Below are positions 1 to 63,551 of a stretch of 63,551 nucleotides of DNA, piece by piece. Numbering within the stretch: the first letter of the stretch is position 1; every line of letters begins with the position of its first letter. Made by a program: the position numbers and the translations under genes. This stretch comes from a virus. Under the pieces are notes generated by a model. That model worked only from the letters and a program-made list of their open reading frames with translations, searched no databases and was not told where the DNA came from. Location: positions 1 to 63,551 of the IMG/VR virus record IMGVR_UViG_3300017613_001359; one strand, given 5' to 3'.

Positions 1-3000
1 ACTTGAACTTAGTGAACTACTACTCGAAGAGCTAGAACTGCTAAGGCTTGAACTCGAAGAACTCGATGACACACTAGAACTTGAACTGCTTGAACTTGAC
101 GAAATACTACTCGAAGAGCTAGAACTGGATGAACTTAAAGAACTCGATGACGAGGAACTGCTAGAACTTAAAGAACTGGAACTGCTACTCGAAGAGCTAG
201 ACAGACTAGAACTAGATGACGAGGAACTCGATGACTCGCTACTTGATGACGAGGAACTGCTAGAACTCAGTGAACTTGAAGAACTTGAACTGGAACTTGA
301 CTCACTTGAACTAGATGACGAGGAACTCGATGAAATACTGCTCGATGAACTGGAACTGCTAGAACTTAAAGAACTTGATGAGCTAGAACTAGAACTTGAC
401 TCACTTGAACTCGAAGAGCTAGAACTGGATGAAATACTGCTCGATGACGAAGAACTACTTGAACTCAGTGAACTTGAAGAACTTGAACTAGATAGACTCG
501 ACGAAGAACTAGACGAACTCGATGAAACACTACTCGAAGAGCTAGAACTGCTTGAGCTTAATGATGATGAACTAGAACTTGACGAACTTGACTCACTCGA
601 ACTGCTACTACTGCTTGAGCTTGACAAGCTTGACGAGGAACTGGATGAACTCGACGAAATACTACTCGAAGAACTAGAACTTGATGAACTTAAAGAACTA
701 GAACTTGATGAAGATGAACTTGACAGGCTCGATGAAGAACTAGATGAACTTGACGAAGTACTGCTCGAAGAGCTAGAACTGCTTAAGCTTGACGAGCTGC
801 TACTCGACGAAGTACTACTCGATGAACTCGAAGAGCTAAGGCTTGAACTCGATGAACTCGATGATAGGCTACTTGACGAGCTAGAACTGCTAAGGCTCGA
901 ACTCGAAGAACTTGATGAAGTACTGCTCGATGAACTCGAAGAGCTAAGGCTCGAACTCGATGAACTCGATGAAGTACTACTCGAAGAGCTAGAACTGCTA
1001 AGGCTTGATGAGCTGCTAGAACTCGAACTTGAAATACTACTCGATGAACTGGAACTGCTAAGGCTCGATGAACTAGAACTTGATGAAATACTGCTTGAAG
1101 AGCTAGAACTCGAAACACTTGAACTCGATGAACTTGACGAAGTACTGCTTGAAGAGCTAGAACTCGAAACACTTGAACTCGATGAACTTGACGAAGTACT
1201 GCTTGACGAGCTAGAACTGCTAAGGCTTGATGAACTAGAACTTGACGAAGTACTGCTTGAAGAACTAGAACTGCTAAGGCTCGATGAACTAGACGAGGAC
1301 GAACTTGACAAGCTAGACGAAGAACTAGAACTGCTAAGGCTCGAACTCGAAGAACTTGATGAAGTACTGCTCGATGAACTCGAAGAGCTAAGGCTCGAAC
1401 TTGAAGAGCTTGACGAAGTACTGCTTGAAGAACTAGAACTGCTAAGGCTTGAACTTGATGAACTGGAACTAGAACTTGTTGAACTAGAACTAGATGAAGA
1501 ACTCAACGATGAACTAGAACTAGATGAACTCAAGCTAGAACTACTGCTCGAAGAACTTAAACTGGAACTAGAACTACTAACACTCGAACTTGATGATGAT
1601 ACCGAAAATATGCTACTACTAGAGCTTGATGATTTACTTGAACTTGATTCAATAGCAATATCTTCAATTACAATATCAGCACAAGAACTTGATGAACTTG
1701 ATACACTAGAACTTGAACTTGACTCAATAGCAATATCTTCAATTACAATATCAGCACAAGAACTAAGTGAACTTAAAGAACTAAATGAACTACTGGAACT
1801 CGATAGACTGGAACTCGATAGACTGGAACTCGAATCACTTGAGCTTGAAATACTTGAGCTTGAAATACTTGAGCTTGAAATACTTGAGCTTGAAATACTT
1901 GAGCTTGAAGATGAAGTATAATCACAAGTCAACTCGTCAACTGACTGAAGCACTACATTATCAAATGTTCCACTAATACTCGCAAAAGCATCAGTCCAAG
2001 CTTCAAGACGGACATACATAATGTTTGTGCCCATCGTATCAGTAACAAGTGTACTAAATGAGTAAGCAGAAACATGATCTTGATATTTTAAAGATACCGA
2101 TGAACCACTTCTTACAATTGCAAGTTTCCCATCTTGCCATGTTCTTGATACCCATGATTCGGTACCCCAAACCCCACCAACTTTAAAATTACCCACAATC
2201 CAATGACTGTTAAAGGTATCTCTTCCAACTTCTATATATGCTGCTTGTGTTGATGAACCTTGTGCTGAATCTCCAATGTATAATCTCAGACCACTTTCAG
2301 CACCAGTAATTAGACTGCCCCAATCAACTTGTACATTAAAGTCTCCACCTAATGTGGATGTTGATACTATACCAGCAGATTCACTATTTCCAAGAGATAT
2401 ATTTAATTTATTACTTTGTATATCCCAATTGTCAGTACCCGCTGAAACCGCAGTCCATCTTGTTGAGTTTGGAGGATCACCGTTTGTTCCTACAAAATCA
2501 TCATTAAAACAACAACAAGGCCAATAAACATCACCTGCTGATGTAACGACAAAATTATCAGTAGTTCCTCTTCCTGTTCCAGTACTTCCTTGTCCATAAA
2601 AAATTTGAACTTGTACTTCACCGCTTGAACCACTAGTAGCTACTGTTCTACCACTTGTATTGCCGTCCCATTCCCATTGAGCGGCTGAAGCACTCCATGC
2701 AAATACTGAAATAGTTCCACTAGTTCTGGCAATTCTTAATTTACCAGCTGTAACATTTTCAGTATAAGTTTGATTTGCGGCTGTTGTTCCTTCTGAATCA
2801 TAACCATTAACACCAGCCGAATTTAAAATTCTACCAATTGCAGCGATTTCCACATCATCAGTTACTCTTCTAACATTTAATTGTGGACAATGATGAACAC
2901 CCGCGGCTGGTTGTGTGAAAGTGGTTATATCAAAATCAAGTTGAATATCAAAATCACCAGAAAGTTGGAAATAACTTTGTAATCTACTTTCCTCGCCACT

Positions 3001-3333
3001 ACTGAAATAATCTAATTTATTATTTTCAATATCAAGTGAATTAGTATCATTTCTCGGCATTCTCCATCTAAAAACATTAGGTGGATCACCATTTGTTCCT
3101 GTAAAATCATCATCGGGGTCTGAAATACAATAATTAGGATAGATACAAGAACTTGTCGAACTACTTGATGAACTACTGCTTGTTGAACTTGAGCTACTTG
3201 ATTCACCATCAACCAACCATTCTAATGTTTCACCAGCAGAAACACATTGGTCATTAGTAGTAAGAATACTACCATCCGGTAATATGGTATACTGATAATT
3301 GCTAGCGCTGGCACCATATTGTTGTAAAGTCAT
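1..3333 (-). CDS. Giant serine-rich fibre/adhesin-like protein, C-terminus cut off by window edge
   Basis: The frame starting at ATG 3333 stays open to base 1, giving 1111 codons with no stop, so the gene is partial. Residues 1-45 are unassigned. Residues 46-62 are a short Ser/Thr linker. Two related beta-sandwich-like modules follow at about 63-260 and 273-465. Each opens with Cys residues and the motif DDF-x-GTNGDPPN (near 75-86 and 278-289) and then an N-K-L strand, which suggests a concanavalin/LamG-type fold. From about residue 473 to the edge the protein is almost pure serine, broken by single T, V, I, L or F. Two copies of a CADIVIEDIAIE block lie inside it (bases about 1645-1683 and 1717-1755). 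Serine is written with mixed AGY and TCN codons. It is last in the leftward fibre/glycan operon. The role as a long stalk or adhesin is inferred; the open frame is directly visible. Confidence 0.85.
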   Translation of the reverse strand, partial: MTLQQYGASASNYQYTILPDGSILTTNDQCVSAGETLEWLVDGESSSSSSTSSSSSSSSTSSCIYPNYCISDPDDDFTGTNGDPPNVFRWRMPRNDTNSLDIENNKLDYFSSGEESRLQSYFQLSGDFDIQLDFDITTFTQPAAGVHHCPQLNVRRVTDDVEIAAIGRILNSAGVNGYDSEGTTAANQTYTENVTAGKLRIARTSGTISVFAWSASAAQWEWDGNTSGRTVATSGSSGEVQVQIFYGQGSTGTGRGTTDNFVVTSAGDVYWPCCCFNDDFVGTNGDPPNSTRWTAVSAGTDNWDIQSNKLNISLGNSESAGIVSTSTLGGDFNVQVDWGSLITGAESGLRLYIGDSAQGSSTQAAYIEVGRDTFNSHWIVGNFKVGGVWGTESWVSRTWQDGKLAIVRSGSSVSLKYQDHVSAYSFSTLVTDTMGTNIMYVRLEAWTDAFASISGTFDNVVLQSVDELTCDYTSSSSSSISSSSISSSSISSSSISSSSDSSSSLSSSSLSSSSSSFSSLSSLSSCADIVIEDIAIESSSSSSVSSSSSSCADIVIEDIAIESSSSKSSSSSSSIFSVSSSSSSVSSSSSSLSSSSSSSSLSSSSSSSSLSSSSSSSSTSSSSSSSSSSLSSSSSSSSTSSSSSSSSLSSSSSSSSTSSSSSSSSLSSSSSSSSLSSSSSSSSSSLSSSSSSSSTSSSSSSSSLSSSSSSSSTSSSSSSSSVSSSSSSSSTSSSSSSSSVSSSSSSSSISSSSSSSSLSSSSSSSSISSSSSSSSSSLSSSSSSSSTSSSSSSSSLSSSSSSSSTSSSSSSSSLSSSSSSSSLSSSSSSSSLSSSSSSSSTSSSSSSSSLSSSSSSSSTSSSSSSSSSSLSSSSSSSSSSLSSSSSSSSSSISSSSSSSSSSLSSSSSSSSSSESSSSSSSSSSLSSSSSSSSSSVSSSSSSSSSSLSSSSSSSSLSSSSSSSSSSISSSSSSSSSSESSSSSSSSSSLSSSSSSSSSSISSSSSSSSSSESSSSSSSSSSLSSSSSSSSSSESSSSSSSSSSLSSSSSSSSSSLSSSSSSSSSSLSSSSSSSSSSISSSSSSSSSSVSSSSSSSSLSSSSSSSSSSLSSS
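1843..1914 (-). repeat. 15-bp tandem repeat encoding S-S-S-S-I
   Basis: About five near-identical copies of GAGCTTGAAATACTT lie head to tail at the start of the polyserine tract and encode repeated SSSSI pentapeptides on the minus strand. They are the most regular part of the roughly 1.9 kb serine-codon repeat. Confidence 0.75.
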
Positions 3334-3339
3334 TTTATT

Positions 3340-5724
3340 TTATACCTTATCTACTGTAGGAATGTGTATTGGTGTTCCGAATGCTGTCCAGACTTCTGGT
3401 GTATCTGTTTTTTTGCCCATTGTTATTTTGCCTATAAATGCATCACATCCATTTGCATTATTGTAATCTTCTGTAAAATACCATGTTAAATCACTTCCTC
3501 CAGTCCAAACTTCTGTTAAATGAACTTCTCCATTGTCTGCAGCATTAATATAACTATGAACTTCATTATTATTTGGATGTGCTGTATCCCAACCAACTCT
3601 CAGGTAATACCATATTCCAGTAGTAGTTGCAATATCTCCAAGTATGGTAAAATCAACTGAATTACATCTGTACGTTATATCAATATTACCAGAAGCATCA
3701 AACACTGCTGATATTCTATCACTGCCATCTCCATCTCTAACATCAAATAAATACTCACCACCTGTTACGGCAGTTTGCAAATTAAACCATATTGCTACAA
3801 AACCTTCGTTGTAGTCAATTATATCTTCACTCGAATCAGTTATAGTTAAAACATTTCCTGTTCCATTTGAATCCCAACCATTTGTACCAATTAAAGAAGC
3901 GGTAGTAGTAAACTGTCCACCAGTGTTTGTTGGATTTTTACTTGTAGCTAAATCAGTTCCTCCTTGTGCTAATGCTGATTGACCATCAAAGTACCATGAC
4001 AAATCAACATGTGGTTCATTTATACTATAAAGTAATCCATATCCATTTCCTATGAAATGACCTCCATAGGGTAAAACTGCTACATCAAATGTTTTAACTT
4101 CATCTATAATAATATCTCCAGGATCGGTGGACAGTGTCGACTGAGCACCAACTCTAAAACTGGTTGGTTCGGAAGAACTTGGAGTGCCTGTATTGGCAAT
4201 TGATCCAAGTATCTGTCCAGCTTCAGCAACGATTGCAAAATCTTTATCTGAATCCCAAGCTACGTGAAAAATATGGGTTTCATTGAGTTCATAAGTGCTA
4301 ACATGAACAACAGTATTAATGGAACTGGTAGTACCTCCCCATGCAATAGATAAAGTAAAATAATCATTTGCACTATCATACCAAAGTCTTATATAATTGG
4401 AAGCGTCTATACGAATCTCAAAAATGGTTTGAGAGGATACTACATCATAAGCGAATTGTGGAAGGACAGAAAATAAAATACTTCCTTTCTTAAAATAAGC
4501 ATTATTATGTACTGTTCCTGCACCAACCGCCATTTCAATATATGCAGCACCAGTTTGAGTGTCTAAATTTCTACCTCTTCCAAAGACTGCAACACTATCT
4601 CCGGTAGTATCTGTATCCCTAGCAGAACCATCCGAAGTGTTACTCCAAGTGGCATCATCATTACCTGTTTCATCGGTCAAAGTTGATGAAGCAGCATTAT
4701 TATTATTTTTCAAAAAACATAGTAAATGATCCACGGGAGCAGGCGCATATCCTGTATTATAAGGCCAATCACGAATAAGTATAGCAGGCGAACATCTTTT
4801 TATATCTCCTTCTACTTTTAAAGCTGGTGTAGTATTTGGTTCATAGAAGTGAGCTCCATCAGTATGAAGAGTTGCCGTTGCTGAAACGCCAGGAGGTTTA
4901 ACCATATTACTTATATAACTACCTGAAGTCGGTGAAAGGTCCAATACTGGATCTTTATATTGATCTGCCAATGCTACACGATCAGCTAAACTATACTTCT
5001 TTGCTGATCCTTCTCTATATATAGTATCAATAATAACCATAATTTTAGCTGAATAAATACCCTGAACTAACTCTGCACCAGTTGGGTTGTCTGCTACTTG
5101 GTATCTATGAACACCCGTGCCTGTTCCCTGAGTAGCAAGAGCTTGTTGATGAAAAACACCACCAGCAGATGGATAACTCTGATCCATATAAATAGATTGA
5201 AAGTTTGCGCTTGGAGAAACAGATACTAGGTAAGTTGATGAATCACGAGCGTTGGTACCTGCTTCTAGTGTTTCACTCCCACCATTTTCATAATAAATGC
5301 TATAACCTGCGGCGGTAGGATGCCACATATACATTGTTGCGTTAAGATCAAGACCAGTTAATTCATTATCACCGCTCATTTCCATTCTATAGTCATAAGT
5401 AAACCGATCTGGATAAACAGTCCAAACTTGTTCAGCCCATAGGTTGTTTACTAATAGGGCTTGTGCAGCGCTTCTTAATGTACCGTATGTTCTAATCTTA
5501 ATTCTGTTTGGGGTATTTTCTAAAACTGTTAAAACCTGATTATTATCACGGGATATTCGATAGTTGGTATCGTCAAGCCATTCATCACCTATATCACAAA
5601 CAACCACATCATCCACATAAACTTGGCAAAGATTTGTACCAGCAACACCTTGAAGAAAGTGAAGATAATAACCATCGCAAAAGACATCTATATATGTGTT
5701 TTCATCATCTAATGTTAAATACAT
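3340..5724 (-). CDS. LamG/concanavalin-like fibre or receptor-binding protein
   Basis: 794 residues. The start has GAGGAAA nine bases upstream. The N-terminal 330 residues are beta-rich with no recognised family. Two LamG-like (concanavalin A-like) modules follow at about 332-553 and 575-790. Each has the usual strand pattern of F-E-I-R, Y-I-R-L-W-Y, H-V-A-W-D and an I-I-I-D-E-V-K strand near its end. The second module repeats this order with Y-L-F-D-V-R and Y-L-R-V-G-W-D. Such modules bind glycans in many surface proteins. It lies between two serine-rich proteins in the same operon, so a tail-fibre or virion-decoration role is likely. No signal peptide or membrane segment is visible. The fold assignment is by pattern only. 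Confidence 0.7.
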   Translation of the reverse strand: MYLTLDDENTYIDVFCDGYYLHFLQGVAGTNLCQVYVDDVVVCDIGDEWLDDTNYRISRDNNQVLTVLENTPNRIKIRTYGTLRSAAQALLVNNLWAEQVWTVYPDRFTYDYRMEMSGDNELTGLDLNATMYMWHPTAAGYSIYYENGGSETLEAGTNARDSSTYLVSVSPSANFQSIYMDQSYPSAGGVFHQQALATQGTGTGVHRYQVADNPTGAELVQGIYSAKIMVIIDTIYREGSAKKYSLADRVALADQYKDPVLDLSPTSGSYISNMVKPPGVSATATLHTDGAHFYEPNTTPALKVEGDIKRCSPAILIRDWPYNTGYAPAPVDHLLCFLKNNNNAASSTLTDETGNDDATWSNTSDGSARDTDTTGDSVAVFGRGRNLDTQTGAAYIEMAVGAGTVHNNAYFKKGSILFSVLPQFAYDVVSSQTIFEIRIDASNYIRLWYDSANDYFTLSIAWGGTTSSINTVVHVSTYELNETHIFHVAWDSDKDFAIVAEAGQILGSIANTGTPSSSEPTSFRVGAQSTLSTDPGDIIIDEVKTFDVAVLPYGGHFIGNGYGLLYSINEPHVDLSWYFDGQSALAQGGTDLATSKNPTNTGGQFTTTASLIGTNGWDSNGTGNVLTITDSSEDIIDYNEGFVAIWFNLQTAVTGGEYLFDVRDGDGSDRISAVFDASGNIDITYRCNSVDFTILGDIATTTGIWYYLRVGWDTAHPNNNEVHSYINAADNGEVHLTEVWTGGSDLTWYFTEDYNNANGCDAFIGKITMGKKTDTPEVWTAFGTPIHIPTVDKV

Positions 5725-5735
5725 TTACTTTCCTC

Positions 5736-6614
5736 TTAAACGTGAGTCAATCTTAATTGAATCCAACCTAAACTAGTAAAGCTTACTCCATCGTATAGAA
5801 CCCAACTAGCCGCAGTTAGTCCTGCCTTTGTTGCAGACGTCTTATAATGAATTATTGGAACCGGCCCCGATCCAGTTTGATACTTATCTATTCTTATTAC
5901 TGCTTCTATAGCCCCTAAACACCAAACCTCTGATATTGTTATTCTAGTGGGACCACAATCACTACCTGAAGTTTCAAGCGTTTCTGCGTCCGTGCCAGGA
6001 GAACCACTAGTTATCCAACCACTGCCTGTAGTCCAATTTAGATCAAAATCTTCATCAAAATCTTCACTAACAGCCGTATGATGACCCCAAACTACAGTTC
6101 CAGAAGCACATGAACTTGAACTGGATGAAGTACTTGAACTAGAACTTATAGAACTGGATGAACTAGAACTAGATTCACTCGAACTAGAACTAGATACACT
6201 TGAACTGGAACTTGAACTGGAACTAGATACACTTGAACTGGAACTTGAACTGGAACTAGATAGACTAGAACTGGAACTAGAGCTGGAACTAGATAGGCTA
6301 GAACTGGATGAACTTAACGAACTAGAACTGGATGAACTCGAACTACTAGTACTTGTTGAACTAGAACTCGATGATCCTGCCTCATCAAATCCTGTTTCTC
6401 TTGCAACCCAACCTGTATCGCCTGTGTTCTCGCTATAACAGTCAAAACCAGTAGTAGTGATACTAGACGCACCGGTCCCTTTTGCGGGGTTGCCAGTACT
6501 GTAAGTAGTAACAAATACAACGGGAGTACTATCAAAAGTATCATTAAACGTTACTGCCTCTTGTACTTTTGATACCTGCTGATCGTGTATACCACTATCA
6601 TATTGTTTGGCCAT
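5736..6614 (-). CDS. H-type-lectin-like domain with serine-rich linker and C-terminal beta domain
   Basis: 292 residues in three parts. Residues 1-78 resemble an H-type lectin module (pattern V-x-F-N-D-T-F-x-x-T-P-V-V-F-V, then T-T-G-F). About 90 residues of nearly uninterrupted serine follow (roughly 80-170). The last 120 residues form a domain with two Cys and many Trp, beginning CASGTVVWG. Its FNDTF motif also occurs twice in the gene at 7250-7750, so these are related modules. The polyserine resembles that of the giant gene at 1-3333. GGAGG lies upstream of the ATG. Likely a fibre or decoration protein; carbohydrate binding is inferred. Confidence 0.7.
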   Translation of the reverse strand: MAKQYDSGIHDQQVSKVQEAVTFNDTFDSTPVVFVTTYSTGNPAKGTGASSITTTGFDCYSENTGDTGWVARETGFDEAGSSSSSSTSTSSSSSSSSSSLSSSSSSLSSSSSSSSSSLSSSSSSSSSSVSSSSSSSSSSVSSSSSSESSSSSSSSISSSSSTSSSSSSCASGTVVWGHHTAVSEDFDEDFDLNWTTGSGWITSGSPGTDAETLETSGSDCGPTRITISEVWCLGAIEAVIRIDKYQTGSGPVPIIHYKTSATKAGLTAASWVLYDGVSFTSLGWIQLRLTHV

Positions 6615-6621
6615 GAGTTAT

Positions 6622-7248
6622 TTATCCTCCCATACAACGATTACAACTACCTGTTCTATTTCCATCTTTATCAAATTCATATCCACAACTAGCTATCTGT
6701 GTAAGCTCTTTTTCAAACGTTGGATAATTTTTACATCTATTAGGTTTTCCCTCTGGATGATAGCTACAACCGTCTTTCCCTAAATTTATACATGGTAGTC
6801 CATCTTCTGGTTTTGTTAAATCAAATCCCCATAGAGGATCATCTGGAATACCAAGATCCACATCACCACTAACTGAACAACCGAAGAATCTAAGACCTTC
6901 TCCATGAACTATATGTAATGTGGCAATTTTTTCAAGAGCTAAATGAAATATAAGTCTGCAACATTGATCGCTCATATTTTTATTGTTTTCTGTGAAATTA
7001 ATTAAGTCCTCATCCGGATAAATTATTGAAAGTAATTCAATCTTCGCTTGTTTCTGTGCTGCTTTTGTCTCCATTCCATCCTTAAAGACTAACTCATTCC
7101 ATCTAAGTTTATAAAGATAGAATACTTCTTCATTATGATAATATACTCTGTTTACCATGAAAGCATGTGAGGATTCTCTACATCCCTTTGGCCAATTTTG
7201 TAATTCATCAGCAGATACTTCTGCTGGCGTTCTTGTATAATCTGTCAT
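6622..7248 (-). CDS. YkgJ-like cysteine-cluster protein (putative Zn/Fe chelating)
   Basis: I place the start at 7248 because GGGAGG lies six bases upstream and the gene then begins just after the stop of its neighbour. The ATG at 7269 would overlap that neighbour. The product is 208 residues. The C-terminal third has the pattern PC-x-N-L-x-x-x-G-C-S-Y-H-P-x-x-x-P-N-RC-K-N-YP, then C and C-x-x-C, like the YkgJ/CxxCxxCC zinc- or iron-chelating family. An earlier CC pair lies mid-protein. Its role among lectin-like genes is unknown: it could be a metal-dependent modifying enzyme or a structural metal site. Confidence 0.6.
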   Translation of the reverse strand: MTDYTRTPAEVSADELQNWPKGCRESSHAFMVNRVYYHNEEVFYLYKLRWNELVFKDGMETKAAQKQAKIELLSIIYPDEDLINFTENNKNMSDQCCRLIFHLALEKIATLHIVHGEGLRFFGCSVSGDVDLGIPDDPLWGFDLTKPEDGLPCINLGKDGCSYHPEGKPNRCKNYPTFEKELTQIASCGYEFDKDGNRTGSCNRCMGG

Positions 7249-7249
7249 A

Positions 7250-7750
7250 TTAAACCTCCCAAAACCCATTAGTATATATTGCCCACCATGCTACATTATC
7301 AACAGTTCCTTTAACTTCTCCAGCAACATCACACCCAGTTGTTGTAATATTTGCCGCTGATGTTTTGCCACCTTTCCATTCATCATCATTCCCGTTATAC
7401 CCTGTCATAACCTCTGGTGTACTACTAAAAGTATCATTAAATGATATAGATTCTAAAACTTTTTGTGTTCCTACGGAATGAATATCACTATCCATCTCAG
7501 GATTTGTCGATGCACTACCCGCATCATATCCAGGTTCTTTAGCAAAGTATCTAATACTTGTGTCTTCTGAAAAAACATCAGCTTGTGTTGTGCTTACAGC
7601 AACATCAGAGTCAACTCCTGACTTTTCTTTGTCTCCAACACCAAAAACTAATAAATCTACTGGCGCATTATCAAAAGTATCATTGAAACTTTCAGTATTT
7701 GATTGTTCTGCCGTTATTGTCCAAACGTCTGCATCTGTTTGTATTGCCAT
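7250..7750 (-). CDS. Two-module H-type-lectin-like fibre protein
   Basis: 166 residues made of two copies of one module, about 1-80 and 88-166. Each copy has F-N-D-T-F-x-x-x-P followed about 25 residues later by a Thr-rich strand and an aromatic strand (Y-F-A-K-E-P, W-W-A-I-Y). The same motif opens the 5736-6614 protein. H-type lectin modules are small six-stranded sugar-binding domains, and the spacing fits. GGAGAG precedes the ATG at 7750. A virion glycan-binding tip is likely, but could equally be a small structural beta protein. Confidence 0.6.
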   Translation of the reverse strand: MAIQTDADVWTITAEQSNTESFNDTFDNAPVDLLVFGVGDKEKSGVDSDVAVSTTQADVFSEDTSIRYFAKEPGYDAGSASTNPEMDSDIHSVGTQKVLESISFNDTFSSTPEVMTGYNGNDDEWKGGKTSAANITTTGCDVAGEVKGTVDNVAWWAIYTNGFWEV

Positions 7751-7765
7751 TTTATTTTTCTCTCC

Positions 7766-8647
7766 TTAAATTTTACGTCTATACTTTCCACGTGGTAAAT
7801 ATGTTTTATCAACATATTCCCATGGTATTTTACTTTTTCCATATTTCATGCCATATGCCCACTCACCATGGATATGTCTAAATCCTATAGTCTTATACCA
7901 AGTTCCATAGCCTGGTTTATGTGACTGAGTATTAAATGGATTTTCTGGAGCTTTGACTAGCTTCAAATCTAAGTCCTTGATTGCTTTAGCAAATCTCGCT
8001 TCCGTATTTCCAAATTCCTCTGCATACTTTTCATAGTTATCAAAAGGAATTAAGTGGTCTTGAAAGTGCTTCATCATTGCTTGAGCCGCTGTTGTCTTAG
8101 CCAGAAAAGCTGTTGTGTTGAAGAGTTCTCTACCTTGAGCAGTTTTCTCCCAACCACAACCTATAATATCACCATCACCAAGCATGTCAATTATCTGTTC
8201 AAAATTTTCTGGTTTCTCTAAAATACAATCACCATTTGTACAATAAACGTACTCAAATCCACCCATCGTGTGCATTCCAAATTTCAAAACCCAGAAGTAT
8301 GGATAGAGTACTCCTCCCCACGTTTGATGATGTGGTATGATGAATGTATCCACTTGATCGAATACTTCTCTTGTTGGCATAAGATTATCATATTTCGATT
8401 CTTTATTTTTTGGGTCCCAGTAGTTATCGTACGCTAAAGTAATCCAGTAACCCAACTTCTTATGCGTTTCAATAGAAGCACTTAAAAATGGTCTCGTACT
8501 TGGATGACCTGTCATTAATATTCCAATGGGCTTAAGTGCTCTCATAGCCCATTCATCATTAGCCATATAATCTTTTAAAATTTGTGCTAAATGATTCTTT
8601 TCATTGCCTGGTTTTAAACTTTTCACATATTCTCTTGTTATTGTCAT
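7766..8647 (-). CDS. Glycosyltransferase-like protein (paralogue of the next gene upstream)
   Basis: The start is set at 8647 because AGGAG sits seven bases upstream. The longer frame to 8698 would overlap the upstream stop at 8652. It encodes 293 residues. A central stretch, YVYCTNGDCILEKPENF, looks like a GT-A type D-x-D/nucleotide-sugar site and aligns with VNSDCVWEKPKNI in the 8652-9692 gene. Both proteins also share an early hydrophobic beta strand and a late R-H/R-N-I-x-G-E-W/L motif (FRHIHGEW versus YRNIGGEL). A sugar-transfer role is inferred from this and from the surrounding glycan genes. The precise family is not recognised. Confidence 0.5.
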   Translation of the reverse strand: MTITREYVKSLKPGNEKNHLAQILKDYMANDEWAMRALKPIGILMTGHPSTRPFLSASIETHKKLGYWITLAYDNYWDPKNKESKYDNLMPTREVFDQVDTFIIPHHQTWGGVLYPYFWVLKFGMHTMGGFEYVYCTNGDCILEKPENFEQIIDMLGDGDIIGCGWEKTAQGRELFNTTAFLAKTTAAQAMMKHFQDHLIPFDNYEKYAEEFGNTEARFAKAIKDLDLKLVKAPENPFNTQSHKPGYGTWYKTIGFRHIHGEWAYGMKYGKSKIPWEYVDKTYLPRGKYRRKI

Positions 8648-8651
8648 CACA

Positions 8652-9692
8652 TCACTCCTTATTAATAAACTTTTTCCACTTCTCTTTATATTCATCATCT
8701 TTCAAAATAAACGATTGATAATCACGCCTATTAAAATGTCCCATTCGTTCACTTGGCGGACCAAGTTTCTTTCTAAGCGAATCATCATGTAATGGTTTTT
8801 CACCATAGTACTCTATTGGATAATATCTTCTATTCCAAAATGAATCTTCTCCTTCTGCCCAAAATTTATATAACCATCTTCTATCATTTGTTTTAAAATA
8901 TTCTAATAAAACAAGTTCATGTGTTGTGTAATAACTTACATCACTTACATCAAAATATTTTTTATCAGGTGGCTCTAAATGTTCTAGTGAACTATGTCTT
9001 AACTCACCACCAATATTTCTATATCCTAAAACTCTTTTCCAAGTACTATCTTGATTGGTAGTACTATAATGATCTACCTGTCCCTTATATTTATGTCCCT
9101 CTGGAAATATTGGTTGAATTATAGGTAGCTTGTTTTTTATATTGTTTTGTTTAACAAAATCCCTTAAAACAGATTCCGGACTATAAGACTCTTTTCTATT
9201 TTCCTTTAACTTTAAACAAATATAGTCGACAAATCTCTGAAATACATGTGATTTATACATAACAGCACATGTATGTAACATTGATCCACCACCAGTTACC
9301 GGTGTAATATCACAATCATTGTCAAGAAATTTAACCATCTCGTCTATATTTTTTGGTTTTTCCCATACACAGTCACTATTTACAGTGAACACAACCTCGA
9401 TATTACTAAATGACTTCAATATTGATCCAGCATATACAATATCCCAAAGCCATCCATTTCTTTTTGGTTGTCCAAATGTTTTATGTTTGAATGCCCAAGA
9501 GTGTGGTATTTTCATAATATATGGCTTTGGTTCATTTGATCTAATGTCATAACTACAAATCACATAGGCTCCAGTTTTCATATAACTTTCTAAAGCATTC
9601 TTTAGAAACATTCTATGACCATCCCAACTTGTTACAATTATTGCTATTTTTGATCTCAATGGAAAATCATTAAGATTATAATCATCTACCAT
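8652..9692 (-). CDS. Glycosyltransferase-like protein
   Basis: 346 residues, with GTTAGGAGG seven bases before ATG 9692. The N-terminus has a beta strand (KIAIIVTSWDGHR) typical of nucleotide-sugar-binding folds. A probable D-x-D-like site is VNSDCVWEKP. A late RNIGGEL motif is shared with the neighbour at 7766-8647. The C-terminal 100 residues are rich in Trp, Tyr and Arg and are absent from the paralogue. I infer a GT-A-like enzyme acting with the sulfotransferases and methyltransferases upstream. A non-catalytic glycan-binding paralogue is possible. Confidence 0.5.
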   Translation of the reverse strand: MVDDYNLNDFPLRSKIAIIVTSWDGHRMFLKNALESYMKTGAYVICSYDIRSNEPKPYIMKIPHSWAFKHKTFGQPKRNGWLWDIVYAGSILKSFSNIEVVFTVNSDCVWEKPKNIDEMVKFLDNDCDITPVTGGGSMLHTCAVMYKSHVFQRFVDYICLKLKENRKESYSPESVLRDFVKQNNIKNKLPIIQPIFPEGHKYKGQVDHYSTTNQDSTWKRVLGYRNIGGELRHSSLEHLEPPDKKYFDVSDVSYYTTHELVLLEYFKTNDRRWLYKFWAEGEDSFWNRRYYPIEYYGEKPLHDDSLRKKLGPPSERMGHFNRRDYQSFILKDDEYKEKWKKFINKE

Positions 9693-9719
9693 ACTTACCT
9701 CCTAACATATTTACACCTT

Positions 9720-10781
9720 TTAGTATTCCTTTAAAATAATTACAGGTATTTTATCAAATTTTAAGCAATTTGATATACCAACTCTATGGTTACCATCATC
9801 AACTAATAATAATCCATTCTTCTTTTCTCTTATAACTGGTGGTTGTTCTATTCCAATTTCTTTTATTGATTTAAATAATTTTGGTTTATGATTTTCTAAA
9901 AATTCCATTTCAGTATTTGAATTATATATATTATTCTTCAAAAAATTTCTATATGTTAATGTTTTAGGAGATACATAAGTAATAAAATTACTTAAATCTT
10001 TTCTCTTTGTTTTATCCAATCGGTTCCATAATCTTAAATTTTTACAACCTGCAATCACTGTTATAATTTCATTCCATCCCCTCGTTTTATAATCATCAAA
10101 TACCATATGATGATTATTAGCTAATCTTAAATTACCAGTTTTTTGATACCTTACTAAAGTACGATTACATAGTTCTTTTCTCCCATTTTCATGGAAACCA
10201 AATTTTTGTAACTGCTCATAAAATATATCACCATTTCTACAGTTATTCTCATTTCTCCATCTTGCTATAATATTCCATGTTTTATCTGTTAATAATTTAG
10301 CTCTTACATAGAAATAATCTTTTAAAAATTCTTCATCCATTGTTGATCTAAATGTTCTTGGATATAAAACTGATGAAGCAATAATTGCATGGTATCTTGT
10401 GGTATGAGGCTCATTTGTTAAAAAATCCTCATACTTATCACAAATTAATTTAATGTTATGATCCTTCTTATTTTTTAAAAAATATGATTTAACTAAATTA
10501 GCTTGTTTTATAGAATTTGGATTTATATCTATACCTCTACAATTATTTGCACCATCAAGTATTAATCTTGTAATGAAGTACCCCGCACTACATCCTATAT
10601 CCAAAAATCTTGTTAATTCTAAATTTTCAAAAAGAAATGATCTAATATCTTGATAAACTTGTTCTGCTGTTCCTGTGGTTGAATCATTAGTAATAATTCC
10701 ATTACCGAAATCTATACATTGATACCAGGGATTTAAATCATTTACTTGTTGTTCTAATATTTTATTACTTTTTGCTACCAT
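9720..10781 (-). CDS. Class I SAM methyltransferase fused to ParB-like domain
   Basis: 353 residues. Residues 58-70 (FLDIGCSAGYF) are a SAM-binding glycine motif, with an acidic strand (RGIDINP) after it and a third motif near 135, as in class I methyltransferases. The last 45 residues, with PPVIREKKNG, VDDGNHRVG and IPVIIL, match a ParB/sulfiredoxin-like fold, whose signature is DG-x-HR. Its start overlaps the stop of the upstream sulfotransferase. The pairing is odd: ParB-like folds can be nucleotide-binding or kinase-like, so it may act on a nucleotide sugar or on DNA. The target is unknown. Confidence 0.6.
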   Translation of the reverse strand: MVAKSNKILEQQVNDLNPWYQCIDFGNGIITNDSTTGTAEQVYQDIRSFLFENLELTRFLDIGCSAGYFITRLILDGANNCRGIDINPNSIKQANLVKSYFLKNKKDHNIKLICDKYEDFLTNEPHTTRYHAIIASSVLYPRTFRSTMDEEFLKDYFYVRAKLLTDKTWNIIARWRNENNCRNGDIFYEQLQKFGFHENGRKELCNRTLVRYQKTGNLRLANNHHMVFDDYKTRGWNEIITVIAGCKNLRLWNRLDKTKRKDLSNFITYVSPKTLTYRNFLKNNIYNSNTEMEFLENHKPKLFKSIKEIGIEQPPVIREKKNGLLLVDDGNHRVGISNCLKFDKIPVIILKEY

Positions 10782-11440
10782 TCATACCCCATATAATCTA
10801 TTTCTTTTTTATGAACTTTTGTTATTCTATTTTTACAATCTTCATCTAAAACTTCTCTATAATGACTATGATTTATTCTAGTCCATGCTTTATATCTATA
10901 TTCTGGTAATTTAAAATCCTTTGGAAGACCACAATTTTTTATTAAATATTCAGTCATTTCATTTAAATTTTCATATTTAAAAATTTTATCAACTATTACT
11001 TTTGATTGTGTTTCCTCATCTGTATAAAATCTCCAACTAGAATGTCTCGGAAAAGTTGAATGCATTATAAATTCTTTTGCTGTCATACCTAAATACTGGC
11101 TCCCAGGTCTTAAACTATAATAATATTCAGATATAGCTTTATCCCAAGGATTTCTTTCCACACAAAATTTAAAATAAGTATCCCATATACTTTTATCCAT
11201 ATGTGCTATCATTTCTTTCACTCTAAAAGCAGGAATATGATTATAAAAAACTGCTTTAGTACTTGGAATATAACACCAATTATTTTTTTCATGTTTAGAA
11301 TTATCTATATCCTTATCATCAAATTTAGTAATTATATCATAAGGACCAGAAGCACATGACAATGCATATTGAATACTTGTACTAGCAGACTTTCTACATC
11401 TTATAAATATCAATTTATATTTGTGTGATATTACACACAT
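10775..11440 (-). CDS. Sulfotransferase family protein
   Basis: 221 residues. The N-terminal strand-loop LIFIRCRKSASTSIQYAL (residues 9-26) matches the PAPS 5'-phosphate binding loop of sulfotransferases (I-x-x-x-K-x-A-S-T-S). VERNPWDKAISEYYY, near residue 104, matches the 3'-phosphate motif (R-N-P-x-D-x-x-x-S-x-Y). These enzymes move sulfate from PAPS to a carbohydrate or other hydroxyl. It shares its boundary base with a second sulfotransferase-like gene and overlaps the methyltransferase-ParB gene, so all three are probably translated together. The acceptor is not visible in sequence; a co-encoded glycan is the natural candidate. Confidence 0.75.
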   Translation of the reverse strand: MCVISHKYKLIFIRCRKSASTSIQYALSCASGPYDIITKFDDKDIDNSKHEKNNWCYIPSTKAVFYNHIPAFRVKEMIAHMDKSIWDTYFKFCVERNPWDKAISEYYYSLRPGSQYLGMTAKEFIMHSTFPRHSSWRFYTDEETQSKVIVDKIFKYENLNEMTEYLIKNCGLPKDFKLPEYRYKAWTRINHSHYREVLDEDCKNRITKVHKKEIDYMGYEW

Positions 11441-12063
11441 TATCTTATCACCAGAGGGTTTGGTCTTCCGATATATTTTTGGATTTCTTTCCTACCTATT
11501 GATTTGAATCCATGATCGAGTAATGATTGATGTCTTCCGATATCCGAGTCTTTTATTATAGATTCATATGGAACCCCATCTGGCCACTTAAGCCCAGTAT
11601 ATAGTTCAATCCCTTTAACAACAGGCTCAGGGTCTTTCATCAAAGTTGATGTGTTTAAAATATAGAAATTTTCAATATCTGCCATATATTTTGCTATATG
11701 AAGTTCAGCTTTAATTAATGTATCCCAGGCTTCTTCTACAGTTGAACACCTATGATAATAATTTGAAAGACAAGTAGCCATCCATTCTCTTTTTAATAAT
11801 ATTGTATATGTTTTATATCCTTCCTTATCAAAACAATTAGATATTAAAATAGGATCAACCCATTGTCTTCCATTAGGAACGCTTCTTCTTAAAACAATAT
11901 TTTCATTATCTGTAATATCTTTTAAAGAACATTCACCTCTTATAAACACATCTATGTTTAACTTTTGAGGTTCTTTCCAAAAACATCCCATTGTTTGTAA
12001 TACTAATGATGTTAAATGATTGCCCGAACTTTCTGGTCCCATTACCAAAAATAATTTACCCAT
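11440..12063 (-). CDS. P-loop sulfotransferase-like protein
   Basis: 207 residues. It begins with a beta strand and P-loop (LFLVMGPESSGNH, residues 4-16). A later KREWMATCLSNYYHR resembles the 3'-phosphate-binding R-x-x-x-x-x-S segment of sulfotransferases. A strand giving Y-I-L-N-T-S and a helix for E-L-Y-T-G-L close the fold in the way the family does. It overlaps the GT9-like gene upstream by eight bases and abuts the second sulfotransferase downstream. A nucleotide or sugar kinase is the alternative reading of the P-loop. Confidence 0.6.
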   Translation of the reverse strand: MGKLFLVMGPESSGNHLTSLVLQTMGCFWKEPQKLNIDVFIRGECSLKDITDNENIVLRRSVPNGRQWVDPILISNCFDKEGYKTYTILLKREWMATCLSNYYHRCSTVEEAWDTLIKAELHIAKYMADIENFYILNTSTLMKDPEPVVKGIELYTGLKWPDGVPYESIIKDSDIGRHQSLLDHGFKSIGRKEIQKYIGRPNPLVIR

Positions 12064-12736
12064 TTAAATACCTCTCAATTAACTCTTTTGTTAACTTATA
12101 ATGACCATTCTCACCTTTTGGATATTGTTTTGATCTGCCAAGATATAAGTCAGCGCATCTCGGAACCTTCATTCCCTCTGCTAATGATAGACCAGTAGAC
12201 TGATTACAGAGGTAGAGTTTTGAACCTTTTATGATTCTAGCAAAGTCCAATGCATCTTTAATTTCAACTTTCTGGATATTAAAATTTCTATCTCTACAAA
12301 AGTTTTTATATTCATGGGGATGTCCAATATATACCGCTCGATCTTCAAAACCTCTCAGTTGTTCCCAATCAATTGTGACCCCTTCCCATCTTAATTTACC
12401 AGTATCATTGATAACTATATCAGCAACATGTTTTGGCTTTATATTAAAAAGCCAAGGTTTTGTGAAATCAAATTTTAAATTAAATGCCATGGCGTGACAT
12501 TCTAATAGAGTAAACCGATTATAATCTTGCTGCCTAAATAAATCCAGATCATAGTCAACTTTCTCTTTAATACCATAGCTGACTTCATCTATATAAGGCT
12601 GTTTATCCAGTAGTGACTTATAGAACTTTTTTGTATGATCTAAGTTTAAAAATATCTTACCACCACCTAAATTATACATGGTAGCAAGACCATACAACAT
12701 ATCTCCACCACCACCAGAATGCTTAAAAGTTTTCAT
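12056..12736 (-). CDS. GT9/GT-B-like glycosyltransferase
   Basis: 226 residues. It opens with a glycine-rich loop (HSGGGGDMLYGLA, residues 6-18), as seen at the N-terminus of ADP-heptose/GT9 transferases. Near the C-terminus it has ARIIKGSKLYLCNQSTGLSL followed by AEGMKVPR. That matches the GT9 donor-site region (strand, S/T-G, then helix with A-x-x-x-x-x-P). It is shorter than usual GT9 enzymes (about 320-350), so it may be a reduced form. A putative late-promoter octamer and a hairpin lie upstream. Confidence 0.6.
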   Translation of the reverse strand: MKTFKHSGGGGDMLYGLATMYNLGGGKIFLNLDHTKKFYKSLLDKQPYIDEVSYGIKEKVDYDLDLFRQQDYNRFTLLECHAMAFNLKFDFTKPWLFNIKPKHVADIVINDTGKLRWEGVTIDWEQLRGFEDRAVYIGHPHEYKNFCRDRNFNIQKVEIKDALDFARIIKGSKLYLCNQSTGLSLAEGMKVPRCADLYLGRSKQYPKGENGHYKLTKELIERYLNG

Positions 12737-12763
12737 TTCCTATCCTCCCTCCAAACGCAAACA

Positions 12764-12790
12764 ACGGATTGTGTATTTTTCACAATCCGT
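12764..12790. other. Perfect 10-bp inverted repeat in an intercistronic gap
   Basis: ACGGATTGTG and CACAATCCGT flank a 7-base loop (12774-12780). No T-run follows on the minus strand, so it is not a standard terminator. It may be an mRNA-stabilising stem between the 51-residue gene and the GT9-like gene, or an operator. Confidence 0.5.
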
Positions 12791-12815
12791 CGTAACAAAT
12801 TAAATTCATTGAATG

Positions 12816-12823
12816 TATTTATC
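12816..12823 (-). promoter_or_regulatory. Variant late-promoter octamer GATAAATA
   Basis: On the minus strand GATAAATA lies 80 bases before ATG 12736 and overlaps the stop of the 51-residue gene. It differs by one base from the T4 late core TATAAATA. The same variant precedes 17943, 33682 and 45170. Chance occurrence is possible in AT-rich DNA. Confidence 0.35.
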
Positions 12824-12974
12824 CTTCATCTTTCAATTTTGTTTCATCACTTTGCTCATTAATTAATTTTCCTAAAGTGTTTGCCAGTTGTGCTACCTGA
12901 CCATAAGGCAAAGAGTTAACAATTTTTAAAATCTCGGCCATTACACTTTCTGGAATTTTATATACTTTCTCCAT
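12819..12974 (-). CDS. Small conserved-looking protein, 51 residues
   Basis: The ATG at 12974 overlaps the aminotransferase stop (TAATG), and AAGGAGG lies upstream within the end of that gene. The stop is at 12819. The product begins MEKVYKIPESVMAEILKIVN and is mostly helical, with a polar, charged C-terminus. No family is recognised. Translational coupling and a strong ribosome site argue that it is real. Confidence 0.6.
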   Translation of the reverse strand: MEKVYKIPESVMAEILKIVNSLPYGQVAQLANTLGKLINEQSDETKLKDEG

Positions 12975-14089
12975 TACCATCCTCCTTTGATAGTATCTAC
13001 TATGTATTCTCTATCTTCTTTTGTTACCCACCATCCAACTGGTATGCAAATCATTTTATCAATAACTGATTCCAATCCTGGTAAGTTTTTTCTATACTCT
13101 TTTGTAAATGTATGTTTATCATTTCTTTCATGTACTCTTGAAACTGATATTCCTCTTGTGCCCATCATGTGAGCAAAAGAAGTTCTATCCTCTACCAATA
13201 ATGTATAAATCCAATAAGATGAAAGCCTATCCTGCTTAGTTTGAATAACTTCAACACCTGACTCACCAGTCAATTCTTGATTATAATATCTAGCGTTACC
13301 TCTCGCAGCCATAACATTTTCTACCGCTGCATCAAAATTAGCTAATCCTACTGTGGCACATACGTCATTCATATGATACTTATATCCCCACTCTGAAATA
13401 TCTTCTTCACATCTCATATCCTTTCTGGGACTCTCTCTATCAATTCCATACCATCTTAATAACTTAGCTCGCTCATAATCCTTAATATGTTTTAAGAAAA
13501 GTGCTCCTCCATCTACTGTAGTCAAGTGTTTAATTGCTTGAAAACTCATCATTGAATAATCAGAGTAAGCACAACTACCTATTACGCTTCCTTTATAAAT
13601 TGAACCGAAAGCATGAGCACCATCCTCTATAACTTTTATATTAGCTTTTTGTGCTATTTCATAAATTTCTTTCATATCACATGGGTAGCCACCCCAATGT
13701 ACTACCATTATTGCTTTTGTGTTACCGTTGATACTTGACTTAATACTTCTGTAGTCAATATTCAAATCATTTGGCTTGATGTCGGCCCAGACAATCTTCG
13801 CACCTTGCATGAGTATTGGAACATTCGTTGCGGTGCATGTTAGTGGGGTTGTTATGACTTCATCACCCGGACCGACACCAGCCAATCTTAAAGCAAGACT
13901 CAATCCATGAGTACCTGCAGATAAAGATAGCACTTTTTCATTTTCAAATTCATCACCTAATTTCTTTTCAAACTCTTCTACTTTAGGACCTTGTCCTATC
14001 CACCCAGAATATAGTACTGAGTTGACTAGTGGTCCTACTTCATTATTCATGTACACTTTAAATAGTGGTATATTCTCTCTACATTCCAT
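12974..14089 (-). CDS. DegT/DnrJ/EryC1-type PLP sugar aminotransferase
   Basis: 371 residues, the usual length. It shows family motifs in order: SAGTHGLSLALR (57-68), ITTPLTCTATNVPILMQGA (79-97), VIEDGAHAFGS (153-163) with D156, and MMSFQAIKHLTTVDGGAL. In the last of these K187 is the expected PLP Schiff-base lysine. These enzymes make amino sugars from keto sugars, using glutamate as donor. It sits between a CmcI-type methyltransferase and small/GT9 genes and overlaps both neighbours by one base. It probably supplies an aminated nucleotide sugar for the phage glycan. The identity of the sugar is not visible. Confidence 0.9.
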   Translation of the reverse strand: MECRENIPLFKVYMNNEVGPLVNSVLYSGWIGQGPKVEEFEKKLGDEFENEKVLSLSAGTHGLSLALRLAGVGPGDEVITTPLTCTATNVPILMQGAKIVWADIKPNDLNIDYRSIKSSINGNTKAIMVVHWGGYPCDMKEIYEIAQKANIKVIEDGAHAFGSIYKGSVIGSCAYSDYSMMSFQAIKHLTTVDGGALFLKHIKDYERAKLLRWYGIDRESPRKDMRCEEDISEWGYKYHMNDVCATVGLANFDAAVENVMAARGNARYYNQELTGESGVEVIQTKQDRLSSYWIYTLLVEDRTSFAHMMGTRGISVSRVHERNDKHTFTKEYRKNLPGLESVIDKMICIPVGWWVTKEDREYIVDTIKGGW

Positions 14090-14721
14090 TAGTTTATCCT
14101 CTTCAAGTAACCTTTCGGATTGAAAGTCATTATATATTTTTCACACCAGTATTGTGGTTCAAAATAATCTCTTGTTGATAAAAACCACTCAACTGCTTCA
14201 TATGGCCCCTTACCATGTTCCCAATGTACAGGATGACCACTTACATGAGTATCTTCAACTATAAGATATGATCCAACCGGCACGAGCTCTTCATACATTT
14301 CAAGTTCTTTACATACATGGTCATAAGAATGCCATGAGTCAAGTATAACTAAATTCTTCATATCATTACATTTGCTTTTTATTCTATTAAACTTAAGTGG
14401 ATTTATACTGCTACCATGATGTGTTATTATTCGCTTTCGTATTTTTGATGGTAAATGACTTAGTTCTCTAACTTTATTTTCAATATCAATTGTAATTACT
14501 TTACCATGTCCAATTAACTCACAAATACTCGCATAGAAAGCAGCCGACCCACCATGACCAGTACCTGTTTCAATTATACAATCTGGCTTAACTTCATATA
14601 TAATTTCTTGAATTACCATAGCATCAAATGGCAATTTCCACATAGGAACACCTAACCAATATGTGTTTTCCCACATTCTTTTCTGTTCATAAAACTGATG
14701 ATATTCATCTACACATCTCAT
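14089..14721 (-). CDS. CmcI-type / rhamnosyl O-methyltransferase family protein
   Basis: 210 residues. Motifs CIIETGTGHGGSAAFYA (about 49-65), VITIDIE, and LVILDSWHSYDHVCKEL with VGSYLIVEDTHV match the CmcI/cephalosporin hydroxylase and rhamnosyl O-methyltransferase family. Its members are SAM-dependent and several methylate sugars. The ILDSWHSYDHV segment carries the usual metal or acceptor-side residues. Its stop overlaps the start of the aminotransferase. O-methylation of a sugar on the phage glycan is the best guess. Confidence 0.8.
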   Translation of the reverse strand: MRCVDEYHQFYEQKRMWENTYWLGVPMWKLPFDAMVIQEIIYEVKPDCIIETGTGHGGSAAFYASICELIGHGKVITIDIENKVRELSHLPSKIRKRIITHHGSSINPLKFNRIKSKCNDMKNLVILDSWHSYDHVCKELEMYEELVPVGSYLIVEDTHVSGHPVHWEHGKGPYEAVEWFLSTRDYFEPQYWCEKYIMTFNPKGYLKRIN

Positions 14722-14723
14722 AA

Positions 14724-15284
14724 TTATCTCCTAAACATTATAGTCATTGACGGAAATTCCTTATAAGTATAATAAACATAATTCTCATTAATCAACTTAT
14801 TAGTTCTAAGTTCCTCAACTATTGACTCTTTATCATACATATCCATCCACTCAACGTTATCTCGCTCGTATGATCCACCCTCAAACGCAATCATTCCATT
14901 AACCTTTGGGTGCCATAGCTCCATAATTTCTCTAATCACTTTTCCATCATTACTAATATCAACATGTAAGAAATCAATTTGTCTATCAGCCCACTCATCA
15001 TGTACATCAAAGGCATCACCTTTCATCAGAGTGACATAAGAACTCACACCATGTTCTCTAAGCATTTCATATACTTGTTCCATGTCTCCATGTTTATAGT
15101 CATAGTCGTCCCATAGATCATATCCCCACAGACGACCATAATCATTCATCTGTATTCCTTTTAGCATATGAAGAGTACTGTATCCATCAAGTATTCCCAA
15201 CTCTACTACAGTTTCAGGCTTATAAGTTCTTACTAATCTATAAAATATTTCACCGAAGTCATTTTGTTTATATGATGTTCTCAC
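14724..15284 (-). CDS. Class I SAM methyltransferase (Methyltransf_24-like)
   Basis: 186 residues. The SAM site is VVELGILDGYSTLHML (residues 28-43), followed by an acidic strand (GYDLWDDYD) and FLHVDISNDGKVIREIMELW, the motif order of this family. It overlaps the end of the tri-domain glycosyltransferase gene by 17 bases and lies two bases before the CmcI-type gene, so the three are probably co-translated. The substrate is unknown; sugar or small-molecule O-methylation is likely from context. Confidence 0.75.
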   Translation of the reverse strand: MRTSYKQNDFGEIFYRLVRTYKPETVVELGILDGYSTLHMLKGIQMNDYGRLWGYDLWDDYDYKHGDMEQVYEMLREHGVSSYVTLMKGDAFDVHDEWADRQIDFLHVDISNDGKVIREIMELWHPKVNGMIAFEGGSYERDNVEWMDMYDKESIVEELRTNKLINENYVYYTYKEFPSMTIMFRR

Positions 15285-17943
15285 CTAAAATCTCCTCTAC
15301 CCATTTTTCTGCGACGTATTCCTTTTTAGCGTATTCTCTTGCGGCCTCACCCTTGATCTTTAAAATTTCTGGGTTTTCTATAATTTCCTTGATTACTTTC
15401 AAGTAGTCATCCCATGACTCACAGAGCCACCCAGTTTCTGGAGTTACTCTATCTTTAGCACCATATCTGTTATCAGCAATTACTGGCATCCCACAGGCCA
15501 TGGCTTCAATTATAACTCGTGGTCCTTGATCCTGATAACCTTCTGGTAAATGATACCAAAAGCAGTTTCCTTTTGATAAGAACTCATATACTGGTGGTTT
15601 ATTTTTAGGATATTTATATACTTGTGGATGATCCATCATATCACTCTTCGCTGGCATATAGTGAAACTCAATCGCCGAATCAATGCCCATAATTTCTCGA
15701 ATATGAGCATTTGTATCTGGATGATGTTTAGCATCACCTTGTGAATTATGTCTTATAAGTTTTAACGGATAATTATAATCTACTTTTTGTTTTAAGAACT
15801 CAGTCAAGTCAGTGGGTGGTGGAAGCACTTTTGTATAAGCATCTGGAATCCTATCTAATAATTCTTGTTCCTTAGTACTGTTTAAGAACATATACTTATC
15901 CCATCCAATAGTCCAAGGCACATTGCCGGCTCCACCAAGCTGATAATTAAGTATCATTACTTTCCTATCTGTTCTAAGCTCTTCCATAATATCCCATTGT
16001 GGTTTATTATAATTCCAAATTGTATCACTGCAGTAGAGTACAGTTATATCTGACGGCATAGCAAGTTCTTCCCACTTGACTGTATTAACTCCCTCAGGAA
16101 TATTCTTTAAGTACTCACCCGAAATGTTTCCGGTTGGTACCAAGTCAACTCTATATCCTTTATCCTGTAACATGCCCATTATTTTAACTGTTGATCGTTC
16201 GCTACCGCCCCATCCTCTGGTTGTTGTGACCATACGGGCAAGTGGTTTACTTGTGTCAACTGAAACTTCAGTCTTTCTTTTCCAATAATGACAACGATGT
16301 CCACCCTTAGCCGCTAAGTTAAATTCTGGTTCAAGATATTTTGCCTGCCACATCCTTTCTTCTTTTCTTCCAGCATCATGGACTACTACTAAGTCAGCAT
16401 GCTTCGAAGCATACTCAGTTGACCATTCTCTATTTGGACCTCCCGCCGGGCCGTCAACAAAAGCGAAGTCATATTTTTCTTTCAATGGCTCAGATACAAT
16501 TCTACCATTCCAGTGTTTTATGACTGAATTTTCTGGTGCCATATCACCAATCTTCTTAATCCATCCTGGCTGAGTTTCATAAGTTTCAACACTTTTTACA
16601 GTGCTTGCAAATAGTAAAGTAGAAAGACCAGCACCGAACTCAAGTATTGTCTCAACCTTTTCCTTCTCAAAAATTTCTTTTAAGAAAATCCAATCCTTAT
16701 CAGTTATGCTTCCACCACCCCATTGGAATCCATGTGTCTCCAATAACTTATTATCTACTGGAGTAGTTGTAGGCACTACAAAAACTTTCTTTTCTTTAAC
16801 AACATTCTTAAAAAATGTGTTTCTTATCTTCTTACCATATTGTAATCTACCACCATCATAGTACTTCTTGATACCATTTGTCACATCAGATGGATGAATT
16901 ATATCAACACACTTAGGCACACCATCTTTGTGATTACTACATCCACCAGGCTTAAGTGAAGTTTTCCAACAAGCCTTATGTGTCGCACATTCTGGTATCG
17001 CGCCGTTGGTCTGAATGTATTGATGGCCCATATAGTTAGTGAAGTGAGCCGGCTCTCTAGCACCAGCAACAACTACACATGGATTATTAAAAGCAGCACT
17101 TAAGTGCATGTGCATCGAAACCAATCCAACAGAACCCTGAGCATGTAAAAAGATATTGAATAAATCTCTGATTCCTGTATCTCTATGCTCTGTTTTACCA
17201 ATATAATCATTTACATTTTTCAAGTGAGCATATGGATGTCTTTGCATACCTAACTGGACAAATTGAACTTCTGGCATTGAGTCAACTACTTCCTGCCATC
17301 TTTCCTCTGGCCACATTTTAGCTGTCCACCCAGGCTCTCCACCAATAATTATAACCCAGTATGGTCCTTCAATAAGTGGTTTTCTGTGGTACTCTTCTTC
17401 TGTTAACCATATATCCGGCCTCGTGTCACCCTGAGTTATTTGAACACCAAGCTTTTGCTCCATGCTTAATCTAAAAGCATTACACATGTGGTAGTTCCAA
17501 GTATTTGATTTATTTGTCAAATACCCCGGACCGATTTCCACTATTGACTCTGACTCTCTAAATTGATGATCTATATATGGATTATTATCCCATATATGCG
17601 AGGCAGTGGAAATTACTCCAACTTTGGTATTAGGAAACGTGTTCTTAAAATCTCTAACACCCGCAGTAAAGGTTAGTATATCTCCTATTGCTTGTCTGTT
17701 TTTGAATACTACTTGACTTGGTGGTTGCTTTGACTTATCGGTAGGAGTCATGTCAACATTAACATGACTTATCAAGTCTTGGGCAAGTTCTGTTGCTTGT
17801 TGCTTATCTGGTAACACATGATGGATATGACCATCTCTAAATTTTATAGACATAGAAAAATCGGTAGCGTCTGTTCTCCTACCGATATTATCGTCTTTCG
17901 CGAGCGCATCCGCTTCGCGTTTTAACATCTTCTTAATATTCAT
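15268..17943 (-). CDS. GT9 - methyltransferase - GT4 fusion glycan enzyme
   Basis: I place the start at ATG 17943, with GGGGGA seven bases upstream. A GTG at 17958 is in the same frame. The product is 891 residues in three domains. Residues about 75-375 are GT9/heptosyltransferase-like (QAIGDILTFTAGVRDF, then WVIIIGGEPGWTAKMWP, then LVSMHMHLSAAFNNPCVV). Residues about 405-565 are a class I methyltransferase (ILEFGAGLSTLLFAS, FAFVDGPAGGP). Residues about 580-885 are a GT-B family 4 enzyme (TRGWGGSERS at the acceptor side, PRVIIEAMACGMPVIADNRYG at the donor side, with the E-x-x-A-x-G-x-P signature). Joining two glycosyltransferases with a methyltransferase suggests ordered assembly and capping of one glycan. 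Confidence 0.85.
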   Translation of the reverse strand: MNIKKMLKREADALAKDDNIGRRTDATDFSMSIKFRDGHIHHVLPDKQQATELAQDLISHVNVDMTPTDKSKQPPSQVVFKNRQAIGDILTFTAGVRDFKNTFPNTKVGVISTASHIWDNNPYIDHQFRESESIVEIGPGYLTNKSNTWNYHMCNAFRLSMEQKLGVQITQGDTRPDIWLTEEEYHRKPLIEGPYWVIIIGGEPGWTAKMWPEERWQEVVDSMPEVQFVQLGMQRHPYAHLKNVNDYIGKTEHRDTGIRDLFNIFLHAQGSVGLVSMHMHLSAAFNNPCVVVAGAREPAHFTNYMGHQYIQTNGAIPECATHKACWKTSLKPGGCSNHKDGVPKCVDIIHPSDVTNGIKKYYDGGRLQYGKKIRNTFFKNVVKEKKVFVVPTTTPVDNKLLETHGFQWGGGSITDKDWIFLKEIFEKEKVETILEFGAGLSTLLFASTVKSVETYETQPGWIKKIGDMAPENSVIKHWNGRIVSEPLKEKYDFAFVDGPAGGPNREWSTEYASKHADLVVVHDAGRKEERMWQAKYLEPEFNLAAKGGHRCHYWKRKTEVSVDTSKPLARMVTTTRGWGGSERSTVKIMGMLQDKGYRVDLVPTGNISGEYLKNIPEGVNTVKWEELAMPSDITVLYCSDTIWNYNKPQWDIMEELRTDRKVMILNYQLGGAGNVPWTIGWDKYMFLNSTKEQELLDRIPDAYTKVLPPPTDLTEFLKQKVDYNYPLKLIRHNSQGDAKHHPDTNAHIREIMGIDSAIEFHYMPAKSDMMDHPQVYKYPKNKPPVYEFLSKGNCFWYHLPEGYQDQGPRVIIEAMACGMPVIADNRYGAKDRVTPETGWLCESWDDYLKVIKEIIENPEILKIKGEAAREYAKKEYVAEKWVEEILGENII

Positions 17944-17974
17944 ACAATTTTCCCCCACTAAATTTTCTTATATA

Positions 17975-17982
17975 TATTTATC
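17975..17982 (-). promoter_or_regulatory. Variant late-promoter octamer GATAAATA
   Basis: GATAAATA on the minus strand lies 31 bases before ATG 17943, in the 43-base gap after the membrane protein gene. It is a one-base variant of the T4 late core. It could start an extra transcript for the glycan genes. Confidence 0.4.
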
Positions 17983-17986
17983 GTAC

Positions 17987-18433
17987 TTATCCGTCTTTGT
18001 CAACCTCCGGATGTATTTTTTTTATTTCTTCTCTAATCACTTCTATAAGTTCCTTATGCTCATGTTGTTGTTCTTTTTTAATCCCCTCTTGAATAGTACT
18101 CATTTCTTGTTTAGGTATATGATAATCAATTACAAACCTACCAATTATATATACTACACCGGTAAGAACAACCGCAGCTGCAACAACACCAATCATAAGT
18201 TTTACTTTACTAGATAAGTCGTCTATTTTTTCTGATATAGATTTTCTTTCATTATATGCAGACACTACGTGGTCTTTTATATCTTGCTTGATCTCAGGTA
18301 TCGGCCATTTTTCAACAGTACTTACTAATGAAATTTGTTGTTCTACTAGCTTCTGTAACGTCCTAGTATTATCATCAGTTGTTTCTTTAAGTGTATCGAA
18401 CAACTTATCTATAAAATCTAGTTGATCTGTCAT
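17987..18433 (-). CDS. Single-pass membrane protein with flanking coiled coils
   Basis: 148 residues. There is no signal peptide. A polar helical region (1-78) leads to one clear membrane segment at about 80-103 (valine/alanine/isoleucine-rich, containing AAAVVLTGVVYIIG). A charged, histidine-containing helical tail follows. Its ATG overlaps the end of the REC-PAS gene by four bases, so the two are probably made together. It may anchor a signalling complex at the inner membrane, or be a holin- or antiholin-like protein. No family is recognised. Confidence 0.6.
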   Translation of the reverse strand: MTDQLDFIDKLFDTLKETTDDNTRTLQKLVEQQISLVSTVEKWPIPEIKQDIKDHVVSAYNERKSISEKIDDLSSKVKLMIGVVAAAVVLTGVVYIIGRFVIDYHIPKQEMSTIQEGIKKEQQHEHKELIEVIREEIKKIHPEVDKDG

Positions 18434-19362
18434 TGAGTCATCCCGTTGGACATAGACATTATACGAATATCCATGGCTTCTAGTTGTCGTTCTTGGATTT
18501 GTCTATTAACAAAAGACTCTTTTCTCCAAGTTAGCAGCTTCTTTTCTAATTCATTATATACCAGTTCCTCTTTATACTGAGCTTCCATCTGAGCCATTTT
18601 CTTTTCTGTAATGTCAAGTGCAATTACTCTTGCTCCAACGGGTACACCATTTTCATCCCTTTTATAACTTGCTGTAATTAAACACCAAACTTTTGATCCA
18701 TTTTTAATTCTAATTTCATATTCAAAAGTTCTTGATACTGGCTTCTTATCCAATAATGCCTGATACCTTCGAAGCCAAACATTTTTACTATTTTCTGTGA
18801 GTAGATTACTTATACTCATACTCATTAACTCTTCTCTACTATATCCGGTAAGATTACATAAAACGTCATTTACGTAAGTCAACCTATCTCTTCTAAAGCA
18901 AATTTCATAGATTGCTGCATGAGTACTTTCAACAATTTCTTGATACATTTTTTTAAGTTTTAGAGCCTCAGATTCCAATCTTTTTCTTTCAATAGCATAT
19001 TTAAGTGATCTTACAATTAAAGCAGTGCTCAATTCTGTTTTTGGTAAGAAGTCTTGTGCTCCTCTTTTGACAGCCTCACATCCTAATTCTTCAAAACCAG
19101 AAATTATAACCACAGGTACTTGTGGACAATGCTTATTTAATTGTACAAACGTTTCAATACCAGCGCTATTCGGTAATATCATATCAAGCATAACAACATC
19201 AAAAAAACAATCAGTTAAAAAATCTATGCCTTCTTTTAATGTTTCGACATCAGTTACGTCAAATTTTGTGAACTCTGCTTGTTCAAGCATCTCATTAATT
19301 ATTGCTACTGAGTCCTCATTATCCTCTATAAGTAATACTTTAACGTCTTCCAGAACCGCCAT
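18430..19362 (-). CDS. Response-regulator receiver plus PAS domain protein
   Basis: 310 residues. Residues 1-120 are a receiver domain with every expected residue: acidic pair E13/D14, phospho-acceptor D60 (VVMLDMILPNSAG), S88 (IISGF) and K108 (FLPKTEL). Residues about 130-255 are a PAS domain (Y-E-I-C...F..D-R-L-T-Y-V-N-D...L-T-G-Y-S-R-E-E-L) with a PAC end (ARVIALDITEKK). The last 50 residues are helical. There is no histidine-kinase, GGDEF or DNA-binding output. It probably accepts phosphate from a host kinase and passes on or diverts the signal. This is rare in phages. It lies between the HAD phosphatase and the membrane protein. Confidence 0.9.
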   Translation of the reverse strand: MAVLEDVKVLLIEDNEDSVAIINEMLEQAEFTKFDVTDVETLKEGIDFLTDCFFDVVMLDMILPNSAGIETFVQLNKHCPQVPVVIISGFEELGCEAVKRGAQDFLPKTELSTALIVRSLKYAIERKRLESEALKLKKMYQEIVESTHAAIYEICFRRDRLTYVNDVLCNLTGYSREELMSMSISNLLTENSKNVWLRRYQALLDKKPVSRTFEYEIRIKNGSKVWCLITASYKRDENGVPVGARVIALDITEKKMAQMEAQYKEELVYNELEKKLLTWRKESFVNRQIQERQLEAMDIRIMSMSNGMTQ

Positions 19363-19369
19363 ATTTGTT

Positions 19370-20101
19370 TTATCCTGTTACGCGTTTTAGTGATCCATCT
19401 GGTTTTACAAATAATCCAAAGAATTGGATTGGTGGGAATGTTTCATCCTCTGGTATTCCATGTATTTGTTTTACTTTATCCTGAATTGCTTTATTCTTTT
19501 CTATCTTCTTTTGAAGAGCAACAAAATCCTTTATGTTTTTTGCATCATCGTCAATTAGTCGAACTCTTCTGTATTCACCAGTCGATAGATAATCTGTTAT
19601 TACTTTTGCTTTCGCATCAGCAGTACTCTTTGGTTGTCCTTGATTCTTTATTATTCTATTGTAAATTTCTGGCCTTGATTGGAAATTACCAACTCTCTCA
19701 ACATACATTTGGTCAATAGGTAATCCAACCTCGCGGAACTTATCAAGAAACTTTGACTTATCATCAAAATCAGCGCGCGCGGTTAGTAGTATAACTCTTG
19801 ATCCTCGTTTATCTATATTCTGGAACATCCTTTTAATTCTTTTGATTGTTTGTGGTATTGGAACAGAGGTCTTATTGAAAAGCTCGGCATCCCTGAACTC
19901 ATTAAACTGAAACTCTTCATCCGGTTTCAATTTATAAGTATTAAATTCCTGATTATTTAATTTCTTTTTTACTTCCTTTGTTTCCTTATCCAGCACATAT
20001 ATCATAGCAAACGTTCTAAAAATTGTTTCGTCAATATCAATAAATGTAATACCTTTTCCATACTCACTAGCTAATTCTGTAAGATAACCTCTTAATCTCA
20101 T
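19370..20101 (-). CDS. HAD-superfamily phosphatase with capsid-targeting-like N-terminus
   Basis: 243 residues. HAD motif I is FIDIDETI with D22, D24 and T26. Motif II is the T in VILLTARADF. Motif IV is RLIDDDAKNI. These fit a magnesium-dependent phosphatase of the type seen in the 3'-phosphatase half of T4 polynucleotide kinase. The first nine residues, MRLRGYLTE, have the same form as the putative capsid-targeting peptides of the rightward genes. It is the first gene of the leftward block, downstream of a T4-type late octamer at 20135-20142. The substrate is unknown. Confidence 0.7.
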   Translation of the reverse strand: MRLRGYLTELASEYGKGITFIDIDETIFRTFAMIYVLDKETKEVKKKLNNQEFNTYKLKPDEEFQFNEFRDAELFNKTSVPIPQTIKRIKRMFQNIDKRGSRVILLTARADFDDKSKFLDKFREVGLPIDQMYVERVGNFQSRPEIYNRIIKNQGQPKSTADAKAKVITDYLSTGEYRRVRLIDDDAKNIKDFVALQKKIEKNKAIQDKVKQIHGIPEDETFPPIQFFGLFVKPDGSLKRVTG

Positions 20102-20134
20102 TTGTAATTTCCTCCGGGCTTATTACTCAACAAA

Positions 20135-20142
20135 TATTTATA
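20135..20142 (-). promoter_or_regulatory. T4-type late promoter core TATAAATA, leftward
   Basis: An exact TATAAATA on the minus strand lies 33 bases before ATG 20101, inside the divergent gap 20102-20195. It would start the leftward phosphatase, signalling, glycan and fibre operon. T4 late promoters need only this core at about -10. Confidence 0.6.
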
Positions 20143-20160
20143 CAAAATTACTAAATATAC

Positions 20161-20168
20161 AATAAATA
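20161..20168 (+). promoter_or_regulatory. Late-promoter-like octamer AATAAATA, rightward
   Basis: It lies 27 bases before ATG 20196 in the divergent gap and is one base off the T4 late core. It is the only candidate start for the 20196-24546 run. Evidence is weak. Confidence 0.35.
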
Positions 20169-20195
20169 GTATAGAATCTACTTGGAGAAAAACGC

Positions 20196-20792
20196 ATGAA
20201 ATTTAATAATTATTTGAAGGAACAAGACATTAATGAAAACGTAATTCTTGACACTCTCAAAAAAATAGCCCGCAAACCGGCTAACACAGTACTAAAAATG
20301 TTTAAGGATGGTTTCAAAAAATTCGTTGGAATATTTCAAGAACAAGATGATATGACCCAACAACATGTTCTATCCGCAATAAATAAAGCGTATGGTACAA
20401 ACTACAGAGGCGTAGATGATTTAAAAAAGGCAATCAGAGCCAATCTAAAAGAGTCATCGGAACTTAATGAAGATTGGTCGCATTACTGGGACCTTATTAA
20501 AGGAGAAGCTTTTCCTGCATTATCATTTTATCCTGCCTTGACTGTATGGCTTGAAATAGATAAATGGATTAGACAATCTGGTGATGTAAATTCCAGAGTC
20601 ATTATAGTCTATGGATTAATATGGTTACTGTTAATAAGTGGTAAGTTCGTAAAAGGATTCAGAAAATGGAAGAAAGAACACCCGGATGAATACTACGCTG
20701 AAAATCCTGGTAAATTAGAAAAGAAAATGAGGAAAGAAAGAAAAAAAGCTATAAAGAAAAAAGTAGTCGGGTTAACAGGACCGCCATTATAA
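20196..20792 (+). CDS. Tagged membrane protein, putative internal head protein
   Basis: 198 residues. It begins MKFNNYLKE, matching the T4 capsid-targeting pattern that ends in L-x-E. A second possible cut is at LNE near residue 89-91. Two hydrophobic segments at about 105-121 and 134-152 form a hairpin-like membrane region, and a very basic tail follows (158-190). A membrane protein inside a head is unusual; it might insert into the host envelope during DNA entry. Alternatively the peptide is a different sorting tag. No family is recognised. Confidence 0.6.
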   Translation: MKFNNYLKEQDINENVILDTLKKIARKPANTVLKMFKDGFKKFVGIFQEQDDMTQQHVLSAINKAYGTNYRGVDDLKKAIRANLKESSELNEDWSHYWDLIKGEAFPALSFYPALTVWLEIDKWIRQSGDVNSRVIIVYGLIWLLLISGKFVKGFRKWKKEHPDEYYAENPGKLEKKMRKERKKAIKKKVVGLTGPPL

Positions 20793-20804
20793 AGGAGATA
20801 CAAA

Positions 20805-21002
20805 ATGTTATTGGATAGATTAGATAATTATATATCTGAAGTCGAAAAACACGACAAGGTGTGGAAAGGAGTAACTGCGTCTGGTTTCACTGTTGATGAA
20901 TTAATGCAAATGACTCAAGAAGAAAGAGATCAAATAATGGATATACTGGACGACAAAACAATAAATAGTCTTAAAAAATTAGAAGAAGGTGGATTACTAT
21001 GA
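20805..21002 (+). CDS. Small tagged helical protein
   Basis: 65 residues, with AAAGGAGA upstream. It begins MLLDRLDNYISE, a longer version of the tag ending in I-S-E. The rest is helical and acidic. It overlaps the next gene by four bases (ATGA). The function is unknown. Confidence 0.6.
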   Translation: MLLDRLDNYISEVEKHDKVWKGVTASGFTVDELMQMTQEERDQIMDILDDKTINSLKKLEEGGLL

Positions 21003-21361
21003 GTGACAAATTCAAAGATTATCTAGTAGAATCAAAAACAAAACTAAAACCAAAACTTCACTTGCTAGATGATAAGATTGAAAAATTTATAGAAGATATA
21101 GAAAAGAGAGTTGACGAGATTGATGACAATCCTGTCTTTCAAAGAAAACTTAATCAACTGCTTGTTGATATGAGTAAAGAACATGGTGAATTTATACTTG
21201 CACTTAGAAGTGTTGTTGCGGCCATGGATAGAGGCAGTCAAGTTGTACCGATGTTAAAACGCCATGAATTTGAACCAAGAGGTGTAAGGCCGGACGAACC
21301 AGGATTTGATGCACCACCAGAAGATGGAGCACCACCAGAAGAAGCACCGGCACAAGTATAA
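20999..21361 (+). CDS. Tagged helical protein with Pro-rich tail
   Basis: 120 residues. The N-terminus MSDKFKDYLVE ends in L-V-E. A charged helical middle (residues 15-75) is followed by a proline, alanine and glutamate tail from about residue 98. The ATG overlaps the previous stop. No family is recognised; a head-internal role is inferred from the tag and from neighbours. Confidence 0.55.
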   Translation: MSDKFKDYLVESKTKLKPKLHLLDDKIEKFIEDIEKRVDEIDDNPVFQRKLNQLLVDMSKEHGEFILALRSVVAAMDRGSQVVPMLKRHEFEPRGVRPDEPGFDAPPEDGAPPEEAPAQV

Positions 21362-21370
21362 GGAGCAGTA

Positions 21371-21853
21371 ATGCACGATGTTCTTGAAAAAATTGAGAAT
21401 ATTTTTGATGAACCAACCGAACTCAAATTTGACAAAGATCAAGATTTATTCAATAGAGTAGTTGATTTTATTATAGCACTAGAGCCAGACTCACTTTCAG
21501 ATGAACAAATTGAAGAAGTAGTTAGTATTTTAGACCAGCTAGAATTTAAAGAGGAAGACGATGATTTAGCTGAACAACAGCAGAAAAGACGTCCCAAATT
21601 AGCAAAGAAATCATCTATTAAAAGAAGACAGTACACAAGAAAGTACACTCGTAAAAATAGAACAAGAATCAAGAGAAAGAGAGTCCTATTTAAACGGTCT
21701 GCTGAAGGCAGAAAGCGTAAAAAACTAGGACCAAGAATGGCTAAAAGATTTAAAACTCCAACAGGTAGAGTAAAAGTAAGATACCACAGAACAAGAGGCG
21801 GTCAAGGTGGTATAAGAAAAAACGTAAAGAAAAAAGAAGAGAATAAGAAATGA
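21371..21853 (+). CDS. Acidic-then-basic internal protein precursor A
   Basis: 160 residues in two opposite halves. Residues 1-68 are strongly acidic; residues 70-160 are strongly basic, full of Arg-Lys runs and ending with TPTGRVKVRYHRTRGGQGG. The switch falls exactly on L66-A67-E68, a consensus gp21-type cleavage site. Its paralogue follows directly at 21850. I infer a propeptide that masks a DNA-condensing basic peptide until head maturation. No database family is recognised. Confidence 0.6.
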   Translation: MHDVLEKIENIFDEPTELKFDKDQDLFNRVVDFIIALEPDSLSDEQIEEVVSILDQLEFKEEDDDLAEQQQKRRPKLAKKSSIKRRQYTRKYTRKNRTRIKRKRVLFKRSAEGRKRKKLGPRMAKRFKTPTGRVKVRYHRTRGGQGGIRKNVKKKEENKK

Positions 21854-22263
21854 GAATAGAAGATAAAATAATGAGCCATCTTAATGATGAAGATGGTGTA
21901 GTATCAAGCACTGACCAACTTGAATATTTAGAAGATGGTGAATTACTTGAAAAGATGTATGACTTTTTAGTCACGCTTGATCCTGATAAACTATCTGAAT
22001 GGCAATCTGATAATCTCGTTGGCATCATAGATGAATTAGCCGGTGAAGATGAAGAAGAAATTGATGAAGTTAAAAGAGTTAGAATAAGTCCCGCTGAAAA
22101 ACGTAAGAGAGCTAGATCATATAAGAAAAATAGAAATAAAATAAAAATAAAAGCCAAACGATATAGAAAAACAGCATCATACAAAAGATATAAAAAGAAG
22201 TCTAAAAGGATGAGTAAATCCGGGAAAACATCCACGGGTAAATTAGTAAGAAAATTCATATGA
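21850..22263 (+). CDS. Acidic-then-basic internal protein precursor B
   Basis: 137 residues, paralogous to the preceding gene. Both share the acidic-half pattern D-F-(I/L)-(I/V)-x-L-(E/D)-P-D-x-L-S, and both have a Lys/Arg-rich second half with T-(P/S)-T-G-(R/K). The charge switch falls at I71-D72-E73, again a gp21-type (I-x-E) site. It overlaps the upstream stop (ATGA) and the downstream gp4-like start. The likely fate is cleavage to a basic peptide packaged with DNA. Confidence 0.6.
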   Translation: MRIEDKIMSHLNDEDGVVSSTDQLEYLEDGELLEKMYDFLVTLDPDKLSEWQSDNLVGIIDELAGEDEEEIDEVKRVRISPAEKRKRARSYKKNRNKIKIKAKRYRKTASYKRYKKKSKRMSKSGKTSTGKLVRKFI

Positions 22264-22715
22264 TAAAGAGGTATAAAAAGAAGAAGTTAGAAAAGTTTAT
22301 ACCAAGATTCCCAAATAAGTATGTTGGTAAGTACCCGATTATTGTTCGAAGCTCATGGGAAAGAATGATGTGCCAATGGCTTGACTGTAATACAGAAGTA
22401 ATTAACTGGTCAAGTGAAGGTCATATAATTTATTATTATGATCCAATCCAACAAAAGAATAGAAGATATTATCCTGATTACTTTGCAACTATACTCAATG
22501 GTAAGAAGCAACCAGTAAAATATATTATAGAAGTAAAACCAAATAAAGAAACAAAACCACCTGTGAAGACTCGTGGTCAATCAAAGAAAACACAATTATA
22601 TCAAGAAGCTACATGGGTTACCAACCAAGCTAAGTTCAATGCGGCTCAAAAGTACTGCAAGAAACTTGGTTATCACTTCAAGCTTCTAACTGAAAATGAA
22701 ATGTTCGGGAGATAA
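22260..22715 (+). CDS. 4: Head completion nuclease, T4 gp4-like
   Basis: 151 residues, the T4 gp4 length. The T4 pattern is clear: R-F-x-N-x-x-K-Y-x-G, IVRSSWE (28-34), V-I-N-W-S-S-E (47-53), RYYPDYFATI (69-78), IIEVKP (89-94), Y-x-x-x-T-W-V-x-N-x-A-K-F-x-A-A and a C-terminal F-K-L-L-T-E. D73, E91 and K93 form a PD-(D/E)xK nuclease core. In T4 gp4 completes filled heads before tail joining. Its ATG overlaps the stop of the basic internal protein. Confidence 0.85.
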   Translation: MIKRYKKKKLEKFIPRFPNKYVGKYPIIVRSSWERMMCQWLDCNTEVINWSSEGHIIYYYDPIQQKNRRYYPDYFATILNGKKQPVKYIIEVKPNKETKPPVKTRGQSKKTQLYQEATWVTNQAKFNAAQKYCKKLGYHFKLLTENEMFGR

Positions 22716-22716
22716 A

Positions 22717-22977
22717 ATGGACAGAGTAGATAAGTATTTGATAAATGAAAATAAATTGAGTAATGCTATAAAAGGCGTTATGAATGATGCTGTTATAAAT
22801 CTCATAGTAACTGGTGTATGGAAAGTCATGGAAAAACAAGACAAAAATTGGAGAAATCATTTATCTGATGAAAAAATAATGGATGAATTTGATAAAGAGT
22901 TTAGTAAAATGAAAATTGGTCAGCCATTAATAGACAAACTGAAAAAAAGATTAAAGTTAAAATTGTCTAAGAAATAG
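22717..22977 (+). CDS. Small tagged basic protein
   Basis: 86 residues from ATG 22717, chosen because GGGAG lies six bases upstream and because the alternative at 22696 overlaps gp4. It begins MDRVDKYLINE, ending in an I-N-E. A hydrophobic stretch (VINLIVTGVWKVM) lies mid-protein and the C-terminus is basic (LKKRLKLKLSKK). A head-internal role is inferred; no family is recognised. Confidence 0.55.
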   Translation: MDRVDKYLINENKLSNAIKGVMNDAVINLIVTGVWKVMEKQDKNWRNHLSDEKIMDEFDKEFSKMKIGQPLIDKLKKRLKLKLSKK

Positions 22978-22992
22978 CAACAGGAGATAACA

Positions 22993-23250
22993 ATGGACGA
23001 AAAAGAAAAAATCCAAGAAGCTTATAAAAAAATATTCAATGAATCAAGATATTTTAAAACGAAAAAAGTACCACAAGCCAGAATTAGTAAAGTAATGCAG
23101 AAAGCACAAGATGCTTTCTGGGCTGTTGTAGCAAAAGAATTTAAAGAAGTTCAGTATGGTGATATGGATCCAATGCAAATAATGAAAATGGAAGATGATA
23201 TGATGGAAGCCATAAATGTCTGGTTAGAAAATAATTTTGGAGTAGAATAA
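22993..23250 (+). CDS. Small helical protein
   Basis: 85 residues, with AGGAGA upstream. A possible I-Q-E or F-N-E processing site is present in the first 20 residues (MDEKEKIQEAYKKIFNESR). The rest is amphipathic helix with Met-rich acidic turns. It shares its last base with the next ATG (TAATG). The function is unknown. Confidence 0.5.
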   Translation: MDEKEKIQEAYKKIFNESRYFKTKKVPQARISKVMQKAQDAFWAVVAKEFKEVQYGDMDPMQIMKMEDDMMEAINVWLENNFGVE

Positions 23251-23570
23251 TGGAAACATTAAATAAAATTGATGAAGCATTAGGTGTATTAAATGAAGCC
23301 AACGCACTGAAAAAGCTTGAGTCAAATTCTATAAAAAAGGCTAAGAGTATTAATAAGGACATAGACAAGTTTATTAATTTTCTAGTTGATTATGAGGTTG
23401 ATAATGCAATAACATCACAATTAGAAAGTGCAAAACAAAGTGTCAATGATTCTGTATATAGATTACAAAATGCTCTTAAAGAAATTGGTTATGAAATGCC
23501 TGCTGATAAACCCGCCAAGACAAAAGCAAGTAAAAAACATAGTATCTTTAAAGGCATTGGATTTAAATAA
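23250..23570 (+). CDS. Small helical protein with Lys-rich tail
   Basis: 106 residues. The N-terminus, METLNKIDEALGVLNEA, offers I-D-E and L-N-E sites. A long helix-forming region follows, then a Pro/Lys tail ending HSIFKGIGFK. It is coupled to both neighbours by overlapping TAATG. No family is recognised. Confidence 0.5.
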   Translation: METLNKIDEALGVLNEANALKKLESNSIKKAKSINKDIDKFINFLVDYEVDNAITSQLESAKQSVNDSVYRLQNALKEIGYEMPADKPAKTKASKKHSIFKGIGFK

Positions 23571-24043
23571 TGAGGTATTTGGATTACTTATCCGAGCAAG
23601 AAAGATATACCAACTGGGTAAACTATACACCAGAATCACTTAAGTCTGATTTTGCTGAGTATAAAAAGAAAGAAGATATGAAATGGAAAACACGTGCTCA
23701 GTCAATAGGAGCTAGGTTTCCTTTGTTTAAAGGATTTCCTGAATTTACTCAAGCACTTAAAAAGGCCAAAGTGAAAAAGTTATTCCAAGGTGAGGCTGAA
23801 AGGATAGGTAACGTAGCACTTAACAGTGACATACCGGGTGTAAAAAGTATGGTAAGTGTTTATCAACGACCAAGAGATGTAGATAGAATAGTTAAAGGAT
23901 TTGAATCTAATGCTAAAATGCCAATTCCTATTATATTAAAAGGTAAAAAGGGTGAATTTATAATGGCTGGTAATACAAGATTAAACGTAGCCTATATAAT
24001 GAATCTTTTACCACAAGTACTTGTATTAGACGTGAGTGAATAA
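23570..24043 (+). CDS. Tagged ParB-like-fold protein
   Basis: 157 residues. It begins MRYLDYLSE (L-S-E). The C-terminal half holds MPIPIILKGKKGEFIMAGNTR, then LNVAYI and VLVLDV, which is the ParB/sulfiredoxin-like core (P-x-I-L-x-G, G-N-T/H-R, then a hydrophobic strand). A second, unrelated protein with this core is at 9720-10781. Some ParB-like folds are nucleases, others phosphotransferases. With the packaging-type tag it could be an injected nuclease. This is inference. Confidence 0.6.
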   Translation: MRYLDYLSEQERYTNWVNYTPESLKSDFAEYKKKEDMKWKTRAQSIGARFPLFKGFPEFTQALKKAKVKKLFQGEAERIGNVALNSDIPGVKSMVSVYQRPRDVDRIVKGFESNAKMPIPIILKGKKGEFIMAGNTRLNVAYIMNLLPQVLVLDVSE

Positions 24044-24546
24044 TGGCAATAAGAAGACAATATAAAAAGAAGTATAAAGGTGTAATGATGGAAACTGGCC
24101 ACTTTTATACTTTCAAATATCAAGCATGGGAGAATGATCCACATCCTACAATCATTCTTATGTACGCTTTAGAAGGAACCCATCCAACTACCGGACATCA
24201 ATGGAGATTCTTTCAAGGAATTAATTTCACTTACATTCCAAGATCAGTTAGAAAAAGATTTGTAAATGACTGGATGAAACTTTTACAATCATCTACAAAT
24301 ACAAAATTTACATGGGAGTTAGTAAAGAGAAAGTACCCATGGCTAAAAGTAGCAGTAAGAAGATATTTTTTTAAACCAAGCTATTATATAAAAAGCTTAG
24401 AGGAAGTACCATTAGATCAAGTAAATAAGGTTGTTATTTCTACATGGCATAAAGATTTCAGTAAGAAAGTAAAGACAACATTGATAAATAAATTCAGGAA
24501 TGTTATGAGAAATAGGGGCAGAGCAAAAAAACCCAGGAGAAAGTAA
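24043..24546 (+). CDS. Virion-associated protein of a T4-like conserved family
   Basis: 167 residues, strongly basic. It shows ETGHFYTFKYQAW, a turn with P-T-I-I-L, F-F-Q-G-I-N-F-T-Y-I-P and R-S-V-R-K-R-F-V. This resembles the short basic protein seen near head genes of many T4-like marine phages (pattern G-x-x-Y-x-F-x-Y and G-x-N-x-x-Y-x-P-x-x-x-R). I do not know its function for certain; a head, neck or DNA-end role is a guess. Coupled to its neighbours by TAATG and AAATG spacing. Confidence 0.5.
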   Translation: MAIRRQYKKKYKGVMMETGHFYTFKYQAWENDPHPTIILMYALEGTHPTTGHQWRFFQGINFTYIPRSVRKRFVNDWMKLLQSSTNTKFTWELVKRKYPWLKVAVRRYFFKPSYYIKSLEEVPLDQVNKVVISTWHKDFSKKVKTTLINKFRNVMRNRGRAKKPRRK

Positions 24547-24855
24547 ATGGCAGATAGAACTTATCAAGAACTAAACATAAATGAGATAAGAGCAATTCAA
24601 TTAATTATTGAAGATAATGATGGTGTAGACTTTGCTCCAAGCGCCGCCTACGTTACAATAAAAGACAAACTAGGCAATACAAAAGTACCAAGACAACCTG
24701 CCTTTACTATTAATAATTCGGTTTCAACAATTGTTGGTTCAATGACTACAAGTGCGGCAGGATACTATAATGTGATATGGGAACTATATAAAAGTGGATA
24801 TACTTACAATCACTGTACAGAATTAGAAGTTATACCACTTTGCTTAGGAGATTAA
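24547..24855 (+). CDS. Small beta-rich structural protein
   Basis: 102 residues with alternating strands (AAYVTIKDKLGNTKV, VSTIVGSMTTSAAGYYNVIW). This is the pattern of small immunoglobulin-like or fibre-adaptor domains in phages. It directly precedes the fibre genes. The fibre-attachment role is inferred from position. Confidence 0.45.
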   Translation: MADRTYQELNINEIRAIQLIIEDNDGVDFAPSAAYVTIKDKLGNTKVPRQPAFTINNSVSTIVGSMTTSAAGYYNVIWELYKSGYTYNHCTELEVIPLCLGD

Positions 24856-24856
24856 A

Positions 24857-24982
24857 ATGCCAAGACTAATTTTCTACAACAACACAGAAATTTTATATTT
24901 TGAAATAGAGACAATGGATGAAGCATGGCCACAGTATAAACTAGTACTTGACTTCATCTTAGGTCACGGAGGAGTATTCTAA
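24857..24982 (+). CDS. 41-residue protein before the giant fibre gene
   Basis: An open frame from ATG 24857 to TAA 24982, with AGGAGA upstream, beginning MPRLIFYNNTEILYFEIE. Its end carries the GGAGG used by the fibre gene, whose ATG follows immediately. Tight packing and ribosome site support it. The function is unknown. Confidence 0.6.
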   Translation: MPRLIFYNNTEILYFEIETMDEAWPQYKLVLDFILGHGGVF

Positions 24983-27900
24983 ATGGCTCGTTATAAACTT
25001 CAAGGCAGAGCTAGAGATACTTGGGGAAACGCAATATCAGATTTAGATATTTATATCTATGTAGCCGGAACCAATAGACTTCAAACTGCCATAGTATACA
25101 CTAGCAACACTTCAACCACACCGCTTTCAGCGGCACCACAATTATCAAGTGATAGTTATGGTACATTCAAATTTTGGGTAGATGATACTGATTATGTAGC
25201 ATCAACTACAAAATTTGATATTTACGCCGATGGACTAGAGTATACTTATATTGATATATTTAATATCAAACATCATGGAACTATGGGAGGACTTAAGTTT
25301 GACGATCACCCAAGGTATCCATCTGTATCAGCGGCTGAAGTTATTACAGGAGCATGGAACTTTACTATCCCACCATGTGGTAATGCTCCATCCGCAGGAA
25401 AGCACTTAGTAAATAAGGAATATGTAGATACATCAGTAGCAAGTATATCCGCTGGTGAGGGTTTAATAGAATCACCTGATAATGTTCTTAATGTAAACCC
25501 AGGTAATGGCATTGAAATACTATTCGATGCTGTTACAGTTAAACAAGATGAAGTAGATCATGGTAGTATTGGTGGTCTTGGGGACGACGATCATACACAG
25601 TACTCACGAGCAGATGGAACAAGAGCGTTCACTGGAACAGTTGGTGGTATATCACCAGTTGCTGATTCCGATTTAGTTACAAAATATTACTTAGATTCAA
25701 ATTTCCCATCTGCAGCAATTCCAAGTGCCGGTGGTCCGGTAGTTGTTACAAATAATTGGTATTTCACAGTTCCTGCAAGTGGTGTTTCACCATCCGCTGA
25801 TAACCACTTAGCAATAAAACAATATGTAGATAATGCAGTACTAAGCGTTTCTGCAGGTGGCGGTCTTATAGAACCAACACCAAATACATTTGCAGTCAAT
25901 CCAGATAATACAACAATTCAAATAACATCCGATGAAGTAACAGTAATACAAGGTGGATTAGACCACGTAAATATACAAAGTATTGGAACAAATACTCACG
26001 CACAAATTGACTCTACCCTATCAAGTATAGAGTCAAGTGCGGCTGATATAAACACAACTCTGAACGATCATATTGCTTCGGCTTCTGTTCATGTTTCACA
26101 GACTTATATTGACTCAGCCGATGCCTCTACTTTAGCTTCTGCTAATTCTTATACTGATACGGCCTCTGCTAACTTACAGTCATATGCCGATGCAGGCGAT
26201 GCGGCTACTTTAGCTTCTGCTAATTCTTATACTGATACGGCCTCTGCTAACTTACAGTCATATGCCGATGCAGGCGATGCGGCTACCTTAGCCTCAGCTA
26301 GTTCATACGCTGATGCTACCTCAGCTAATGCCCTATTCCAAGCCAATCAATATACAGATTTACAAGTAGTATCAGTAAGTGCTTCTGTTGCCGCTGATTA
26401 TCTAAGACAAGATGGAACAACTCCTCTTGAAGGAGATTGGGATGTTGGTCCTCATACAATTACAGTTGGTGGTGATGTTCATATTTCAGGATCACTTTAT
26501 ACTTCAGGTGCTTCTATTTACACTTCAGCAATTCATCCACTTACAAGCCCATCTGCCGCTATAGCAATTACAGATGGTGGACCAGTAGAGCTTTACTATG
26601 ATGGTGCTAAAGCTCTTGAAACAACCGCAGACGGTGTAACTGTTTATGCAGATTCAGGTGAAGGTCTTGACTTTCACTGCAGTGTATCTGGATATAATGA
26701 AATAATATCAACAGAAAATTCTCAACAGCTCCATCTTAAAGTGAGAGATTCATCTGGTGTTGAGAAACATTCATTACTTCTAAACCCAGAAGGATCAGTC
26801 GTTGGATATCACGATGGATTACAGGCATTTGTAACTGAGGTCGGAGGATTTAGGGTTTACGGTAGCACAACCGGATATAATTGCCAGTTACACTTTGGCG
26901 CAACTACTTTCCGAGTTAAAAACAACAGTGGTGATGCAGTACAGATATTGGGTGCGGGTGATACTAGTCTATCCCTTTTTAATAATGCGGCTGGATATTA
27001 CAGATTCTACCATGACACAGATAACGACCATGTAGGATTTAGTCTTAGCTATCCAGATGCTCTACTAGAGAATATTGCGCCTAGTGGATCATGGGAAATC
27101 AGTAGTAATAATAATTCAAACACCCCAACGACAGTTTTCAGAGGTGATCCAGAAGGATCAGCCGAACTTTACTATGCTGGTAATAAAGTAGCTGAAACAA
27201 CAGAAAATGGTTTTACAATAACTACATCTGGTGGTACGAATGTAGCTGTGTTTACTGACAGCACATGCCAACTTTATGATGATGGTGTGGAACATTTCGC
27301 CACAGAGTCATATGGTGCTTCTTTTAAAGGCAGTACCAATCCATTACAAGTAAGAGATAACGGATCAGTTGGAAATTGGTCTCTTAATAACTTAACTCAT
27401 GGTGGTACATTTACTTTATCAGGAGAAAACACATCTGGTGTTGCTACCACCGGACTTATTTTTGACCCAGATGGATCAACAAGCATTTACCATGAGGGTG
27501 AAAAAACACTTTCAACAATTGAGACTATTACTGGAACCACAGGTATTTCAATATTTGGTCCTAGTGGAACCGGTCAAACAGATTTACATCAAGCAATAGG
27601 TCAGGCAGATTTTGCTATTGACAATAAAGTTGAGGAAGGTTGGATTTTCTTAAATGGTACTAACACATCATCAGCAACAAGATCAATGTTAACAGGTGAT
27701 CCAGATGGTGAAGTAAGAATGTATCATCCTGGCACCAATACTTTAGTCCTTAAAAGTCAATCAAAAGGTATTTTAACAGGAAGCTCACAAAATATTGCTA
27801 TCCTTTCAGAAACAGGATACGCTTCAATTTATAATACTGGTCATGGTGATAGTATAAGATTGACAGGTGAGAATGGTTCTGGTACACCTACAATATTATT

Positions 27901-30625
27901 TGAAGGTGATCCAGACGGAGCGGCTGAACTTTATCATGGTGGTAGTAAAGTAGCTGAAACAACTGAAAATGGTTTTACAGTAACTACATCAGCCGGTGTA
28001 GACTTGGCAGTATTTGATGTAGATAGCCAGGTAATTGGTAATAATTTCCAATTACTTGATATTGATCCAGTCAATAGTACTACTGAACTTGGATATACAA
28101 ATAATACATCGTTTAAAACAGATTCATCTGTACCCGAAGCAGTAATAAATGTTAATGCAGCCGAATTATTAAATATTCAACCAAATAGACATATACTTGG
28201 TAGATCAGATCAAGCAAGAGTAGATATTTCCTCTAGCGGAACAACCTTTGTTAGATTATATAGTAATGGAAGTACTCTGGCAGTTGATGCGGGCAATGAT
28301 GGTGTCAAATTAGAAAAAGGTGTTAGAGTTGATGAATTTTCTAATGACTCTACTATGAGTGATGCGAGTCCTTCTGCGGTACCAACAGAATATGCAGTTA
28401 GAACTTTCGTTGAATCAGTTTCAGCCGCAAGGGATGAACACAATGAGTTAAAGAATATTCAAGGTGGTATTCCATCAGCTAGTGAGTACTATCACTTAGA
28501 CGCACAACTATATAATCAATTATCTTCAACAGCAACTGCAGTACTACTCTCTGGTGGTATTGATGTTGATGGTCATTCAGCAATTGGTAATAATGCTGAT
28601 ATAGATTTTGGTATTCCGGGATTAGGTTATGGATTAGTTTTAAACGTAGATGAAAACTTTGACTCTTCTTACACTAACCTTGCTTCTGGTATTTACTTAA
28701 ATATAGATAATGCAGCCAATGATGCAGGAGCTATTTCTGTTGGAGTATCCTCCACAGTTCAAAATGGTACTTCAACTCTACATGATTGGATAGCAGGATC
28801 ATCTAACTTTGCCAACTCAACTGCTGCAAGTGCTTCAATTACTAGCATCCTTGGTACTACTAATAGAGCTGGAGTAACTGGAAACAACTCAACTATCACA
28901 AATATGATTGGTGGTGATTTTGATGTAGTTACTGCTTCTGGTATGGTTAACCTTTCAATTACCGATATGATTGGTGGTCGATTCCAGATTTTAAAAGCAC
29001 CTGGTAGTGGTGAAACTAACATTACTAATGGTTACGGTGCTTTAATTAAAACACCTGGTTATACTTCATCAGGAACAACAACTAATCTATATGGTTTATA
29101 TATTGAAGATCAATCTACTGTTGGTTTTGCTAATGACTATAACTTCTACTCCGCCGGTGCTAATTCAGAAAATAAATTTGAAGGCAACGTTGATATAGAT
29201 GGAACTCTTGGAGTTGATTCTATTGATTCAACATCTTTAGCTATAAGCGGAGATGTTCATTTAACTGGTTCACTTTATACTTCTGGTGCTTCTGTTTACA
29301 CTTCAGCAATTCATCCACTTAGCTCTGAAATTGTTATTGGAGAATCAACTGGAACTAATTTACTAATTGACTCTGCTAATAAAGAAGCTACAATTATACT
29401 GGACGGTGAAGATACTTCCGATTCAGTCTTTCATACAGAACCAGCTAGTGGATCAGAATCATATAACTGGATTGGTGTTTTAGGAAATCAATTATATTGG
29501 TCTACGGATAGCACTGGTAGTAATGACTTCCACATCGACCTTAATGATGATAATATCCTCCGTGGTGATCCTACTGGCGCATTAGAACTTTATTATGCGG
29601 GTAGTAAAGTAGTAGAAACAATATCTACTGGTATATCTATCACAGATGGCGTAGCAACTCCTGCTACAATTGATTTTTCAGGTGATAATCTGAGAATAAA
29701 AAATAATGCCGCTGGTGGTGATTTTGCTGTCCTTACAAGAAATACGGCAAACGACACCGACTATACCAGAATATCAATGGACGGAGACGCCGGAATGACT
29801 TTCTATTATGGTGGGTCCACTGTCTCTAATTCAAAGATTCAAATAACACTTGCTGGCTTAGCTGTATATGGTGCAAATACAGGAGCACAAGGTAACTTCT
29901 CATTCTCTGGTAATGACTTATATATCGACAACCTTGTCGATGGCGCAGATATTTATATGAGGGGTCAAGTTGCAACCGATACATACCAGACGATCTTTAA
30001 AGGTGCTCCAGACGGTGCCGCTGAACTTTACTATAATAATAATAAAGTATTTGAAACTTCCGCAACAGGAATAAAAACAGGAAGCGACCTTTCTACTTTT
30101 ACTATTGAAACTACTGCCGGATGGGCTGGAATAAAAATCAAATCTACTGGTAATGTTGATTTTCATTATGAAAATGTCAAGGTACTTTCTACAACAGCCA
30201 AAGGATTGCAATGGGCGCTTACTTCACCTTTTGAAATTACAAATTATACTGGATGGACTGGAGTAGCTATAACTTCTGCTGGTGCCGCAGAGCTATATTA
30301 TAATGATGACAAGAAATTCGAAACAACCTCAACAGGTGCAGAAGTAACAGGTGATTTAGAGTACTTAAATATAAGTACTGCAACTGCTCAAGCAACAGCC
30401 TCAAATGCCGATGTAATACTAGCAGATGGAACAGGTGGATCATTCACAGTTTATCTAACAGAAAAAGACAGAGCAATAATCAGAGTCAAGAAAATTGACT
30501 CAAGCAACACAATAACAATACAAGGTCTATCAGGAACAATTGATGGATCAGCAAATAAGACTTTAACAGTTCAATATGAATCAATGACATTCGTTAGTGA
30601 TGGAAGTAATTGGTACATAGTATAA
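24983..30625 (+). CDS. Giant repetitive tail fibre protein
   Basis: 1880 residues. The first 110 residues are an attachment-type domain (beta-rich, ending HHGTMGGLKFDDHPRY). There follow collagen-like and helical linkers (A-D-A-G-D-A-A-T-L-A-S-A), then about eight copies of a GDPDGAAELYYGG-x-KV-x-ET-type shaft repeat, for example near 26585, 27145, 27905, 29565, 30000 and 30280. A SLYTSGASxYTSAIHPL block occurs at about 26490 and 29270. The C-terminal 80 residues form a beta tip. No S74 chaperone is visible. It very likely makes the long receptor-binding fibre. Confidence 0.9.
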   Translation: MARYKLQGRARDTWGNAISDLDIYIYVAGTNRLQTAIVYTSNTSTTPLSAAPQLSSDSYGTFKFWVDDTDYVASTTKFDIYADGLEYTYIDIFNIKHHGTMGGLKFDDHPRYPSVSAAEVITGAWNFTIPPCGNAPSAGKHLVNKEYVDTSVASISAGEGLIESPDNVLNVNPGNGIEILFDAVTVKQDEVDHGSIGGLGDDDHTQYSRADGTRAFTGTVGGISPVADSDLVTKYYLDSNFPSAAIPSAGGPVVVTNNWYFTVPASGVSPSADNHLAIKQYVDNAVLSVSAGGGLIEPTPNTFAVNPDNTTIQITSDEVTVIQGGLDHVNIQSIGTNTHAQIDSTLSSIESSAADINTTLNDHIASASVHVSQTYIDSADASTLASANSYTDTASANLQSYADAGDAATLASANSYTDTASANLQSYADAGDAATLASASSYADATSANALFQANQYTDLQVVSVSASVAADYLRQDGTTPLEGDWDVGPHTITVGGDVHISGSLYTSGASIYTSAIHPLTSPSAAIAITDGGPVELYYDGAKALETTADGVTVYADSGEGLDFHCSVSGYNEIISTENSQQLHLKVRDSSGVEKHSLLLNPEGSVVGYHDGLQAFVTEVGGFRVYGSTTGYNCQLHFGATTFRVKNNSGDAVQILGAGDTSLSLFNNAAGYYRFYHDTDNDHVGFSLSYPDALLENIAPSGSWEISSNNNSNTPTTVFRGDPEGSAELYYAGNKVAETTENGFTITTSGGTNVAVFTDSTCQLYDDGVEHFATESYGASFKGSTNPLQVRDNGSVGNWSLNNLTHGGTFTLSGENTSGVATTGLIFDPDGSTSIYHEGEKTLSTIETITGTTGISIFGPSGTGQTDLHQAIGQADFAIDNKVEEGWIFLNGTNTSSATRSMLTGDPDGEVRMYHPGTNTLVLKSQSKGILTGSSQNIAILSETGYASIYNTGHGDSIRLTGENGSGTPTILFEGDPDGAAELYHGGSKVAETTENGFTVTTSAGVDLAVFDVDSQVIGNNFQLLDIDPVNSTTELGYTNNTSFKTDSSVPEAVINVNAAELLNIQPNRHILGRSDQARVDISSSGTTFVRLYSNGSTLAVDAGNDGVKLEKGVRVDEFSNDSTMSDASPSAVPTEYAVRTFVESVSAARDEHNELKNIQGGIPSASEYYHLDAQLYNQLSSTATAVLLSGGIDVDGHSAIGNNADIDFGIPGLGYGLVLNVDENFDSSYTNLASGIYLNIDNAANDAGAISVGVSSTVQNGTSTLHDWIAGSSNFANSTAASASITSILGTTNRAGVTGNNSTITNMIGGDFDVVTASGMVNLSITDMIGGRFQILKAPGSGETNITNGYGALIKTPGYTSSGTTTNLYGLYIEDQSTVGFANDYNFYSAGANSENKFEGNVDIDGTLGVDSIDSTSLAISGDVHLTGSLYTSGASVYTSAIHPLSSEIVIGESTGTNLLIDSANKEATIILDGEDTSDSVFHTEPASGSESYNWIGVLGNQLYWSTDSTGSNDFHIDLNDDNILRGDPTGALELYYAGSKVVETISTGISITDGVATPATIDFSGDNLRIKNNAAGGDFAVLTRNTANDTDYTRISMDGDAGMTFYYGGSTVSNSKIQITLAGLAVYGANTGAQGNFSFSGNDLYIDNLVDGADIYMRGQVATDTYQTIFKGAPDGAAELYYNNNKVFETSATGIKTGSDLSTFTIETTAGWAGIKIKSTGNVDFHYENVKVLSTTAKGLQWALTSPFEITNYTGWTGVAITSAGAAELYYNDDKKFETTSTGAEVTGDLEYLNISTATAQATASNADVILADGTGGSFTVYLTEKDRAIIRVKKIDSSNTITIQGLSGTIDGSANKTLTVQYESMTFVSDGSNWYIV
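26131..26286 (+). repeat. Two perfect 78-bp tandem repeats inside the fibre gene
   Basis: Copies at 26131-26208 and 26209-26286 are identical and in frame (26 codons). They encode the A-N-S-Y-T-D-T-A-S-A-N-L linker twice. Absence of synonymous change points to a recent duplication. Confidence 0.85.
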
Positions 30626-30637
30626 TGGAGGAATAGA

Positions 30638-32026
30638 ATGAGTTATAATCCAAGTTGGATAAAAGATGCAGAAAATGCATATATAGATAGTAGAACAGCA
30701 TTCACCAATGTTACTTCAGGCGCGGCTTTTCATCTTGCGCATCCAGTTGCTGCGCCACCATACGACGAAGGAACTCTATCATGGGATGGTGAAGATCATA
30801 CTTTAAGAATTTTCAATGATGTTTCTGCTATGGCTATACAAGTTGGTCAAGAAACAGTACTTCCAATTAGAAATGAAACTGGTTCACAAATTGACGATGG
30901 CACACCATTATATATATCAGGTGTAACTATTTCAGAAGGACAACCAAGAATACTAGTCGGTCTAGCTAAAGCGGATGACTCATTAACTTTAATAAACCCA
31001 ACAGTTGCTACACATGATATACCGGATAACACAGATGGGTATGGTACACTAACAGGATTTGTAAGAGATATTGATACTAGTGCTTTTATTGCGGGAGTTC
31101 CTTTATTTGTAAGCCCCGTTTCAGCGGGCGTAATGACTCAAACCCCACCATTATCTCCTGATAGACAAGCTATTATTGGTGTTCCTATGAACTCACATGC
31201 TACAAGCGGATCACTCTTTGTTAATCCTGCTTTACTAGCAGATAAAACACAAGTTATTGTTTATACAATGCCATTGACAGGTGTTGTTGATGATGTGGTA
31301 CCACTTACAGGTTCATTAAGATTAGAAGATACTGGTGCAACAGGTAGTGTAGCCTCTGAATGGGCTTTAAGTAATCAACATTTTTGGATGAATGTTAACT
31401 CAATTACAGGAAGTGGAACCGTTACTATATCGGGTTCTTCGCTTTCTGAATCCACTGCTGTAGTAGTTGAAGGAGATACTGAAACAATGACAGTTTCTAC
31501 AACTGGTGGATATCAATCAGACAAAAAATGGTGGGAAATTGGTAACATTGATATTCCCGTTGGAATCTCAGCAATCAATTATGACTATGGTGAAGTTGGA
31601 TATGTTGACTTAGGTAATAGAGATTTTGCAATATTAGGATATAGATGTGAAGCAGTATCTGCTGCTGATAATGCAGATTTTAATTTAATAATTCAGAAAG
31701 TTAAGGATAATGGAAGTAAAAAAGCGGAAATAGTTACACTGGAGGATATTGGAATAGACTCAGAAGGCGGCGGTGATGAAATTTCAGATAACCTTAGAAC
31801 CGGTGCGGATGATAGAAGTTTTGATCCAAAATCAGGTACTATTTGGCCTAATAATGCACAAATGGTTTTTAAACAGTTGGACTTCAAAGACTATTTTCAG
31901 AATGATGAGTTTAAATGTTTAGCTGAGAATAACGCTGAAGGATATATAATTAGAATTGAAGGTCAGGGTGGTGGAATATCAAAAGTTGACTTTATAATAA
32001 TTCACGTATATTTTCAGATACTATAA
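30638..32026 (+). CDS. Fibre/receptor-binding-type protein
   Basis: 462 residues, with a GGAGG start site 13 bases after the giant fibre gene. Residues 65-205 contain a repeat-like beta region (GTPLYISGV, GTLTGFVRDIDTS, GVPLFVSPVSAGVMT) of a kind found in phage fibre and collar proteins. The C-terminal 200 residues are a second beta domain. It was probably assembled with the 1880-residue fibre. Exact assignment is not possible. Confidence 0.65.
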   Translation: MSYNPSWIKDAENAYIDSRTAFTNVTSGAAFHLAHPVAAPPYDEGTLSWDGEDHTLRIFNDVSAMAIQVGQETVLPIRNETGSQIDDGTPLYISGVTISEGQPRILVGLAKADDSLTLINPTVATHDIPDNTDGYGTLTGFVRDIDTSAFIAGVPLFVSPVSAGVMTQTPPLSPDRQAIIGVPMNSHATSGSLFVNPALLADKTQVIVYTMPLTGVVDDVVPLTGSLRLEDTGATGSVASEWALSNQHFWMNVNSITGSGTVTISGSSLSESTAVVVEGDTETMTVSTTGGYQSDKKWWEIGNIDIPVGISAINYDYGEVGYVDLGNRDFAILGYRCEAVSAADNADFNLIIQKVKDNGSKKAEIVTLEDIGIDSEGGGDEISDNLRTGADDRSFDPKSGTIWPNNAQMVFKQLDFKDYFQNDEFKCLAENNAEGYIIRIEGQGGGISKVDFIIIHVYFQIL

Positions 32027-32034
32027 TATAAATA
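32027..32034 (+). promoter_or_regulatory. T4-type late promoter core TATAAATA before portal
   Basis: Exact octamer 27 bases before ATG 32062 and just after the fibre stop. It would open the head operon. Confidence 0.65.
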
Positions 32035-32061
32035 AATATGTTCGTGTAAAAGGAGAATGAA

Positions 32062-33639
32062 ATGGCAAAATGGTATAACCCCACAACTTGGGGTCAAAGC
32101 GATGACAGAGTTGACGAAGCTATGAAAGCTTTTGAAGACAAACCAAAACCAAAATTGAGAGATACTTTAGCTACAAGAGGTGAAGGTTGGGAAAATCTCA
32201 TGGATATTCCCGGTATTGGTCATGTAGGACTACAGTCATTCAATATGTTTTATAATACCTATATTAATAGGCAGTTTGAAAATGAAGTAGAAAGAATTTT
32301 TGAGTATAGAAACATGGCATATCAGACAGAAATATCTGACGTTGTAGAAGATGCCGTAAATGAATCAACCCAAGAGGACGACGATGGAAAAGTTTTTCAT
32401 CTTGAAATCATTGATAAAGAGCTAGAGAAAAACGAAAACATCGTTAACAATTTAAGAAAAGAATTTTATAAGCTCTTCGTTGAAAAGCTTGATATGCCAA
32501 ACTTTGTTTGGGAAGCTTTTTATAACTACATGGTAGACGGTAGAGTTTATTATGAAAGAATTATAGATTCAAGACATCCAAAAAATGGATTAATTGGAGT
32601 CAAAAGACTTCCATCTGAAACGATGGATTATATTTATGACCCACTAAGTGCTCAAGTACTATTATACATACAGTACTTAAAACCAAAACCTAAGAAACCT
32701 GCCACCGTAGAAGAAGCAAGAAAAAGACATGGGGATGACTTAATAATATTTGAGCCTAACCAGATTGGGTTTGTTAACTATGGTATTTTTGGATCAACAA
32801 AGTACAACATTTTCGGGTACCTTGAAAAAGCAAGAGTCCCATTTAACCAACTAAAATTACTAGAAACGTCCGTAATTATATATAGAATAGTAAGGTCGCC
32901 CGAGCGATTCGTTTTCAGAATTGATACAGGCAACATGCCAAGAGATAAGGCCCTAAAGTACGTAGAAAAAATCAAACAGAAAATGAGTAAAAAACAGACT
33001 TACGATCCTCGCTCGGGTACCCTTACTAACGAACCAGAAATTATGAGCATCCTTGAAAACTTTTACTTACCACAGTCCGCTGAAGGTAGAGGCAGTCAAA
33101 TTGAATCCATTGGTGGTTTCTCACCAGGCTTTACAGAGCTTGATGATATTTACTACTTCGCAAGGAAGCTCTATCGAGCATTGAAGTATCCGGCATCACG
33201 AATACAAGCCGCACAAGAAAGTAGATCAGCAGATGTTATTTTCAGTCAAGGTGATACCGGAACAATTTCAAGGGATGAAATCAAGTGGAGCAAGTTCCTT
33301 GAAAGACAACAGAAAAAATTCTGTAAAGATTTTACAGAAATGTTTTTACTTCATTTAGAATTTAAAGGTCTTAAAAAACAATATGATTTAGATGAAGAAA
33401 AAGTGAAAGTAGTAATGAATCCACCGTCGAGATATAAAGAACAAATGGATCAGAGCTTCTTAAGTACTCGATTCGATAACTACAGTCAATTAGCTGATAG
33501 AGAAGAAATGAGTAAGTCTTATCTTATGAGAAAATACTTGAAATGGGACGATGATGAAATCAGAGCCAACGTTGAAGGTATGAAGAAAGATAAAGAGCTA
33601 GGATTTAGAGAAGAAGAGGGAGGCGGAGGTTCGTGGTAA
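32062..33639 (+). CDS. 20: Portal vertex protein, T4 gp20-like
   Basis: 525 residues, matching T4 gp20 (524). Family features are visible: the N-terminal clip region with EFRNMAYQTEISDVVEDAVNE-type sequence, Y-N-Y-M-V-D-G-R-x-Y-Y-E-R-I-I-D, I-x-x-I-x-R-L-P-x-E, P-x-x-R-V-F-R-I-D-x-G-N-M, and a C-terminal SRSADVIFSQGDTGTISRDEI. It forms the 12-subunit ring through which DNA enters and leaves. First gene of the head set, followed by the gp67-like and gp21 genes in T4 order. AAGGAGA lies upstream. Confidence 0.92.
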   Translation: MAKWYNPTTWGQSDDRVDEAMKAFEDKPKPKLRDTLATRGEGWENLMDIPGIGHVGLQSFNMFYNTYINRQFENEVERIFEYRNMAYQTEISDVVEDAVNESTQEDDDGKVFHLEIIDKELEKNENIVNNLRKEFYKLFVEKLDMPNFVWEAFYNYMVDGRVYYERIIDSRHPKNGLIGVKRLPSETMDYIYDPLSAQVLLYIQYLKPKPKKPATVEEARKRHGDDLIIFEPNQIGFVNYGIFGSTKYNIFGYLEKARVPFNQLKLLETSVIIYRIVRSPERFVFRIDTGNMPRDKALKYVEKIKQKMSKKQTYDPRSGTLTNEPEIMSILENFYLPQSAEGRGSQIESIGGFSPGFTELDDIYYFARKLYRALKYPASRIQAAQESRSADVIFSQGDTGTISRDEIKWSKFLERQQKKFCKDFTEMFLLHLEFKGLKKQYDLDEEKVKVVMNPPSRYKEQMDQSFLSTRFDNYSQLADREEMSKSYLMRKYLKWDDDEIRANVEGMKKDKELGFREEEGGGGSW

Positions 33640-33653
33640 AACATTTAACATTA

Positions 33654-33661
33654 GATAAATA
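33654..33661 (+). promoter_or_regulatory. Variant late-promoter octamer GATAAATA
   Basis: It lies 20 bases before ATG 33682, between portal and gp67-like genes, within TTAGATAAATA. The same 11-base string occurs before the neck gene at 45170. Confidence 0.4.
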
Positions 33662-33681
33662 CAAAGGAGGAGAAAATTGTT

Positions 33682-33882
33682 ATGCCAGTAGATAATGAAC
33701 AAATTAAAAAAGCTTTAGATCATTTTGAGAATGATGAGTTTGTGGACGCTAAAGAAATTTTACAAAAGGAAATTCAGAAAGCAAAGAATGACCATTTAAA
33801 AAATAAGTTAGACCTCAAAGCCGATATTGATGCTGAAGTAGAAGCGCCAGCGGCAGAAAAAGAGGATGACACAGAGGAGTAA
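33682..33882 (+). CDS. 67: Prohead core protein, gp67-like
   Basis: 66 residues, acidic at the end (EKEDDTEE), with helix DEFVDAKEILQKEIQKAKND. T4 gene 67 lies in the same place between portal and protease and encodes a short acidic core protein. The assignment rests on size, charge and gene order. AAAGGAGGAG precedes the start. Confidence 0.7.
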   Translation: MPVDNEQIKKALDHFENDEFVDAKEILQKEIQKAKNDHLKNKLDLKADIDAEVEAPAAEKEDDTEE

Positions 33883-33885
33883 AAA

Positions 33886-34500
33886 ATGATGACAAAGGCA
33901 AAACTTATCACAGAAGTTAGCCATGATTTTGAAGTATCAGAATCTAAGGCTCAAGGTACGCACATCGTTGGTATCTTTAGCTCCGCAGAACTAGAAAACA
34001 ACAACAAGAGAAGATATAAAAAGTCAATCTTGGAAAGAGAACTTGGTAAAATTCAAGATAAAGTTTCCAAGAAATCTCTATGGGGTGAACTAGGACACCC
34101 ACCAAACCCAGAAGTAAACCCAGATAAAATTGCTATCTTGACCACTCAGTTAGAGTGGAAAGGAAATGACGTTTATGGTAGAGCAAAAGTACTTGACACA
34201 CCTATGGGTGCCATAGCAAAGACTCTTATTAAAGAAGGTAATATGGGTATTAGTTCAAGAGGGTTAGGTACTGTCGGAGACGATGGATATGTTAATGAAG
34301 ATTACAATCTTATTTGTTGGGACCTCGTTACAGACCCATCAAATAATCCATCATGGGTTAATGGAGTATACGAAGGCAGAACTTGGGAAATAGAAATTCC
34401 TGATAGAGAGTTAACACAAGAAGAACAAGTCGTAGAGGCTCAGGAGCATTTGAGAAAACATCTATGGCAAGTGATTGAAAACATAGAGAAAGGTCTCTAA
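33886..34500 (+). CDS. 21: Prohead maturation protease, T4 gp21-like
   Basis: 204 residues. Core motifs are GELGHPPNP with H71 and MGISSRGLG with S123/S124, the catalytic His and Ser of the T4 gp21 (herpes/HK97-type) prohead protease fold, plus TPMGAIAKTLIKEG between them. The first ten residues, MMTKAKLITE, could be its own cleavage site. In T4 the enzyme cuts core, capsid and internal proteins after (L/I)-x-E, then destroys itself. That specificity fits the many L/I-x-E tags in this window. It lies between gp67-like and scaffold genes. Confidence 0.9.
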   Translation: MMTKAKLITEVSHDFEVSESKAQGTHIVGIFSSAELENNNKRRYKKSILERELGKIQDKVSKKSLWGELGHPPNPEVNPDKIAILTTQLEWKGNDVYGRAKVLDTPMGAIAKTLIKEGNMGISSRGLGTVGDDGYVNEDYNLICWDLVTDPSNNPSWVNGVYEGRTWEIEIPDRELTQEEQVVEAQEHLRKHLWQVIENIEKGL

Positions 34501-34522
34501 ACATAATAACCACATATATTAC

Positions 34523-34548
34523 CGTACGTTTCTGTAAGTAAACGTACG
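34523..34548. other. 9-bp inverted repeat between protease and scaffold
   Basis: CGTACGTTT and AAACGTACG flank an 8-base loop. There is no T-run, and a TATAAATA core starts four bases later. It may be a processing stem or a regulator site for the late promoter. Confidence 0.5.
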
Positions 34549-34551
34549 TAT

Positions 34552-34559
34552 TATAAATA
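34552..34559 (+). promoter_or_regulatory. T4-type late promoter core TATAAATA before scaffold
   Basis: Exact octamer 34 bases before ATG 34594, giving extra late transcripts of scaffold and capsid, which are needed in large amounts. Confidence 0.65.
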
Positions 34560-34593
34560 TAAATGAAGTAAAATAGAAGAGGAGGAAAATAGC

Positions 34594-35403
34594 ATGGACA
34601 AACTTCTTGAACTACTTGGTGCGAACAAACTTAACGAAGATGGTCAAACCCAGGTAAAAGAAAGACTTGAAACACTTATCGAAGTGAAGGCTCAGGAACT
34701 TTCAAGTAGCAAACTTCAGGAAGCAAAAGAACAGCTAGTAGAGTCCTACGAAACTAAATTTGAAGACTATAAAGAAGACATTACTTCTAAGTTCTCAAAT
34801 TTCGTCGACTCAGTACTGGAAGAAGAAATGTCTATTCCAGACAAAGTTCTTGAATTTGCAAAGAAAGGCGAGTTATACCATGACTTAATTGAGCAATTCA
34901 AAGTTAGATTAAGTGTTGACGAAGGATTACTGGACGAGGAAGTAAAAGGTCTATTGAAAGAAGCTAAAGAAGAAATTCTTAAACTTCGTGGTAACCTTGA
35001 TGAAAGCATTGCTAAACAACTTGAAACCGTCAATGACGCACAAGAGTTAGCGGCTGAACTTTATCTCAGAAGGAAATGTGACGGTCTTACCGAAGGTCAA
35101 AAGAAGAGAGTACTTGAAATGCTTTCAGGCATAAAAGACAGAGCAGAAATTGACCGTAAATTCGACATAGTTCTCGAAACTTATGAAGATAAGAAAGAAG
35201 AGGAAGAAGAAGACGAGGACAAAGAAGAAGAAGAGGAAGACAAAGAAGAAAAGGACGAAGACAAAGAAGAAGAGGAAGAAGATAAGAAAGACAAGAAAGA
35301 TTCGAAGGAAGGCGAAAAAACAGACGAAAGTCTAAGTGAAGATAGCCCCTTCAAACAACACCTTAACCAATACGTACAAGTATTGAAAGAAGGTAAATTT
35401 TAA
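34594..35403 (+). CDS. 22: Prohead scaffold core protein, gp22-like
   Basis: 269 residues, all predicted helix. Residues about 200-245 are almost entirely Glu, Asp and Lys (EEEEEDEDKEEEEED pattern). The C-terminus is SPFKQHLNQYVQVLKEGKF, similar to the T4 gp22 end that contacts capsid protein. Several L/I-x-E sites fit its digestion by gp21. It lies between gp21 and gp23 as in T4. Confidence 0.85.
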   Translation: MDKLLELLGANKLNEDGQTQVKERLETLIEVKAQELSSSKLQEAKEQLVESYETKFEDYKEDITSKFSNFVDSVLEEEMSIPDKVLEFAKKGELYHDLIEQFKVRLSVDEGLLDEEVKGLLKEAKEEILKLRGNLDESIAKQLETVNDAQELAAELYLRRKCDGLTEGQKKRVLEMLSGIKDRAEIDRKFDIVLETYEDKKEEEEEDEDKEEEEEDKEEKDEDKEEEEEDKKDKKDSKEGEKTDESLSEDSPFKQHLNQYVQVLKEGKF

Positions 35404-35433
35404 TTGAAGTAAATATTAAAGGAGGAAAACAAC

Positions 35434-36657
35434 ATGGACGTTAGAGACCTAGTCAAAAAATGGGAGGGTGTTCTCAGTGAAGGCAGTGATATTAAATCTG
35501 AAAAGATTAAGAAAAGTACTGCAATCATGTTAGAGAATGAACACAACTACCTCATGGAGCAAACTGCTTGGGGTAATGACTCATTTGGTACTGGTGACGG
35601 TCGTGGTTTGGCTAATTGGCCAACCTCAGGTATGTTTAACAAAATCGCAGTTCCGATGGTTAGACGTACTTTCCCAGAATTAGTTGCCCATCAACTCGTT
35701 GGTGTACAACCATTAACCGGACCTGTTGGTCTTGCTTTTGCACTTAGGTTCAGAGCAGGTACGACAGCCGGTAGTTATGTAGCAAACGTTACAGAACTTG
35801 GTTACAATACGATTGATAGTACTTATTCCGGTTCCTATATTACCTCCGCTGGCGAAGCCTTAGGTTCTAAGGCTGGCGATGGCGTAGGGGACGATATTGG
35901 ACTTGGTGTAGGTTCGGGTCAACATATTCGCGAAGTTAACTTGACCGTAGAAAAAGTACAAATCGAAGCAAAAACCCGTAAACTAAGAAGCCGTTGGTCC
36001 CTCGAAGTTGCTCAAGACTTGAAAGCTATGCACGGTCTTGATCTCGAAGAGGAAATGATGGATATTCTAGCTTACGAAATTACCCAAGAAATCGACCGTG
36101 AATTGATCGCAGCTATCGACGCTACAGTAGATGGCGTAGTGGGTTATCACACCGACTGGGACTTCTTAGCATCAGCTCAAGGAGTCAAAGGTAGATGGGA
36201 GATGGAGCGTTATCGTGAATTATATCACAATATCATCCGTAAAACTCAAGACATTGCAATCAACACACGTAGAGGATCAGGTAATTGGATAGTAGGTAAT
36301 CCAAGAGGTGTTGCTATCCTTGAAACATTGGCAGCTTTTACAATTGCCCCGGTTCCAAGTGATGTAACCACTCAACCAACTGGTGTATCCAGAATTGGTT
36401 CCCTTGACGGAAGACTAGTAGTTTACCGTGATACTTTCGAAAGTAGAGATCAGTTCTTGATTGGCTATAAAGGCCCATCTGAATATGATACTGGTGTAAT
36501 TTACTTACCTTACATTCAGCTACTCGCAAGTAAAGCAGTATTCGAAAATTCATTCCATCCGACCGTAGGTTTGATGAGTCGTTATGCGATTCACAACCAT
36601 ATGTTCGGAGCAAGAGAATACTACCAGAAGATCACCTTAACCGATATTCCACAATAA
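35434..36657 (+). CDS. 23: Major capsid protein, T4 gp23-like
   Basis: 407 residues, shorter than T4 gp23 (521). Visible family features are P-M-V-R-R-T-F-P-E-L-V-A, G-V-Q-P-L-T-G-P-V-G-L-A-F-A-L-R, the KTRKLRSRWSLEVAQDLKAM helix, and GAREYYQKITLTDIP at the end. Candidate gp21 cuts in the N-terminal region are L14-S-E and L40-M-E. It ends at a strong terminator (36674-36706), and GGAGGAAAA precedes the ATG. It forms the HK97-fold shell. Confidence 0.93.
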   Translation: MDVRDLVKKWEGVLSEGSDIKSEKIKKSTAIMLENEHNYLMEQTAWGNDSFGTGDGRGLANWPTSGMFNKIAVPMVRRTFPELVAHQLVGVQPLTGPVGLAFALRFRAGTTAGSYVANVTELGYNTIDSTYSGSYITSAGEALGSKAGDGVGDDIGLGVGSGQHIREVNLTVEKVQIEAKTRKLRSRWSLEVAQDLKAMHGLDLEEEMMDILAYEITQEIDRELIAAIDATVDGVVGYHTDWDFLASAQGVKGRWEMERYRELYHNIIRKTQDIAINTRRGSGNWIVGNPRGVAILETLAAFTIAPVPSDVTTQPTGVSRIGSLDGRLVVYRDTFESRDQFLIGYKGPSEYDTGVIYLPYIQLLASKAVFENSFHPTVGLMSRYAIHNHMFGAREYYQKITLTDIPQ

Positions 36658-36673
36658 TTGGTTAACTAAAATA

Positions 36674-36706
36674 AGAGGGGTGTAACTTGTTTACACCCCT
36701 TTTTTT
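36674..36706 (+). terminator. Rho-independent terminator after the capsid gene
   Basis: AGGGGTGTAA (36676-36685) pairs with TTACACCCCT (36691-36700) around a 5-base loop and is followed by a run of T. It ends the head transcript. Confidence 0.9.
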
Positions 36707-36716
36707 ATGCCAACAA

Positions 36717-36745
36717 TTTACAACTTACTATTTTTGGTGTATAAT
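36717..36745 (+). promoter_or_regulatory. Sigma70-type promoter TTTACA-17-TATAAT
   Basis: A -35 of TTTACA (36717-36722), a 17-base spacer and a perfect TATAAT -10 (36740-36745). It lies 31 bases before ATG 36777. The late core TATAAATA begins on its last base, so host-type and late polymerase could both start here. Confidence 0.75.
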
Positions 36746-36752
36746 ATAAATA
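36745..36752 (+). promoter_or_regulatory. T4-type late promoter core overlapping the sigma70 -10
   Basis: Exact TATAAATA beginning at the final T of the TATAAT box. It would drive gp16-like and PrkA genes late in infection. Confidence 0.6.
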
Positions 36753-36776
36753 CCGTGTAGGAGGAATCAAAAAAGC

Positions 36777-37211
36777 ATGGAATTAAATAGAGATAATTTA
36801 TCGGATGTCTTCGACATGGGAGACATAGAGAGCGAAGTAGATCGTCTTACCCTCGTTTCGGATACAGACCCGGAGGAAGTACTTAAGGAAAACATTGAGC
36901 GAGCGAATAGGATATTAGATAGGGTAGAACAAGAACTGGAACAAGGCAACTTCACTGCAAGAATGGTAGAAGTAGCTGGAAACATTCTGAATACTGTGAC
37001 GAACTCAAGCAAGGAAATGATTTCTAATATTAACTATAAGAAGTATTTACAAATTCGCGAGAAAATGGTACAATATAAGTATGATGAATTGGAAGCCAAA
37101 CAAAGAAACTTTCATTCTCCAACGAGTCAAAATATCATCGTTTCAAATAGGGAAGATATAATGAAGCTAATAACTGGAGAGCCGAAAGAAATTGAAAACA
37201 ACTCAGAATAA
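36777..37211 (+). CDS. 16: Terminase small subunit, gp16-like
   Basis: 144 residues. A central coiled-coil (EVLKENIERANRILDRVEQE) and then F-T-A-R-M-V-E-V-A-G-N-I-L-N match the T4 gp16 pattern R-x-x-E-V-x-x-x-L. The C-terminal S-Q-N-I-I-V-S-N-R-E-D-I-M-K-L-I corresponds to N-x-T-V-F-x-G-S-x-x-E-L-M. T4 gp16 forms rings that recognise DNA and stimulate gp17. Here it is separated from gp17 by about 6.4 kb, mostly the PrkA/YeaH/SpoVR set. Assignment by pattern and position. Confidence 0.65.
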   Translation: MELNRDNLSDVFDMGDIESEVDRLTLVSDTDPEEVLKENIERANRILDRVEQELEQGNFTARMVEVAGNILNTVTNSSKEMISNINYKKYLQIREKMVQYKYDELEAKQRNFHSPTSQNIIVSNREDIMKLITGEPKEIENNSE

Positions 37212-37236
37212 AAATAAACAAGAAAGGAAAAATGTT

Positions 37237-39198
37237 ATGTTCGAAAAAAATGCAGATTTTATGCAAGTAATCCTCGACCAGCAAAAAGGAACCGAGTTTA
37301 AAGAGTGGACAGGAAATGCTCTTGACTACTTGAGCGAAGTGGAAAAGAAACCGGAGATCGCTAATTTTTCACCTGGCCGTATCTATAACATGATTATGAA
37401 AATGGGTACGACACCTGTACGTGAGGAGTTAAAATCAAGAGGTTATGAGGACTTAGTCCAATACAACTTCTTCAAGGATAAAATCTTTGGAACCCTTGAG
37501 CCGGTCCATGACCTTATGAGATTTATGAAAGCCGCCGCAAGGAGAACTGAAACTGGTAAGAGGATTCTTATCATGGTTGGTCCTGTATCTTCAGGTAAAT
37601 CAACTATTTCAGCCTTGATTAAACGAGGTCTTGAAAGAGATTGCACCGGAAAATTTGCAATCGCAGGTTGTCCCATCCACGAAGAACCACTTCACTTAAT
37701 TCCAGAAGATGATCGACCATACTGGGAAGATCGACTTGGAATTAAAGTTGAAGGTCACCTCTGCCCCGTTTGTACTCAGATGTTAGATAGTCAGTACACA
37801 GAAAATGGTGTGGTTCAATGGCATGAAGTACCTGTTCAGAAGATCAAGATCAATGAACAACGGAGAAAGTGTATCGGTACTTTCCAGCCAAGTGATCCAA
37901 AATCACAGGATATTACCGAGCTAATTGGTCGAGTTGATATGACTAAAATGGCCCGTCACGGTGAAACCGATCCAAGAGCTTATAAGTTCGATGGTGAACT
38001 TCAAGTTGCCAATGGTGGTTTGATTGAGTACATCGAAATCTTGAAAGCCGATACCAAGTTTCACTATGTTCTTATCACTGCCGCTCAAGAGCAGTTGATT
38101 AAAGCACCTGGGTTCCCGCAGATGTACATTGATACTTTGATTCTGTCACATACCAACCAGACAGAGTTTGACTCATTCAAATCAGATAAAAAGAATGAGG
38201 CTCTGCATGACAGGATGTATAAAGTACTCGTACCATGGAACTTAAGAGTGGATGATGAAATCAAGATTTATGAAAAGATGATTAATGAATCTGATTTCCG
38301 CCATATCCACATCGCCCCTGGAACATTGAGGGTAGCCGCCGAGTTTGCAGTACTTTCGAGGTTGATTAAGTCAACCAAGGTCTCAAACAAAATCACCAAG
38401 ATGAAACTTTACAATGGTGAAATTCCGACAGAGTTTAAAAAGACCGATATTGATATTAAGAAGTTAAGAGAAGAAGGTCGAGATCAAGGTGAGGGCATGT
38501 TCGGTATCTCACCAAGGTTTGTTATCAATGCTCTTAACTTGGCCCTTGGTGCAAAAGAAGATAAGATGTGTGTTAATCCGATTGACATGATTAGAGCACT
38601 TCGAGATAACTTCGATCACCACATTGGTATCGCCGACGAAGATAAAGAAACCTTTATGAATCTATTGACTGGTAACAAAGAGTCAGTAGCTTCTGAGTTT
38701 AAAGAATGGGCGAAGAAAGAAGTCAACATGGCTTTCTTATGGGCCTATGATGAACAAGCTCAGGAACTGTTTGACAGGTACATGACAAATGCCGAGGGTT
38801 TCTGTAAGAACGAACAGATTCAAGATTCAGTTACCGATGAGTATCATAATCCAGATGAAAAGATTATGAGGTCGATTGAAGAACTTATCGGGGTTCCGAT
38901 GGAATCAAGGAAAGAATTTAGAAACGGAATCTTCGTTTATAAATCTGACTTCTTGAGTCAAGGTAAGCAATTTACCTTCAAGGATTACGATCCTTTGAGA
39001 GAAGGTATTGAAAAGAAGTTGATGGGTGATTTGAAAAATGTTGTATCACTTTCAATCGCTGACTCAACCACTACAAATCCGAAGTCCAAAAAGAGAAGAG
39101 AAGCCGCTCTGGAAATTCTCATGGAAAAAGGATACTGTGAGAAATGTGGTTCGATGCTTCTTAGCTTTATCGGTGAAGTACTTCGTAAGGAAGATTAA
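37237..39198 (+). CDS. prkA: PrkA/YeaG-family AAA+ serine protein kinase
   Basis: I place the start at ATG 37237, with AAAGGA upstream. An in-frame ATG at 37192 overlaps gp16. It encodes 653 residues, the normal PrkA length (about 640). It has Walker A GPVSSGKST (G115-K121), CPIHEEPLHLIPEDDR (145-160), a GHLCPVC zinc-type site, and the diagnostic ELIGRVDMTKMARHGETDPR then AYKFDGELQVANGGLIE. The C-terminal kinase-like region is complete. It ends with C-x-x-C (CEKCGSM). In bacteria PrkA works with YeaH/YhbH and SpoVR in starvation and sporulation responses. Both partners lie downstream here. Confidence 0.93.
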   Translation: MFEKNADFMQVILDQQKGTEFKEWTGNALDYLSEVEKKPEIANFSPGRIYNMIMKMGTTPVREELKSRGYEDLVQYNFFKDKIFGTLEPVHDLMRFMKAAARRTETGKRILIMVGPVSSGKSTISALIKRGLERDCTGKFAIAGCPIHEEPLHLIPEDDRPYWEDRLGIKVEGHLCPVCTQMLDSQYTENGVVQWHEVPVQKIKINEQRRKCIGTFQPSDPKSQDITELIGRVDMTKMARHGETDPRAYKFDGELQVANGGLIEYIEILKADTKFHYVLITAAQEQLIKAPGFPQMYIDTLILSHTNQTEFDSFKSDKKNEALHDRMYKVLVPWNLRVDDEIKIYEKMINESDFRHIHIAPGTLRVAAEFAVLSRLIKSTKVSNKITKMKLYNGEIPTEFKKTDIDIKKLREEGRDQGEGMFGISPRFVINALNLALGAKEDKMCVNPIDMIRALRDNFDHHIGIADEDKETFMNLLTGNKESVASEFKEWAKKEVNMAFLWAYDEQAQELFDRYMTNAEGFCKNEQIQDSVTDEYHNPDEKIMRSIEELIGVPMESRKEFRNGIFVYKSDFLSQGKQFTFKDYDPLREGIEKKLMGDLKNVVSLSIADSTTTNPKSKKRREAALEILMEKGYCEKCGSMLLSFIGEVLRKED

Positions 39199-39248
39199 AT
39201 AGGAGTTCTAATATAGACCTCCTCGTTATCCGGGTAACCGGAGTAAAG

Positions 39249-39278
39249 AACCCCCGGTGCTTGTCACCGGGGGTTTTC
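39249..39278 (+). terminator. Strong terminator after PrkA
   Basis: CCCCCGGTG (39251-39259) pairs with CACCGGGGG (39265-39273) around CTTGT, extended by AA/TT and followed by TTTTC. A smaller TCCGG/CCGGA stem lies just upstream (39229-39242). Confidence 0.9.
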
Positions 39279-39296
39279 TTACTTGGAGTGAAGTAA

Positions 39297-39325
39297 TTTA
39301 CATTTAAATCCTGTTGTGATATAAT
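39297..39325 (+). promoter_or_regulatory. Sigma70-type promoter TTTACA-17-TATAAT, extended -10
   Basis: TTTACA at 39297-39302, a 17-base spacer and TATAAT at 39320-39325, with TG at the extended -10 position. ATG 39331 begins five bases after the -10, so a transcript would be leaderless for that gene. It drives the small genes, YeaH and SpoVR. Confidence 0.8.
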
Positions 39326-39330
39326 AAGAC

Positions 39331-39507
39331 ATGAATAAGAAAATCATAAATACTGTTTTCACTTTGCTTCTTATAAAAGTATTTGTAACAAGTGGATTCA
39401 ATATTTGGTCTGTGCTTTTCTTTTTATTTTTTTGTGGTGATTGGTTACTCGTATTACATTTAACAGATACATTTAACAACGAAAGGATTCAAGATGAAAC
39501 TCTATAA
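39331..39507 (+). CDS. 58-residue membrane protein
   Basis: An open frame from ATG 39331 to TAA 39507. One long hydrophobic segment (FNIWSVLFFLFFCGDWLLVL) follows a shorter one (TVFTLLLIKVFV). There is no ribosome site; the ATG lies five bases after a perfect -10 box, so leaderless translation is possible. It overlaps the next gene by 14 bases. The function is unknown. Confidence 0.5.
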   Translation: MNKKIINTVFTLLLIKVFVTSGFNIWSVLFFLFFCGDWLLVLHLTDTFNNERIQDETL

Positions 39508-39676
39508 AGAAAACTTTGGATTTTTCATCAATGCCGCTTTTTGGACACTGGCACTTTTCAATGATCCAATCTGGTTACTCATTAAAGACATGGGACCAGC
39601 CGCACTTATTCTGCCATGTGCTTTTGGATTATTTCTTGGTAATGCAGAAAAGGATATTGACTGGACTTTGGTATGA
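39494..39676 (+). CDS. 60-residue membrane protein
   Basis: GAAAGGA lies upstream. Two hydrophobic helices (about 9-30 and 35-50) are joined by a short loop with Lys-Asp; the end is acidic. It overlaps the next gene by ATGA. It lies between PrkA and YeaH. The function is unknown. Confidence 0.55.
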   Translation: MKLYKENFGFFINAAFWTLALFNDPIWLLIKDMGPAALILPCAFGLFLGNAEKDIDWTLV

Positions 39677-39873
39677 AAAGATTACTTATCATATCAGGTA
39701 TATCATTTTACAATGCTTGGATTGAGTTAGTCACAGCCATTCAAAGTATTGGTACTTGTATGTGGTGGTTATTGAATGGATGTACTAATGAATATACAGT
39801 TACGGATGAAGATGGAAATATTGTCCATTACTTCCCTCAGTTAAATTATGGTGGTGACGACGATGACTTCTGA
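39673..39873 (+). CDS. 66-residue protein with N-terminal membrane segment
   Basis: The N-terminus, MKRLLIISGISFYNAWIELV, and the next 15 residues are hydrophobic, and include a C-M-W-W-L-L-N-G-C lipobox-like stretch. The C-terminal half is soluble and ends GGDDDDF. Coupled by ATGA to the gene before. A small membrane-tethered protein of unknown role. Confidence 0.5.
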   Translation: MKRLLIISGISFYNAWIELVTAIQSIGTCMWWLLNGCTNEYTVTDEDGNIVHYFPQLNYGGDDDDF

Positions 39874-40048
39874 TAAAAGAAAATTAGAACTGATAAAAGA
39901 ACTATTAAAGGATCACAAAGCACAAAAAATAAGTAGCTTTGCGTCAATGATAGCTTTGCGGTTAATTGTTGATCCTAAAGTTCCAAGCGAGGAATGCATG
40001 GAATTTCTAAAAACAAGTATAGAACTTAATAGATATAGTAAGGAATAA
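39863..40048 (+). CDS. 61-residue helical protein
   Basis: The start is set at ATG 39863, which overlaps the previous stop. An alternative ATG is at 39848. Basic N-terminal helix (SDKRKLELIKELLKDHKAQK), then a hydrophobic helix and a polar end. No family is recognised. Confidence 0.5.
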   Translation: MTSDKRKLELIKELLKDHKAQKISSFASMIALRLIVDPKVPSEECMEFLKTSIELNRYSKE

Positions 40049-40050
40049 AA

Positions 40051-40266
40051 ATGCCATTATTTCACTGTACTAGTTGCCACCATGAATGGGAAAGAATAGG
40101 AGTTGATTATGCCTTATGTGACTGGTGTCAAAACGAGGGCTATATAATAGCAACAAAAACACCATTAGAAACAATGGGCAAAGAAATTGAAAAACATGGG
40201 TTTGAAAAATTCTTAGAAATAATAGGATTTAAAAATGAAAATAGAAGTGACACTGACTGTAGTTGA
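40051..40266 (+). CDS. Small zinc-ribbon protein
   Basis: 71 residues. C-T-S-C-H-H at 6-11 and C-D-W-C at 23-26 give a CxxC-14-CxxC zinc ribbon. A helix follows (LETMGKEIEKHGFEKFLEII). It may bind nucleic acid or a protein partner. It overlaps the next gene. Confidence 0.6.
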   Translation: MPLFHCTSCHHEWERIGVDYALCDWCQNEGYIIATKTPLETMGKEIEKHGFEKFLEIIGFKNENRSDTDCS

Positions 40267-40420
40267 GAACGAAGCAGTTGAATATACAATAACAACAGGT
40301 GCTGATACCTGGGCTGATATTCATACAATCGTAGATAATGCTGAAGATATTAACCTTCGAAAAAATAAAGCTAAAAGAAAATCCATTCAAGGATTTATAA
40401 CAAGAAAGGAAGACGAATGA
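40235..40420 (+). CDS. 61-residue small protein
   Basis: It begins MKIEVTLTVVENEAVEYTIT, a beta hairpin, then a helix and basic tail. It overlaps the zinc-ribbon gene by 32 bases and the YeaH start by ATGA. No family is recognised; tight coupling to YeaH is notable. Confidence 0.5.
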   Translation: MKIEVTLTVVENEAVEYTITTGADTWADIHTIVDNAEDINLRKNKAKRKSIQGFITRKEDE

Positions 40421-41739
40421 GCACTGTATACCATGACGACTGGGACTTAAGTGAAAAAGGGAAAAAGGATGCCGAGCGTCACCAAGATAAAATTGATGAT
40501 GCCATTCGAAAAAATGTCCGTGATGTTATCGGTGAAGAGTCAATTATTACTAATAAAGGGAAACGAAAAGTTCGAATCCCTGTAAGAGGAATGAAAGACT
40601 ATAGATTTGTTCACGGTGACAACAAAGGACCAACCGCCGGTGTTGGACAAGGTGATGGAGAAGCCGGTGATATTATTGACCAAAAACAAAGACAGCAGAG
40701 TGATGGTGATCCGAAACCTGGTGACCAACGAGGTGAGGACTATATGGAAGCAGAAGTCGATATTGACTACCTGCTCAAAATTATGTTCGAAGACCTTGGT
40801 TTACCATGGCTTGAAGAAAAAACCAAAGCCGAAAAAATGGTTCCTAAAGGTTGGAAGTTTGAAACAGTTTCCAAAAAAGGTATCATGCCAAGACTTCACA
40901 AGAAAAGAACTATGATGGAAGCAGTCAAAAGAAATATCATGTTGGCCGCCGCTATCATGGAAGAAACTGGTTGTGATGAACCCATGGCATATAAAGCCTT
41001 GAACCAAGCATTCGGTGATCTGAATTATGCCATCGAGTTAGTCCAGAAAAATGAAGTTGATACTGACCAAGATTCATTGGTCATTAATGAGGATGACTTA
41101 AGATATAAACAAATTGAGGAGGATATTGAATATCATTCTAATGCTGTAGTCATAGCAATGATGGATGTATCTTACTCAATGGGTAGAGAAAAGAAGTACT
41201 TATGTAGAAGCCTTCTTTTCTGGTTGACTGAGTTTCTAAAAAAGAGATATGACCATGTCGAAATAAAATTCATTCAACATACAACAGAAGCACTAGTAGT
41301 TGATGAAGATACATTCTTTCATACCCATACAACCGGTGGTACAATGTGTTATACTGCTTTTGAAAAAGCAAACTATATGATCGACACAGAGTACCCATTA
41401 AATGAGTGGAATGTTTATTGTGTCTATGTTGGTGATGGTGAAGATTTTGAGCCTAAGAAAACGGTTCAGCATATTGATATTATGCTTAAGAAAGAAATCA
41501 ACATGTTGGGTTATGTTGAAATTGATCTTGACCATGAAGATGATGGTTTTGGTTTCAGAGATGCCATGAGAACACTTCTCGTAGAAATCAAAAAGAAGTG
41601 GCAATTTTTCCATAACCGTGAGAAGCAAACTGACTTCTACAAAAATGAAAAACAAAGATTCCTTTGTGCGGTTATTAGAAACAAACAACATGTTTGGCCA
41701 GCTTTGAAACATATGTTATTTGAAAAGGAGAAGAAGTAA
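40417..41739 (+). CDS. yeaH: YeaH/YhbH (DUF444) family protein
   Basis: 440 residues (E. coli YeaH is 427). An N-terminal charged region has HGDNKGPTAGVGQGDGEAGD. The VWA-like core AMMDVSYSMG has MIDAS residues D250, S252 and S254. There follow KNKRYDHVEIKFIQHTTEA-type sequence and HTHTTGGTMCYTAFE, all as in DUF444. These proteins are genetic partners of PrkA and SpoVR. Its start overlaps the previous gene, and its stop shares bases with the next. Confidence 0.92.
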   Translation: MSTVYHDDWDLSEKGKKDAERHQDKIDDAIRKNVRDVIGEESIITNKGKRKVRIPVRGMKDYRFVHGDNKGPTAGVGQGDGEAGDIIDQKQRQQSDGDPKPGDQRGEDYMEAEVDIDYLLKIMFEDLGLPWLEEKTKAEKMVPKGWKFETVSKKGIMPRLHKKRTMMEAVKRNIMLAAAIMEETGCDEPMAYKALNQAFGDLNYAIELVQKNEVDTDQDSLVINEDDLRYKQIEEDIEYHSNAVVIAMMDVSYSMGREKKYLCRSLLFWLTEFLKKRYDHVEIKFIQHTTEALVVDEDTFFHTHTTGGTMCYTAFEKANYMIDTEYPLNEWNVYCVYVGDGEDFEPKKTVQHIDIMLKKEINMLGYVEIDLDHEDDGFGFRDAMRTLLVEIKKKWQFFHNREKQTDFYKNEKQRFLCAVIRNKQHVWPALKHMLFEKEKK

Positions 41740-41945
41740 TGGAACTAACAAACGAAAGAGAACTAGAAAGCGGAGACTTCGAATGGGACATTGAATATAC
41801 CGAAGAAGAGTTTGTCGCATTCGTGACCTATGCAAGAACCAAAGGACTTGATGTTGAGAACATGAAAGAAGAGGACATTGTCCAATTCGCTGTTCTTAAT
41901 ATTCTAAAAGACGACATTGAAAGGACAAAAAATGAACAAGACTGA
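41739..41945 (+). CDS. 68-residue acidic protein between YeaH and SpoVR
   Basis: Very acidic helical protein (E-D-E in the first 30 residues). It is coupled to YeaH by TAATG and overlaps SpoVR by 14 bases. No family is recognised. It may be a small phage-specific partner of the triad. Confidence 0.6.
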   Translation: MELTNERELESGDFEWDIEYTEEEFVAFVTYARTKGLDVENMKEEDIVQFAVLNILKDDIERTKNEQD

Positions 41946-43509
41946 ACTTGCAAGACTCGTAAAGATAGAGAATAGGATTTATGAAATTGCTGAAGATTTT
42001 GGACTTGATTTCTGCGACATTGAGTTCGATATTATTCCAGATCAGAAAATGCTAGAGATCATGGCTTATCGAATCCCTGGCAACATTTCTAACTGGAAAT
42101 ATGGTCGTGACTATGAACGACTCAGAACCATACATGAGAAGGTTAGAGCCGGTCTTCCATTAGAAGTCGTTATAAACTCAGACCCATCAAGAGCTTATCT
42201 AATGAAAGACAATACCTTAGCAATGCAGGCCATGGTAATGGCTCACGTTGTTGGTCACGTTGCTTTCTTCACAATGAATAAGTACTTTCAGAACACCAAC
42301 AAGGATATTATTCCTTTTATGAGTGAAGCAACAAAACGATTTAACAAGTATGAAAGAATGTATGGTATTGATGAAGTAGAAAGAATTGTCGATGCTGGTC
42401 ATGCAATTCAGTTTCACTCAAGTCCTTTTGATAATGAAACTGAAGATGAAAAAAGAGAAAGAATATATGAACAAAAAATGAGGCAGGCTCACACAAAAAG
42501 GACTGCTGAGTTTGATGATATTGTTCCAATCGACGAGTCATATAAAGATATGGATATTTCTCTTTTCAATCAACGACTTTGGAAATCATTGAAGATGAAA
42601 ACACCGGTTGAGCCAACCGAAGATTTGTTGAGATATGTAATTGATAACTCCTCAGTTCTTGAAAATTGGCAAAAAGATATTCTTGAAATGCTTAGAAGAG
42701 AAGGTCGATACTTCTGGCCTCAAATGAGAACAAAGTATATGAACGAGGGGTTTGCAACTTTCTGGCATGAAAAGATAATGCATAAATTATTCGAAGAAGA
42801 GTTGTTAAGTATTTCAGACCATGCTCAGTATAATTATTCCAACTCATTAGTCAAGGCCGCTCACAGAACAGCTTTGAATCCCTACCTTGTTGGCTCCAAA
42901 ATGTGGGAAGATGTTGTTGATAGATGGAACAAAGGTAGACACGGCAGAGAATGGAAAGACTGCAATGACAGAACTATAAAAGAGAAATGGGATAAAGACG
43001 AAGGAAAAGGCATAGAGAAAATGTTTGAAATCACAAGGACTCATACAGACTGGTTCTTTATGAAAGGATTTCTGACTGCTGATTTGGTGGATGAATTACA
43101 ACTCTACATCTTCGTTGAAAGAACTACTCATGCGACCCACGACTTAGTCATTACAAAGCAGAGAGCTGAGAAGGTTGCTGAAATGATTATACAAAGTTTC
43201 ACTCACAGCCATGTACCAAAGGTTGAAGTCACCGATGGTAATTATAAACAAAAGGGGTATTTGTTCTTGACTCACAGATGGTCTGGAGCAAATTTAAAAA
43301 GAGATTACTGTAAGAAAACCCTACAACATATTGCAAATATCTGGGGTAAGAACTGCTATCTTGAATCAAAAGATGGCCCAGATAAAAGGTTATTGTTTAA
43401 AGTAGAAAGAAAAGCCAAGCTTGGTGGGCCAACAGTTACAGGTAGCCACCCATCCGTATCATCAAATAGTATGGACGACACTTGGAGTACTATAACCATT
43501 TCCGAATAA
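41932..43509 (+). CDS. spoVR: SpoVR/YcgB family protein
   Basis: The start is set at ATG 41932 (AAGGA upstream); an earlier in-frame ATG at 41917 has no ribosome site. It encodes 525 residues (E. coli YcgB 510). Family features are F-G-L-D-F-C-D-I-E-F-D-I-I-P near residue 20, HVVGHVAFF with the N-K-Y-F segment after it, PQMRTKYMNEGFATFWHEKI, and G-R-H-G-R-E-W. The C-terminal domain is present. The triad is complete with PrkA and YeaH. It ends at a long terminator before gp17. Confidence 0.93.
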   Translation: MNKTELARLVKIENRIYEIAEDFGLDFCDIEFDIIPDQKMLEIMAYRIPGNISNWKYGRDYERLRTIHEKVRAGLPLEVVINSDPSRAYLMKDNTLAMQAMVMAHVVGHVAFFTMNKYFQNTNKDIIPFMSEATKRFNKYERMYGIDEVERIVDAGHAIQFHSSPFDNETEDEKRERIYEQKMRQAHTKRTAEFDDIVPIDESYKDMDISLFNQRLWKSLKMKTPVEPTEDLLRYVIDNSSVLENWQKDILEMLRREGRYFWPQMRTKYMNEGFATFWHEKIMHKLFEEELLSISDHAQYNYSNSLVKAAHRTALNPYLVGSKMWEDVVDRWNKGRHGREWKDCNDRTIKEKWDKDEGKGIEKMFEITRTHTDWFFMKGFLTADLVDELQLYIFVERTTHATHDLVITKQRAEKVAEMIIQSFTHSHVPKVEVTDGNYKQKGYLFLTHRWSGANLKRDYCKKTLQHIANIWGKNCYLESKDGPDKRLLFKVERKAKLGGPTVTGSHPSVSSNSMDDTWSTITISE

Positions 43510-43560
43510 AAAAACCCTGTGTATCCGCATAAATAGCTAAGTAGATACACAGGGTTTTTT
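43509..43560. terminator. Long bidirectional terminator before gp17
   Basis: A perfect 17-bp stem, AAAAAACCCTGTGTATC with GATACACAGGGTTTTTT, has an 18-base loop. A-runs and T-runs on either side make it active in both directions. It separates SpoVR from the large terminase. Confidence 0.9.
43528..43535 (+). promoter_or_regulatory. Late-promoter-like CATAAATA inside the terminator loop
   Basis: CATAAATA lies in the loop of the 43509-43560 stem, 58 bases before ATG 43593. It shares CATAAATAGCT with the element at 56665, and no other start for gp17 is visible. Transcription from here would pass only half the stem. Confidence 0.4.
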
Positions 43561-43592
43561 ATGCCCTGAATGTGTAAATCAGGGAGATAGGA

Positions 43593-45140
43593 ATGGCAAT
43601 ACGTTATGATGAGCAGTATGTAAAGAGACCAAGGGCTGAACTAGAATATCAACCAGAACAGATAGTTGAACTACAAAAATGTATGCAAAGTGTAACTTAC
43701 TTTCTTAAATACGTTAAGATAGTGAACCCAGATTTAGGTGAAATTTTTTTCAAGCCAAGAGATTATCAATGGGAATTACTTGAAAAATTTCAAGAGCATA
43801 GATTCAATATTGGATTATGTTCAAGACAGTCTGGCAAGACAACTATTGTTTCTGCTTACGTCCTTTGGTATGCAATATTTCATCCAGATAAAAATATAGG
43901 TATCGTTTCAAATAAAGAGTCAAGTGCTAAGATGATTCTAGCCAGGCTCAAAAGAATGTATGAGTGCTTACCGATATGGCTCAAGCCCGGTGTTACTGAG
44001 TACTCAAAAACTTTTACTACATTCGATAATGGAACAAGAATAGTTATATCAGCAACCTCACCCGATGCCTTTCGTGGTGAAACAATGAACCTACTATGTT
44101 GCGACGAGTTCGCATTCGTCCCCAGTGTAGCGGCCGAAGACTTCTGGGCTGCTAACTACCCAACCATTTCCGCCTCCCAAGAAGCAAAAATCATAATCAT
44201 CTCAACCCCAAATGGTTTATTCAATATTTTCCATAGGCTATGGTCACAGGCTAAAGCCGATCTGAATACTTTTGTCACAACAAAAGTAAGCTATGAAAGA
44301 GTTCCAGGTAGGGATGATGAGTGGGCAAAAGACCAGATCAAAAACCTTGGAATGCAAAAGTTCAACCAAGAATTTGCAGTTAAATTCATTGGTTCTACAA
44401 ATACTGTTCTAAGTTCTGAAACGATTAAAGTACTGCTTTCTTCACATCAAGAACCTAAATTCATGGACTTAGAGGATAGATTAAGAATCTGGGAGAAGCC
44501 AGAAGAAAGAGCGGCGTATCTTTTAGGAGTAGACCCGGCAAAGGGAACAGGTGAGCACTGGTCTACAATACAAGTATTTAAAATGCTCTCTTTGAATCCT
44601 GTAAGAATGGATCAAGTTGCAGTGTTTGAACATAACTTAACTGACGTTTATGAATTTACAGACATAATTGATAGACTATCAATGTACTACAATAATGGAT
44701 ATATCATGTGTGAAAACAATGGTGAAGGAGCCGCCGTAATTCAAAGACTGTGGTGGGAAATAGAAAATGAAAATCTAGTTAACTCAGGTGCTAAGACAGC
44801 AAGTCTTGGTATCAGAGCTTCAAGAACCACGAAACCAAAAGCCGTCTTACTTATGAAAAAACTTATAGAAGATGGTAGTGTAAAACTGGTTGATAAAAAT
44901 ACTATCGAACAGCTTGGTTCTTTCATTGAAGATAAAAATAAATTCTTTGGTAAAGATAAACCAGATGATTTAGTCTCCGCTCTTTATTGGGGATTATACT
45001 TATTAGAAATGGATATACTTGATGAAAGTTATGGGTTCATTAAAAACACCGATGAAGATGATGCATGGGGAGTACTATCAGATGTTGAACAGGATGTGGA
45101 AGATTGGAGTTGGTTAACTGACACCGAAGTTTTTGAATAA
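43593..45140 (+). CDS. 17: Terminase large subunit, T4 gp17-like
   Basis: 515 residues. Walker A is CSRQSGKTT (C76-T84). Walker B is MNLLCCDEFAF, with D171 and E172. The motif III region is IIIISTPNG. The C-terminal RNase-H-type nuclease shows LLGVDPAKGTGEHWS (first Asp), CENNGEGAAVIQRLW and DDLVSALYWGLYL (third acidic). It is an ATP-driven DNA-packaging motor with a headful nuclease. AGGGAGATAGG lies upstream. Confidence 0.95.
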   Translation: MAIRYDEQYVKRPRAELEYQPEQIVELQKCMQSVTYFLKYVKIVNPDLGEIFFKPRDYQWELLEKFQEHRFNIGLCSRQSGKTTIVSAYVLWYAIFHPDKNIGIVSNKESSAKMILARLKRMYECLPIWLKPGVTEYSKTFTTFDNGTRIVISATSPDAFRGETMNLLCCDEFAFVPSVAAEDFWAANYPTISASQEAKIIIISTPNGLFNIFHRLWSQAKADLNTFVTTKVSYERVPGRDDEWAKDQIKNLGMQKFNQEFAVKFIGSTNTVLSSETIKVLLSSHQEPKFMDLEDRLRIWEKPEERAAYLLGVDPAKGTGEHWSTIQVFKMLSLNPVRMDQVAVFEHNLTDVYEFTDIIDRLSMYYNNGYIMCENNGEGAAVIQRLWWEIENENLVNSGAKTASLGIRASRTTKPKAVLLMKKLIEDGSVKLVDKNTIEQLGSFIEDKNKFFGKDKPDDLVSALYWGLYLLEMDILDESYGFIKNTDEDDAWGVLSDVEQDVEDWSWLTDTEVFE

Positions 45141-45143
45141 TTA

Positions 45144-45151
45144 GATAAATA
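45144..45151 (+). promoter_or_regulatory. Variant late-promoter octamer GATAAATA before neck gene
   Basis: It lies 18 bases before ATG 45170, inside TTAGATAAATA, as before the gp67-like gene. Confidence 0.4.
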
Positions 45152-45169
45152 GAAATAAGAGGATTAAGA

Positions 45170-46021
45170 ATGTCTATAACAAAACAACAACTAGCCGAAA
45201 AGATAAAACGTAGACTGGGTTACCCTATGGTAAAAGTGGAACTTCATCCACGACAAATTAATGATGCAATTGACTACGCCCGTGATAAGTTTATCAAGTG
45301 GGCCACAGGTCAAGCAACACAAGAAACCTTTTTTACTTTATTACTTTCTGGCGGTCAAAACTTTTATGACTTACCAGTTGGTGTAACTGAAGTCATATCT
45401 TATGATGATAAAGGTTCATCATGGGGAATTAATACATTATTTACTATTGATAATTACTTATACAGTAGAGGAGTATTTGATCCTATAATTTGGGGATCAG
45501 GTGGTGACTATAACTTAGTTTCATATCACATCGCCAGGGATTTTTTAGATACACTTAAAAAATATACACCTACAGTATACAATTGGAAGTATCATAGATT
45601 TGAGAATCAATTAGAAATTCATCCAAAACCACCATGTGGAAATGCTTTAGAAGTTCCTGTAAGTGGAAGTGGATGCGATGAGCCTACTTATGGCACCGCG
45701 GACTCTCCTGGGTATGTACTAATTAGGAGTTATATGTTAGAAGCAAGTCAATATTATAACACAGATAGAGGATGGACACCAGAAGATAGCTTTGAAAATT
45801 TCTACTTAAGTGATTGGATATTTGATTACGCATTAGCTGAATGTAAAATAGTACTTGGTAGAATAAGAACTAAATTTTCACAGTTTGCCTCAATAGGAAA
45901 CACAGGAATAGCCTTAGATGGAGAAGCCCTACTCAGCGAGGGTATAGAAGAAAAACGAGAACTAAAAGAAACACTTCAACTAGAAGAAGTATGGGACGGC
46001 CTTGGTATATCCATGGGCTAA
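45170..46021 (+). CDS. 13: Neck protein, gp13-like
   Basis: 283 residues. N-terminal helix with K-R-R-L-G-Y-P-M-V-K-V-E-L-H-P-R-Q-I-x-D-A-I-D-Y-A matches the gp13 start (L-G-x-P-x-x-x-V-E-L-x-x-x-Q). Then F-Y-D-L-P, a beta region and a helical tail with LSEGIEEKRELKETL. gp13 completes the head below the portal and binds the tail. It precedes gp14 and gp15 as in T4. Confidence 0.75.
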   Translation: MSITKQQLAEKIKRRLGYPMVKVELHPRQINDAIDYARDKFIKWATGQATQETFFTLLLSGGQNFYDLPVGVTEVISYDDKGSSWGINTLFTIDNYLYSRGVFDPIIWGSGGDYNLVSYHIARDFLDTLKKYTPTVYNWKYHRFENQLEIHPKPPCGNALEVPVSGSGCDEPTYGTADSPGYVLIRSYMLEASQYYNTDRGWTPEDSFENFYLSDWIFDYALAECKIVLGRIRTKFSQFASIGNTGIALDGEALLSEGIEEKRELKETLQLEEVWDGLGISMG

Positions 46022-46031
46022 AGGAAAGAAA

Positions 46032-46241
46032 ATGATTGATAAAATTGACAGGTACTTAACAGAGGGTGGTGGAAAAGTAACCCCTATATTAGATGAACTC
46101 GATGCGACCTCTAAAAAATTGTTAGGAATTTCAAAAAAATTAATGAATAACAAATATGAGGGCGCTAAAAAGCTAATGAAATTATCTCTTGATATTCAAA
46201 GAGTTTACGATGATTTGTATAATAAGTACTACGAAAAATAA
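46032..46241 (+). CDS. Small tagged protein
   Basis: 69 residues from ATG 46032, with AAAGGAAAG upstream; the frame extends back to 46002. It begins MIDKIDRYLTE (L-T-E), like the tags of the 20.8 kb genes. Basic helix with K-K-L-L-G-I-S-K-K-L-M-N-N-K. A head-internal role is inferred. Confidence 0.55.
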   Translation: MIDKIDRYLTEGGGKVTPILDELDATSKKLLGISKKLMNNKYEGAKKLMKLSLDIQRVYDDLYNKYYEK

Positions 46242-46252
46242 AGGAGAAAAAT

Positions 46253-46609
46253 ATGTCAGAAAAAAGCGCGTATGAAAAAATGTTTGAGGATGGAACAGCA
46301 TTTCAACCAATTAAAATAGAACAACCATCACCAGAAAATCCGGGTGGTGGTATGGGTAGAGGATCGGACCCAGATGGACCGGGTGTCGATTATAGTTTGT
46401 TTGACGATCATATGGGGAATATGATTAAAGAAAAAATAGAAAATAAAAAAGCAGAAGCACTTGGTGCTCCACCAAGACCAGATGCACCACCAGCACCACA
46501 ACCACAAGCAGGTGTTGATAGGATGATAAGACTCGAAAAAAGGATTGAGTTATTAGAACAAGCACTTAGTCTTGTGATGGAAACCCAAACCAAATTAATG
46601 AGAGGATAA
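46253..46609 (+). CDS. Proline/glycine-rich protein with C-terminal coiled coil
   Basis: 118 residues. Residues 20-45 are Gly/Pro/Asp-rich, 70-85 are Pro/Ala-rich, and 88-115 form a helix (RMIRLEKRIELLEQALSLVM) with leucine heptads. It lies between neck genes and shares the last base with gp14. It could be a neck or whisker-like structural protein. Family unknown. Confidence 0.5.
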   Translation: MSEKSAYEKMFEDGTAFQPIKIEQPSPENPGGGMGRGSDPDGPGVDYSLFDDHMGNMIKEKIENKKAEALGAPPRPDAPPAPQPQAGVDRMIRLEKRIELLEQALSLVMETQTKLMRG

Positions 46610-47283
46610 TGGGAAAAGCAGCTAGACAAAGACGCCCTGAGTGGCAATTATATGATATACACCACAATGTGGAACATGACTTATTTGAGGAATACATAGT
46701 TGAGTTCACAGACATTGCTGGTATTATGTGCAATTACTATATCAGAGATAGAAGAGTAGAGTTAGATACTCTTTATGGTGAGTCAACTAATACTAATTAC
46801 TTGAAGCCAATACCAACCAAACTTATCTATGAACCAACAGAAGAACCGACTCTCACAAGAGGTTTTGGTATTCACTCAGAAGAAATAATTCAATATGCTT
46901 CCGTTCCAAAGTTTACGTTCACACGCGATGTAAGTGCTGGTTATCACCCAGTGCCTGGTGATGTTCTTGTAACACCTTGGAATAATAGAGCATATGAAAT
47001 AGCTGATGTAAGTGAAGAAGAACATATTTTTCAACTGAAAAAATTCATTTGGGGTTTTATACTTAGAGCTTTCAGATTCAGCGATCAATCAGATGGAGCA
47101 GTTGGTGTTCAAACAACAGTTGGAGCCGAAGAACCATTTAGAGATTTTAGAGAACCAACAAATAAAGACATTGATACTTTTACAGAACCACTTACTGCCT
47201 TTGGTGATAATGAGTGGTTAGAAGAAGAAAGTGAAGAAATATTTGACTACGAGGGGATAGACACAAGTGTCTATGGATATTAA
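46609..47283 (+). CDS. 14: Neck protein, gp14-like
   Basis: 224 residues. TLYGESTNTNYLKPIPTKL, G-F-G-I-H-S-E-E-I, F-T-F-T-R-D-V, H-P-V-P-G-D-V-L-V-T-P-W-N-N-R-A-Y-E-I and F-Q-L-K-K-F-I-W-G-F-I-L are the gp14 order (E-T-N..., K-F-G...E, P-x-x-G-D-x-V, K-x-F-E-I, Y-Q-L-G). It binds gp13 to form the head-tail neck. Confidence 0.8.
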   Translation: MGKAARQRRPEWQLYDIHHNVEHDLFEEYIVEFTDIAGIMCNYYIRDRRVELDTLYGESTNTNYLKPIPTKLIYEPTEEPTLTRGFGIHSEEIIQYASVPKFTFTRDVSAGYHPVPGDVLVTPWNNRAYEIADVSEEEHIFQLKKFIWGFILRAFRFSDQSDGAVGVQTTVGAEEPFRDFREPTNKDIDTFTEPLTAFGDNEWLEEESEEIFDYEGIDTSVYGY

Positions 47284-47285
47284 CT

Positions 47286-47702
47286 ATGAGATTAAGATTA
47301 TTTTTAGAAGGCAAAATGAAAGAAATACATATCGCTATCACAGAGTTCTTAAAAAAGAATCCTAAGCCAAGTGATAAAGAAATTCATGCTCTTGCTAGAA
47401 AAATGGGAATAGATGAACATAAATTTGAAGAGCATGTATATATGATGCTTAGTAAAGAACTTAAGGAAGATAAAATTCCGGGTGGTAGAGCAGACGGAAT
47501 GACAGCACAAGATATTGCTGAAAAACATGGTGTCGATGTTAAGAAGATAGAACAACAAATAAAAATGGGTATAAAAGTGGAAATGGAACATGTTGATGAT
47601 GAAGAGCTATCAAAAGAAATAGCTATGGACCATCTTGAAGAAATTCCAGATTACTACGACCGTTTGGCTAAGATGGAGAAAGCCGCCGGAGTAGAACACT
47701 AA
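47286..47702 (+). CDS. DUF5661-like protein
   Basis: 138 residues. Residues 20-60 carry a helix-turn-helix-like K-P-S-D-K-E-I-H-A-L-A-R-K-M-G. The C-terminal half has G-I-K-V-E-M-E-H-V-D-D then IAMDHLEEIPDYYDRLAKME, which is the DUF5661 signature (E-H-T...I-A-x-D-H-L-x-E-x-P-D-Y-Y). It begins MRLRLFLEG, close to but not matching the head tag. Role unknown; it lies inside the neck operon. Confidence 0.65.
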   Translation: MRLRLFLEGKMKEIHIAITEFLKKNPKPSDKEIHALARKMGIDEHKFEEHVYMMLSKELKEDKIPGGRADGMTAQDIAEKHGVDVKKIEQQIKMGIKVEMEHVDDEELSKEIAMDHLEEIPDYYDRLAKMEKAAGVEH

Positions 47703-47714
47703 AAGGAATAAAAC

Positions 47715-48512
47715 GTGAAAGGATATTACTACTATGAAGTCATTAGGAAACTGATAATTCAGTTTCTTGATGCGTTCAATGACATACAAGTTAAAAGATT
47801 AGAACCAGATAGCAGTACTGTAAGAGAGCTGATACATGTACCAGTTAAGCTTGCAGTCAAAGAAAAATTTTGGTATTGGTTACAAGAACGTAAAGACGAT
47901 GAAGTGCTTCCAATGATAACAGTTTGGTTGACTACAATCGACTACGCATCAGATAGACAGGTCAATAGCTTCTTTGATATGTGTAGTGTTGCTGATCCAG
48001 AAGCAGGAACAGCTCAAGAGTTCCCACATCCAACACCATATAACTTTACCTTCACCATGAATATTTGGTCCCTTTACTTATCAGATATTGACCAAATATT
48101 AGAACAAATTTTACCGTTCTTTATGCCTCATATTTTTATACGAGTTCGTTTAGATGAGTTAAATATTGAGTATGATGTTAAAGTTGTTTTTCAAAGTTGC
48201 ACACCTGAATTAAGCCTTGAAATGCCAGATGAAGAGTATAGAGTTATTAATTATACACTTGACTTCGTTGCTCAGGCTTGGTTATTTAAACCAGCAGTTA
48301 CGTCAGGTGATTTAATTAAATGCATCTATACAAGTTACTATCCAACAGCAGAAGGTTTTGCTAGAGCAATCACAGATACATCCAGTACTTTTACATCGGG
48401 TGCTTCCGGTGGTGAACAAACTTCCCTTTGTGGATATTATGATGAAGATGGAGAACTAATTATTGAATACGAAACATTTCCACCAGGTGATTCATCTTGT
48501 GAGGAGGAGTAA
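47715..48512 (+). CDS. 15: Tail completion and sheath stabiliser, gp15-like
   Basis: 265 residues. The start is GTG at 47715 with AAAAGGAA upstream. The family order is present: Y-Y-Y-E-V-I-R-K-L-I-I-Q-F-L-D-A-F-N-D-I near the start, VPVKLAVKEKFWYWLQER, P-x-P-Y-N-F-T-F-T-M-N-I-W, ILEQILPFFMPHIFIRV, and V-I-N-Y-T-L-D-F-V-A-Q-A-W-L-F. T4 gp15 caps the top of the sheath and joins the neck. Its last base is shared with the next start. Confidence 0.8.
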   Translation: MKGYYYYEVIRKLIIQFLDAFNDIQVKRLEPDSSTVRELIHVPVKLAVKEKFWYWLQERKDDEVLPMITVWLTTIDYASDRQVNSFFDMCSVADPEAGTAQEFPHPTPYNFTFTMNIWSLYLSDIDQILEQILPFFMPHIFIRVRLDELNIEYDVKVVFQSCTPELSLEMPDEEYRVINYTLDFVAQAWLFKPAVTSGDLIKCIYTSYYPTAEGFARAITDTSSTFTSGASGGEQTSLCGYYDEDGELIIEYETFPPGDSSCEEE

Positions 48513-49033
48513 TGGCATTAGTTTGCGCTGATAGTGGATTAGTAAATTTAGGTAAAGCAACACCAAGTAATTACCAATTACTTATTCCAAAGATACCAAC
48601 TGAAGAGTCAATACATGCATTAAGTCCATTGATATTAAATATTTTTAGTACTGTTATACCAGGCGTTTCAATATCCGAAGAGGTACATGGATATCAAGCG
48701 GCTCAAACAAAACATGCTCAACCACCAATGTTATATGAACAATTATCAGTTGGTTTCGTTGTTGATTCTCTATTCGAGAATTGGAAAATACTTACGAACT
48801 GGTTGAAATATATGAATGATAATTCTGAAAAAATGGCAGAGGAACATAAAAATTATGCAGTTGATGCGACTCTCGCAATCACAGATAATTATAGGAAGCC
48901 ACTCATGGCTATAAGATTTGTAGATATTTGGCCAATAACTATAGCTGAAGTATCACTGAGTCAAAGGGAAGGCGAGAGTCAGTTGGAATGTTCAGCAACA
49001 TTTAATTACGATTACTTTTTGATAGAAGAGTAA
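48512..49033 (+). CDS. Tail tube-like protein (gp19 fold)
   Basis: 173 residues. N-Y-Q-L-L-I-P-K-I-P, a beta core, F-E-N-W-K-I-L-T-N-W-L, and a late strand with V-S-L-S-Q-R-E-G-E-S-Q-L-E-C-S-A-T-F-N-Y fit the tube-protein fold. It comes before the sheath gene; the standard tube gene follows the sheath at 50974. The two share the F-E-N-W motif. It may be a tube-initiation or tube-terminator protein, as phages with two tube-like proteins often have. Confidence 0.6.
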   Translation: MALVCADSGLVNLGKATPSNYQLLIPKIPTEESIHALSPLILNIFSTVIPGVSISEEVHGYQAAQTKHAQPPMLYEQLSVGFVVDSLFENWKILTNWLKYMNDNSEKMAEEHKNYAVDATLAITDNYRKPLMAIRFVDIWPITIAEVSLSQREGESQLECSATFNYDYFLIEE

Positions 49034-49056
49034 GAAAAACAATAAATAAGACTAAA

Positions 49057-49064
49057 TATAAATA
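49057..49064 (+). promoter_or_regulatory. T4-type late promoter core TATAAATA before sheath
   Basis: Exact octamer 53 bases before ATG 49118, in the gap 49034-49117. Confidence 0.65.
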
Positions 49065-49084
49065 GTAAAGTGAACAAAAGGCTT

Positions 49085-49102
49085 GCCTGAAAAAATTCAG
49101 GC
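49085..49102 (+). other. Short stem-loop in the sheath leader
   Basis: GCCTGAA and TTCAGGC pair around AAAA, five bases before AAGGAGG of the sheath gene. It may stabilise the mRNA end or tune translation. Confidence 0.5.
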
Positions 49103-49117
49103 ATAAGGAGGAAAGAA

Positions 49118-50920
49118 ATGGCACTATACTTAAGCCCATTAGTAGACGTCAATGAAATTGACCTATCTACTACAATACCAGCTGTGGCAACCTCCATAGG
49201 TGTATTGGTTTTAAGGAATACATGGAAAGGTCCAGAACTAAAAAGACAACTAGTAAATAGTGTAGATGAACTGATTGAAATATTTGGTGAACCAGAAGAT
49301 GGATCGTATGAAGATATTTTTTCTGGTATAGGATTTTTGAAATATGGTATTAATCTGTATTGCACAAGAGCATTAGCTCCAAGTGCTACATTTGCTGGTG
49401 TATATGGAACACCGGCTTCAGCAGGAACAATGACTCAATATACTTCTGGTAACGCTTACCAGTTAAGTGACTTCGAGTCAGAGGACTCAGATGAGTTCAA
49501 TAATGAAAGCACTGTATTTGATGCAGGAAGACCAGATTTTGGTTCTCAAACTGCATACATTGCAAAAGACAGAGGTGAATGGGGTGACTACGTTCAATTA
49601 GCATATGTCGGCAGAGATGTTTATAATGGTGTTAGAAGAGGAGCAACAGCGGCATCATTAGGAATTTCAGCATCGTTATATGATGATGTAGCTGATATTG
49701 ATAAAGCTTTTAATACTGATGATACAGGGAAGAAACAATTCCTAGTAATAGTCAGATCGGCCCAACAAGAAGATTTAAATAAGAATCCTATTCCATACCA
49801 AGTAATTGAAAGTCATTTAGTGTCAACGGACCCAAGATCAGTAGACGATGGTGGTCAAAACACTTATGCTCCAATTTGGATAAATCAAGTATCAGATGTT
49901 ATAAGAATGGCAGCATCACAAGCAGCCGGTTTTGATAACCAACTTATGAATACTTTTTACACAGTTGACTATATAAATATGGGCGGTGGAGTAAGAAATC
50001 AAGGAGACACTGTAACTGATGCGGATATTATAGAAGCTTATCAGTTATATCAAGACCCAGAAGTAGTAGATGTTAACATCTTTATTGATGGTGGCAAATC
50101 AACTACTGTTCAAACTGAACTTGCATGTATCTGTGAAACCAGAGCAGATGCAATGGCTTGTCTTGATGTACCTAAGTCGTTGGTTCTTTTTAATAAAAAT
50201 AATGAAGCAACAGACTGTAGAGATTTTAGAATTGGTCAGCATAGTACTTATAACTTAAACTTGAATACAAGTTATGCCGCACTCTATACCAACTGGCTAA
50301 ATGTATATGATAAATGGAATGCATTATACCGTTGGGTACCATCTTCTGGATTTGCCGCAGGAGTTTTTGCAAATACAGATGATGTAACCGATCCTTGGTT
50401 CGCACCCGCAGGATTAAATAGAGCTATTCTAAATAGTGTTAGAAAGCTAGCTTGGAATCCATCACTTGGTGAAAGAAACATACTATACAAGAATGGTATG
50501 AATCCAATTGTATCATTTGCTGGTCAAGGAAAAGTTATTTGGGGCCAGAAGGATATGCTGGATAAGAACTCTGCTTTTAACAGAATTAATGTTAGAAGAT
50601 TGTTTATGATTATCGGAAAATCGGTATCTACAGCATTGAAGTACTTCTTATTCGAACCAAATGATTCATTTACAAGGCTACAAATTATCAACATGGTCGA
50701 TCCTTTCCTTAGAGATATTAAGGCTAGAAGAGGTGTCTATGATTACTTGATAGTTTGTGATGAAAGAAATAACACACCAGAAAGAATTGATAGAAATGAA
50801 TTGTGGTGTGATATTTACATCAAGCCTACAAGAGCCGCAGAATTTATAGTACTTAACTTGATCGCTACCAAAACTGGAGCATCATTTACAGAATTAGTAG
50901 CGGCACAATCACCACAATAA
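49118..50920 (+). CDS. 18: Tail sheath protein, T4 gp18-like
   Basis: 600 residues (T4 659). The N-terminal extension (SPLVDVNEIDLSTTIPAVAT), GVLVLRNTWKGPELKRQLVNS, and a C-terminal core with PCAGLNR-like WFAPAGLNRAIL, RNILYKNGMNPIVSF, GKVIWGQKDML, NRINVRRLFMII and R-A-A-E-F-I-V-L-N are all sheath features. It polymerises around the tube and contracts on infection. Confidence 0.93.
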   Translation: MALYLSPLVDVNEIDLSTTIPAVATSIGVLVLRNTWKGPELKRQLVNSVDELIEIFGEPEDGSYEDIFSGIGFLKYGINLYCTRALAPSATFAGVYGTPASAGTMTQYTSGNAYQLSDFESEDSDEFNNESTVFDAGRPDFGSQTAYIAKDRGEWGDYVQLAYVGRDVYNGVRRGATAASLGISASLYDDVADIDKAFNTDDTGKKQFLVIVRSAQQEDLNKNPIPYQVIESHLVSTDPRSVDDGGQNTYAPIWINQVSDVIRMAASQAAGFDNQLMNTFYTVDYINMGGGVRNQGDTVTDADIIEAYQLYQDPEVVDVNIFIDGGKSTTVQTELACICETRADAMACLDVPKSLVLFNKNNEATDCRDFRIGQHSTYNLNLNTSYAALYTNWLNVYDKWNALYRWVPSSGFAAGVFANTDDVTDPWFAPAGLNRAILNSVRKLAWNPSLGERNILYKNGMNPIVSFAGQGKVIWGQKDMLDKNSAFNRINVRRLFMIIGKSVSTALKYFLFEPNDSFTRLQIINMVDPFLRDIKARRGVYDYLIVCDERNNTPERIDRNELWCDIYIKPTRAAEFIVLNLIATKTGASFTELVAAQSPQ

Positions 50921-50926
50921 TAAAAA

Positions 50927-50950
50927 CGGGAGGAGTACACTCTCCTCCCG
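50927..50950. other. GC-rich hairpin between sheath and tube
   Basis: CGGGAGGAG and CTCCTCCCG pair (9 bp, 6-base loop). There is no T-run, so it is not a classic terminator. It may be a processing or stability stem setting sheath:tube ratios. AATAAATA follows at 50951-50958, a weak late-promoter-like match. Confidence 0.55.
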
Positions 50951-50973
50951 AATAAATAGGAGAGCAGAATAAA

Positions 50974-51531
50974 ATGCCAGGATTAGATAGTTTCAATATT
51001 GAAAAATTTAAAGCGAAGTTTGGGGACGGAGCAAAAGCTTCTCTGTTTTATTTTCAACCTCAATGGCCAGCAACAGGTGTAGACACATCATTGAGTCCAG
51101 AAGATACTGTTTACTTAGTTAAAACAGCAACTATTCCAAACACGGCCCTGGAAGAAGGAACGTTAGGATGGCAGGGATTTGACTATAAATATGCAACCAA
51201 ACATACCTACAGTGATCTAACAGTAACCTTTAATGTTGATTTAGATGCAAAAATAAGGATGCTATTTGAAAATTGGTCAAATCTAATCCATAATCCACTA
51301 ACGAACGTATGGGCAACAACAGGTGAATACATGGTAGACCAAAAATTACAAATGGTTGGTTATCAAGGACAAACAATTCTTGAATTTACTATGCACCACG
51401 CATGGCCAAAAGAAATTGGAACAATAGCTATGGATTATACTACAAATGAAGTAGTAACATTTGATGTAACATTTTCATATATATACCATACATTGTCGTT
51501 CAATGAAACAGGTGGTTCCGCAAACATATAA
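50974..51531 (+). CDS. 19: Tail tube protein, T4 gp19-like
   Basis: 185 residues (T4 163). F-Y-F-Q-P-Q-W-P, ATIPNTALEEGTLGWQGFDY, Y-S-D-L-T-V-T-F-N-V-D, FENWSNLIHNP and FTMHHAWPKEIGTIAMDY give the T4 gp19 order (A-x-x-P-G..., FE-x-W, ...A-x-P-x-x-I). It stacks as hexamers to form the inner tube. Confidence 0.9.
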   Translation: MPGLDSFNIEKFKAKFGDGAKASLFYFQPQWPATGVDTSLSPEDTVYLVKTATIPNTALEEGTLGWQGFDYKYATKHTYSDLTVTFNVDLDAKIRMLFENWSNLIHNPLTNVWATTGEYMVDQKLQMVGYQGQTILEFTMHHAWPKEIGTIAMDYTTNEVVTFDVTFSYIYHTLSFNETGGSANI

Positions 51532-51551
51532 AATAATAAGTGAGGTAAAAA

Positions 51552-52301
51552 ATGTCAGATAAAGCAAAATTTCGTGATCTAATTAATATGTATAGTTTCA
51601 CCTGTAACCTACCGGGCACAGGTGAAGAGATAGAATTTAAACCAGTAACAACTGGACAACTCAAAAGACTTTTAACTTATGAGAATGAAACCAATCCAGT
51701 TTTACAAGAAAGAGCAATTGATGAGTTAATCAAATCATCAATTATAACAGAAGGTTACAACATAGATGATATGTATGTTGAAGATAGATTCTACTTCATT
51801 ATACAGATAAGAAAAAAATCAAAAGGTGAAGTCATTGAATTTTCACATGACTGTAAAGAGTGTAAATCACAAAGTTTAATAAGAGTAAATCTCGATGACT
51901 TACCAGTAATATCCAAAAAAGAAAATGAAAACCCAGAGGTTGAGTTATCAAACGGAGTAAAAGTAAAACTAAAACATATAACTCGTAGAGACCAAAAACT
52001 TATTAGTGCAAAATCTTTAAAGGGATTAAAAGATACGAAGCTTTCGGCTGAATTACAAACACTATCCACTGCTCTTGGTATAGAATCAGTAACAACAAAG
52101 GAGCATGGAGAAGAAACAGATATACAACTTGCTGATAGAAAATACTTAATTGAAAACATACCAATGGGTGAATTTGAGAAGTTAAGAAATTGGTATGAAG
52201 ATAACTTCTTTGGAATTGACTTTAAATATAACATAGTATGTTTTCATTGTAAGAATGAAATTAAAATGGACATTACAGCGGAAAGCGCTTTTTTTTTCTA
52301 A
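51552..52301 (+). CDS. 26: gp26-like tail/baseplate assembly protein, upstream part of a frameshift pair
   Basis: 249 residues. N-terminal domain with F-K-P-V-T-T-G-Q-L-K-R-L-L, then two C-x-x-C sites (HDCKECKS and CFHCKNE) that would bind zinc, and V-K-L-K-H-I-T-R-R-D near the middle. This is the T4 gp26-type layout. It lies between tube and tape measure, where other phages keep their frameshifted tail chaperones. It ends ESAFFF at a run of nine T (52289-52297) just before TAA. Confidence 0.65.
   Translation: MSDKAKFRDLINMYSFTCNLPGTGEEIEFKPVTTGQLKRLLTYENETNPVLQERAIDELIKSSIITEGYNIDDMYVEDRFYFIIQIRKKSKGEVIEFSHDCKECKSQSLIRVNLDDLPVISKKENENPEVELSNGVKVKLKHITRRDQKLISAKSLKGLKDTKLSAELQTLSTALGIESVTTKEHGEETDIQLADRKYLIENIPMGEFEKLRNWYEDNFFGIDFKYNIVCFHCKNEIKMDITAESAFFF
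52289..52301 (+). promoter_or_regulatory. Slippery T-run, probable -1 frameshift site
   Basis: Reading frame 0 gives GCT TTT TTT TTC TAA, so T-TTT-TTT at 52289-52295 is a perfect X-XXY-YYZ heptamer. A -1 slip avoids the stop and runs into the 52307-52483 frame with no stop in between. Confidence 0.6.
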
Positions 52302-52306
52302 CCAAG

Positions 52307-52483
52307 ATGTGGGGGTCCGATCTTAGTGGAATTGTTCAAGAGCAATTCTGGCTATCTAAAAAAGGTAATATTAGTATCTCTGAATCAAATCAAATGGCTG
52401 AGTTTGAAAGAGCATCTTATGTTAACTTACTTGTAGAAAGTATTAAAAAAGAAACTCAGTCAATCGAAGCATTAAATACCTAA
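52307..52483 (+). CDS. 58-residue -1 frame extension (gp26/GT-like) or separate small gene
   Basis: From ATG 52307 to TAA 52483, beginning MWGSDLSGIVQEQFWLSKKG. There is no good ribosome site near it, and it is in the -1 frame of the preceding gene. That suggests it is made mainly as a fusion (start 51552, end 52483, about 310 residues). A terminator follows. The T-run and position suit a tail-chaperone pair. Confidence 0.6.
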   Translation: MWGSDLSGIVQEQFWLSKKGNISISESNQMAEFERASYVNLLVESIKKETQSIEALNT

Positions 52484-52513
52484 AGAGTTCGCTTAGCTCA
52501 ACGCTAATAGATC

Positions 52514-52548
52514 AAAAGGTCTCAAGGCTCTAACTTGAGACCTTTTTT
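52514..52548 (+). terminator. Terminator before tape measure
   Basis: AAAAGGTCTCAAG and CTTGAGACCTTTT form a 13-bp stem with a 7-base loop, followed by T. The tape-measure ATG begins 13 bases later, so read-through or a hidden start is needed. Confidence 0.9.
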
Positions 52549-52560
52549 GTTAGGAGCAAT

Positions 52561-54141
52561 ATGGCCGCAGATACGGAAATTCAAAAACTTAATACAACAG
52601 CAGAAAAGATTTTAAAATCACTTTATGGTAGTCAAGGTGCGTCACCGGCCGATCAAAAAAGATTAGAAGACCAAAAAGCCGAGACCACAAAAGATTTGGC
52701 CGCCGCCGCTAAAGCATTAAAAAGTTCGGCTGAAGATGAAAAAAAGAAGGAGCCTCAAAAGAAAAAGGCTCTTGAAAAGAAAGAAACTAGTTGGACTCTT
52801 ATGGGTCAACTGTTTTCTGGAATGAAGAAGTCAGCAGATAGTTACTTCGAAAAAACAAACGAAAACATGATAACCTGGGGTGGTCTTGGTAATGCAATAA
52901 AATCTTCTGTAAAAAATTGGTTTGATAAAACAATAAAAAGTCAAACATTATTAGGAGCCACTTTACGATTTGCGGCTGGTGTAGTAGATGCATGGAAAGC
53001 AGCCGCCCAACAATTTAGTAAAGTTTTTAGTGCAATCGGTAGTCATGTTAGAGAAGTACTAGGTCCGATAGCCGCCGTCTTTGATGTTGTTAAAGATGCG
53101 CTTGTTGGAACATTTAATTTCTTTAAGTCATTGATAGGTGGTTGGTTCGAGCGTGTTCCTCCACAAGATAGAAAAAGAAATAAGTTCTTACAGAAAATTG
53201 TCAAAGAGTTAATGAGAGCAAGAAAAGCAAAATTTACTGAAGGAATGGGTAAAAAAGAAGCTTTTCTTGAAAGGCTAAAAAGTATTGGTGGTATATTTAA
53301 AATTGTTGGTTCGCTTATACTATCCATCGCCGCATTCGCCGTTGTCCTTTATGGCGCTTGGCAATTCTTTAAAGGATTTAAAGAAACTCCAGGAGAATTT
53401 TGGGATAAATTAAAAGGTGGATATTCAAGAGCAATAAAGAAGTTATTATACTGGCCTCTAAAACTTTTTGAATGGTTATTTATTCAGATGGGAATTGATG
53501 CTCAAGGTATGACAGATGCAGTCTTAGGATGGGTTGATCCAATAGTAGATTATCTTGTAGACTTCAATCCTTTTAAACCTCTTATAGAATTTATTAAAGG
53601 ATTTATGGGAGAAAAAGGAACCTTTTGGGAAAAAATAAAAGCTGGATTTCATTCTATGGCAATTCATATGATGAAGTTAATAATCAAATGGCATCCAATA
53701 ATGATGGAAGCAATATCACCTATAATAGAAGGTGTAGTAGGTTTCTTTAAGGGGCTTTGGAACAGTGCTGTTGATTGGATTATAGATATGTTAGATGGTG
53801 TGCCTTTTACTAGTGATGTAAAAGAGTGGTTAGAAGGTATGAAACTCGAAGGAGCAGGAGGTACAGAATCTCCCGGTGGTGAAGTAGATAGACAAAACCA
53901 AGCACGAGAAGAAGCCGAAAAGAAACGACTAGAAGAAGAAAGAAAAGCACGAGAAGAACAAGAAAGAATTGCAAAAGAACAACTAGAAGCACAAAGATTG
54001 GCAGCAGAAAATGCTGCAATTGCAGCAGGTGGCCAAGGTGGCCAAGGTGGCAGTAGCACAGAATCACCACCACAAATACCAGATGAAGTAGACAATTGGG
54101 GTTTAACTTCAAAAAATTATGATATGGAGGCTATGGGTTAA
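52561..54141 (+). CDS. Tape measure protein, gp29-like
   Basis: 526 residues (T4 gp29 is 590). Helical and Lys-rich for the first 80 residues, then long amphipathic helices with hydrophobic segments (for example IVGSLILSIAAFAVVLYGAW near 250). It ends with a Glu/Arg/Gln-rich coiled coil and a Gly/Gln loop. It lies between the gp26-like and gp48-like genes. Such proteins set tail length and leave with the DNA. It is coupled to the next gene by TAATG. Confidence 0.8.
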   Translation: MAADTEIQKLNTTAEKILKSLYGSQGASPADQKRLEDQKAETTKDLAAAAKALKSSAEDEKKKEPQKKKALEKKETSWTLMGQLFSGMKKSADSYFEKTNENMITWGGLGNAIKSSVKNWFDKTIKSQTLLGATLRFAAGVVDAWKAAAQQFSKVFSAIGSHVREVLGPIAAVFDVVKDALVGTFNFFKSLIGGWFERVPPQDRKRNKFLQKIVKELMRARKAKFTEGMGKKEAFLERLKSIGGIFKIVGSLILSIAAFAVVLYGAWQFFKGFKETPGEFWDKLKGGYSRAIKKLLYWPLKLFEWLFIQMGIDAQGMTDAVLGWVDPIVDYLVDFNPFKPLIEFIKGFMGEKGTFWEKIKAGFHSMAIHMMKLIIKWHPIMMEAISPIIEGVVGFFKGLWNSAVDWIIDMLDGVPFTSDVKEWLEGMKLEGAGGTESPGGEVDRQNQAREEAEKKRLEEERKAREEQERIAKEQLEAQRLAAENAAIAAGGQGGQGGSSTESPPQIPDEVDNWGLTSKNYDMEAMG

Positions 54142-55139
54142 TGGCTAAAGACTATTTTGTATTCGAACCTGGTATTCCAGTAAGGAGACCTTATGGAATA
54201 ACACCATGGAATACACCACAATCAGAGGGAAATCTCACTTGGATTGAAATGAAAGCGAGAAAAATAAAAGACCAAAGTACTTCTGGTAGAGGCGGCACAT
54301 TAGCCGCTGGAGAAGAGGGAGCAACATTTATTTTTCTTGGACCGAAAACAATAGGAGAAAACATTGGTCATACTTGGAACAACTATGAATCAATGGCATC
54401 AAGACTTGCGGCTAAAGTAAAAGATGCCGCAAAACTGGGTAGTGAAATAGGGTCTTTAATGAATGGTAGTATTGATACAAAAGCTGTAACAAATGTGTTC
54501 AAAGGTTCATCTGCCAACTTCGCAGCAGCCGCTGAAAATTTAACAAGAACTGCTTACAATAGCGTAGCCGGTCATAATATTCCAAAAATAAAAATTGATA
54601 CTCCATTATACTATGAGGGATCAGAAAGGAGACAAATAGTACTTGAGTTTGATTTAATAGCTGAGTCAGCAGATACTGTAAAAAGAGATGTATTGGATGT
54701 GGTACAAGACCTTATGAGGTATTCATCCCCAGGAATGAGTGGACGAAGTTCTATTGACATTGAGTTCCCATATTACTTTGAAGTTAAAACAGTTCCCGGT
54801 GATGGAATCAAGTATACTACAGCCGCGCTTATAGCTGTCCAGCCAACATGGGGAGAACCATGGATACGTGGATATCCATCACACTGCAAATTGTCTTTAA
54901 CTTTTAAAGATATATCTCCATTGTTCCGTAAGACAATTACCAAAGGTTCTATTATCAATATAGTTGGATCAACAAGAACTAGAGAATCGGAAGCGGCAGG
55001 AGAATTAACCGCAAACAAAGCTCAAGCCGCATCGAGTAAATCTATAACAGAACAACAAAAACAAGATTCAGCAAGCAATGCTGGTATACAAAGAAACCGC
55101 AGAGGTGGGGATTTAGGTGGAGGTAGAGATACTAGATAA
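54141..55139 (+). CDS. 48: Baseplate tail-tube cap, gp48-like
   Basis: 332 residues. Central helix and linker, then PLYYEGSERRQIVLEFDLIA, R-D-V-L-D-V-V-Q-D-L-M-R-Y-S-S-P, and the late strand GYPSHCKLSLTFKDISPLFR. These fit the tube-like fold of T4 gp48/gp54 that starts tube assembly on the baseplate. Its end is a basic, Gln-rich tail. gp48 versus gp54 is not certain. Confidence 0.7.
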   Translation: MAKDYFVFEPGIPVRRPYGITPWNTPQSEGNLTWIEMKARKIKDQSTSGRGGTLAAGEEGATFIFLGPKTIGENIGHTWNNYESMASRLAAKVKDAAKLGSEIGSLMNGSIDTKAVTNVFKGSSANFAAAAENLTRTAYNSVAGHNIPKIKIDTPLYYEGSERRQIVLEFDLIAESADTVKRDVLDVVQDLMRYSSPGMSGRSSIDIEFPYYFEVKTVPGDGIKYTTAALIAVQPTWGEPWIRGYPSHCKLSLTFKDISPLFRKTITKGSIINIVGSTRTRESEAAGELTANKAQAASSKSITEQQKQDSASNAGIQRNRRGGDLGGGRDTR

Positions 55140-55257
55140 ACCAAACGCCGGTGGTAATATAGTTAAACCAAGCACCTAACATAATACCACCGACAGCAAA
55201 AGTAGCCACAAGAAAAAGAAGTACAAATAAAATTATCCATTGTTGCCAAGTTATCAT
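55132..55257 (-). CDS. 41-residue membrane protein on the opposite strand
   Basis: ATG 55257 with AAGGA nine bases upstream; stop at 55132 inside the end of gp48. It starts MITWQQWIILFVLLFLVATF and has two hydrophobic stretches with a short G-G turn. It fills a gap that has no rightward gene. Small size makes chance possible. Confidence 0.45.
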   Translation of the reverse strand: MITWQQWIILFVLLFLVATFAVGGIMLGAWFNYITTGVWFI

Positions 55258-55271
55258 ATTGAAATATCCTT

Positions 55272-55700
55272 ATGAAATTTAAAAATTATTTAAAAGAAAT
55301 ATTTAGCTTAAAAACACCAGTCATTGATGTTCACGCTAGTGGTTCATATCAATTAAGATTTAAAGTAGAAGGCGAAGAGTGGATGTTTTTAGCAAATGAT
55401 CCCGACTTCTCAGACGACTGGGGTATATACTTCACCAAAGCAGATGTTGATCCATCAGACCCTTGGTCTTTAACAGGTGATATGGGTAAAAAAGCATTTG
55501 AAGTATTTTCCGGTGTTGCTTCTGCTCTTAAAAAATTCATTAAAGAAAAAGACCCCGAGTACTTTCACTTCTCAGCACAAGGTGCGAAAAGAATAAAACT
55601 CTATAAGAAAATGGCTAAGTTAATTGAAAGAAAATCTGGGTATGAACATATAACTACAAAGCCTACTGGTAAGACAACTACATTTTACTTCTCTAAATAG
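55272..55700 (+). CDS. Tagged protein, family of three (member 1)
   Basis: 142 residues. The tag is MKFKNYLKE. The body has EWMFLANDPDF, D-W-G-I-Y-F, a helix with V-F-S-G-V-A-S-A-L-K-K-F-I-K, and YFHFSAQGAKRIKLYKKMA with S-G-Y. The last motifs are shared with 56681-57106 and 62272-62748. Similar short proteins occur in many T4-like phages with unknown function. Likely packaged if the tag is genuine. Confidence 0.65.
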   Translation: MKFKNYLKEIFSLKTPVIDVHASGSYQLRFKVEGEEWMFLANDPDFSDDWGIYFTKADVDPSDPWSLTGDMGKKAFEVFSGVASALKKFIKEKDPEYFHFSAQGAKRIKLYKKMAKLIERKSGYEHITTKPTGKTTTFYFSK

Positions 55701-55977
55701 TAAACAAATCATCCTCTAACCAATCAGTAATTCTTTCTAACTCATACACTTTAAAAACATAATTTCTGTATATATGCACATCTTCATCATAATCATCTAC
55801 TTCCACCATATAAATTTTACCATATAAACTATGGTCATGGTCATATCCATTGACTATTCCAAATTTAGGTGTTGGAACATCTGGATCATTTGGATCAACA
55901 AGCATACCACGCAAACCTTTTGTGTTACCACATGACTTACCTAAAAGTATTACTCTTTCACCTTCTATAAATTTCAT
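55693..55977 (-). CDS. Small early-type protein, paralogue of the next
   Basis: 94 residues. The start is set at ATG 55977 because it overlaps the previous stop (ATGA); a 56004 start is possible. M-K-F-I-E-G-E-R-V-I-L-L-G-K-S-C-G and V-E-V-D-D-Y-D-E are shared with the upstream gene (M-K-F-K-V-G-Q-R-V-A-L-L-D-K-T-C-G and V-I-V-D-D-Y-Y-D-E). It ends W-L-E-D-D-L-F-T-I. SH3-like small barrel by pattern. Function unknown. Confidence 0.6.
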   Translation of the reverse strand: MKFIEGERVILLGKSCGNTKGLRGMLVDPNDPDVPTPKFGIVNGYDHDHSLYGKIYMVEVDDYDEDVHIYRNYVFKVYELERITDWLEDDLFTI

Positions 55978-56264
55978 AATACAAACAAGTCCTCTTCTAA
56001 CCACTTACTATGTTCAAAAGCTAAGTCATCCTCGTAAAACATTACTGTTTTATGTCTATGATATTCATCATAGTAATCATCTACTATGACTTTATAATGA
56101 GCACCCCATTTTACATGATCTTTATCACGGCTAACTATAATACCATATCTTGGAATAAGTTCCTTTCTATCTCTATATCTCTTGTATAGTAAATTCTTTA
56201 CACCATGAATCGGACCACATGTCTTATCCAACAGCGCTACTCTTTGACCTACTTTAAATTTCAT
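55974..56264 (-). CDS. Small early-type protein, paralogue
   Basis: 96 residues, with M-K-F-K-V-G-Q-R-V-A-L-L-D-K-T-C-G at the start and ending W-L-E-E-D-L-F-V-L. Second gene of a three-gene leftward operon driven by the promoter at 56630-56658. It overlaps both neighbours by four bases. Function unknown. Confidence 0.6.
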   Translation of the reverse strand: MKFKVGQRVALLDKTCGPIHGVKNLLYKRYRDRKELIPRYGIIVSRDKDHVKWGAHYKVIVDDYYDEYHRHKTVMFYEDDLAFEHSKWLEEDLFVL

Positions 56265-56623
56265 AACAAAAAGTCCTTGTCTCCAAATGTTTCTTTAATC
56301 ACTTCACACCCCGGTGCATCCATCAAAAATTGTCTGCCATCTGGCATTCTTTCTACCAAAACGTGTCCGTTCCGTTGATCCATATTTAATACTTCACAAA
56401 TATCACCCTTTTTAACATGGCTTTCATATATCCACTTAGGTGATCTATCCGCCATAGCTATTCCTTGTTTCATACCATGAGTACTACCATGATTATTGTA
56501 ATACGCGCGGATATAAGGACTCACATCAGCACCAAGCTCCATTGCTTTTACAACATACCCACAATACTGATGCCCGGTATCACTTATTCTTATTGTATTC
56601 CCTATTTTAATCTTATTGTACAT
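56261..56623 (-). CDS. First gene of a leftward early operon
   Basis: 120 residues if begun at ATG 56623 (an ATG at 56629 lies directly after the -10). It begins MYNKIKIGNTIRISDTG; beta-rich, possibly an SH3-like barrel. No ribosome site is visible; the ATG lies six bases after TATAAT, where transcription would begin. Function unknown. Confidence 0.55.
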   Translation of the reverse strand: MYNKIKIGNTIRISDTGHQYCGYVVKAMELGADVSPYIRAYYNNHGSTHGMKQGIAMADRSPKWIYESHVKKGDICEVLNMDQRNGHVLVERMPDGRQFLMDAPGCEVIKETFGDKDFLL

Positions 56624-56629
56624 TCTCAT

Positions 56630-56658
56630 ATTATAACATAACCTATTAAAAAAGTAAA
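56630..56658 (-). promoter_or_regulatory. Sigma70-type promoter TTTACT-17-TATAAT, extended -10
   Basis: -35 TTTACT at 56653-56658 and -10 TATAAT at 56630-56635, with a 17-base spacer and TG before the -10. It drives the three leftward genes 55693-56629. The start codon is directly downstream. Confidence 0.8.
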
Positions 56659-56664
56659 TGAGAA

Positions 56665-56672
56665 CATAAATA
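56665..56672 (+). promoter_or_regulatory. Late-promoter-like CATAAATA
   Basis: It lies eight bases before ATG 56681 (tagged protein). The string CATAAATAGCT recurs at 43528. It would give a near-leaderless late transcript. Confidence 0.4.
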
Positions 56673-56680
56673 GCTTAGAC

Positions 56681-57106
56681 ATGAAACTAAAACACTACCT
56701 CACAGAACTCGCCATGAAGAGTGATACTAAAATCAAGTACATAAAAAGGAAAGGCCATTACTTCAATGCAAAAATAACTTTAGGAACTGGTGATGAGTGG
56801 TTGTTCAATGCGTCGGATGACTTCAATGAGAATCAATGGGATATTGCTTTCTATGCACCTTCAATAAGTCCGGGTTTAAAGGGTGATCCAAATAAAGTGG
56901 GTCTACAAACGTTTGCTGCAATTGAAAAGCTCTTTAAGGAATTTCTAAAAGAAGAGGACCCAGGAGAATTTCATTTCACTGGTGGTAGAATGCACACAAA
57001 GTTATATAACAAATTAGCAGATAGGATTCTCAAAACTGGAAAGTATAAAAAAGGCGATGTTCCAAAATTACTTACAGGAAACAAATGGAGCTTTGTTAAG
57101 AAATGA
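56681..57106 (+). CDS. Tagged protein, family of three (member 2)
   Basis: 141 residues. Tag MKLKHYLTE. E-W-L-F-N-A-S-D-D-F, W-D-I-A-F-Y, F-A-A-I-E-K-L-F-K-E-F-L-K, E-F-H-F-T-G-G-R and K-L-Y-N-K-L-A-D match members 1 and 3. It overlaps the next start by ATGA. Function unknown; a packaged protein if the tag is cleaved. Confidence 0.65.
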   Translation: MKLKHYLTELAMKSDTKIKYIKRKGHYFNAKITLGTGDEWLFNASDDFNENQWDIAFYAPSISPGLKGDPNKVGLQTFAAIEKLFKEFLKEEDPGEFHFTGGRMHTKLYNKLADRILKTGKYKKGDVPKLLTGNKWSFVKK

Positions 57107-57405
57107 GATTACGACATTATATAAATGAAGCATTCAAAGGAAGCTCATATAAAAATCCTAAAATAGAAATAGACAATGAGTACTATGAAGTCGTTAAAAC
57201 GTCTCCACATTTTAAAAAAATAATGAGAATGAAGAAAAAACAATTGATTGATACGTTGGGTGATAAGCTATGGTTTCAAAGAAGTAAAGAAGGAAGAATA
57301 ATGGACATTAGAAAGGAAATAGCTGTGAGAAAATACTCAAATCTTGAAATGGCGTGGTTAATATATACTAGCGAGTTCAATAATCAAAAGATACCAAATG
57401 AATAG
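57103..57405 (+). CDS. Small tagged protein
   Basis: 100 residues. Tag MRLRHYINE, ending I-N-E. The body is basic in the middle (RMKKKQLIDTLGDKLWFQR) and helical. Coupled to the gene before by ATGA. No family is recognised. Confidence 0.55.
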   Translation: MRLRHYINEAFKGSSYKNPKIEIDNEYYEVVKTSPHFKKIMRMKKKQLIDTLGDKLWFQRSKEGRIMDIRKEIAVRKYSNLEMAWLIYTSEFNNQKIPNE

Positions 57406-57413
57406 GAGTTAAA

Positions 57414-57686
57414 ATGAATATAACAGAACGAATTGATATGTATCTAAATGAGTTAACTATACCAATACCTAAAAAATTTGCAAAATGGGTTGTTGCGAAA
57501 ATAAAGGATAAGAAAATTTTAATGAAAATGGTAGATGGTTATATGAGTGAAGTTAGAAAAAAATACCCAGATGGTCAATCTGAAAAAGCAGATAATCTCG
57601 AAAAGAAATTAAAAGATATGATAAATTCCGGTGAAATAAAAAATGCACTGGGTTTTGCCAACTATGTTAAAAGGATAAAATTATGA
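57414..57686 (+). CDS. Small tagged basic protein
   Basis: 90 residues beginning MNITERIDMYLNE (L-N-E), the same ten-residue opening as the next gene. Lys-rich helices follow. It overlaps the next ATG (ATGA). The shared opening on unrelated bodies supports a modular tag. Confidence 0.6.
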   Translation: MNITERIDMYLNELTIPIPKKFAKWVVAKIKDKKILMKMVDGYMSEVRKKYPDGQSEKADNLEKKLKDMINSGEIKNALGFANYVKRIKL

Positions 57687-58045
57687 ATATAACAGAACGA
57701 ATAGATATGTATACAAATGAAGCTAAAAAGGTAAAATTTCCAAGATTAAATAACCTACAGCTACTCAAAATTAAACACGTTTTTAAAGGCATAATGGAAT
57801 ATGGAGAGAAAACTATTGATAAAAATTCACTTTCTATTGAACCAGTCTTCTCCCGTGATGTGGAAATAGCTAAGTCATATAAACTCGTAAGGACAACGCA
57901 AAAACCACCAAAGGGTGCATATGGTTATGAAAATTTAAAAGATGAAGAACGAATGCTTGTTTACCCAACACAGCTAGGACTTCATCTTATGAAAGCAATG
58001 CAAATGCATAAAGAATTACGGACGGATAAAAAAATTAAGGTGTGA
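57683..58045 (+). CDS. Small tagged protein
   Basis: 120 residues beginning MNITERIDMYTNE. The body is predicted winged-helix-like (LQLLKIKHVFKGIMEYGEK and Y-P-T-Q-L-G-L-H-L-M-K-A). DNA binding is possible but not shown. AAGGATA-type ribosome site lies within the previous gene. Confidence 0.55.
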   Translation: MNITERIDMYTNEAKKVKFPRLNNLQLLKIKHVFKGIMEYGEKTIDKNSLSIEPVFSRDVEIAKSYKLVRTTQKPPKGAYGYENLKDEERMLVYPTQLGLHLMKAMQMHKELRTDKKIKV

Positions 58046-58046
58046 T

Positions 58047-58163
58047 ATGACCAGACGAGAACAACTCAGACGACAGAGAATGGAACAAATCAAGAAAAAC
58101 AAAAAACGAGTCAAAACAGGTTGTGGTGGTTGTAGAAAAAGGAGAGCAAGGGCAAAGAAATGA
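58047..58163 (+). CDS. 38-residue Arg/Lys-rich protein with CGGC
   Basis: MTRREQLRRQRMEQ and then many Arg and Lys, with G-C-G-G-C near residue 25. It overlaps the next start by ATGA, with AAGGTG upstream. It could bind nucleic acid. Short, so moderate confidence. Confidence 0.55.
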   Translation: MTRREQLRRQRMEQIKKNKKRVKTGCGGCRKRRARAKK

Positions 58164-58363
58164 AAATAAGACACATACTATTAAATGAATATGGAGTAAG
58201 TACTCCAAAGGACCTAACTGAACACACCCACAAAGGGGATGTCGATGAAGATGGGGACGGAAACACAACTTCTACCGTAGGTGATGCACCTGACCATGTT
58301 CATAAAATATTTCAATGGCTCGTTCAACCCGCTGAAGGTCACATACATAATTTAAAGGAGTAA
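58160..58363 (+). CDS. Small tagged protein with Ca-type DxDxDG loop and His pairs
   Basis: 67 residues. MKIRHILLNE (L-N-E). The middle has D-V-D-E-D-G-D-G-N, a calcium-loop-like string, with H-T-H, H-V-H and H-I-H pairs around it. A metal-binding role is likely. No family is recognised. Confidence 0.55.
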   Translation: MKIRHILLNEYGVSTPKDLTEHTHKGDVDEDGDGNTTSTVGDAPDHVHKIFQWLVQPAEGHIHNLKE

Positions 58364-58364
58364 C

Positions 58365-58568
58365 ATGAAATTTAAAGATTATATTAAAGAAGGAACAGAA
58401 GTCTGGGAGAATAACAGAGGATATATTGCTATTGTAGAACGAAAACCTAATGGATTCCATGTAGAAGTAGACGAACAGGGTGATGATTACGATGAATTTT
58501 TCAAAACAAAATCACAACTAAAACAGTGGTTGAAAAATGGAAAATATAAAATGGTAGATGAGTTATAG
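58365..58568 (+). CDS. Small tagged protein
   Basis: 67 residues. Tag MKFKDYIKE (I-K-E). A beta hairpin (GYIAIVERKPNGFHVEV) and a helix form a small domain. AAGGAG lies upstream. Function unknown. Confidence 0.55.
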   Translation: MKFKDYIKEGTEVWENNRGYIAIVERKPNGFHVEVDEQGDDYDEFFKTKSQLKQWLKNGKYKMVDEL

Positions 58569-58577
58569 GGGAGTAAC

Positions 58578-59327
58578 ATGAAGTACTTAATTGATGAAGG
58601 AGTTGAAGGCAAACAACCTTTAGGTCCAATCTACGACGAGGCAAATAGAAAGTATTTCGGCGGTTCCCTACCACCCATCAGAGTGAGGTGGGACGGTCGG
58701 TTAAAAAAAGCCATAGGTAGGGCTAGCGTAAAATACGTAATTCTCAACATGGGAGTAGAACGAAAAATTGATCCCGGCTCATTAGCTATAACTATGAGTA
58801 AATCATATGACTTAAGTTATGAAGATACATATGCAGTCATGTTACATGAAATGGCACATATAAAATTATACACACAAAATTTCTTAGGTCACCACCACAG
58901 AAGTAGTCAATTCCAAAGTCTCGTTAAAAGGCTGAGAAAAGAATCCGGATTCCACGTCCCATTGAAAGAAAGTGGTTTCAAAACCTCGCCTACTGCCAAA
59001 CCCATAGAAGGATATGCCGCAATAATTCATACTACCAGTGGTATGGGATTGACTGTATACTCCACACCATTTATCAAAAAGAACTGGAAGCAACTAGCTT
59101 CTTTCTTTGATAGTTTCATACCATCTGGTAAAATCAGAAAAATAGAATTATGGAAAGTAAAACATCCACTCATTAAAAACTCAACTAAGAAAAGATCACT
59201 CAAAAGAATTAGCTGGTCAACTGCTGGAAACGATGAAGTAGAATCAGTTAGAAAAGCTGGGTTTCAATGGGGCCAATATGGTCCGGGTAAAAACTGGACT
59301 GATGGTAGGAAAGCAGGACTAACATAA
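58578..59327 (+). CDS. SprT-like metalloprotease with short tag
   Basis: 249 residues. It begins MKYLIDE (I-D-E). Residues 15-115 are SprT-like: a Y-D-E-A-N-R-K-Y-F-G-G-S-L-P-P-I-R-V-R-W start, VMLHEMAHIK with H90, E91 and H94, and a third His in G-H-H-H-R-S-S-Q-F (105-107). The rest (130-249) is unassigned and basic. Spartan/SprT proteases cut DNA-bound proteins. If packaged it could act on host DNA-bound proteins early. GGGGAG lies upstream. Confidence 0.8.
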   Translation: MKYLIDEGVEGKQPLGPIYDEANRKYFGGSLPPIRVRWDGRLKKAIGRASVKYVILNMGVERKIDPGSLAITMSKSYDLSYEDTYAVMLHEMAHIKLYTQNFLGHHHRSSQFQSLVKRLRKESGFHVPLKESGFKTSPTAKPIEGYAAIIHTTSGMGLTVYSTPFIKKNWKQLASFFDSFIPSGKIRKIELWKVKHPLIKNSTKKRSLKRISWSTAGNDEVESVRKAGFQWGQYGPGKNWTDGRKAGLT

Positions 59328-59336
59328 GGAGATAAA

Positions 59337-59579
59337 ATGAAATTAAAACAAATGCTAAGTGAGGCCACACTTACACAGAATATAATCAAATTTGGAGACA
59401 AACACAATCAACAGGTAGACAAACTCGAAAAGAGTTCTTATATGATGTTAAAGAGATATATCAAATTAGCAGAAACCGAAGATGAAATAGATACATTAGA
59501 AGCAGTAATTGATGAAGTACTAATAGACGATGGTTTAAGAAGAGATTTGGAAGATGAGTTTACAAGAAAATTTAGGTAG
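59337..59579 (+). CDS. Small tagged helical protein
   Basis: 80 residues. Tag MKLKQMLSE (L-S-E). Acidic helix follows with E-T-E-D-E-I-D-T-L-E-A-V-I-D-E. AAGGAGA precedes the ATG. No family is recognised. Confidence 0.55.
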   Translation: MKLKQMLSEATLTQNIIKFGDKHNQQVDKLEKSSYMMLKRYIKLAETEDEIDTLEAVIDEVLIDDGLRRDLEDEFTRKFR

Positions 59580-59581
59580 AC

Positions 59582-60247
59582 ATGAAATTCAATAAGTACT
59601 TAACAGAATATAAATCAAAACAAACAGAAGACTTTGATGAGCTTTGGGCTAAAATAGATAAGGACTGCAGCAAGTACTTTTCACTACTCAAAGATAGACC
59701 ACCATTTTTAAGAGCAGCTGCATATCCTGGCCAAATGGGTGTGTCCTCAGTTCGCCAAGATCGAGCTGCTGTAGGTGCTATGTTCCATGGGAAAATTGCA
59801 ATTAACTTTTTTAATAGCTGGTTACAAAAAAATGGATTCCCCAGACGCGACAAGTCAATCACTGCAACTTCCGATTATCTACATGCTAAAAAGTTTTCTA
59901 AAGGTGGAAAGAATGATATATTCTATATTTTTCCAATCGGTTCCTCATGGAAATTTGCATACTGTAAGTCAAAGGACTTTAACTATGACCATAATCTCGG
60001 AATGATGGGGAGAAATCTTCAAGCACATCAATCAAAATTAGATAGAGATGCAGAGTTTCCTTTTATTAGTGATGATGAAAAAGAGATGAGCCAATCCGCA
60101 GTCAAATCCACAAAAAAGGAAATAGATAAATTTTTCAAGAAGTACATTGCGAATGACTCACTAACAATACCAGGAGATAAAGGATGGGAAGTATGGTTTA
60201 ACTGTAAGAAGTTTTATTATATTTCGATGAGTGAATACACATTATAA
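59582..60247 (+). CDS. Tagged protein, possible ADP-ribosyltransferase-like
   Basis: 221 residues. Tag MKFNKYLTE. The body has P-F-L-R-A-A-A-Y-P-G (R44), G-F-P-R-R-D-K-S-I-T-A-T-S (near 86-97), IFYIFPIGSSWKFAYC, and GWEVWFNCKKFYYISM at the end (E203). R, then S/T-x-S, then an E near the end is the order of catalytic sites in R-S-E ADP-ribosyltransferases, and T4 Alt is one with a packaging tag. The match is loose. The downstream gene is a relative. The ATG follows the previous stop by two bases. Confidence 0.5.
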   Translation: MKFNKYLTEYKSKQTEDFDELWAKIDKDCSKYFSLLKDRPPFLRAAAYPGQMGVSSVRQDRAAVGAMFHGKIAINFFNSWLQKNGFPRRDKSITATSDYLHAKKFSKGGKNDIFYIFPIGSSWKFAYCKSKDFNYDHNLGMMGRNLQAHQSKLDRDAEFPFISDDEKEMSQSAVKSTKKEIDKFFKKYIANDSLTIPGDKGWEVWFNCKKFYYISMSEYTL

Positions 60248-61065
60248 TGAGGTTTAAAAAACAAATAAGAGAATTTCAAAAAGATGTTGACTATAAGTTA
60301 ACTAGAATAAAATCAATAGAGGACATTCAGGCAGTCAGTATAGTAAAAACTATGTGTAGGAAATCTTACAATAACTACATTATAAGTGGTGAACACATTC
60401 AACGATATTCATCAACCGCCAGCCAGACCAAATATGGAATACTTGATGCGTCAAGGATGCCAGATCGACTCAGCAGAAATACTCTGAATTACTATACTCA
60501 AATAATCAACCATGATCCTATATGGAAAAATTATCCACGCAGACAAGTCATTGCAACTTATATGGAAACTGGTCAGAGAATAGATACCACGAACCCAACC
60601 GCCTTTGTTATTTTTCCATATGACTATACAAAAGTGGGTATTTGTAAAAGTGATGATATGTGGGATTCGTTTCCAGAGTTAACTAAGTTAAGACTAAATG
60701 CCAGAAGTTATAATCAGTTCATAAATAAATTACTTAACGGTGGTCAAGCTGGAAAAGCTTATGATAGCTCATTAACAGAATTTAAGAAGAGATGCAAACA
60801 ATTTGATAAGGAAGTAGGTGGGGTTAAAGGTATAAAAGATATACAAGATTACTATATTAGTGTTGGTAGGAACATAGTATCCAAAACACTCGATACTTAT
60901 AATGGCGACCTTTATAAAAATATACTACATTACTACAGTCCTACTGGTTTCAAGTTAGGTGTGGGTGGTGGCGGTCCTGCAAAAAACTACAACGAAGTAT
61001 GGTTTGATGGTCCGGCAGTATTTGTCAACATGACAGAAATCGACGACTTCGAACTTATTGTTTAA
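60247..61065 (+). CDS. Tagged protein, relative of the previous gene
   Basis: 272 residues. Tag MRFKKQIRE (I-R-E). S-G-E-H-I-Q-R-Y-S (R53), N-T-L-N-Y-Y-T-Q-I-I, Y-P-R-R-Q-V-I-A-T, VIFPYDYTKVGICKSDDMW and a late E-V-W-F-D-G match the previous gene in order. It shares the last base of the previous gene's stop. This pattern is common in T4-like phages with unknown function. ADP-ribosyl transfer is a guess. Confidence 0.55.
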   Translation: MRFKKQIREFQKDVDYKLTRIKSIEDIQAVSIVKTMCRKSYNNYIISGEHIQRYSSTASQTKYGILDASRMPDRLSRNTLNYYTQIINHDPIWKNYPRRQVIATYMETGQRIDTTNPTAFVIFPYDYTKVGICKSDDMWDSFPELTKLRLNARSYNQFINKLLNGGQAGKAYDSSLTEFKKRCKQFDKEVGGVKGIKDIQDYYISVGRNIVSKTLDTYNGDLYKNILHYYSPTGFKLGVGGGGPAKNYNEVWFDGPAVFVNMTEIDDFELIV

Positions 61066-61067
61066 TT

Positions 61068-61277
61068 TCACTCCTCGTTTAAACTCTCTTCAGCAATTGT
61101 CATTTTCCTGATATTAGAAGTACTCAAAATATATTGTCTTCCTGATACCCCCTGCCGTTCCATTCGAGTTAACATTATTATATGACCTGAGTCGTGATAC
61201 TCTATCCTATCAATATCATCATATGAATCCATAGCCCTCCTACCACTCTCAAATTCTACATCTACTCTAACACTCAT
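61068..61277 (-). CDS. Small protein, last of a leftward operon
   Basis: 69 residues. Beta-rich (SVRVDVEFESGRRAMD, GHIIMLTRM), ending S-L-N-E-E. It overlaps the gene before by ATGA, and two bases separate it from the convergent gene. Function unknown. Confidence 0.55.
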   Translation of the reverse strand: MSVRVDVEFESGRRAMDSYDDIDRIEYHDSGHIIMLTRMERQGVSGRQYILSTSNIRKMTIAEESLNEE

Positions 61278-61615
61278 TTGCCATCCCTATTGAGGTAAAT
61301 TATCCTCGGTTTATAATTAAGTACTTTTTTCAGTTCCTTTGCCTTTGTATTAAATTTCTTCATATACACATCAGACCTTTTCAAGCAGTCAATACTACTG
61401 TCCGTTACATAACAAACTATATTCAGATCAGTATCCCAAAAAAGATATACAGGTAAACGACTACCATTATTCCTTTCTATAGTTGTCCTCGGTCCACCGG
61501 AGTTTCCAGTTTGTGGAATACCATACCTTTCAGCATATGATTCCACAACACACATGAAAAGTACTACACAACCAAGTATCAACCACTTTATCCACCATTT
61601 TTCAGGTAACTTCAT
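61274..61615 (-). CDS. Secreted or membrane-anchored small protein
   Basis: 113 residues from ATG 61615 (GGAG seven bases upstream; an earlier ATG at 61648 lies inside the previous gene). The N-terminus has K-L-P-E-K-W-W-I-K-W and then LILGCVVLFMCVV, a signal or membrane segment. The body holds two Cys (IVCYVTDSSIDC). A small envelope-located early protein is likely. Confidence 0.6.
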   Translation of the reverse strand: MKLPEKWWIKWLILGCVVLFMCVVESYAERYGIPQTGNSGGPRTTIERNNGSRLPVYLFWDTDLNIVCYVTDSSIDCLKRSDVYMKKFNTKAKELKKVLNYKPRIIYLNRDGK

Positions 61616-61898
61616 AAATCTTCTCCAAACACATAATACAAGGAACATGAGAAATCCTTATATCATATAATAATCGTTCATCAATGTTTTCCCACATCCA
61701 CTTTGCGGGGTAAAATCCCAATTTAGTCAAATTCAGAAAATTCTTTATACAGCAATCCTTGTATCCATAGGCTCTCCCGAGTGCTAAGTCATAGTCATAT
61801 AACTCAATGACTCCAAATCTCACAAGTCTCCATAACCAGTCCCATAACCGTTGTTCTTGCCATTCACTCACAATGCGAAATCTTCCTCGGTCACCCAT
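61602..61898 (-). CDS. Small Trp-rich protein with Cys pairs
   Basis: 98 residues. W-Q-E-Q-R-L-W-D-W-L-W-R-L near the start; Y-K-D-C-C-I-K-N-F in the middle and P-C-I-M-C-L near the end could bind a metal. It overlaps both neighbours. Function unknown. Confidence 0.55.
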   Translation of the reverse strand: MGDRGRFRIVSEWQEQRLWDWLWRLVRFGVIELYDYDLALGRAYGYKDCCIKNFLNLTKLGFYPAKWMWENIDERLLYDIRISHVPCIMCLEKIYEVT

Positions 61899-62173
61899 CC
61901 GTTGTAGTCCTCAACAAACCAATTTTCATTGTATGACCAGCTTCCATCCCTATAGCCATAAAGGCTTGTCTCACCTTCAGCATATAAGTGATCGTCAATA
62001 TGATATGCCCGTACAGTCACTCCATCAAATAAATGGGCCATATCGTCATTTATGAAGCAACCCGTTTCTCGACACTCATAGCCATAACAGCCATGAACCG
62101 ATTTTTGCTCCAAATCCAATTCCGAAAGTCTTTTCAACTTCCTGTAATATTTCGTTTTATCAAGTTCCTTCAT
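61868..62173 (-). CDS. First gene of the right leftward operon
   Basis: 101 residues. C-Y-G-Y-E-C and a beta region, ending W-V-T-E-E-D-F-A-L, similar to the W-L-E-E-D-L-F-V-L end of the 55974-56264 protein. The ATG lies six bases after TATAAT. The GGAG in between is too close to the ATG for normal use, so leaderless translation is likely. Function unknown. Confidence 0.6.
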   Translation of the reverse strand: MKELDKTKYYRKLKRLSELDLEQKSVHGCYGYECRETGCFINDDMAHLFDGVTVRAYHIDDHLYAEGETSLYGYRDGSWSYNENWFVEDYNGWVTEEDFAL

Positions 62174-62179
62174 TACTCC

Positions 62180-62208
62180 ATTATATCAAATCCCATTCAA
62201 AAAGTAAA
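62180..62208 (-). promoter_or_regulatory. Sigma70-type promoter TTTACT-17-TATAAT, extended -10
   Basis: -35 TTTACT at 62203-62208, 17-base spacer, TATAAT at 62180-62185, with TG before the -10. ATG 62173 is six bases on. Same build as the promoter at 56630-56658. Confidence 0.8.
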
Positions 62209-62271
62209 TAATCGGAAAATCCCATGCGACTCCTACTCTCGGTTTATGAGTCAAACGTGCTAAATACGTAT

Positions 62272-62748
62272 ATGAGGCTCAAAAGATATATGACAGAAAA
62301 ATTCAATCTGAACTATCCAGTCAAGGATATCAGTGATAATAATGACATGTGGGATGGTAGCTTTGAGGTCGGGAGTACTCTTTACTCCTTTATGGCCAAT
62401 GAGTACTTTACCCATGAGGTTTTCGAAAAAGAGGACTTCCCATATCTCAATCAAAGAGGTTGGGTGTGGGAAATTGAGTTTGCGGCCTTCACCGGCAATA
62501 TGGATTCTCCATGGGATATCTCAGGGAAAATGGGTGGCCGAGCACAACAAGTATTCTCAGGCGTTGGAACACTACTCAAGAAATTCATTAAAGCCAGAAA
62601 ACCATCTGCCTTTTACTTCTCTGCCAAAGAACCCTCACGAGTTAAGTTATATAATCACTTATCCAAGCTAATTAGTAAAATCTCAGGTTATAGATATGAG
62701 AAGTCAAATGTACCTTATAGAAATACTTACCTATTCCATAAAAAATAA
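62272..62748 (+). CDS. Tagged protein, family of three (member 3)
   Basis: 158 residues from ATG 62272, chosen because it gives the tag MRLKRYMTE; the frame extends to 62224. S-F-M-A-N-E-Y, W-E-I-E-F-A, Q-Q-V-F-S-G-V-G-T-L-L-K-K-F-I-K, AFYFSAKEPSRVKLYNHLS and I-S-G-Y match member 1 closely. No ribosome site is evident. GCTAAATA sits six bases before the ATG, a late-promoter-like string. Confidence 0.65.
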   Translation: MRLKRYMTEKFNLNYPVKDISDNNDMWDGSFEVGSTLYSFMANEYFTHEVFEKEDFPYLNQRGWVWEIEFAAFTGNMDSPWDISGKMGGRAQQVFSGVGTLLKKFIKARKPSAFYFSAKEPSRVKLYNHLSKLISKISGYRYEKSNVPYRNTYLFHKK

Positions 62749-62926
62749 CCACTTCCGAGTCAAATAACCAAAATCCCACCGAAAAATTTAATCCATAACA
62801 TTACAACTGCACACTAACATGACTAATGTTATCGTGCAGTTTGAGTGTTATCTTCTAAAGCCCTGATTTTATTAGGTTTAACGTGTACACGAATTGAGTA
62901 AACTTCGACATGAGTGATGAGTCATG

Positions 62927-62940
62927 GTCGACGCGTCGAC
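62927..62940. repeat. 14-bp GC-rich perfect palindrome
   Basis: GTCGACGCGTCGAC is perfectly self-complementary and far more GC-rich than its surroundings. An operator or origin element is possible; so is a cloning-linker artefact, because it consists of joined SalI and MluI sites. Confidence 0.7.
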
Positions 62941-63016
62941 ATGTTAAAGTCAATGATTTCAAGGCTTTACACCTACCGCCAATGCGACAACAATTCTCGG
63001 TCCATAAAATAATCAG

Positions 63017-63045
63017 TTTACTTTTTCTAATCACTCCTATATAAT
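63017..63045 (+). promoter_or_regulatory. Sigma70-type promoter TTTACT-17-TATAAT
   Basis: TTTACT at 63017-63022, 17-base spacer and TATAAT at 63040-63045. ATG 63053 of the HNH gene is seven bases on, so its mRNA would be leaderless or nearly so. Confidence 0.8.
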
Positions 63046-63052
63046 CAGGTAC

Positions 63053-63551
63053 ATGTGGAAACAATGTACAAAATGTAAGAAAATATTACCTCTTTACTTC
63101 TTTAATAAAAGGAAAACAGGGAGGTTTGGATTATCTGCTGTTTGTAGAGAATGTCAAAAATCTATTAATAAAGAATATCACTCAGAAAACAAAGTTAGAT
63201 CAAATGAGAGAAGCAGAGAGTGGGCAGACAGAAACCCAGATAGAAGTAAAATCTACTGGAAGGCAAATAAGGAAAAAGAAATGGAGAGGGTTGGTCAATA
63301 CAGAAGAAATCATCCAGAAAAAGTAAATGAATGGATGGACAACCGTCGACGTTTAGAGTGGAACTCCAAAGGCTCTCATACTTATGAAGACTGGAATTTT
63401 ATAAAGAAGTTAAGTAGTTATAAGTGTCTTTGCTGCGGTCGAACCGATGCGAAGTTAACTAAAGACCATATAACTCCCTTATCCAAAGGCGGTGAGGATT
63501 ATATAGGAAATATTCAACCACTCTGTCGATCATGTAATAGTGTTAAAGGAG
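63053..63551 (+). CDS. HNH endonuclease, C-terminus cut off by window edge
   Basis: 166 codons are visible with no stop. An N-terminal zinc finger has C5-x2-C8 and C31-x2-C34. A basic, helical linker (40-105) follows. The HNH domain has C125-x2-C128, D138-H139 (KDHITPLSKGG), N153 and C158-x2-C161. This layout is typical of free-standing phage homing endonucleases. It stands alone after a palindrome-rich spacer with its own early promoter, as mobile HNH genes often do. Confidence 0.88.
   Translation, partial: MWKQCTKCKKILPLYFFNKRKTGRFGLSAVCRECQKSINKEYHSENKVRSNERSREWADRNPDRSKIYWKANKEKEMERVGQYRRNHPEKVNEWMDNRRRLEWNSKGSHTYEDWNFIKKLSSYKCLCCGRTDAKLTKDHITPLSKGGEDYIGNIQPLCRSCNSVKG

Follow-up and report, generated by a model that had tools for sequence, protein, structure and literature searches.

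The presence of polyserine proteins and a large set of glycan enzymes in a single gene block raises the question of which molecule these enzymes decorate. The stretch of DNA that we analysed, hereafter the window, is a 63,551-bp IMG/VR record and a fragment of a T4-like myovirus, with matches to the portal, major head protein, large terminase and tail sheath. A first-pass annotation had proposed that the phage O-glycosylates its own serine-rich fibres and caps the glycan with methyl and sulfate groups, with modification of host surface glycans as the alternative.

A leftward block of polyserine proteins and glycan enzymes

Reading of the open reading frames placed all 18 genes from position 20101 to position 1 on the minus strand, where they overlap or nearly abut, the sole larger gap being one of 237 nt (12737-12973). 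The ELEL ORF on the plus strand (2-1921) is the antisense of the first polyserine tract. Two polyserine proteins, H-lectin-like proteins and a large beta-rich protein occupy the downstream end of the block, the glycan enzymes form its middle, upstream of the polyserine genes, and a holin-like protein, a response-regulator/PAS protein and a HAD-like protein are encoded at its upstream end. A promoter scan gave matches at chance level. The features discussed here are the following:

1-3333, minus strand: polyserine protein 1, 610 Ser in 1,110 aa, 3' end outside the contig
3340-5724, minus strand: large beta-rich protein, possibly with LamG/concanavalin-like regions; weak phrog_25394 match, without Pfam match
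5736-6614, minus strand: polyserine protein 2, 98 Ser in 292 aa
6622-7269, minus strand: small Cys-rich protein without family match
7250-7750, minus strand: H-type-lectin domain protein, putative fibre component; PF09458, 26.9 bits (cut-off 24)
7766-8698, minus strand: GT_a, glycosyltransferase-like, GT-A-like fold; AlphaFold mean pLDDT 71.8 (moderate confidence), without family match
8652-9692, minus strand: GT_b, paralogue of GT_a; 22-25% cross-identity between GT_a and GT_b of a relative, without Pfam match
9720-10781, minus strand: methyltransferase (Methyltransf_9/31) with C-terminal ParB-like domain; Methyltransf_9 26.3 bits (cut-off 23.8), weak ParB_N
10775-11440, minus strand: sulfotransferase ST_a, Sulfotransfer_2; PF03567, 32.4 bits (cut-off 22), phrog_3347
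11440-12063, minus strand: probable sulfotransferase ST_b, from the motifs GPESSGNHLT and R-x7-S; without family match
12056-12736, minus strand: GT_c, putative glycosyltransferase-like protein without family match
12974-14089, minus strand: nucleotide-sugar aminotransferase DegT/DnrJ/EryC1; PF01041, E 3.3e-80
14089-14721, minus strand: sugar O-methyltransferase, RMNT/CmcI type; PF04989, E 8e-56
14724-15284, minus strand: methyltransferase, Methyltransf_24; PF13578, E 1.2e-14
15268-17958, minus strand: three-part enzyme of 896 aa with a GT9 domain carrying a four-Cys insertion, a methyltransferase-like middle and a GT1/GT4 C-terminus (Pfam)

Both long-polyserine proteins of the first-pass annotation were thus found, and chance is excluded for this observation, since a polyserine ORF occurred in 0/55 random viral loci. 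The N-terminal part of polyserine protein 1 consists of two similar beta-rich domains, and its C-terminal tract of serine runs interrupted by single L/T/I/V/E residues. Polyserine protein 2 combines an H-type-lectin-like N-terminus (H_lectin E 1.3e-3, below cut-off), a polyserine middle and a C-terminal domain that is 53% identical to the polyserine protein of relatives L201-L205. The lectin-like domains and the position of the genes suggest that the polyserine proteins are located in the virion, and the protein encoded between them (3340-5724) is a putative fibre or adhesin component. Cys-rich proteins are found at the position equivalent to 6622-7269 in L002 (20593-21030) and L023 (10534-10851), where they adjoin polyserine or glycan genes; some Cys-cluster families include the flagellin lysine methylase FliB, which is only a lead for the window protein. 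The fibre locus of L023, a close relative, also encodes a 2,219-aa protein (3878-10537, plus strand) with several polyserine tracts and BNR-type repeat regions.

The set of glycan enzymes in the first-pass annotation was likewise recovered. Its five glycosyltransferase-like domains are recognized through Pfam (GT9 and GT1/GT4), predicted fold (GT_a), homology (GT_b), and appearance and conservation in the cluster (GT_c). The GT_a model matched GT-A enzymes in Foldseek with E values of about 1e-6 to 1e-5 and TMq 0.3-0.46, and GT_c is kept in L002, L200 and L035 at 45-69% identity. Three of the four methyltransferase domains have a Pfam match and the fourth, in the middle of 15268-17958, has weak profile matches only. 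Pfam confirms the sugar aminotransferase as DegT, its closest NCBIfam model being PseC, below cut-off. As for the two sulfotransferases, ST_a is assigned by Pfam and ST_b by motifs, of which the P-loop-like GPES.G and R-x7-S are kept in three relatives; phmmer searches of both against the PDB returned no match.

None of the ten block enzymes contains a transmembrane segment (highest 19-residue hydropathy, 1.18) and all of them look soluble from their sequences. This bears on the possibility that surface glycans of the host (LPS, capsule) are the target, altered so as to exclude rival phages, and that the enzymes share an accessory region with fibre genes, both being fast-evolving cargo. In its favour, phages are well known to carry seroconversion cargo, surface polysaccharides often bear methyl and sulfate caps, and L002 retains the cluster without nearby polyserine. 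The usual hallmarks are nevertheless missing from the block, which encodes neither the flippase nor the polytopic or membrane-anchored transferase of Gtr-type phage O-antigen conversion, and polyserine and glycosyltransferases are linked both ways in unrelated phages (see below), so that we consider host-surface remodelling unlikely. It is highly improbable that the set hypermodifies phage DNA with sugar and methyl groups, polyserine being unrelated. Phage DNA glycosylation is known and one methyltransferase carries a ParB-like domain, but the sulfotransferases, the CmcI-type sugar O-methyltransferase and the DegT aminotransferase indicate glycans, and the adjacency to polyserine recurs across phages.

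The response-regulator and PAS protein (18430-19362, minus strand) and the small holin-like membrane protein (17987-18433, minus strand) head the block in the window, and the same pair heads it in L001, L002 and L003; in L096, a PAS protein (4106-5358, minus strand) lies beside a similar small protein, upstream of the polyserine gene. The pair is possibly a phage-encoded sensor module. Elsewhere in the window, a second protein (23570-24043, plus strand) appears ParB-like by eye.

Linkage of polyserine and glycosyltransferases in other phages

An alternating serine-codon pattern was searched for in 2.9 million viral contigs, of which 50 with real polyserine ORFs were retained; controls were 50 contigs matched by an arbitrary 16-mer (random) and 50 matched by a polyglycine pattern. 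GT9 (PF01075) was present in 9/50 polyserine-selected contigs (2.52 Mb in total), compared with 0/50 random contigs (1.28 Mb) and 2/50 polyglycine contigs (about 2.5 Mb, length-matched), with Fisher p values of 0.0026 against the random set, 0.05 against the polyglycine set and 0.0009 against both pooled. Taken alone, the test against the length-matched polyglycine set is only borderline; the low count in contigs of equal total length also argues against host-surface remodelling. GT1/GT4 (PF00534) was detected in 7/50 polyserine-selected and 0/50 random contigs. The 41/50 polyserine contigs with no GT9 match are explained in part by their being fragments. In the nine positive contigs, 10 of the 14 GT9 matches lay at most 10 kb from polyserine, a rate 12.8-fold that found elsewhere in them (p 7e-6); separations include 0.9 kb (119-kb contig), 0.3 kb (106-kb contig) and 4 kb (548-kb contig).

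In a reverse test, 19 contigs were fetched by homology to GT_a and the 896-aa enzyme, regardless of serine. Long polyserine proteins were encoded in 10/19 of them against 1/50 random contigs (p 2.6e-6), and two further contigs had short serine tracts. Each positive contig was confirmed by ORF reading, pattern counts alone not being accepted, and G117 was not counted, as the part of it that we read lacked polyserine. Moreover, an independent collection (genome_contigs, 84,980 genomes) yielded only two full-length homologues of the 896-aa enzyme, one on a contig assigned to a Lokiarchaeota MAG and the other on a contig of an uncultured-bacterium MAG, and each has polyserine ORFs as neighbours. 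The contig of the Lokiarchaeota bin (L231, DAOUVJ010000001.1) encodes a tail sheath homologue together with the three-part enzyme and polyserine; this homologue gives it the look of phage DNA within the bin, or else the contig is a clue to the host. Searches of 50,697 phage records with the 896-aa enzyme, GT_a and ST_a returned no relative, and no cultured phage record contained the 896-aa enzyme. A literature search for polyserine in phages returned nothing relevant and no paper describing the system.

Comparison of relatives separates constant from variable parts. L035, picked by polyserine alone, has the same cluster at 35-45% identity and additionally encodes a nucleotide-sugar dehydratase/epimerase (564-1547), as would suit a pathway to an amino-deoxy sugar donor. 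The acceptor candidates can be very large, with 1,006 serines in a 1,368-aa protein (L198), 1,253 in a 2,234-aa protein (L201) and two polyserine proteins of 1,232 and 1,180 Ser on either side of the enzyme in L211. The pairing is not obligatory: in L002 (120-kb contig, 83% identical enzyme), the 76 kb that were read contain the cluster next to other beta-rich proteins but no polyserine protein, and none appeared in the parts read of L207-L209, which are close relatives. Polyserine also acts as a mobile module on different structural-type proteins, since in L001 and L007 it is fused to a homologue of the window protein at 30638-32026, which itself has none. Finally, the sulfotransferases, ST_a among them, and the ParB-methyltransferase (9720-10781) are missing from some relatives that retain the core, so the decoration is variable; the proposed methyl and sulfate caps are plausible for this phage, as a lineage-variable trait and not a constant feature.

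 L010 (IMGVR_UViG_3300033145_003233, 548 kb) is a very large phage contig with three polyserine proteins near GT9/GT1 enzymes. L019 and near-identical 63,847-bp contigs (L034, L036, L114, L123) represent one genome, which encodes several small proteins, among them one of 97 residues, whose C-terminal tails are almost entirely polyserine.

Secreted cellular enzymes of Saccharophagus and Teredinibacter also have long serine tracts that join their folded domains; these are shorter than the phage tracts and, to our knowledge, have no linked glycosyltransferases. Polyserine could be a flexible unglycosylated linker in the phage as well, the glycan genes modifying another virion protein; such linkers have been described in the literature and the phage tracts too connect folded domains. 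This reading is quite improbable given the specific linkage of polyserine and GT9 genes and tracts of up to 1,253 Ser (L201), far beyond the length a linker needs.

The GT9 domain and a proposed pathway

The GT9 part of the 896-aa enzyme was modeled with a pLDDT of 81.5 and resembles solved GT9 structures, the best being TibC (4rap/4rb4; Foldseek E about 1e-10, TMq 0.63-0.71), above WaaC (TMq 0.51-0.58). TibC moves heptose to serine, not threonine, and requires a four-Cys iron finger (PMC4358343). In an alignment of the three-part enzyme from 14 phages with 43-83% identity to the window, C324, C330, C340 and C350 of the GT9 part are invariant. G14-D15 and K136, invariant in alignment A2, fit the GT9 pattern; the comparison with Asp-110 and Lys-230 of TibC is by pattern only. 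The window spacing is C-x5-C-x9-C-x9-C, that of the iron finger C-x2-C-x15-C-x11-C, and the enzyme scores 16.8 bits with the NCBIfam TibC/Aah model TIGR04414 (cut-off 200). Because of this spacing and score, we do not call the domain a member of the bacterial autotransporter heptosyltransferases (BAHT; TibC/Aah), but it probably works like one.

Like TibC/Aah, the window enzyme has a predicted GT9 GT-B fold (TMq up to 0.71) and a four-Cys element, of different spacing, in the C-terminal part, looks soluble and is encoded beside a putative serine-bearing substrate; unlike them, its GT9 domain is fused to methyltransferase-like and GT4 domains and embedded in a larger glycan pathway. The TibC/Aah substrate is a beta-helix autotransporter, whereas the partner candidates here are polyserine proteins; no autotransporter domain was found in the acceptor candidates scanned near the enzyme. 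Gram-positive serine-rich repeat glycoproteins are similar in that a serine-rich substrate is encoded beside cytosolic O-glycosyltransferases and further decorating enzymes. They differ in using GtfA/GtfB, while the window, which is phage DNA with nearly pure serine runs and single-residue breaks, has GT9, with GT1/GT4 only within the fusion; no accessory Sec-like gene (SecA2/SecY2) was found in the 18-gene block. As cited in PMC11256854, phage glycosyltransferases of mycobacteriophages (Che8 and others; Freeman 2023) are proposed to coat the phages' own virion proteins; the glycans there are on capsid proteins, while in the window the linkage is to polyserine fibre-like proteins and methyl and sulfate enzymes are added.

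Because unrelated phages repeat the same pairing, they probably sugar-coat their own serine-rich stalks, and we consider the block to be probably a self-contained virion-glycoprotein module that O-glycosylates the polyserine proteins of the phage itself, in the cytosol and ahead of assembly. The earlier proposal of self-glycosylation is thus strengthened by the two-way linkage in diverse phages and the TibC-like GT9 fold, but an obligatory pairing does not hold (L002, L207-L209). In the pathway that we infer, from substrate and donor sugar to order of steps, virion location and stalk role, soluble phage enzymes would make an unusual amino-deoxy sugar through the aminotransferase, plus the dehydratase in a relative. 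Sugars would be attached in the cytosol to serines of the polyserine proteins before assembly, the first of these transfers being made most plausibly by the GT9 part of the 896-aa enzyme, in the manner of the autotransporter heptosyltransferase TibC. Extension of the chain would fall to GT_a, GT_b, GT_c and the GT4 domain, and the glycan would be methylated and, in some lineages, sulfated. The product would be a hydrated, protease-resistant stalk or spacer bearing lectin-like binding domains; that it is stiff and antigenically distinct, as the first-pass annotation held, is speculation.

Even serine runs and their significance

All 65 internal runs of polyserine protein 1 are even. Counting distinct codon-class strings, even and odd runs number 35:0 in the window, 40:1 in L023, 77:6 in L198 and 52:4 in L201 (p 6e-11 for the window, 1e-11 to 8e-17 for L201 and L198). 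Nearly all break residues are L, V, I, E, T, F, Y, Q, K or R; P, G, D and N hardly ever occur there. TCN and AGY serine codons, which are not interchangeable by one substitution, are mixed in the window's clade, which points to selection on the protein level.

Three accounts were rejected. Hexanucleotide (TCN-AGY) slippage is excluded as the source of parity, since in L198 mixing of the codon classes is fully random (386 adjacent serine codons alternate, 477 are of the same class) and yet the distinct runs are 77 even to 6 odd. Parity is not a general polyserine property, as L035, L037, L084, L012 and L030 have no significant even bias. No clear two-face rule emerged for the break residues: in the window T keeps to a single parity (10:0), unlike E, L and V. 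The L010 polyserine proteins have odd-leaning runs, with Leu on one parity (1:12) in one of the three.

A two-residue structural register and pairwise enzyme recognition are both candidates for the even-run rule, which poses a sharp structural question. A bolder and less likely reading is a widespread, so far uncultivated phage class with dedicated polyserine glycoproteins, in which the window clade follows a grammar of (Ser-Ser)n plus one L/V/I/E/T/F/Y/Q/K/R because either the glycosylation machinery or a beta structure with two sides reads its two-residue register; this would be a new repeat-protein class, a sugar-coated rod. Polyserine beside GT9 offers a sequence marker for finding more such systems. 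If self-glycosylation is true, many environmental phages would produce mucin-like stalks of up to about three-quarters serine and coat them through a pathway that the phages themselves encode. Phage virion glycosylation would then reach beyond capsid proteins to fibre-like ones, and its soluble serine O-glycosyltransferases could be put to use in E. coli, where a simple polyserine stretch would serve as acceptor.
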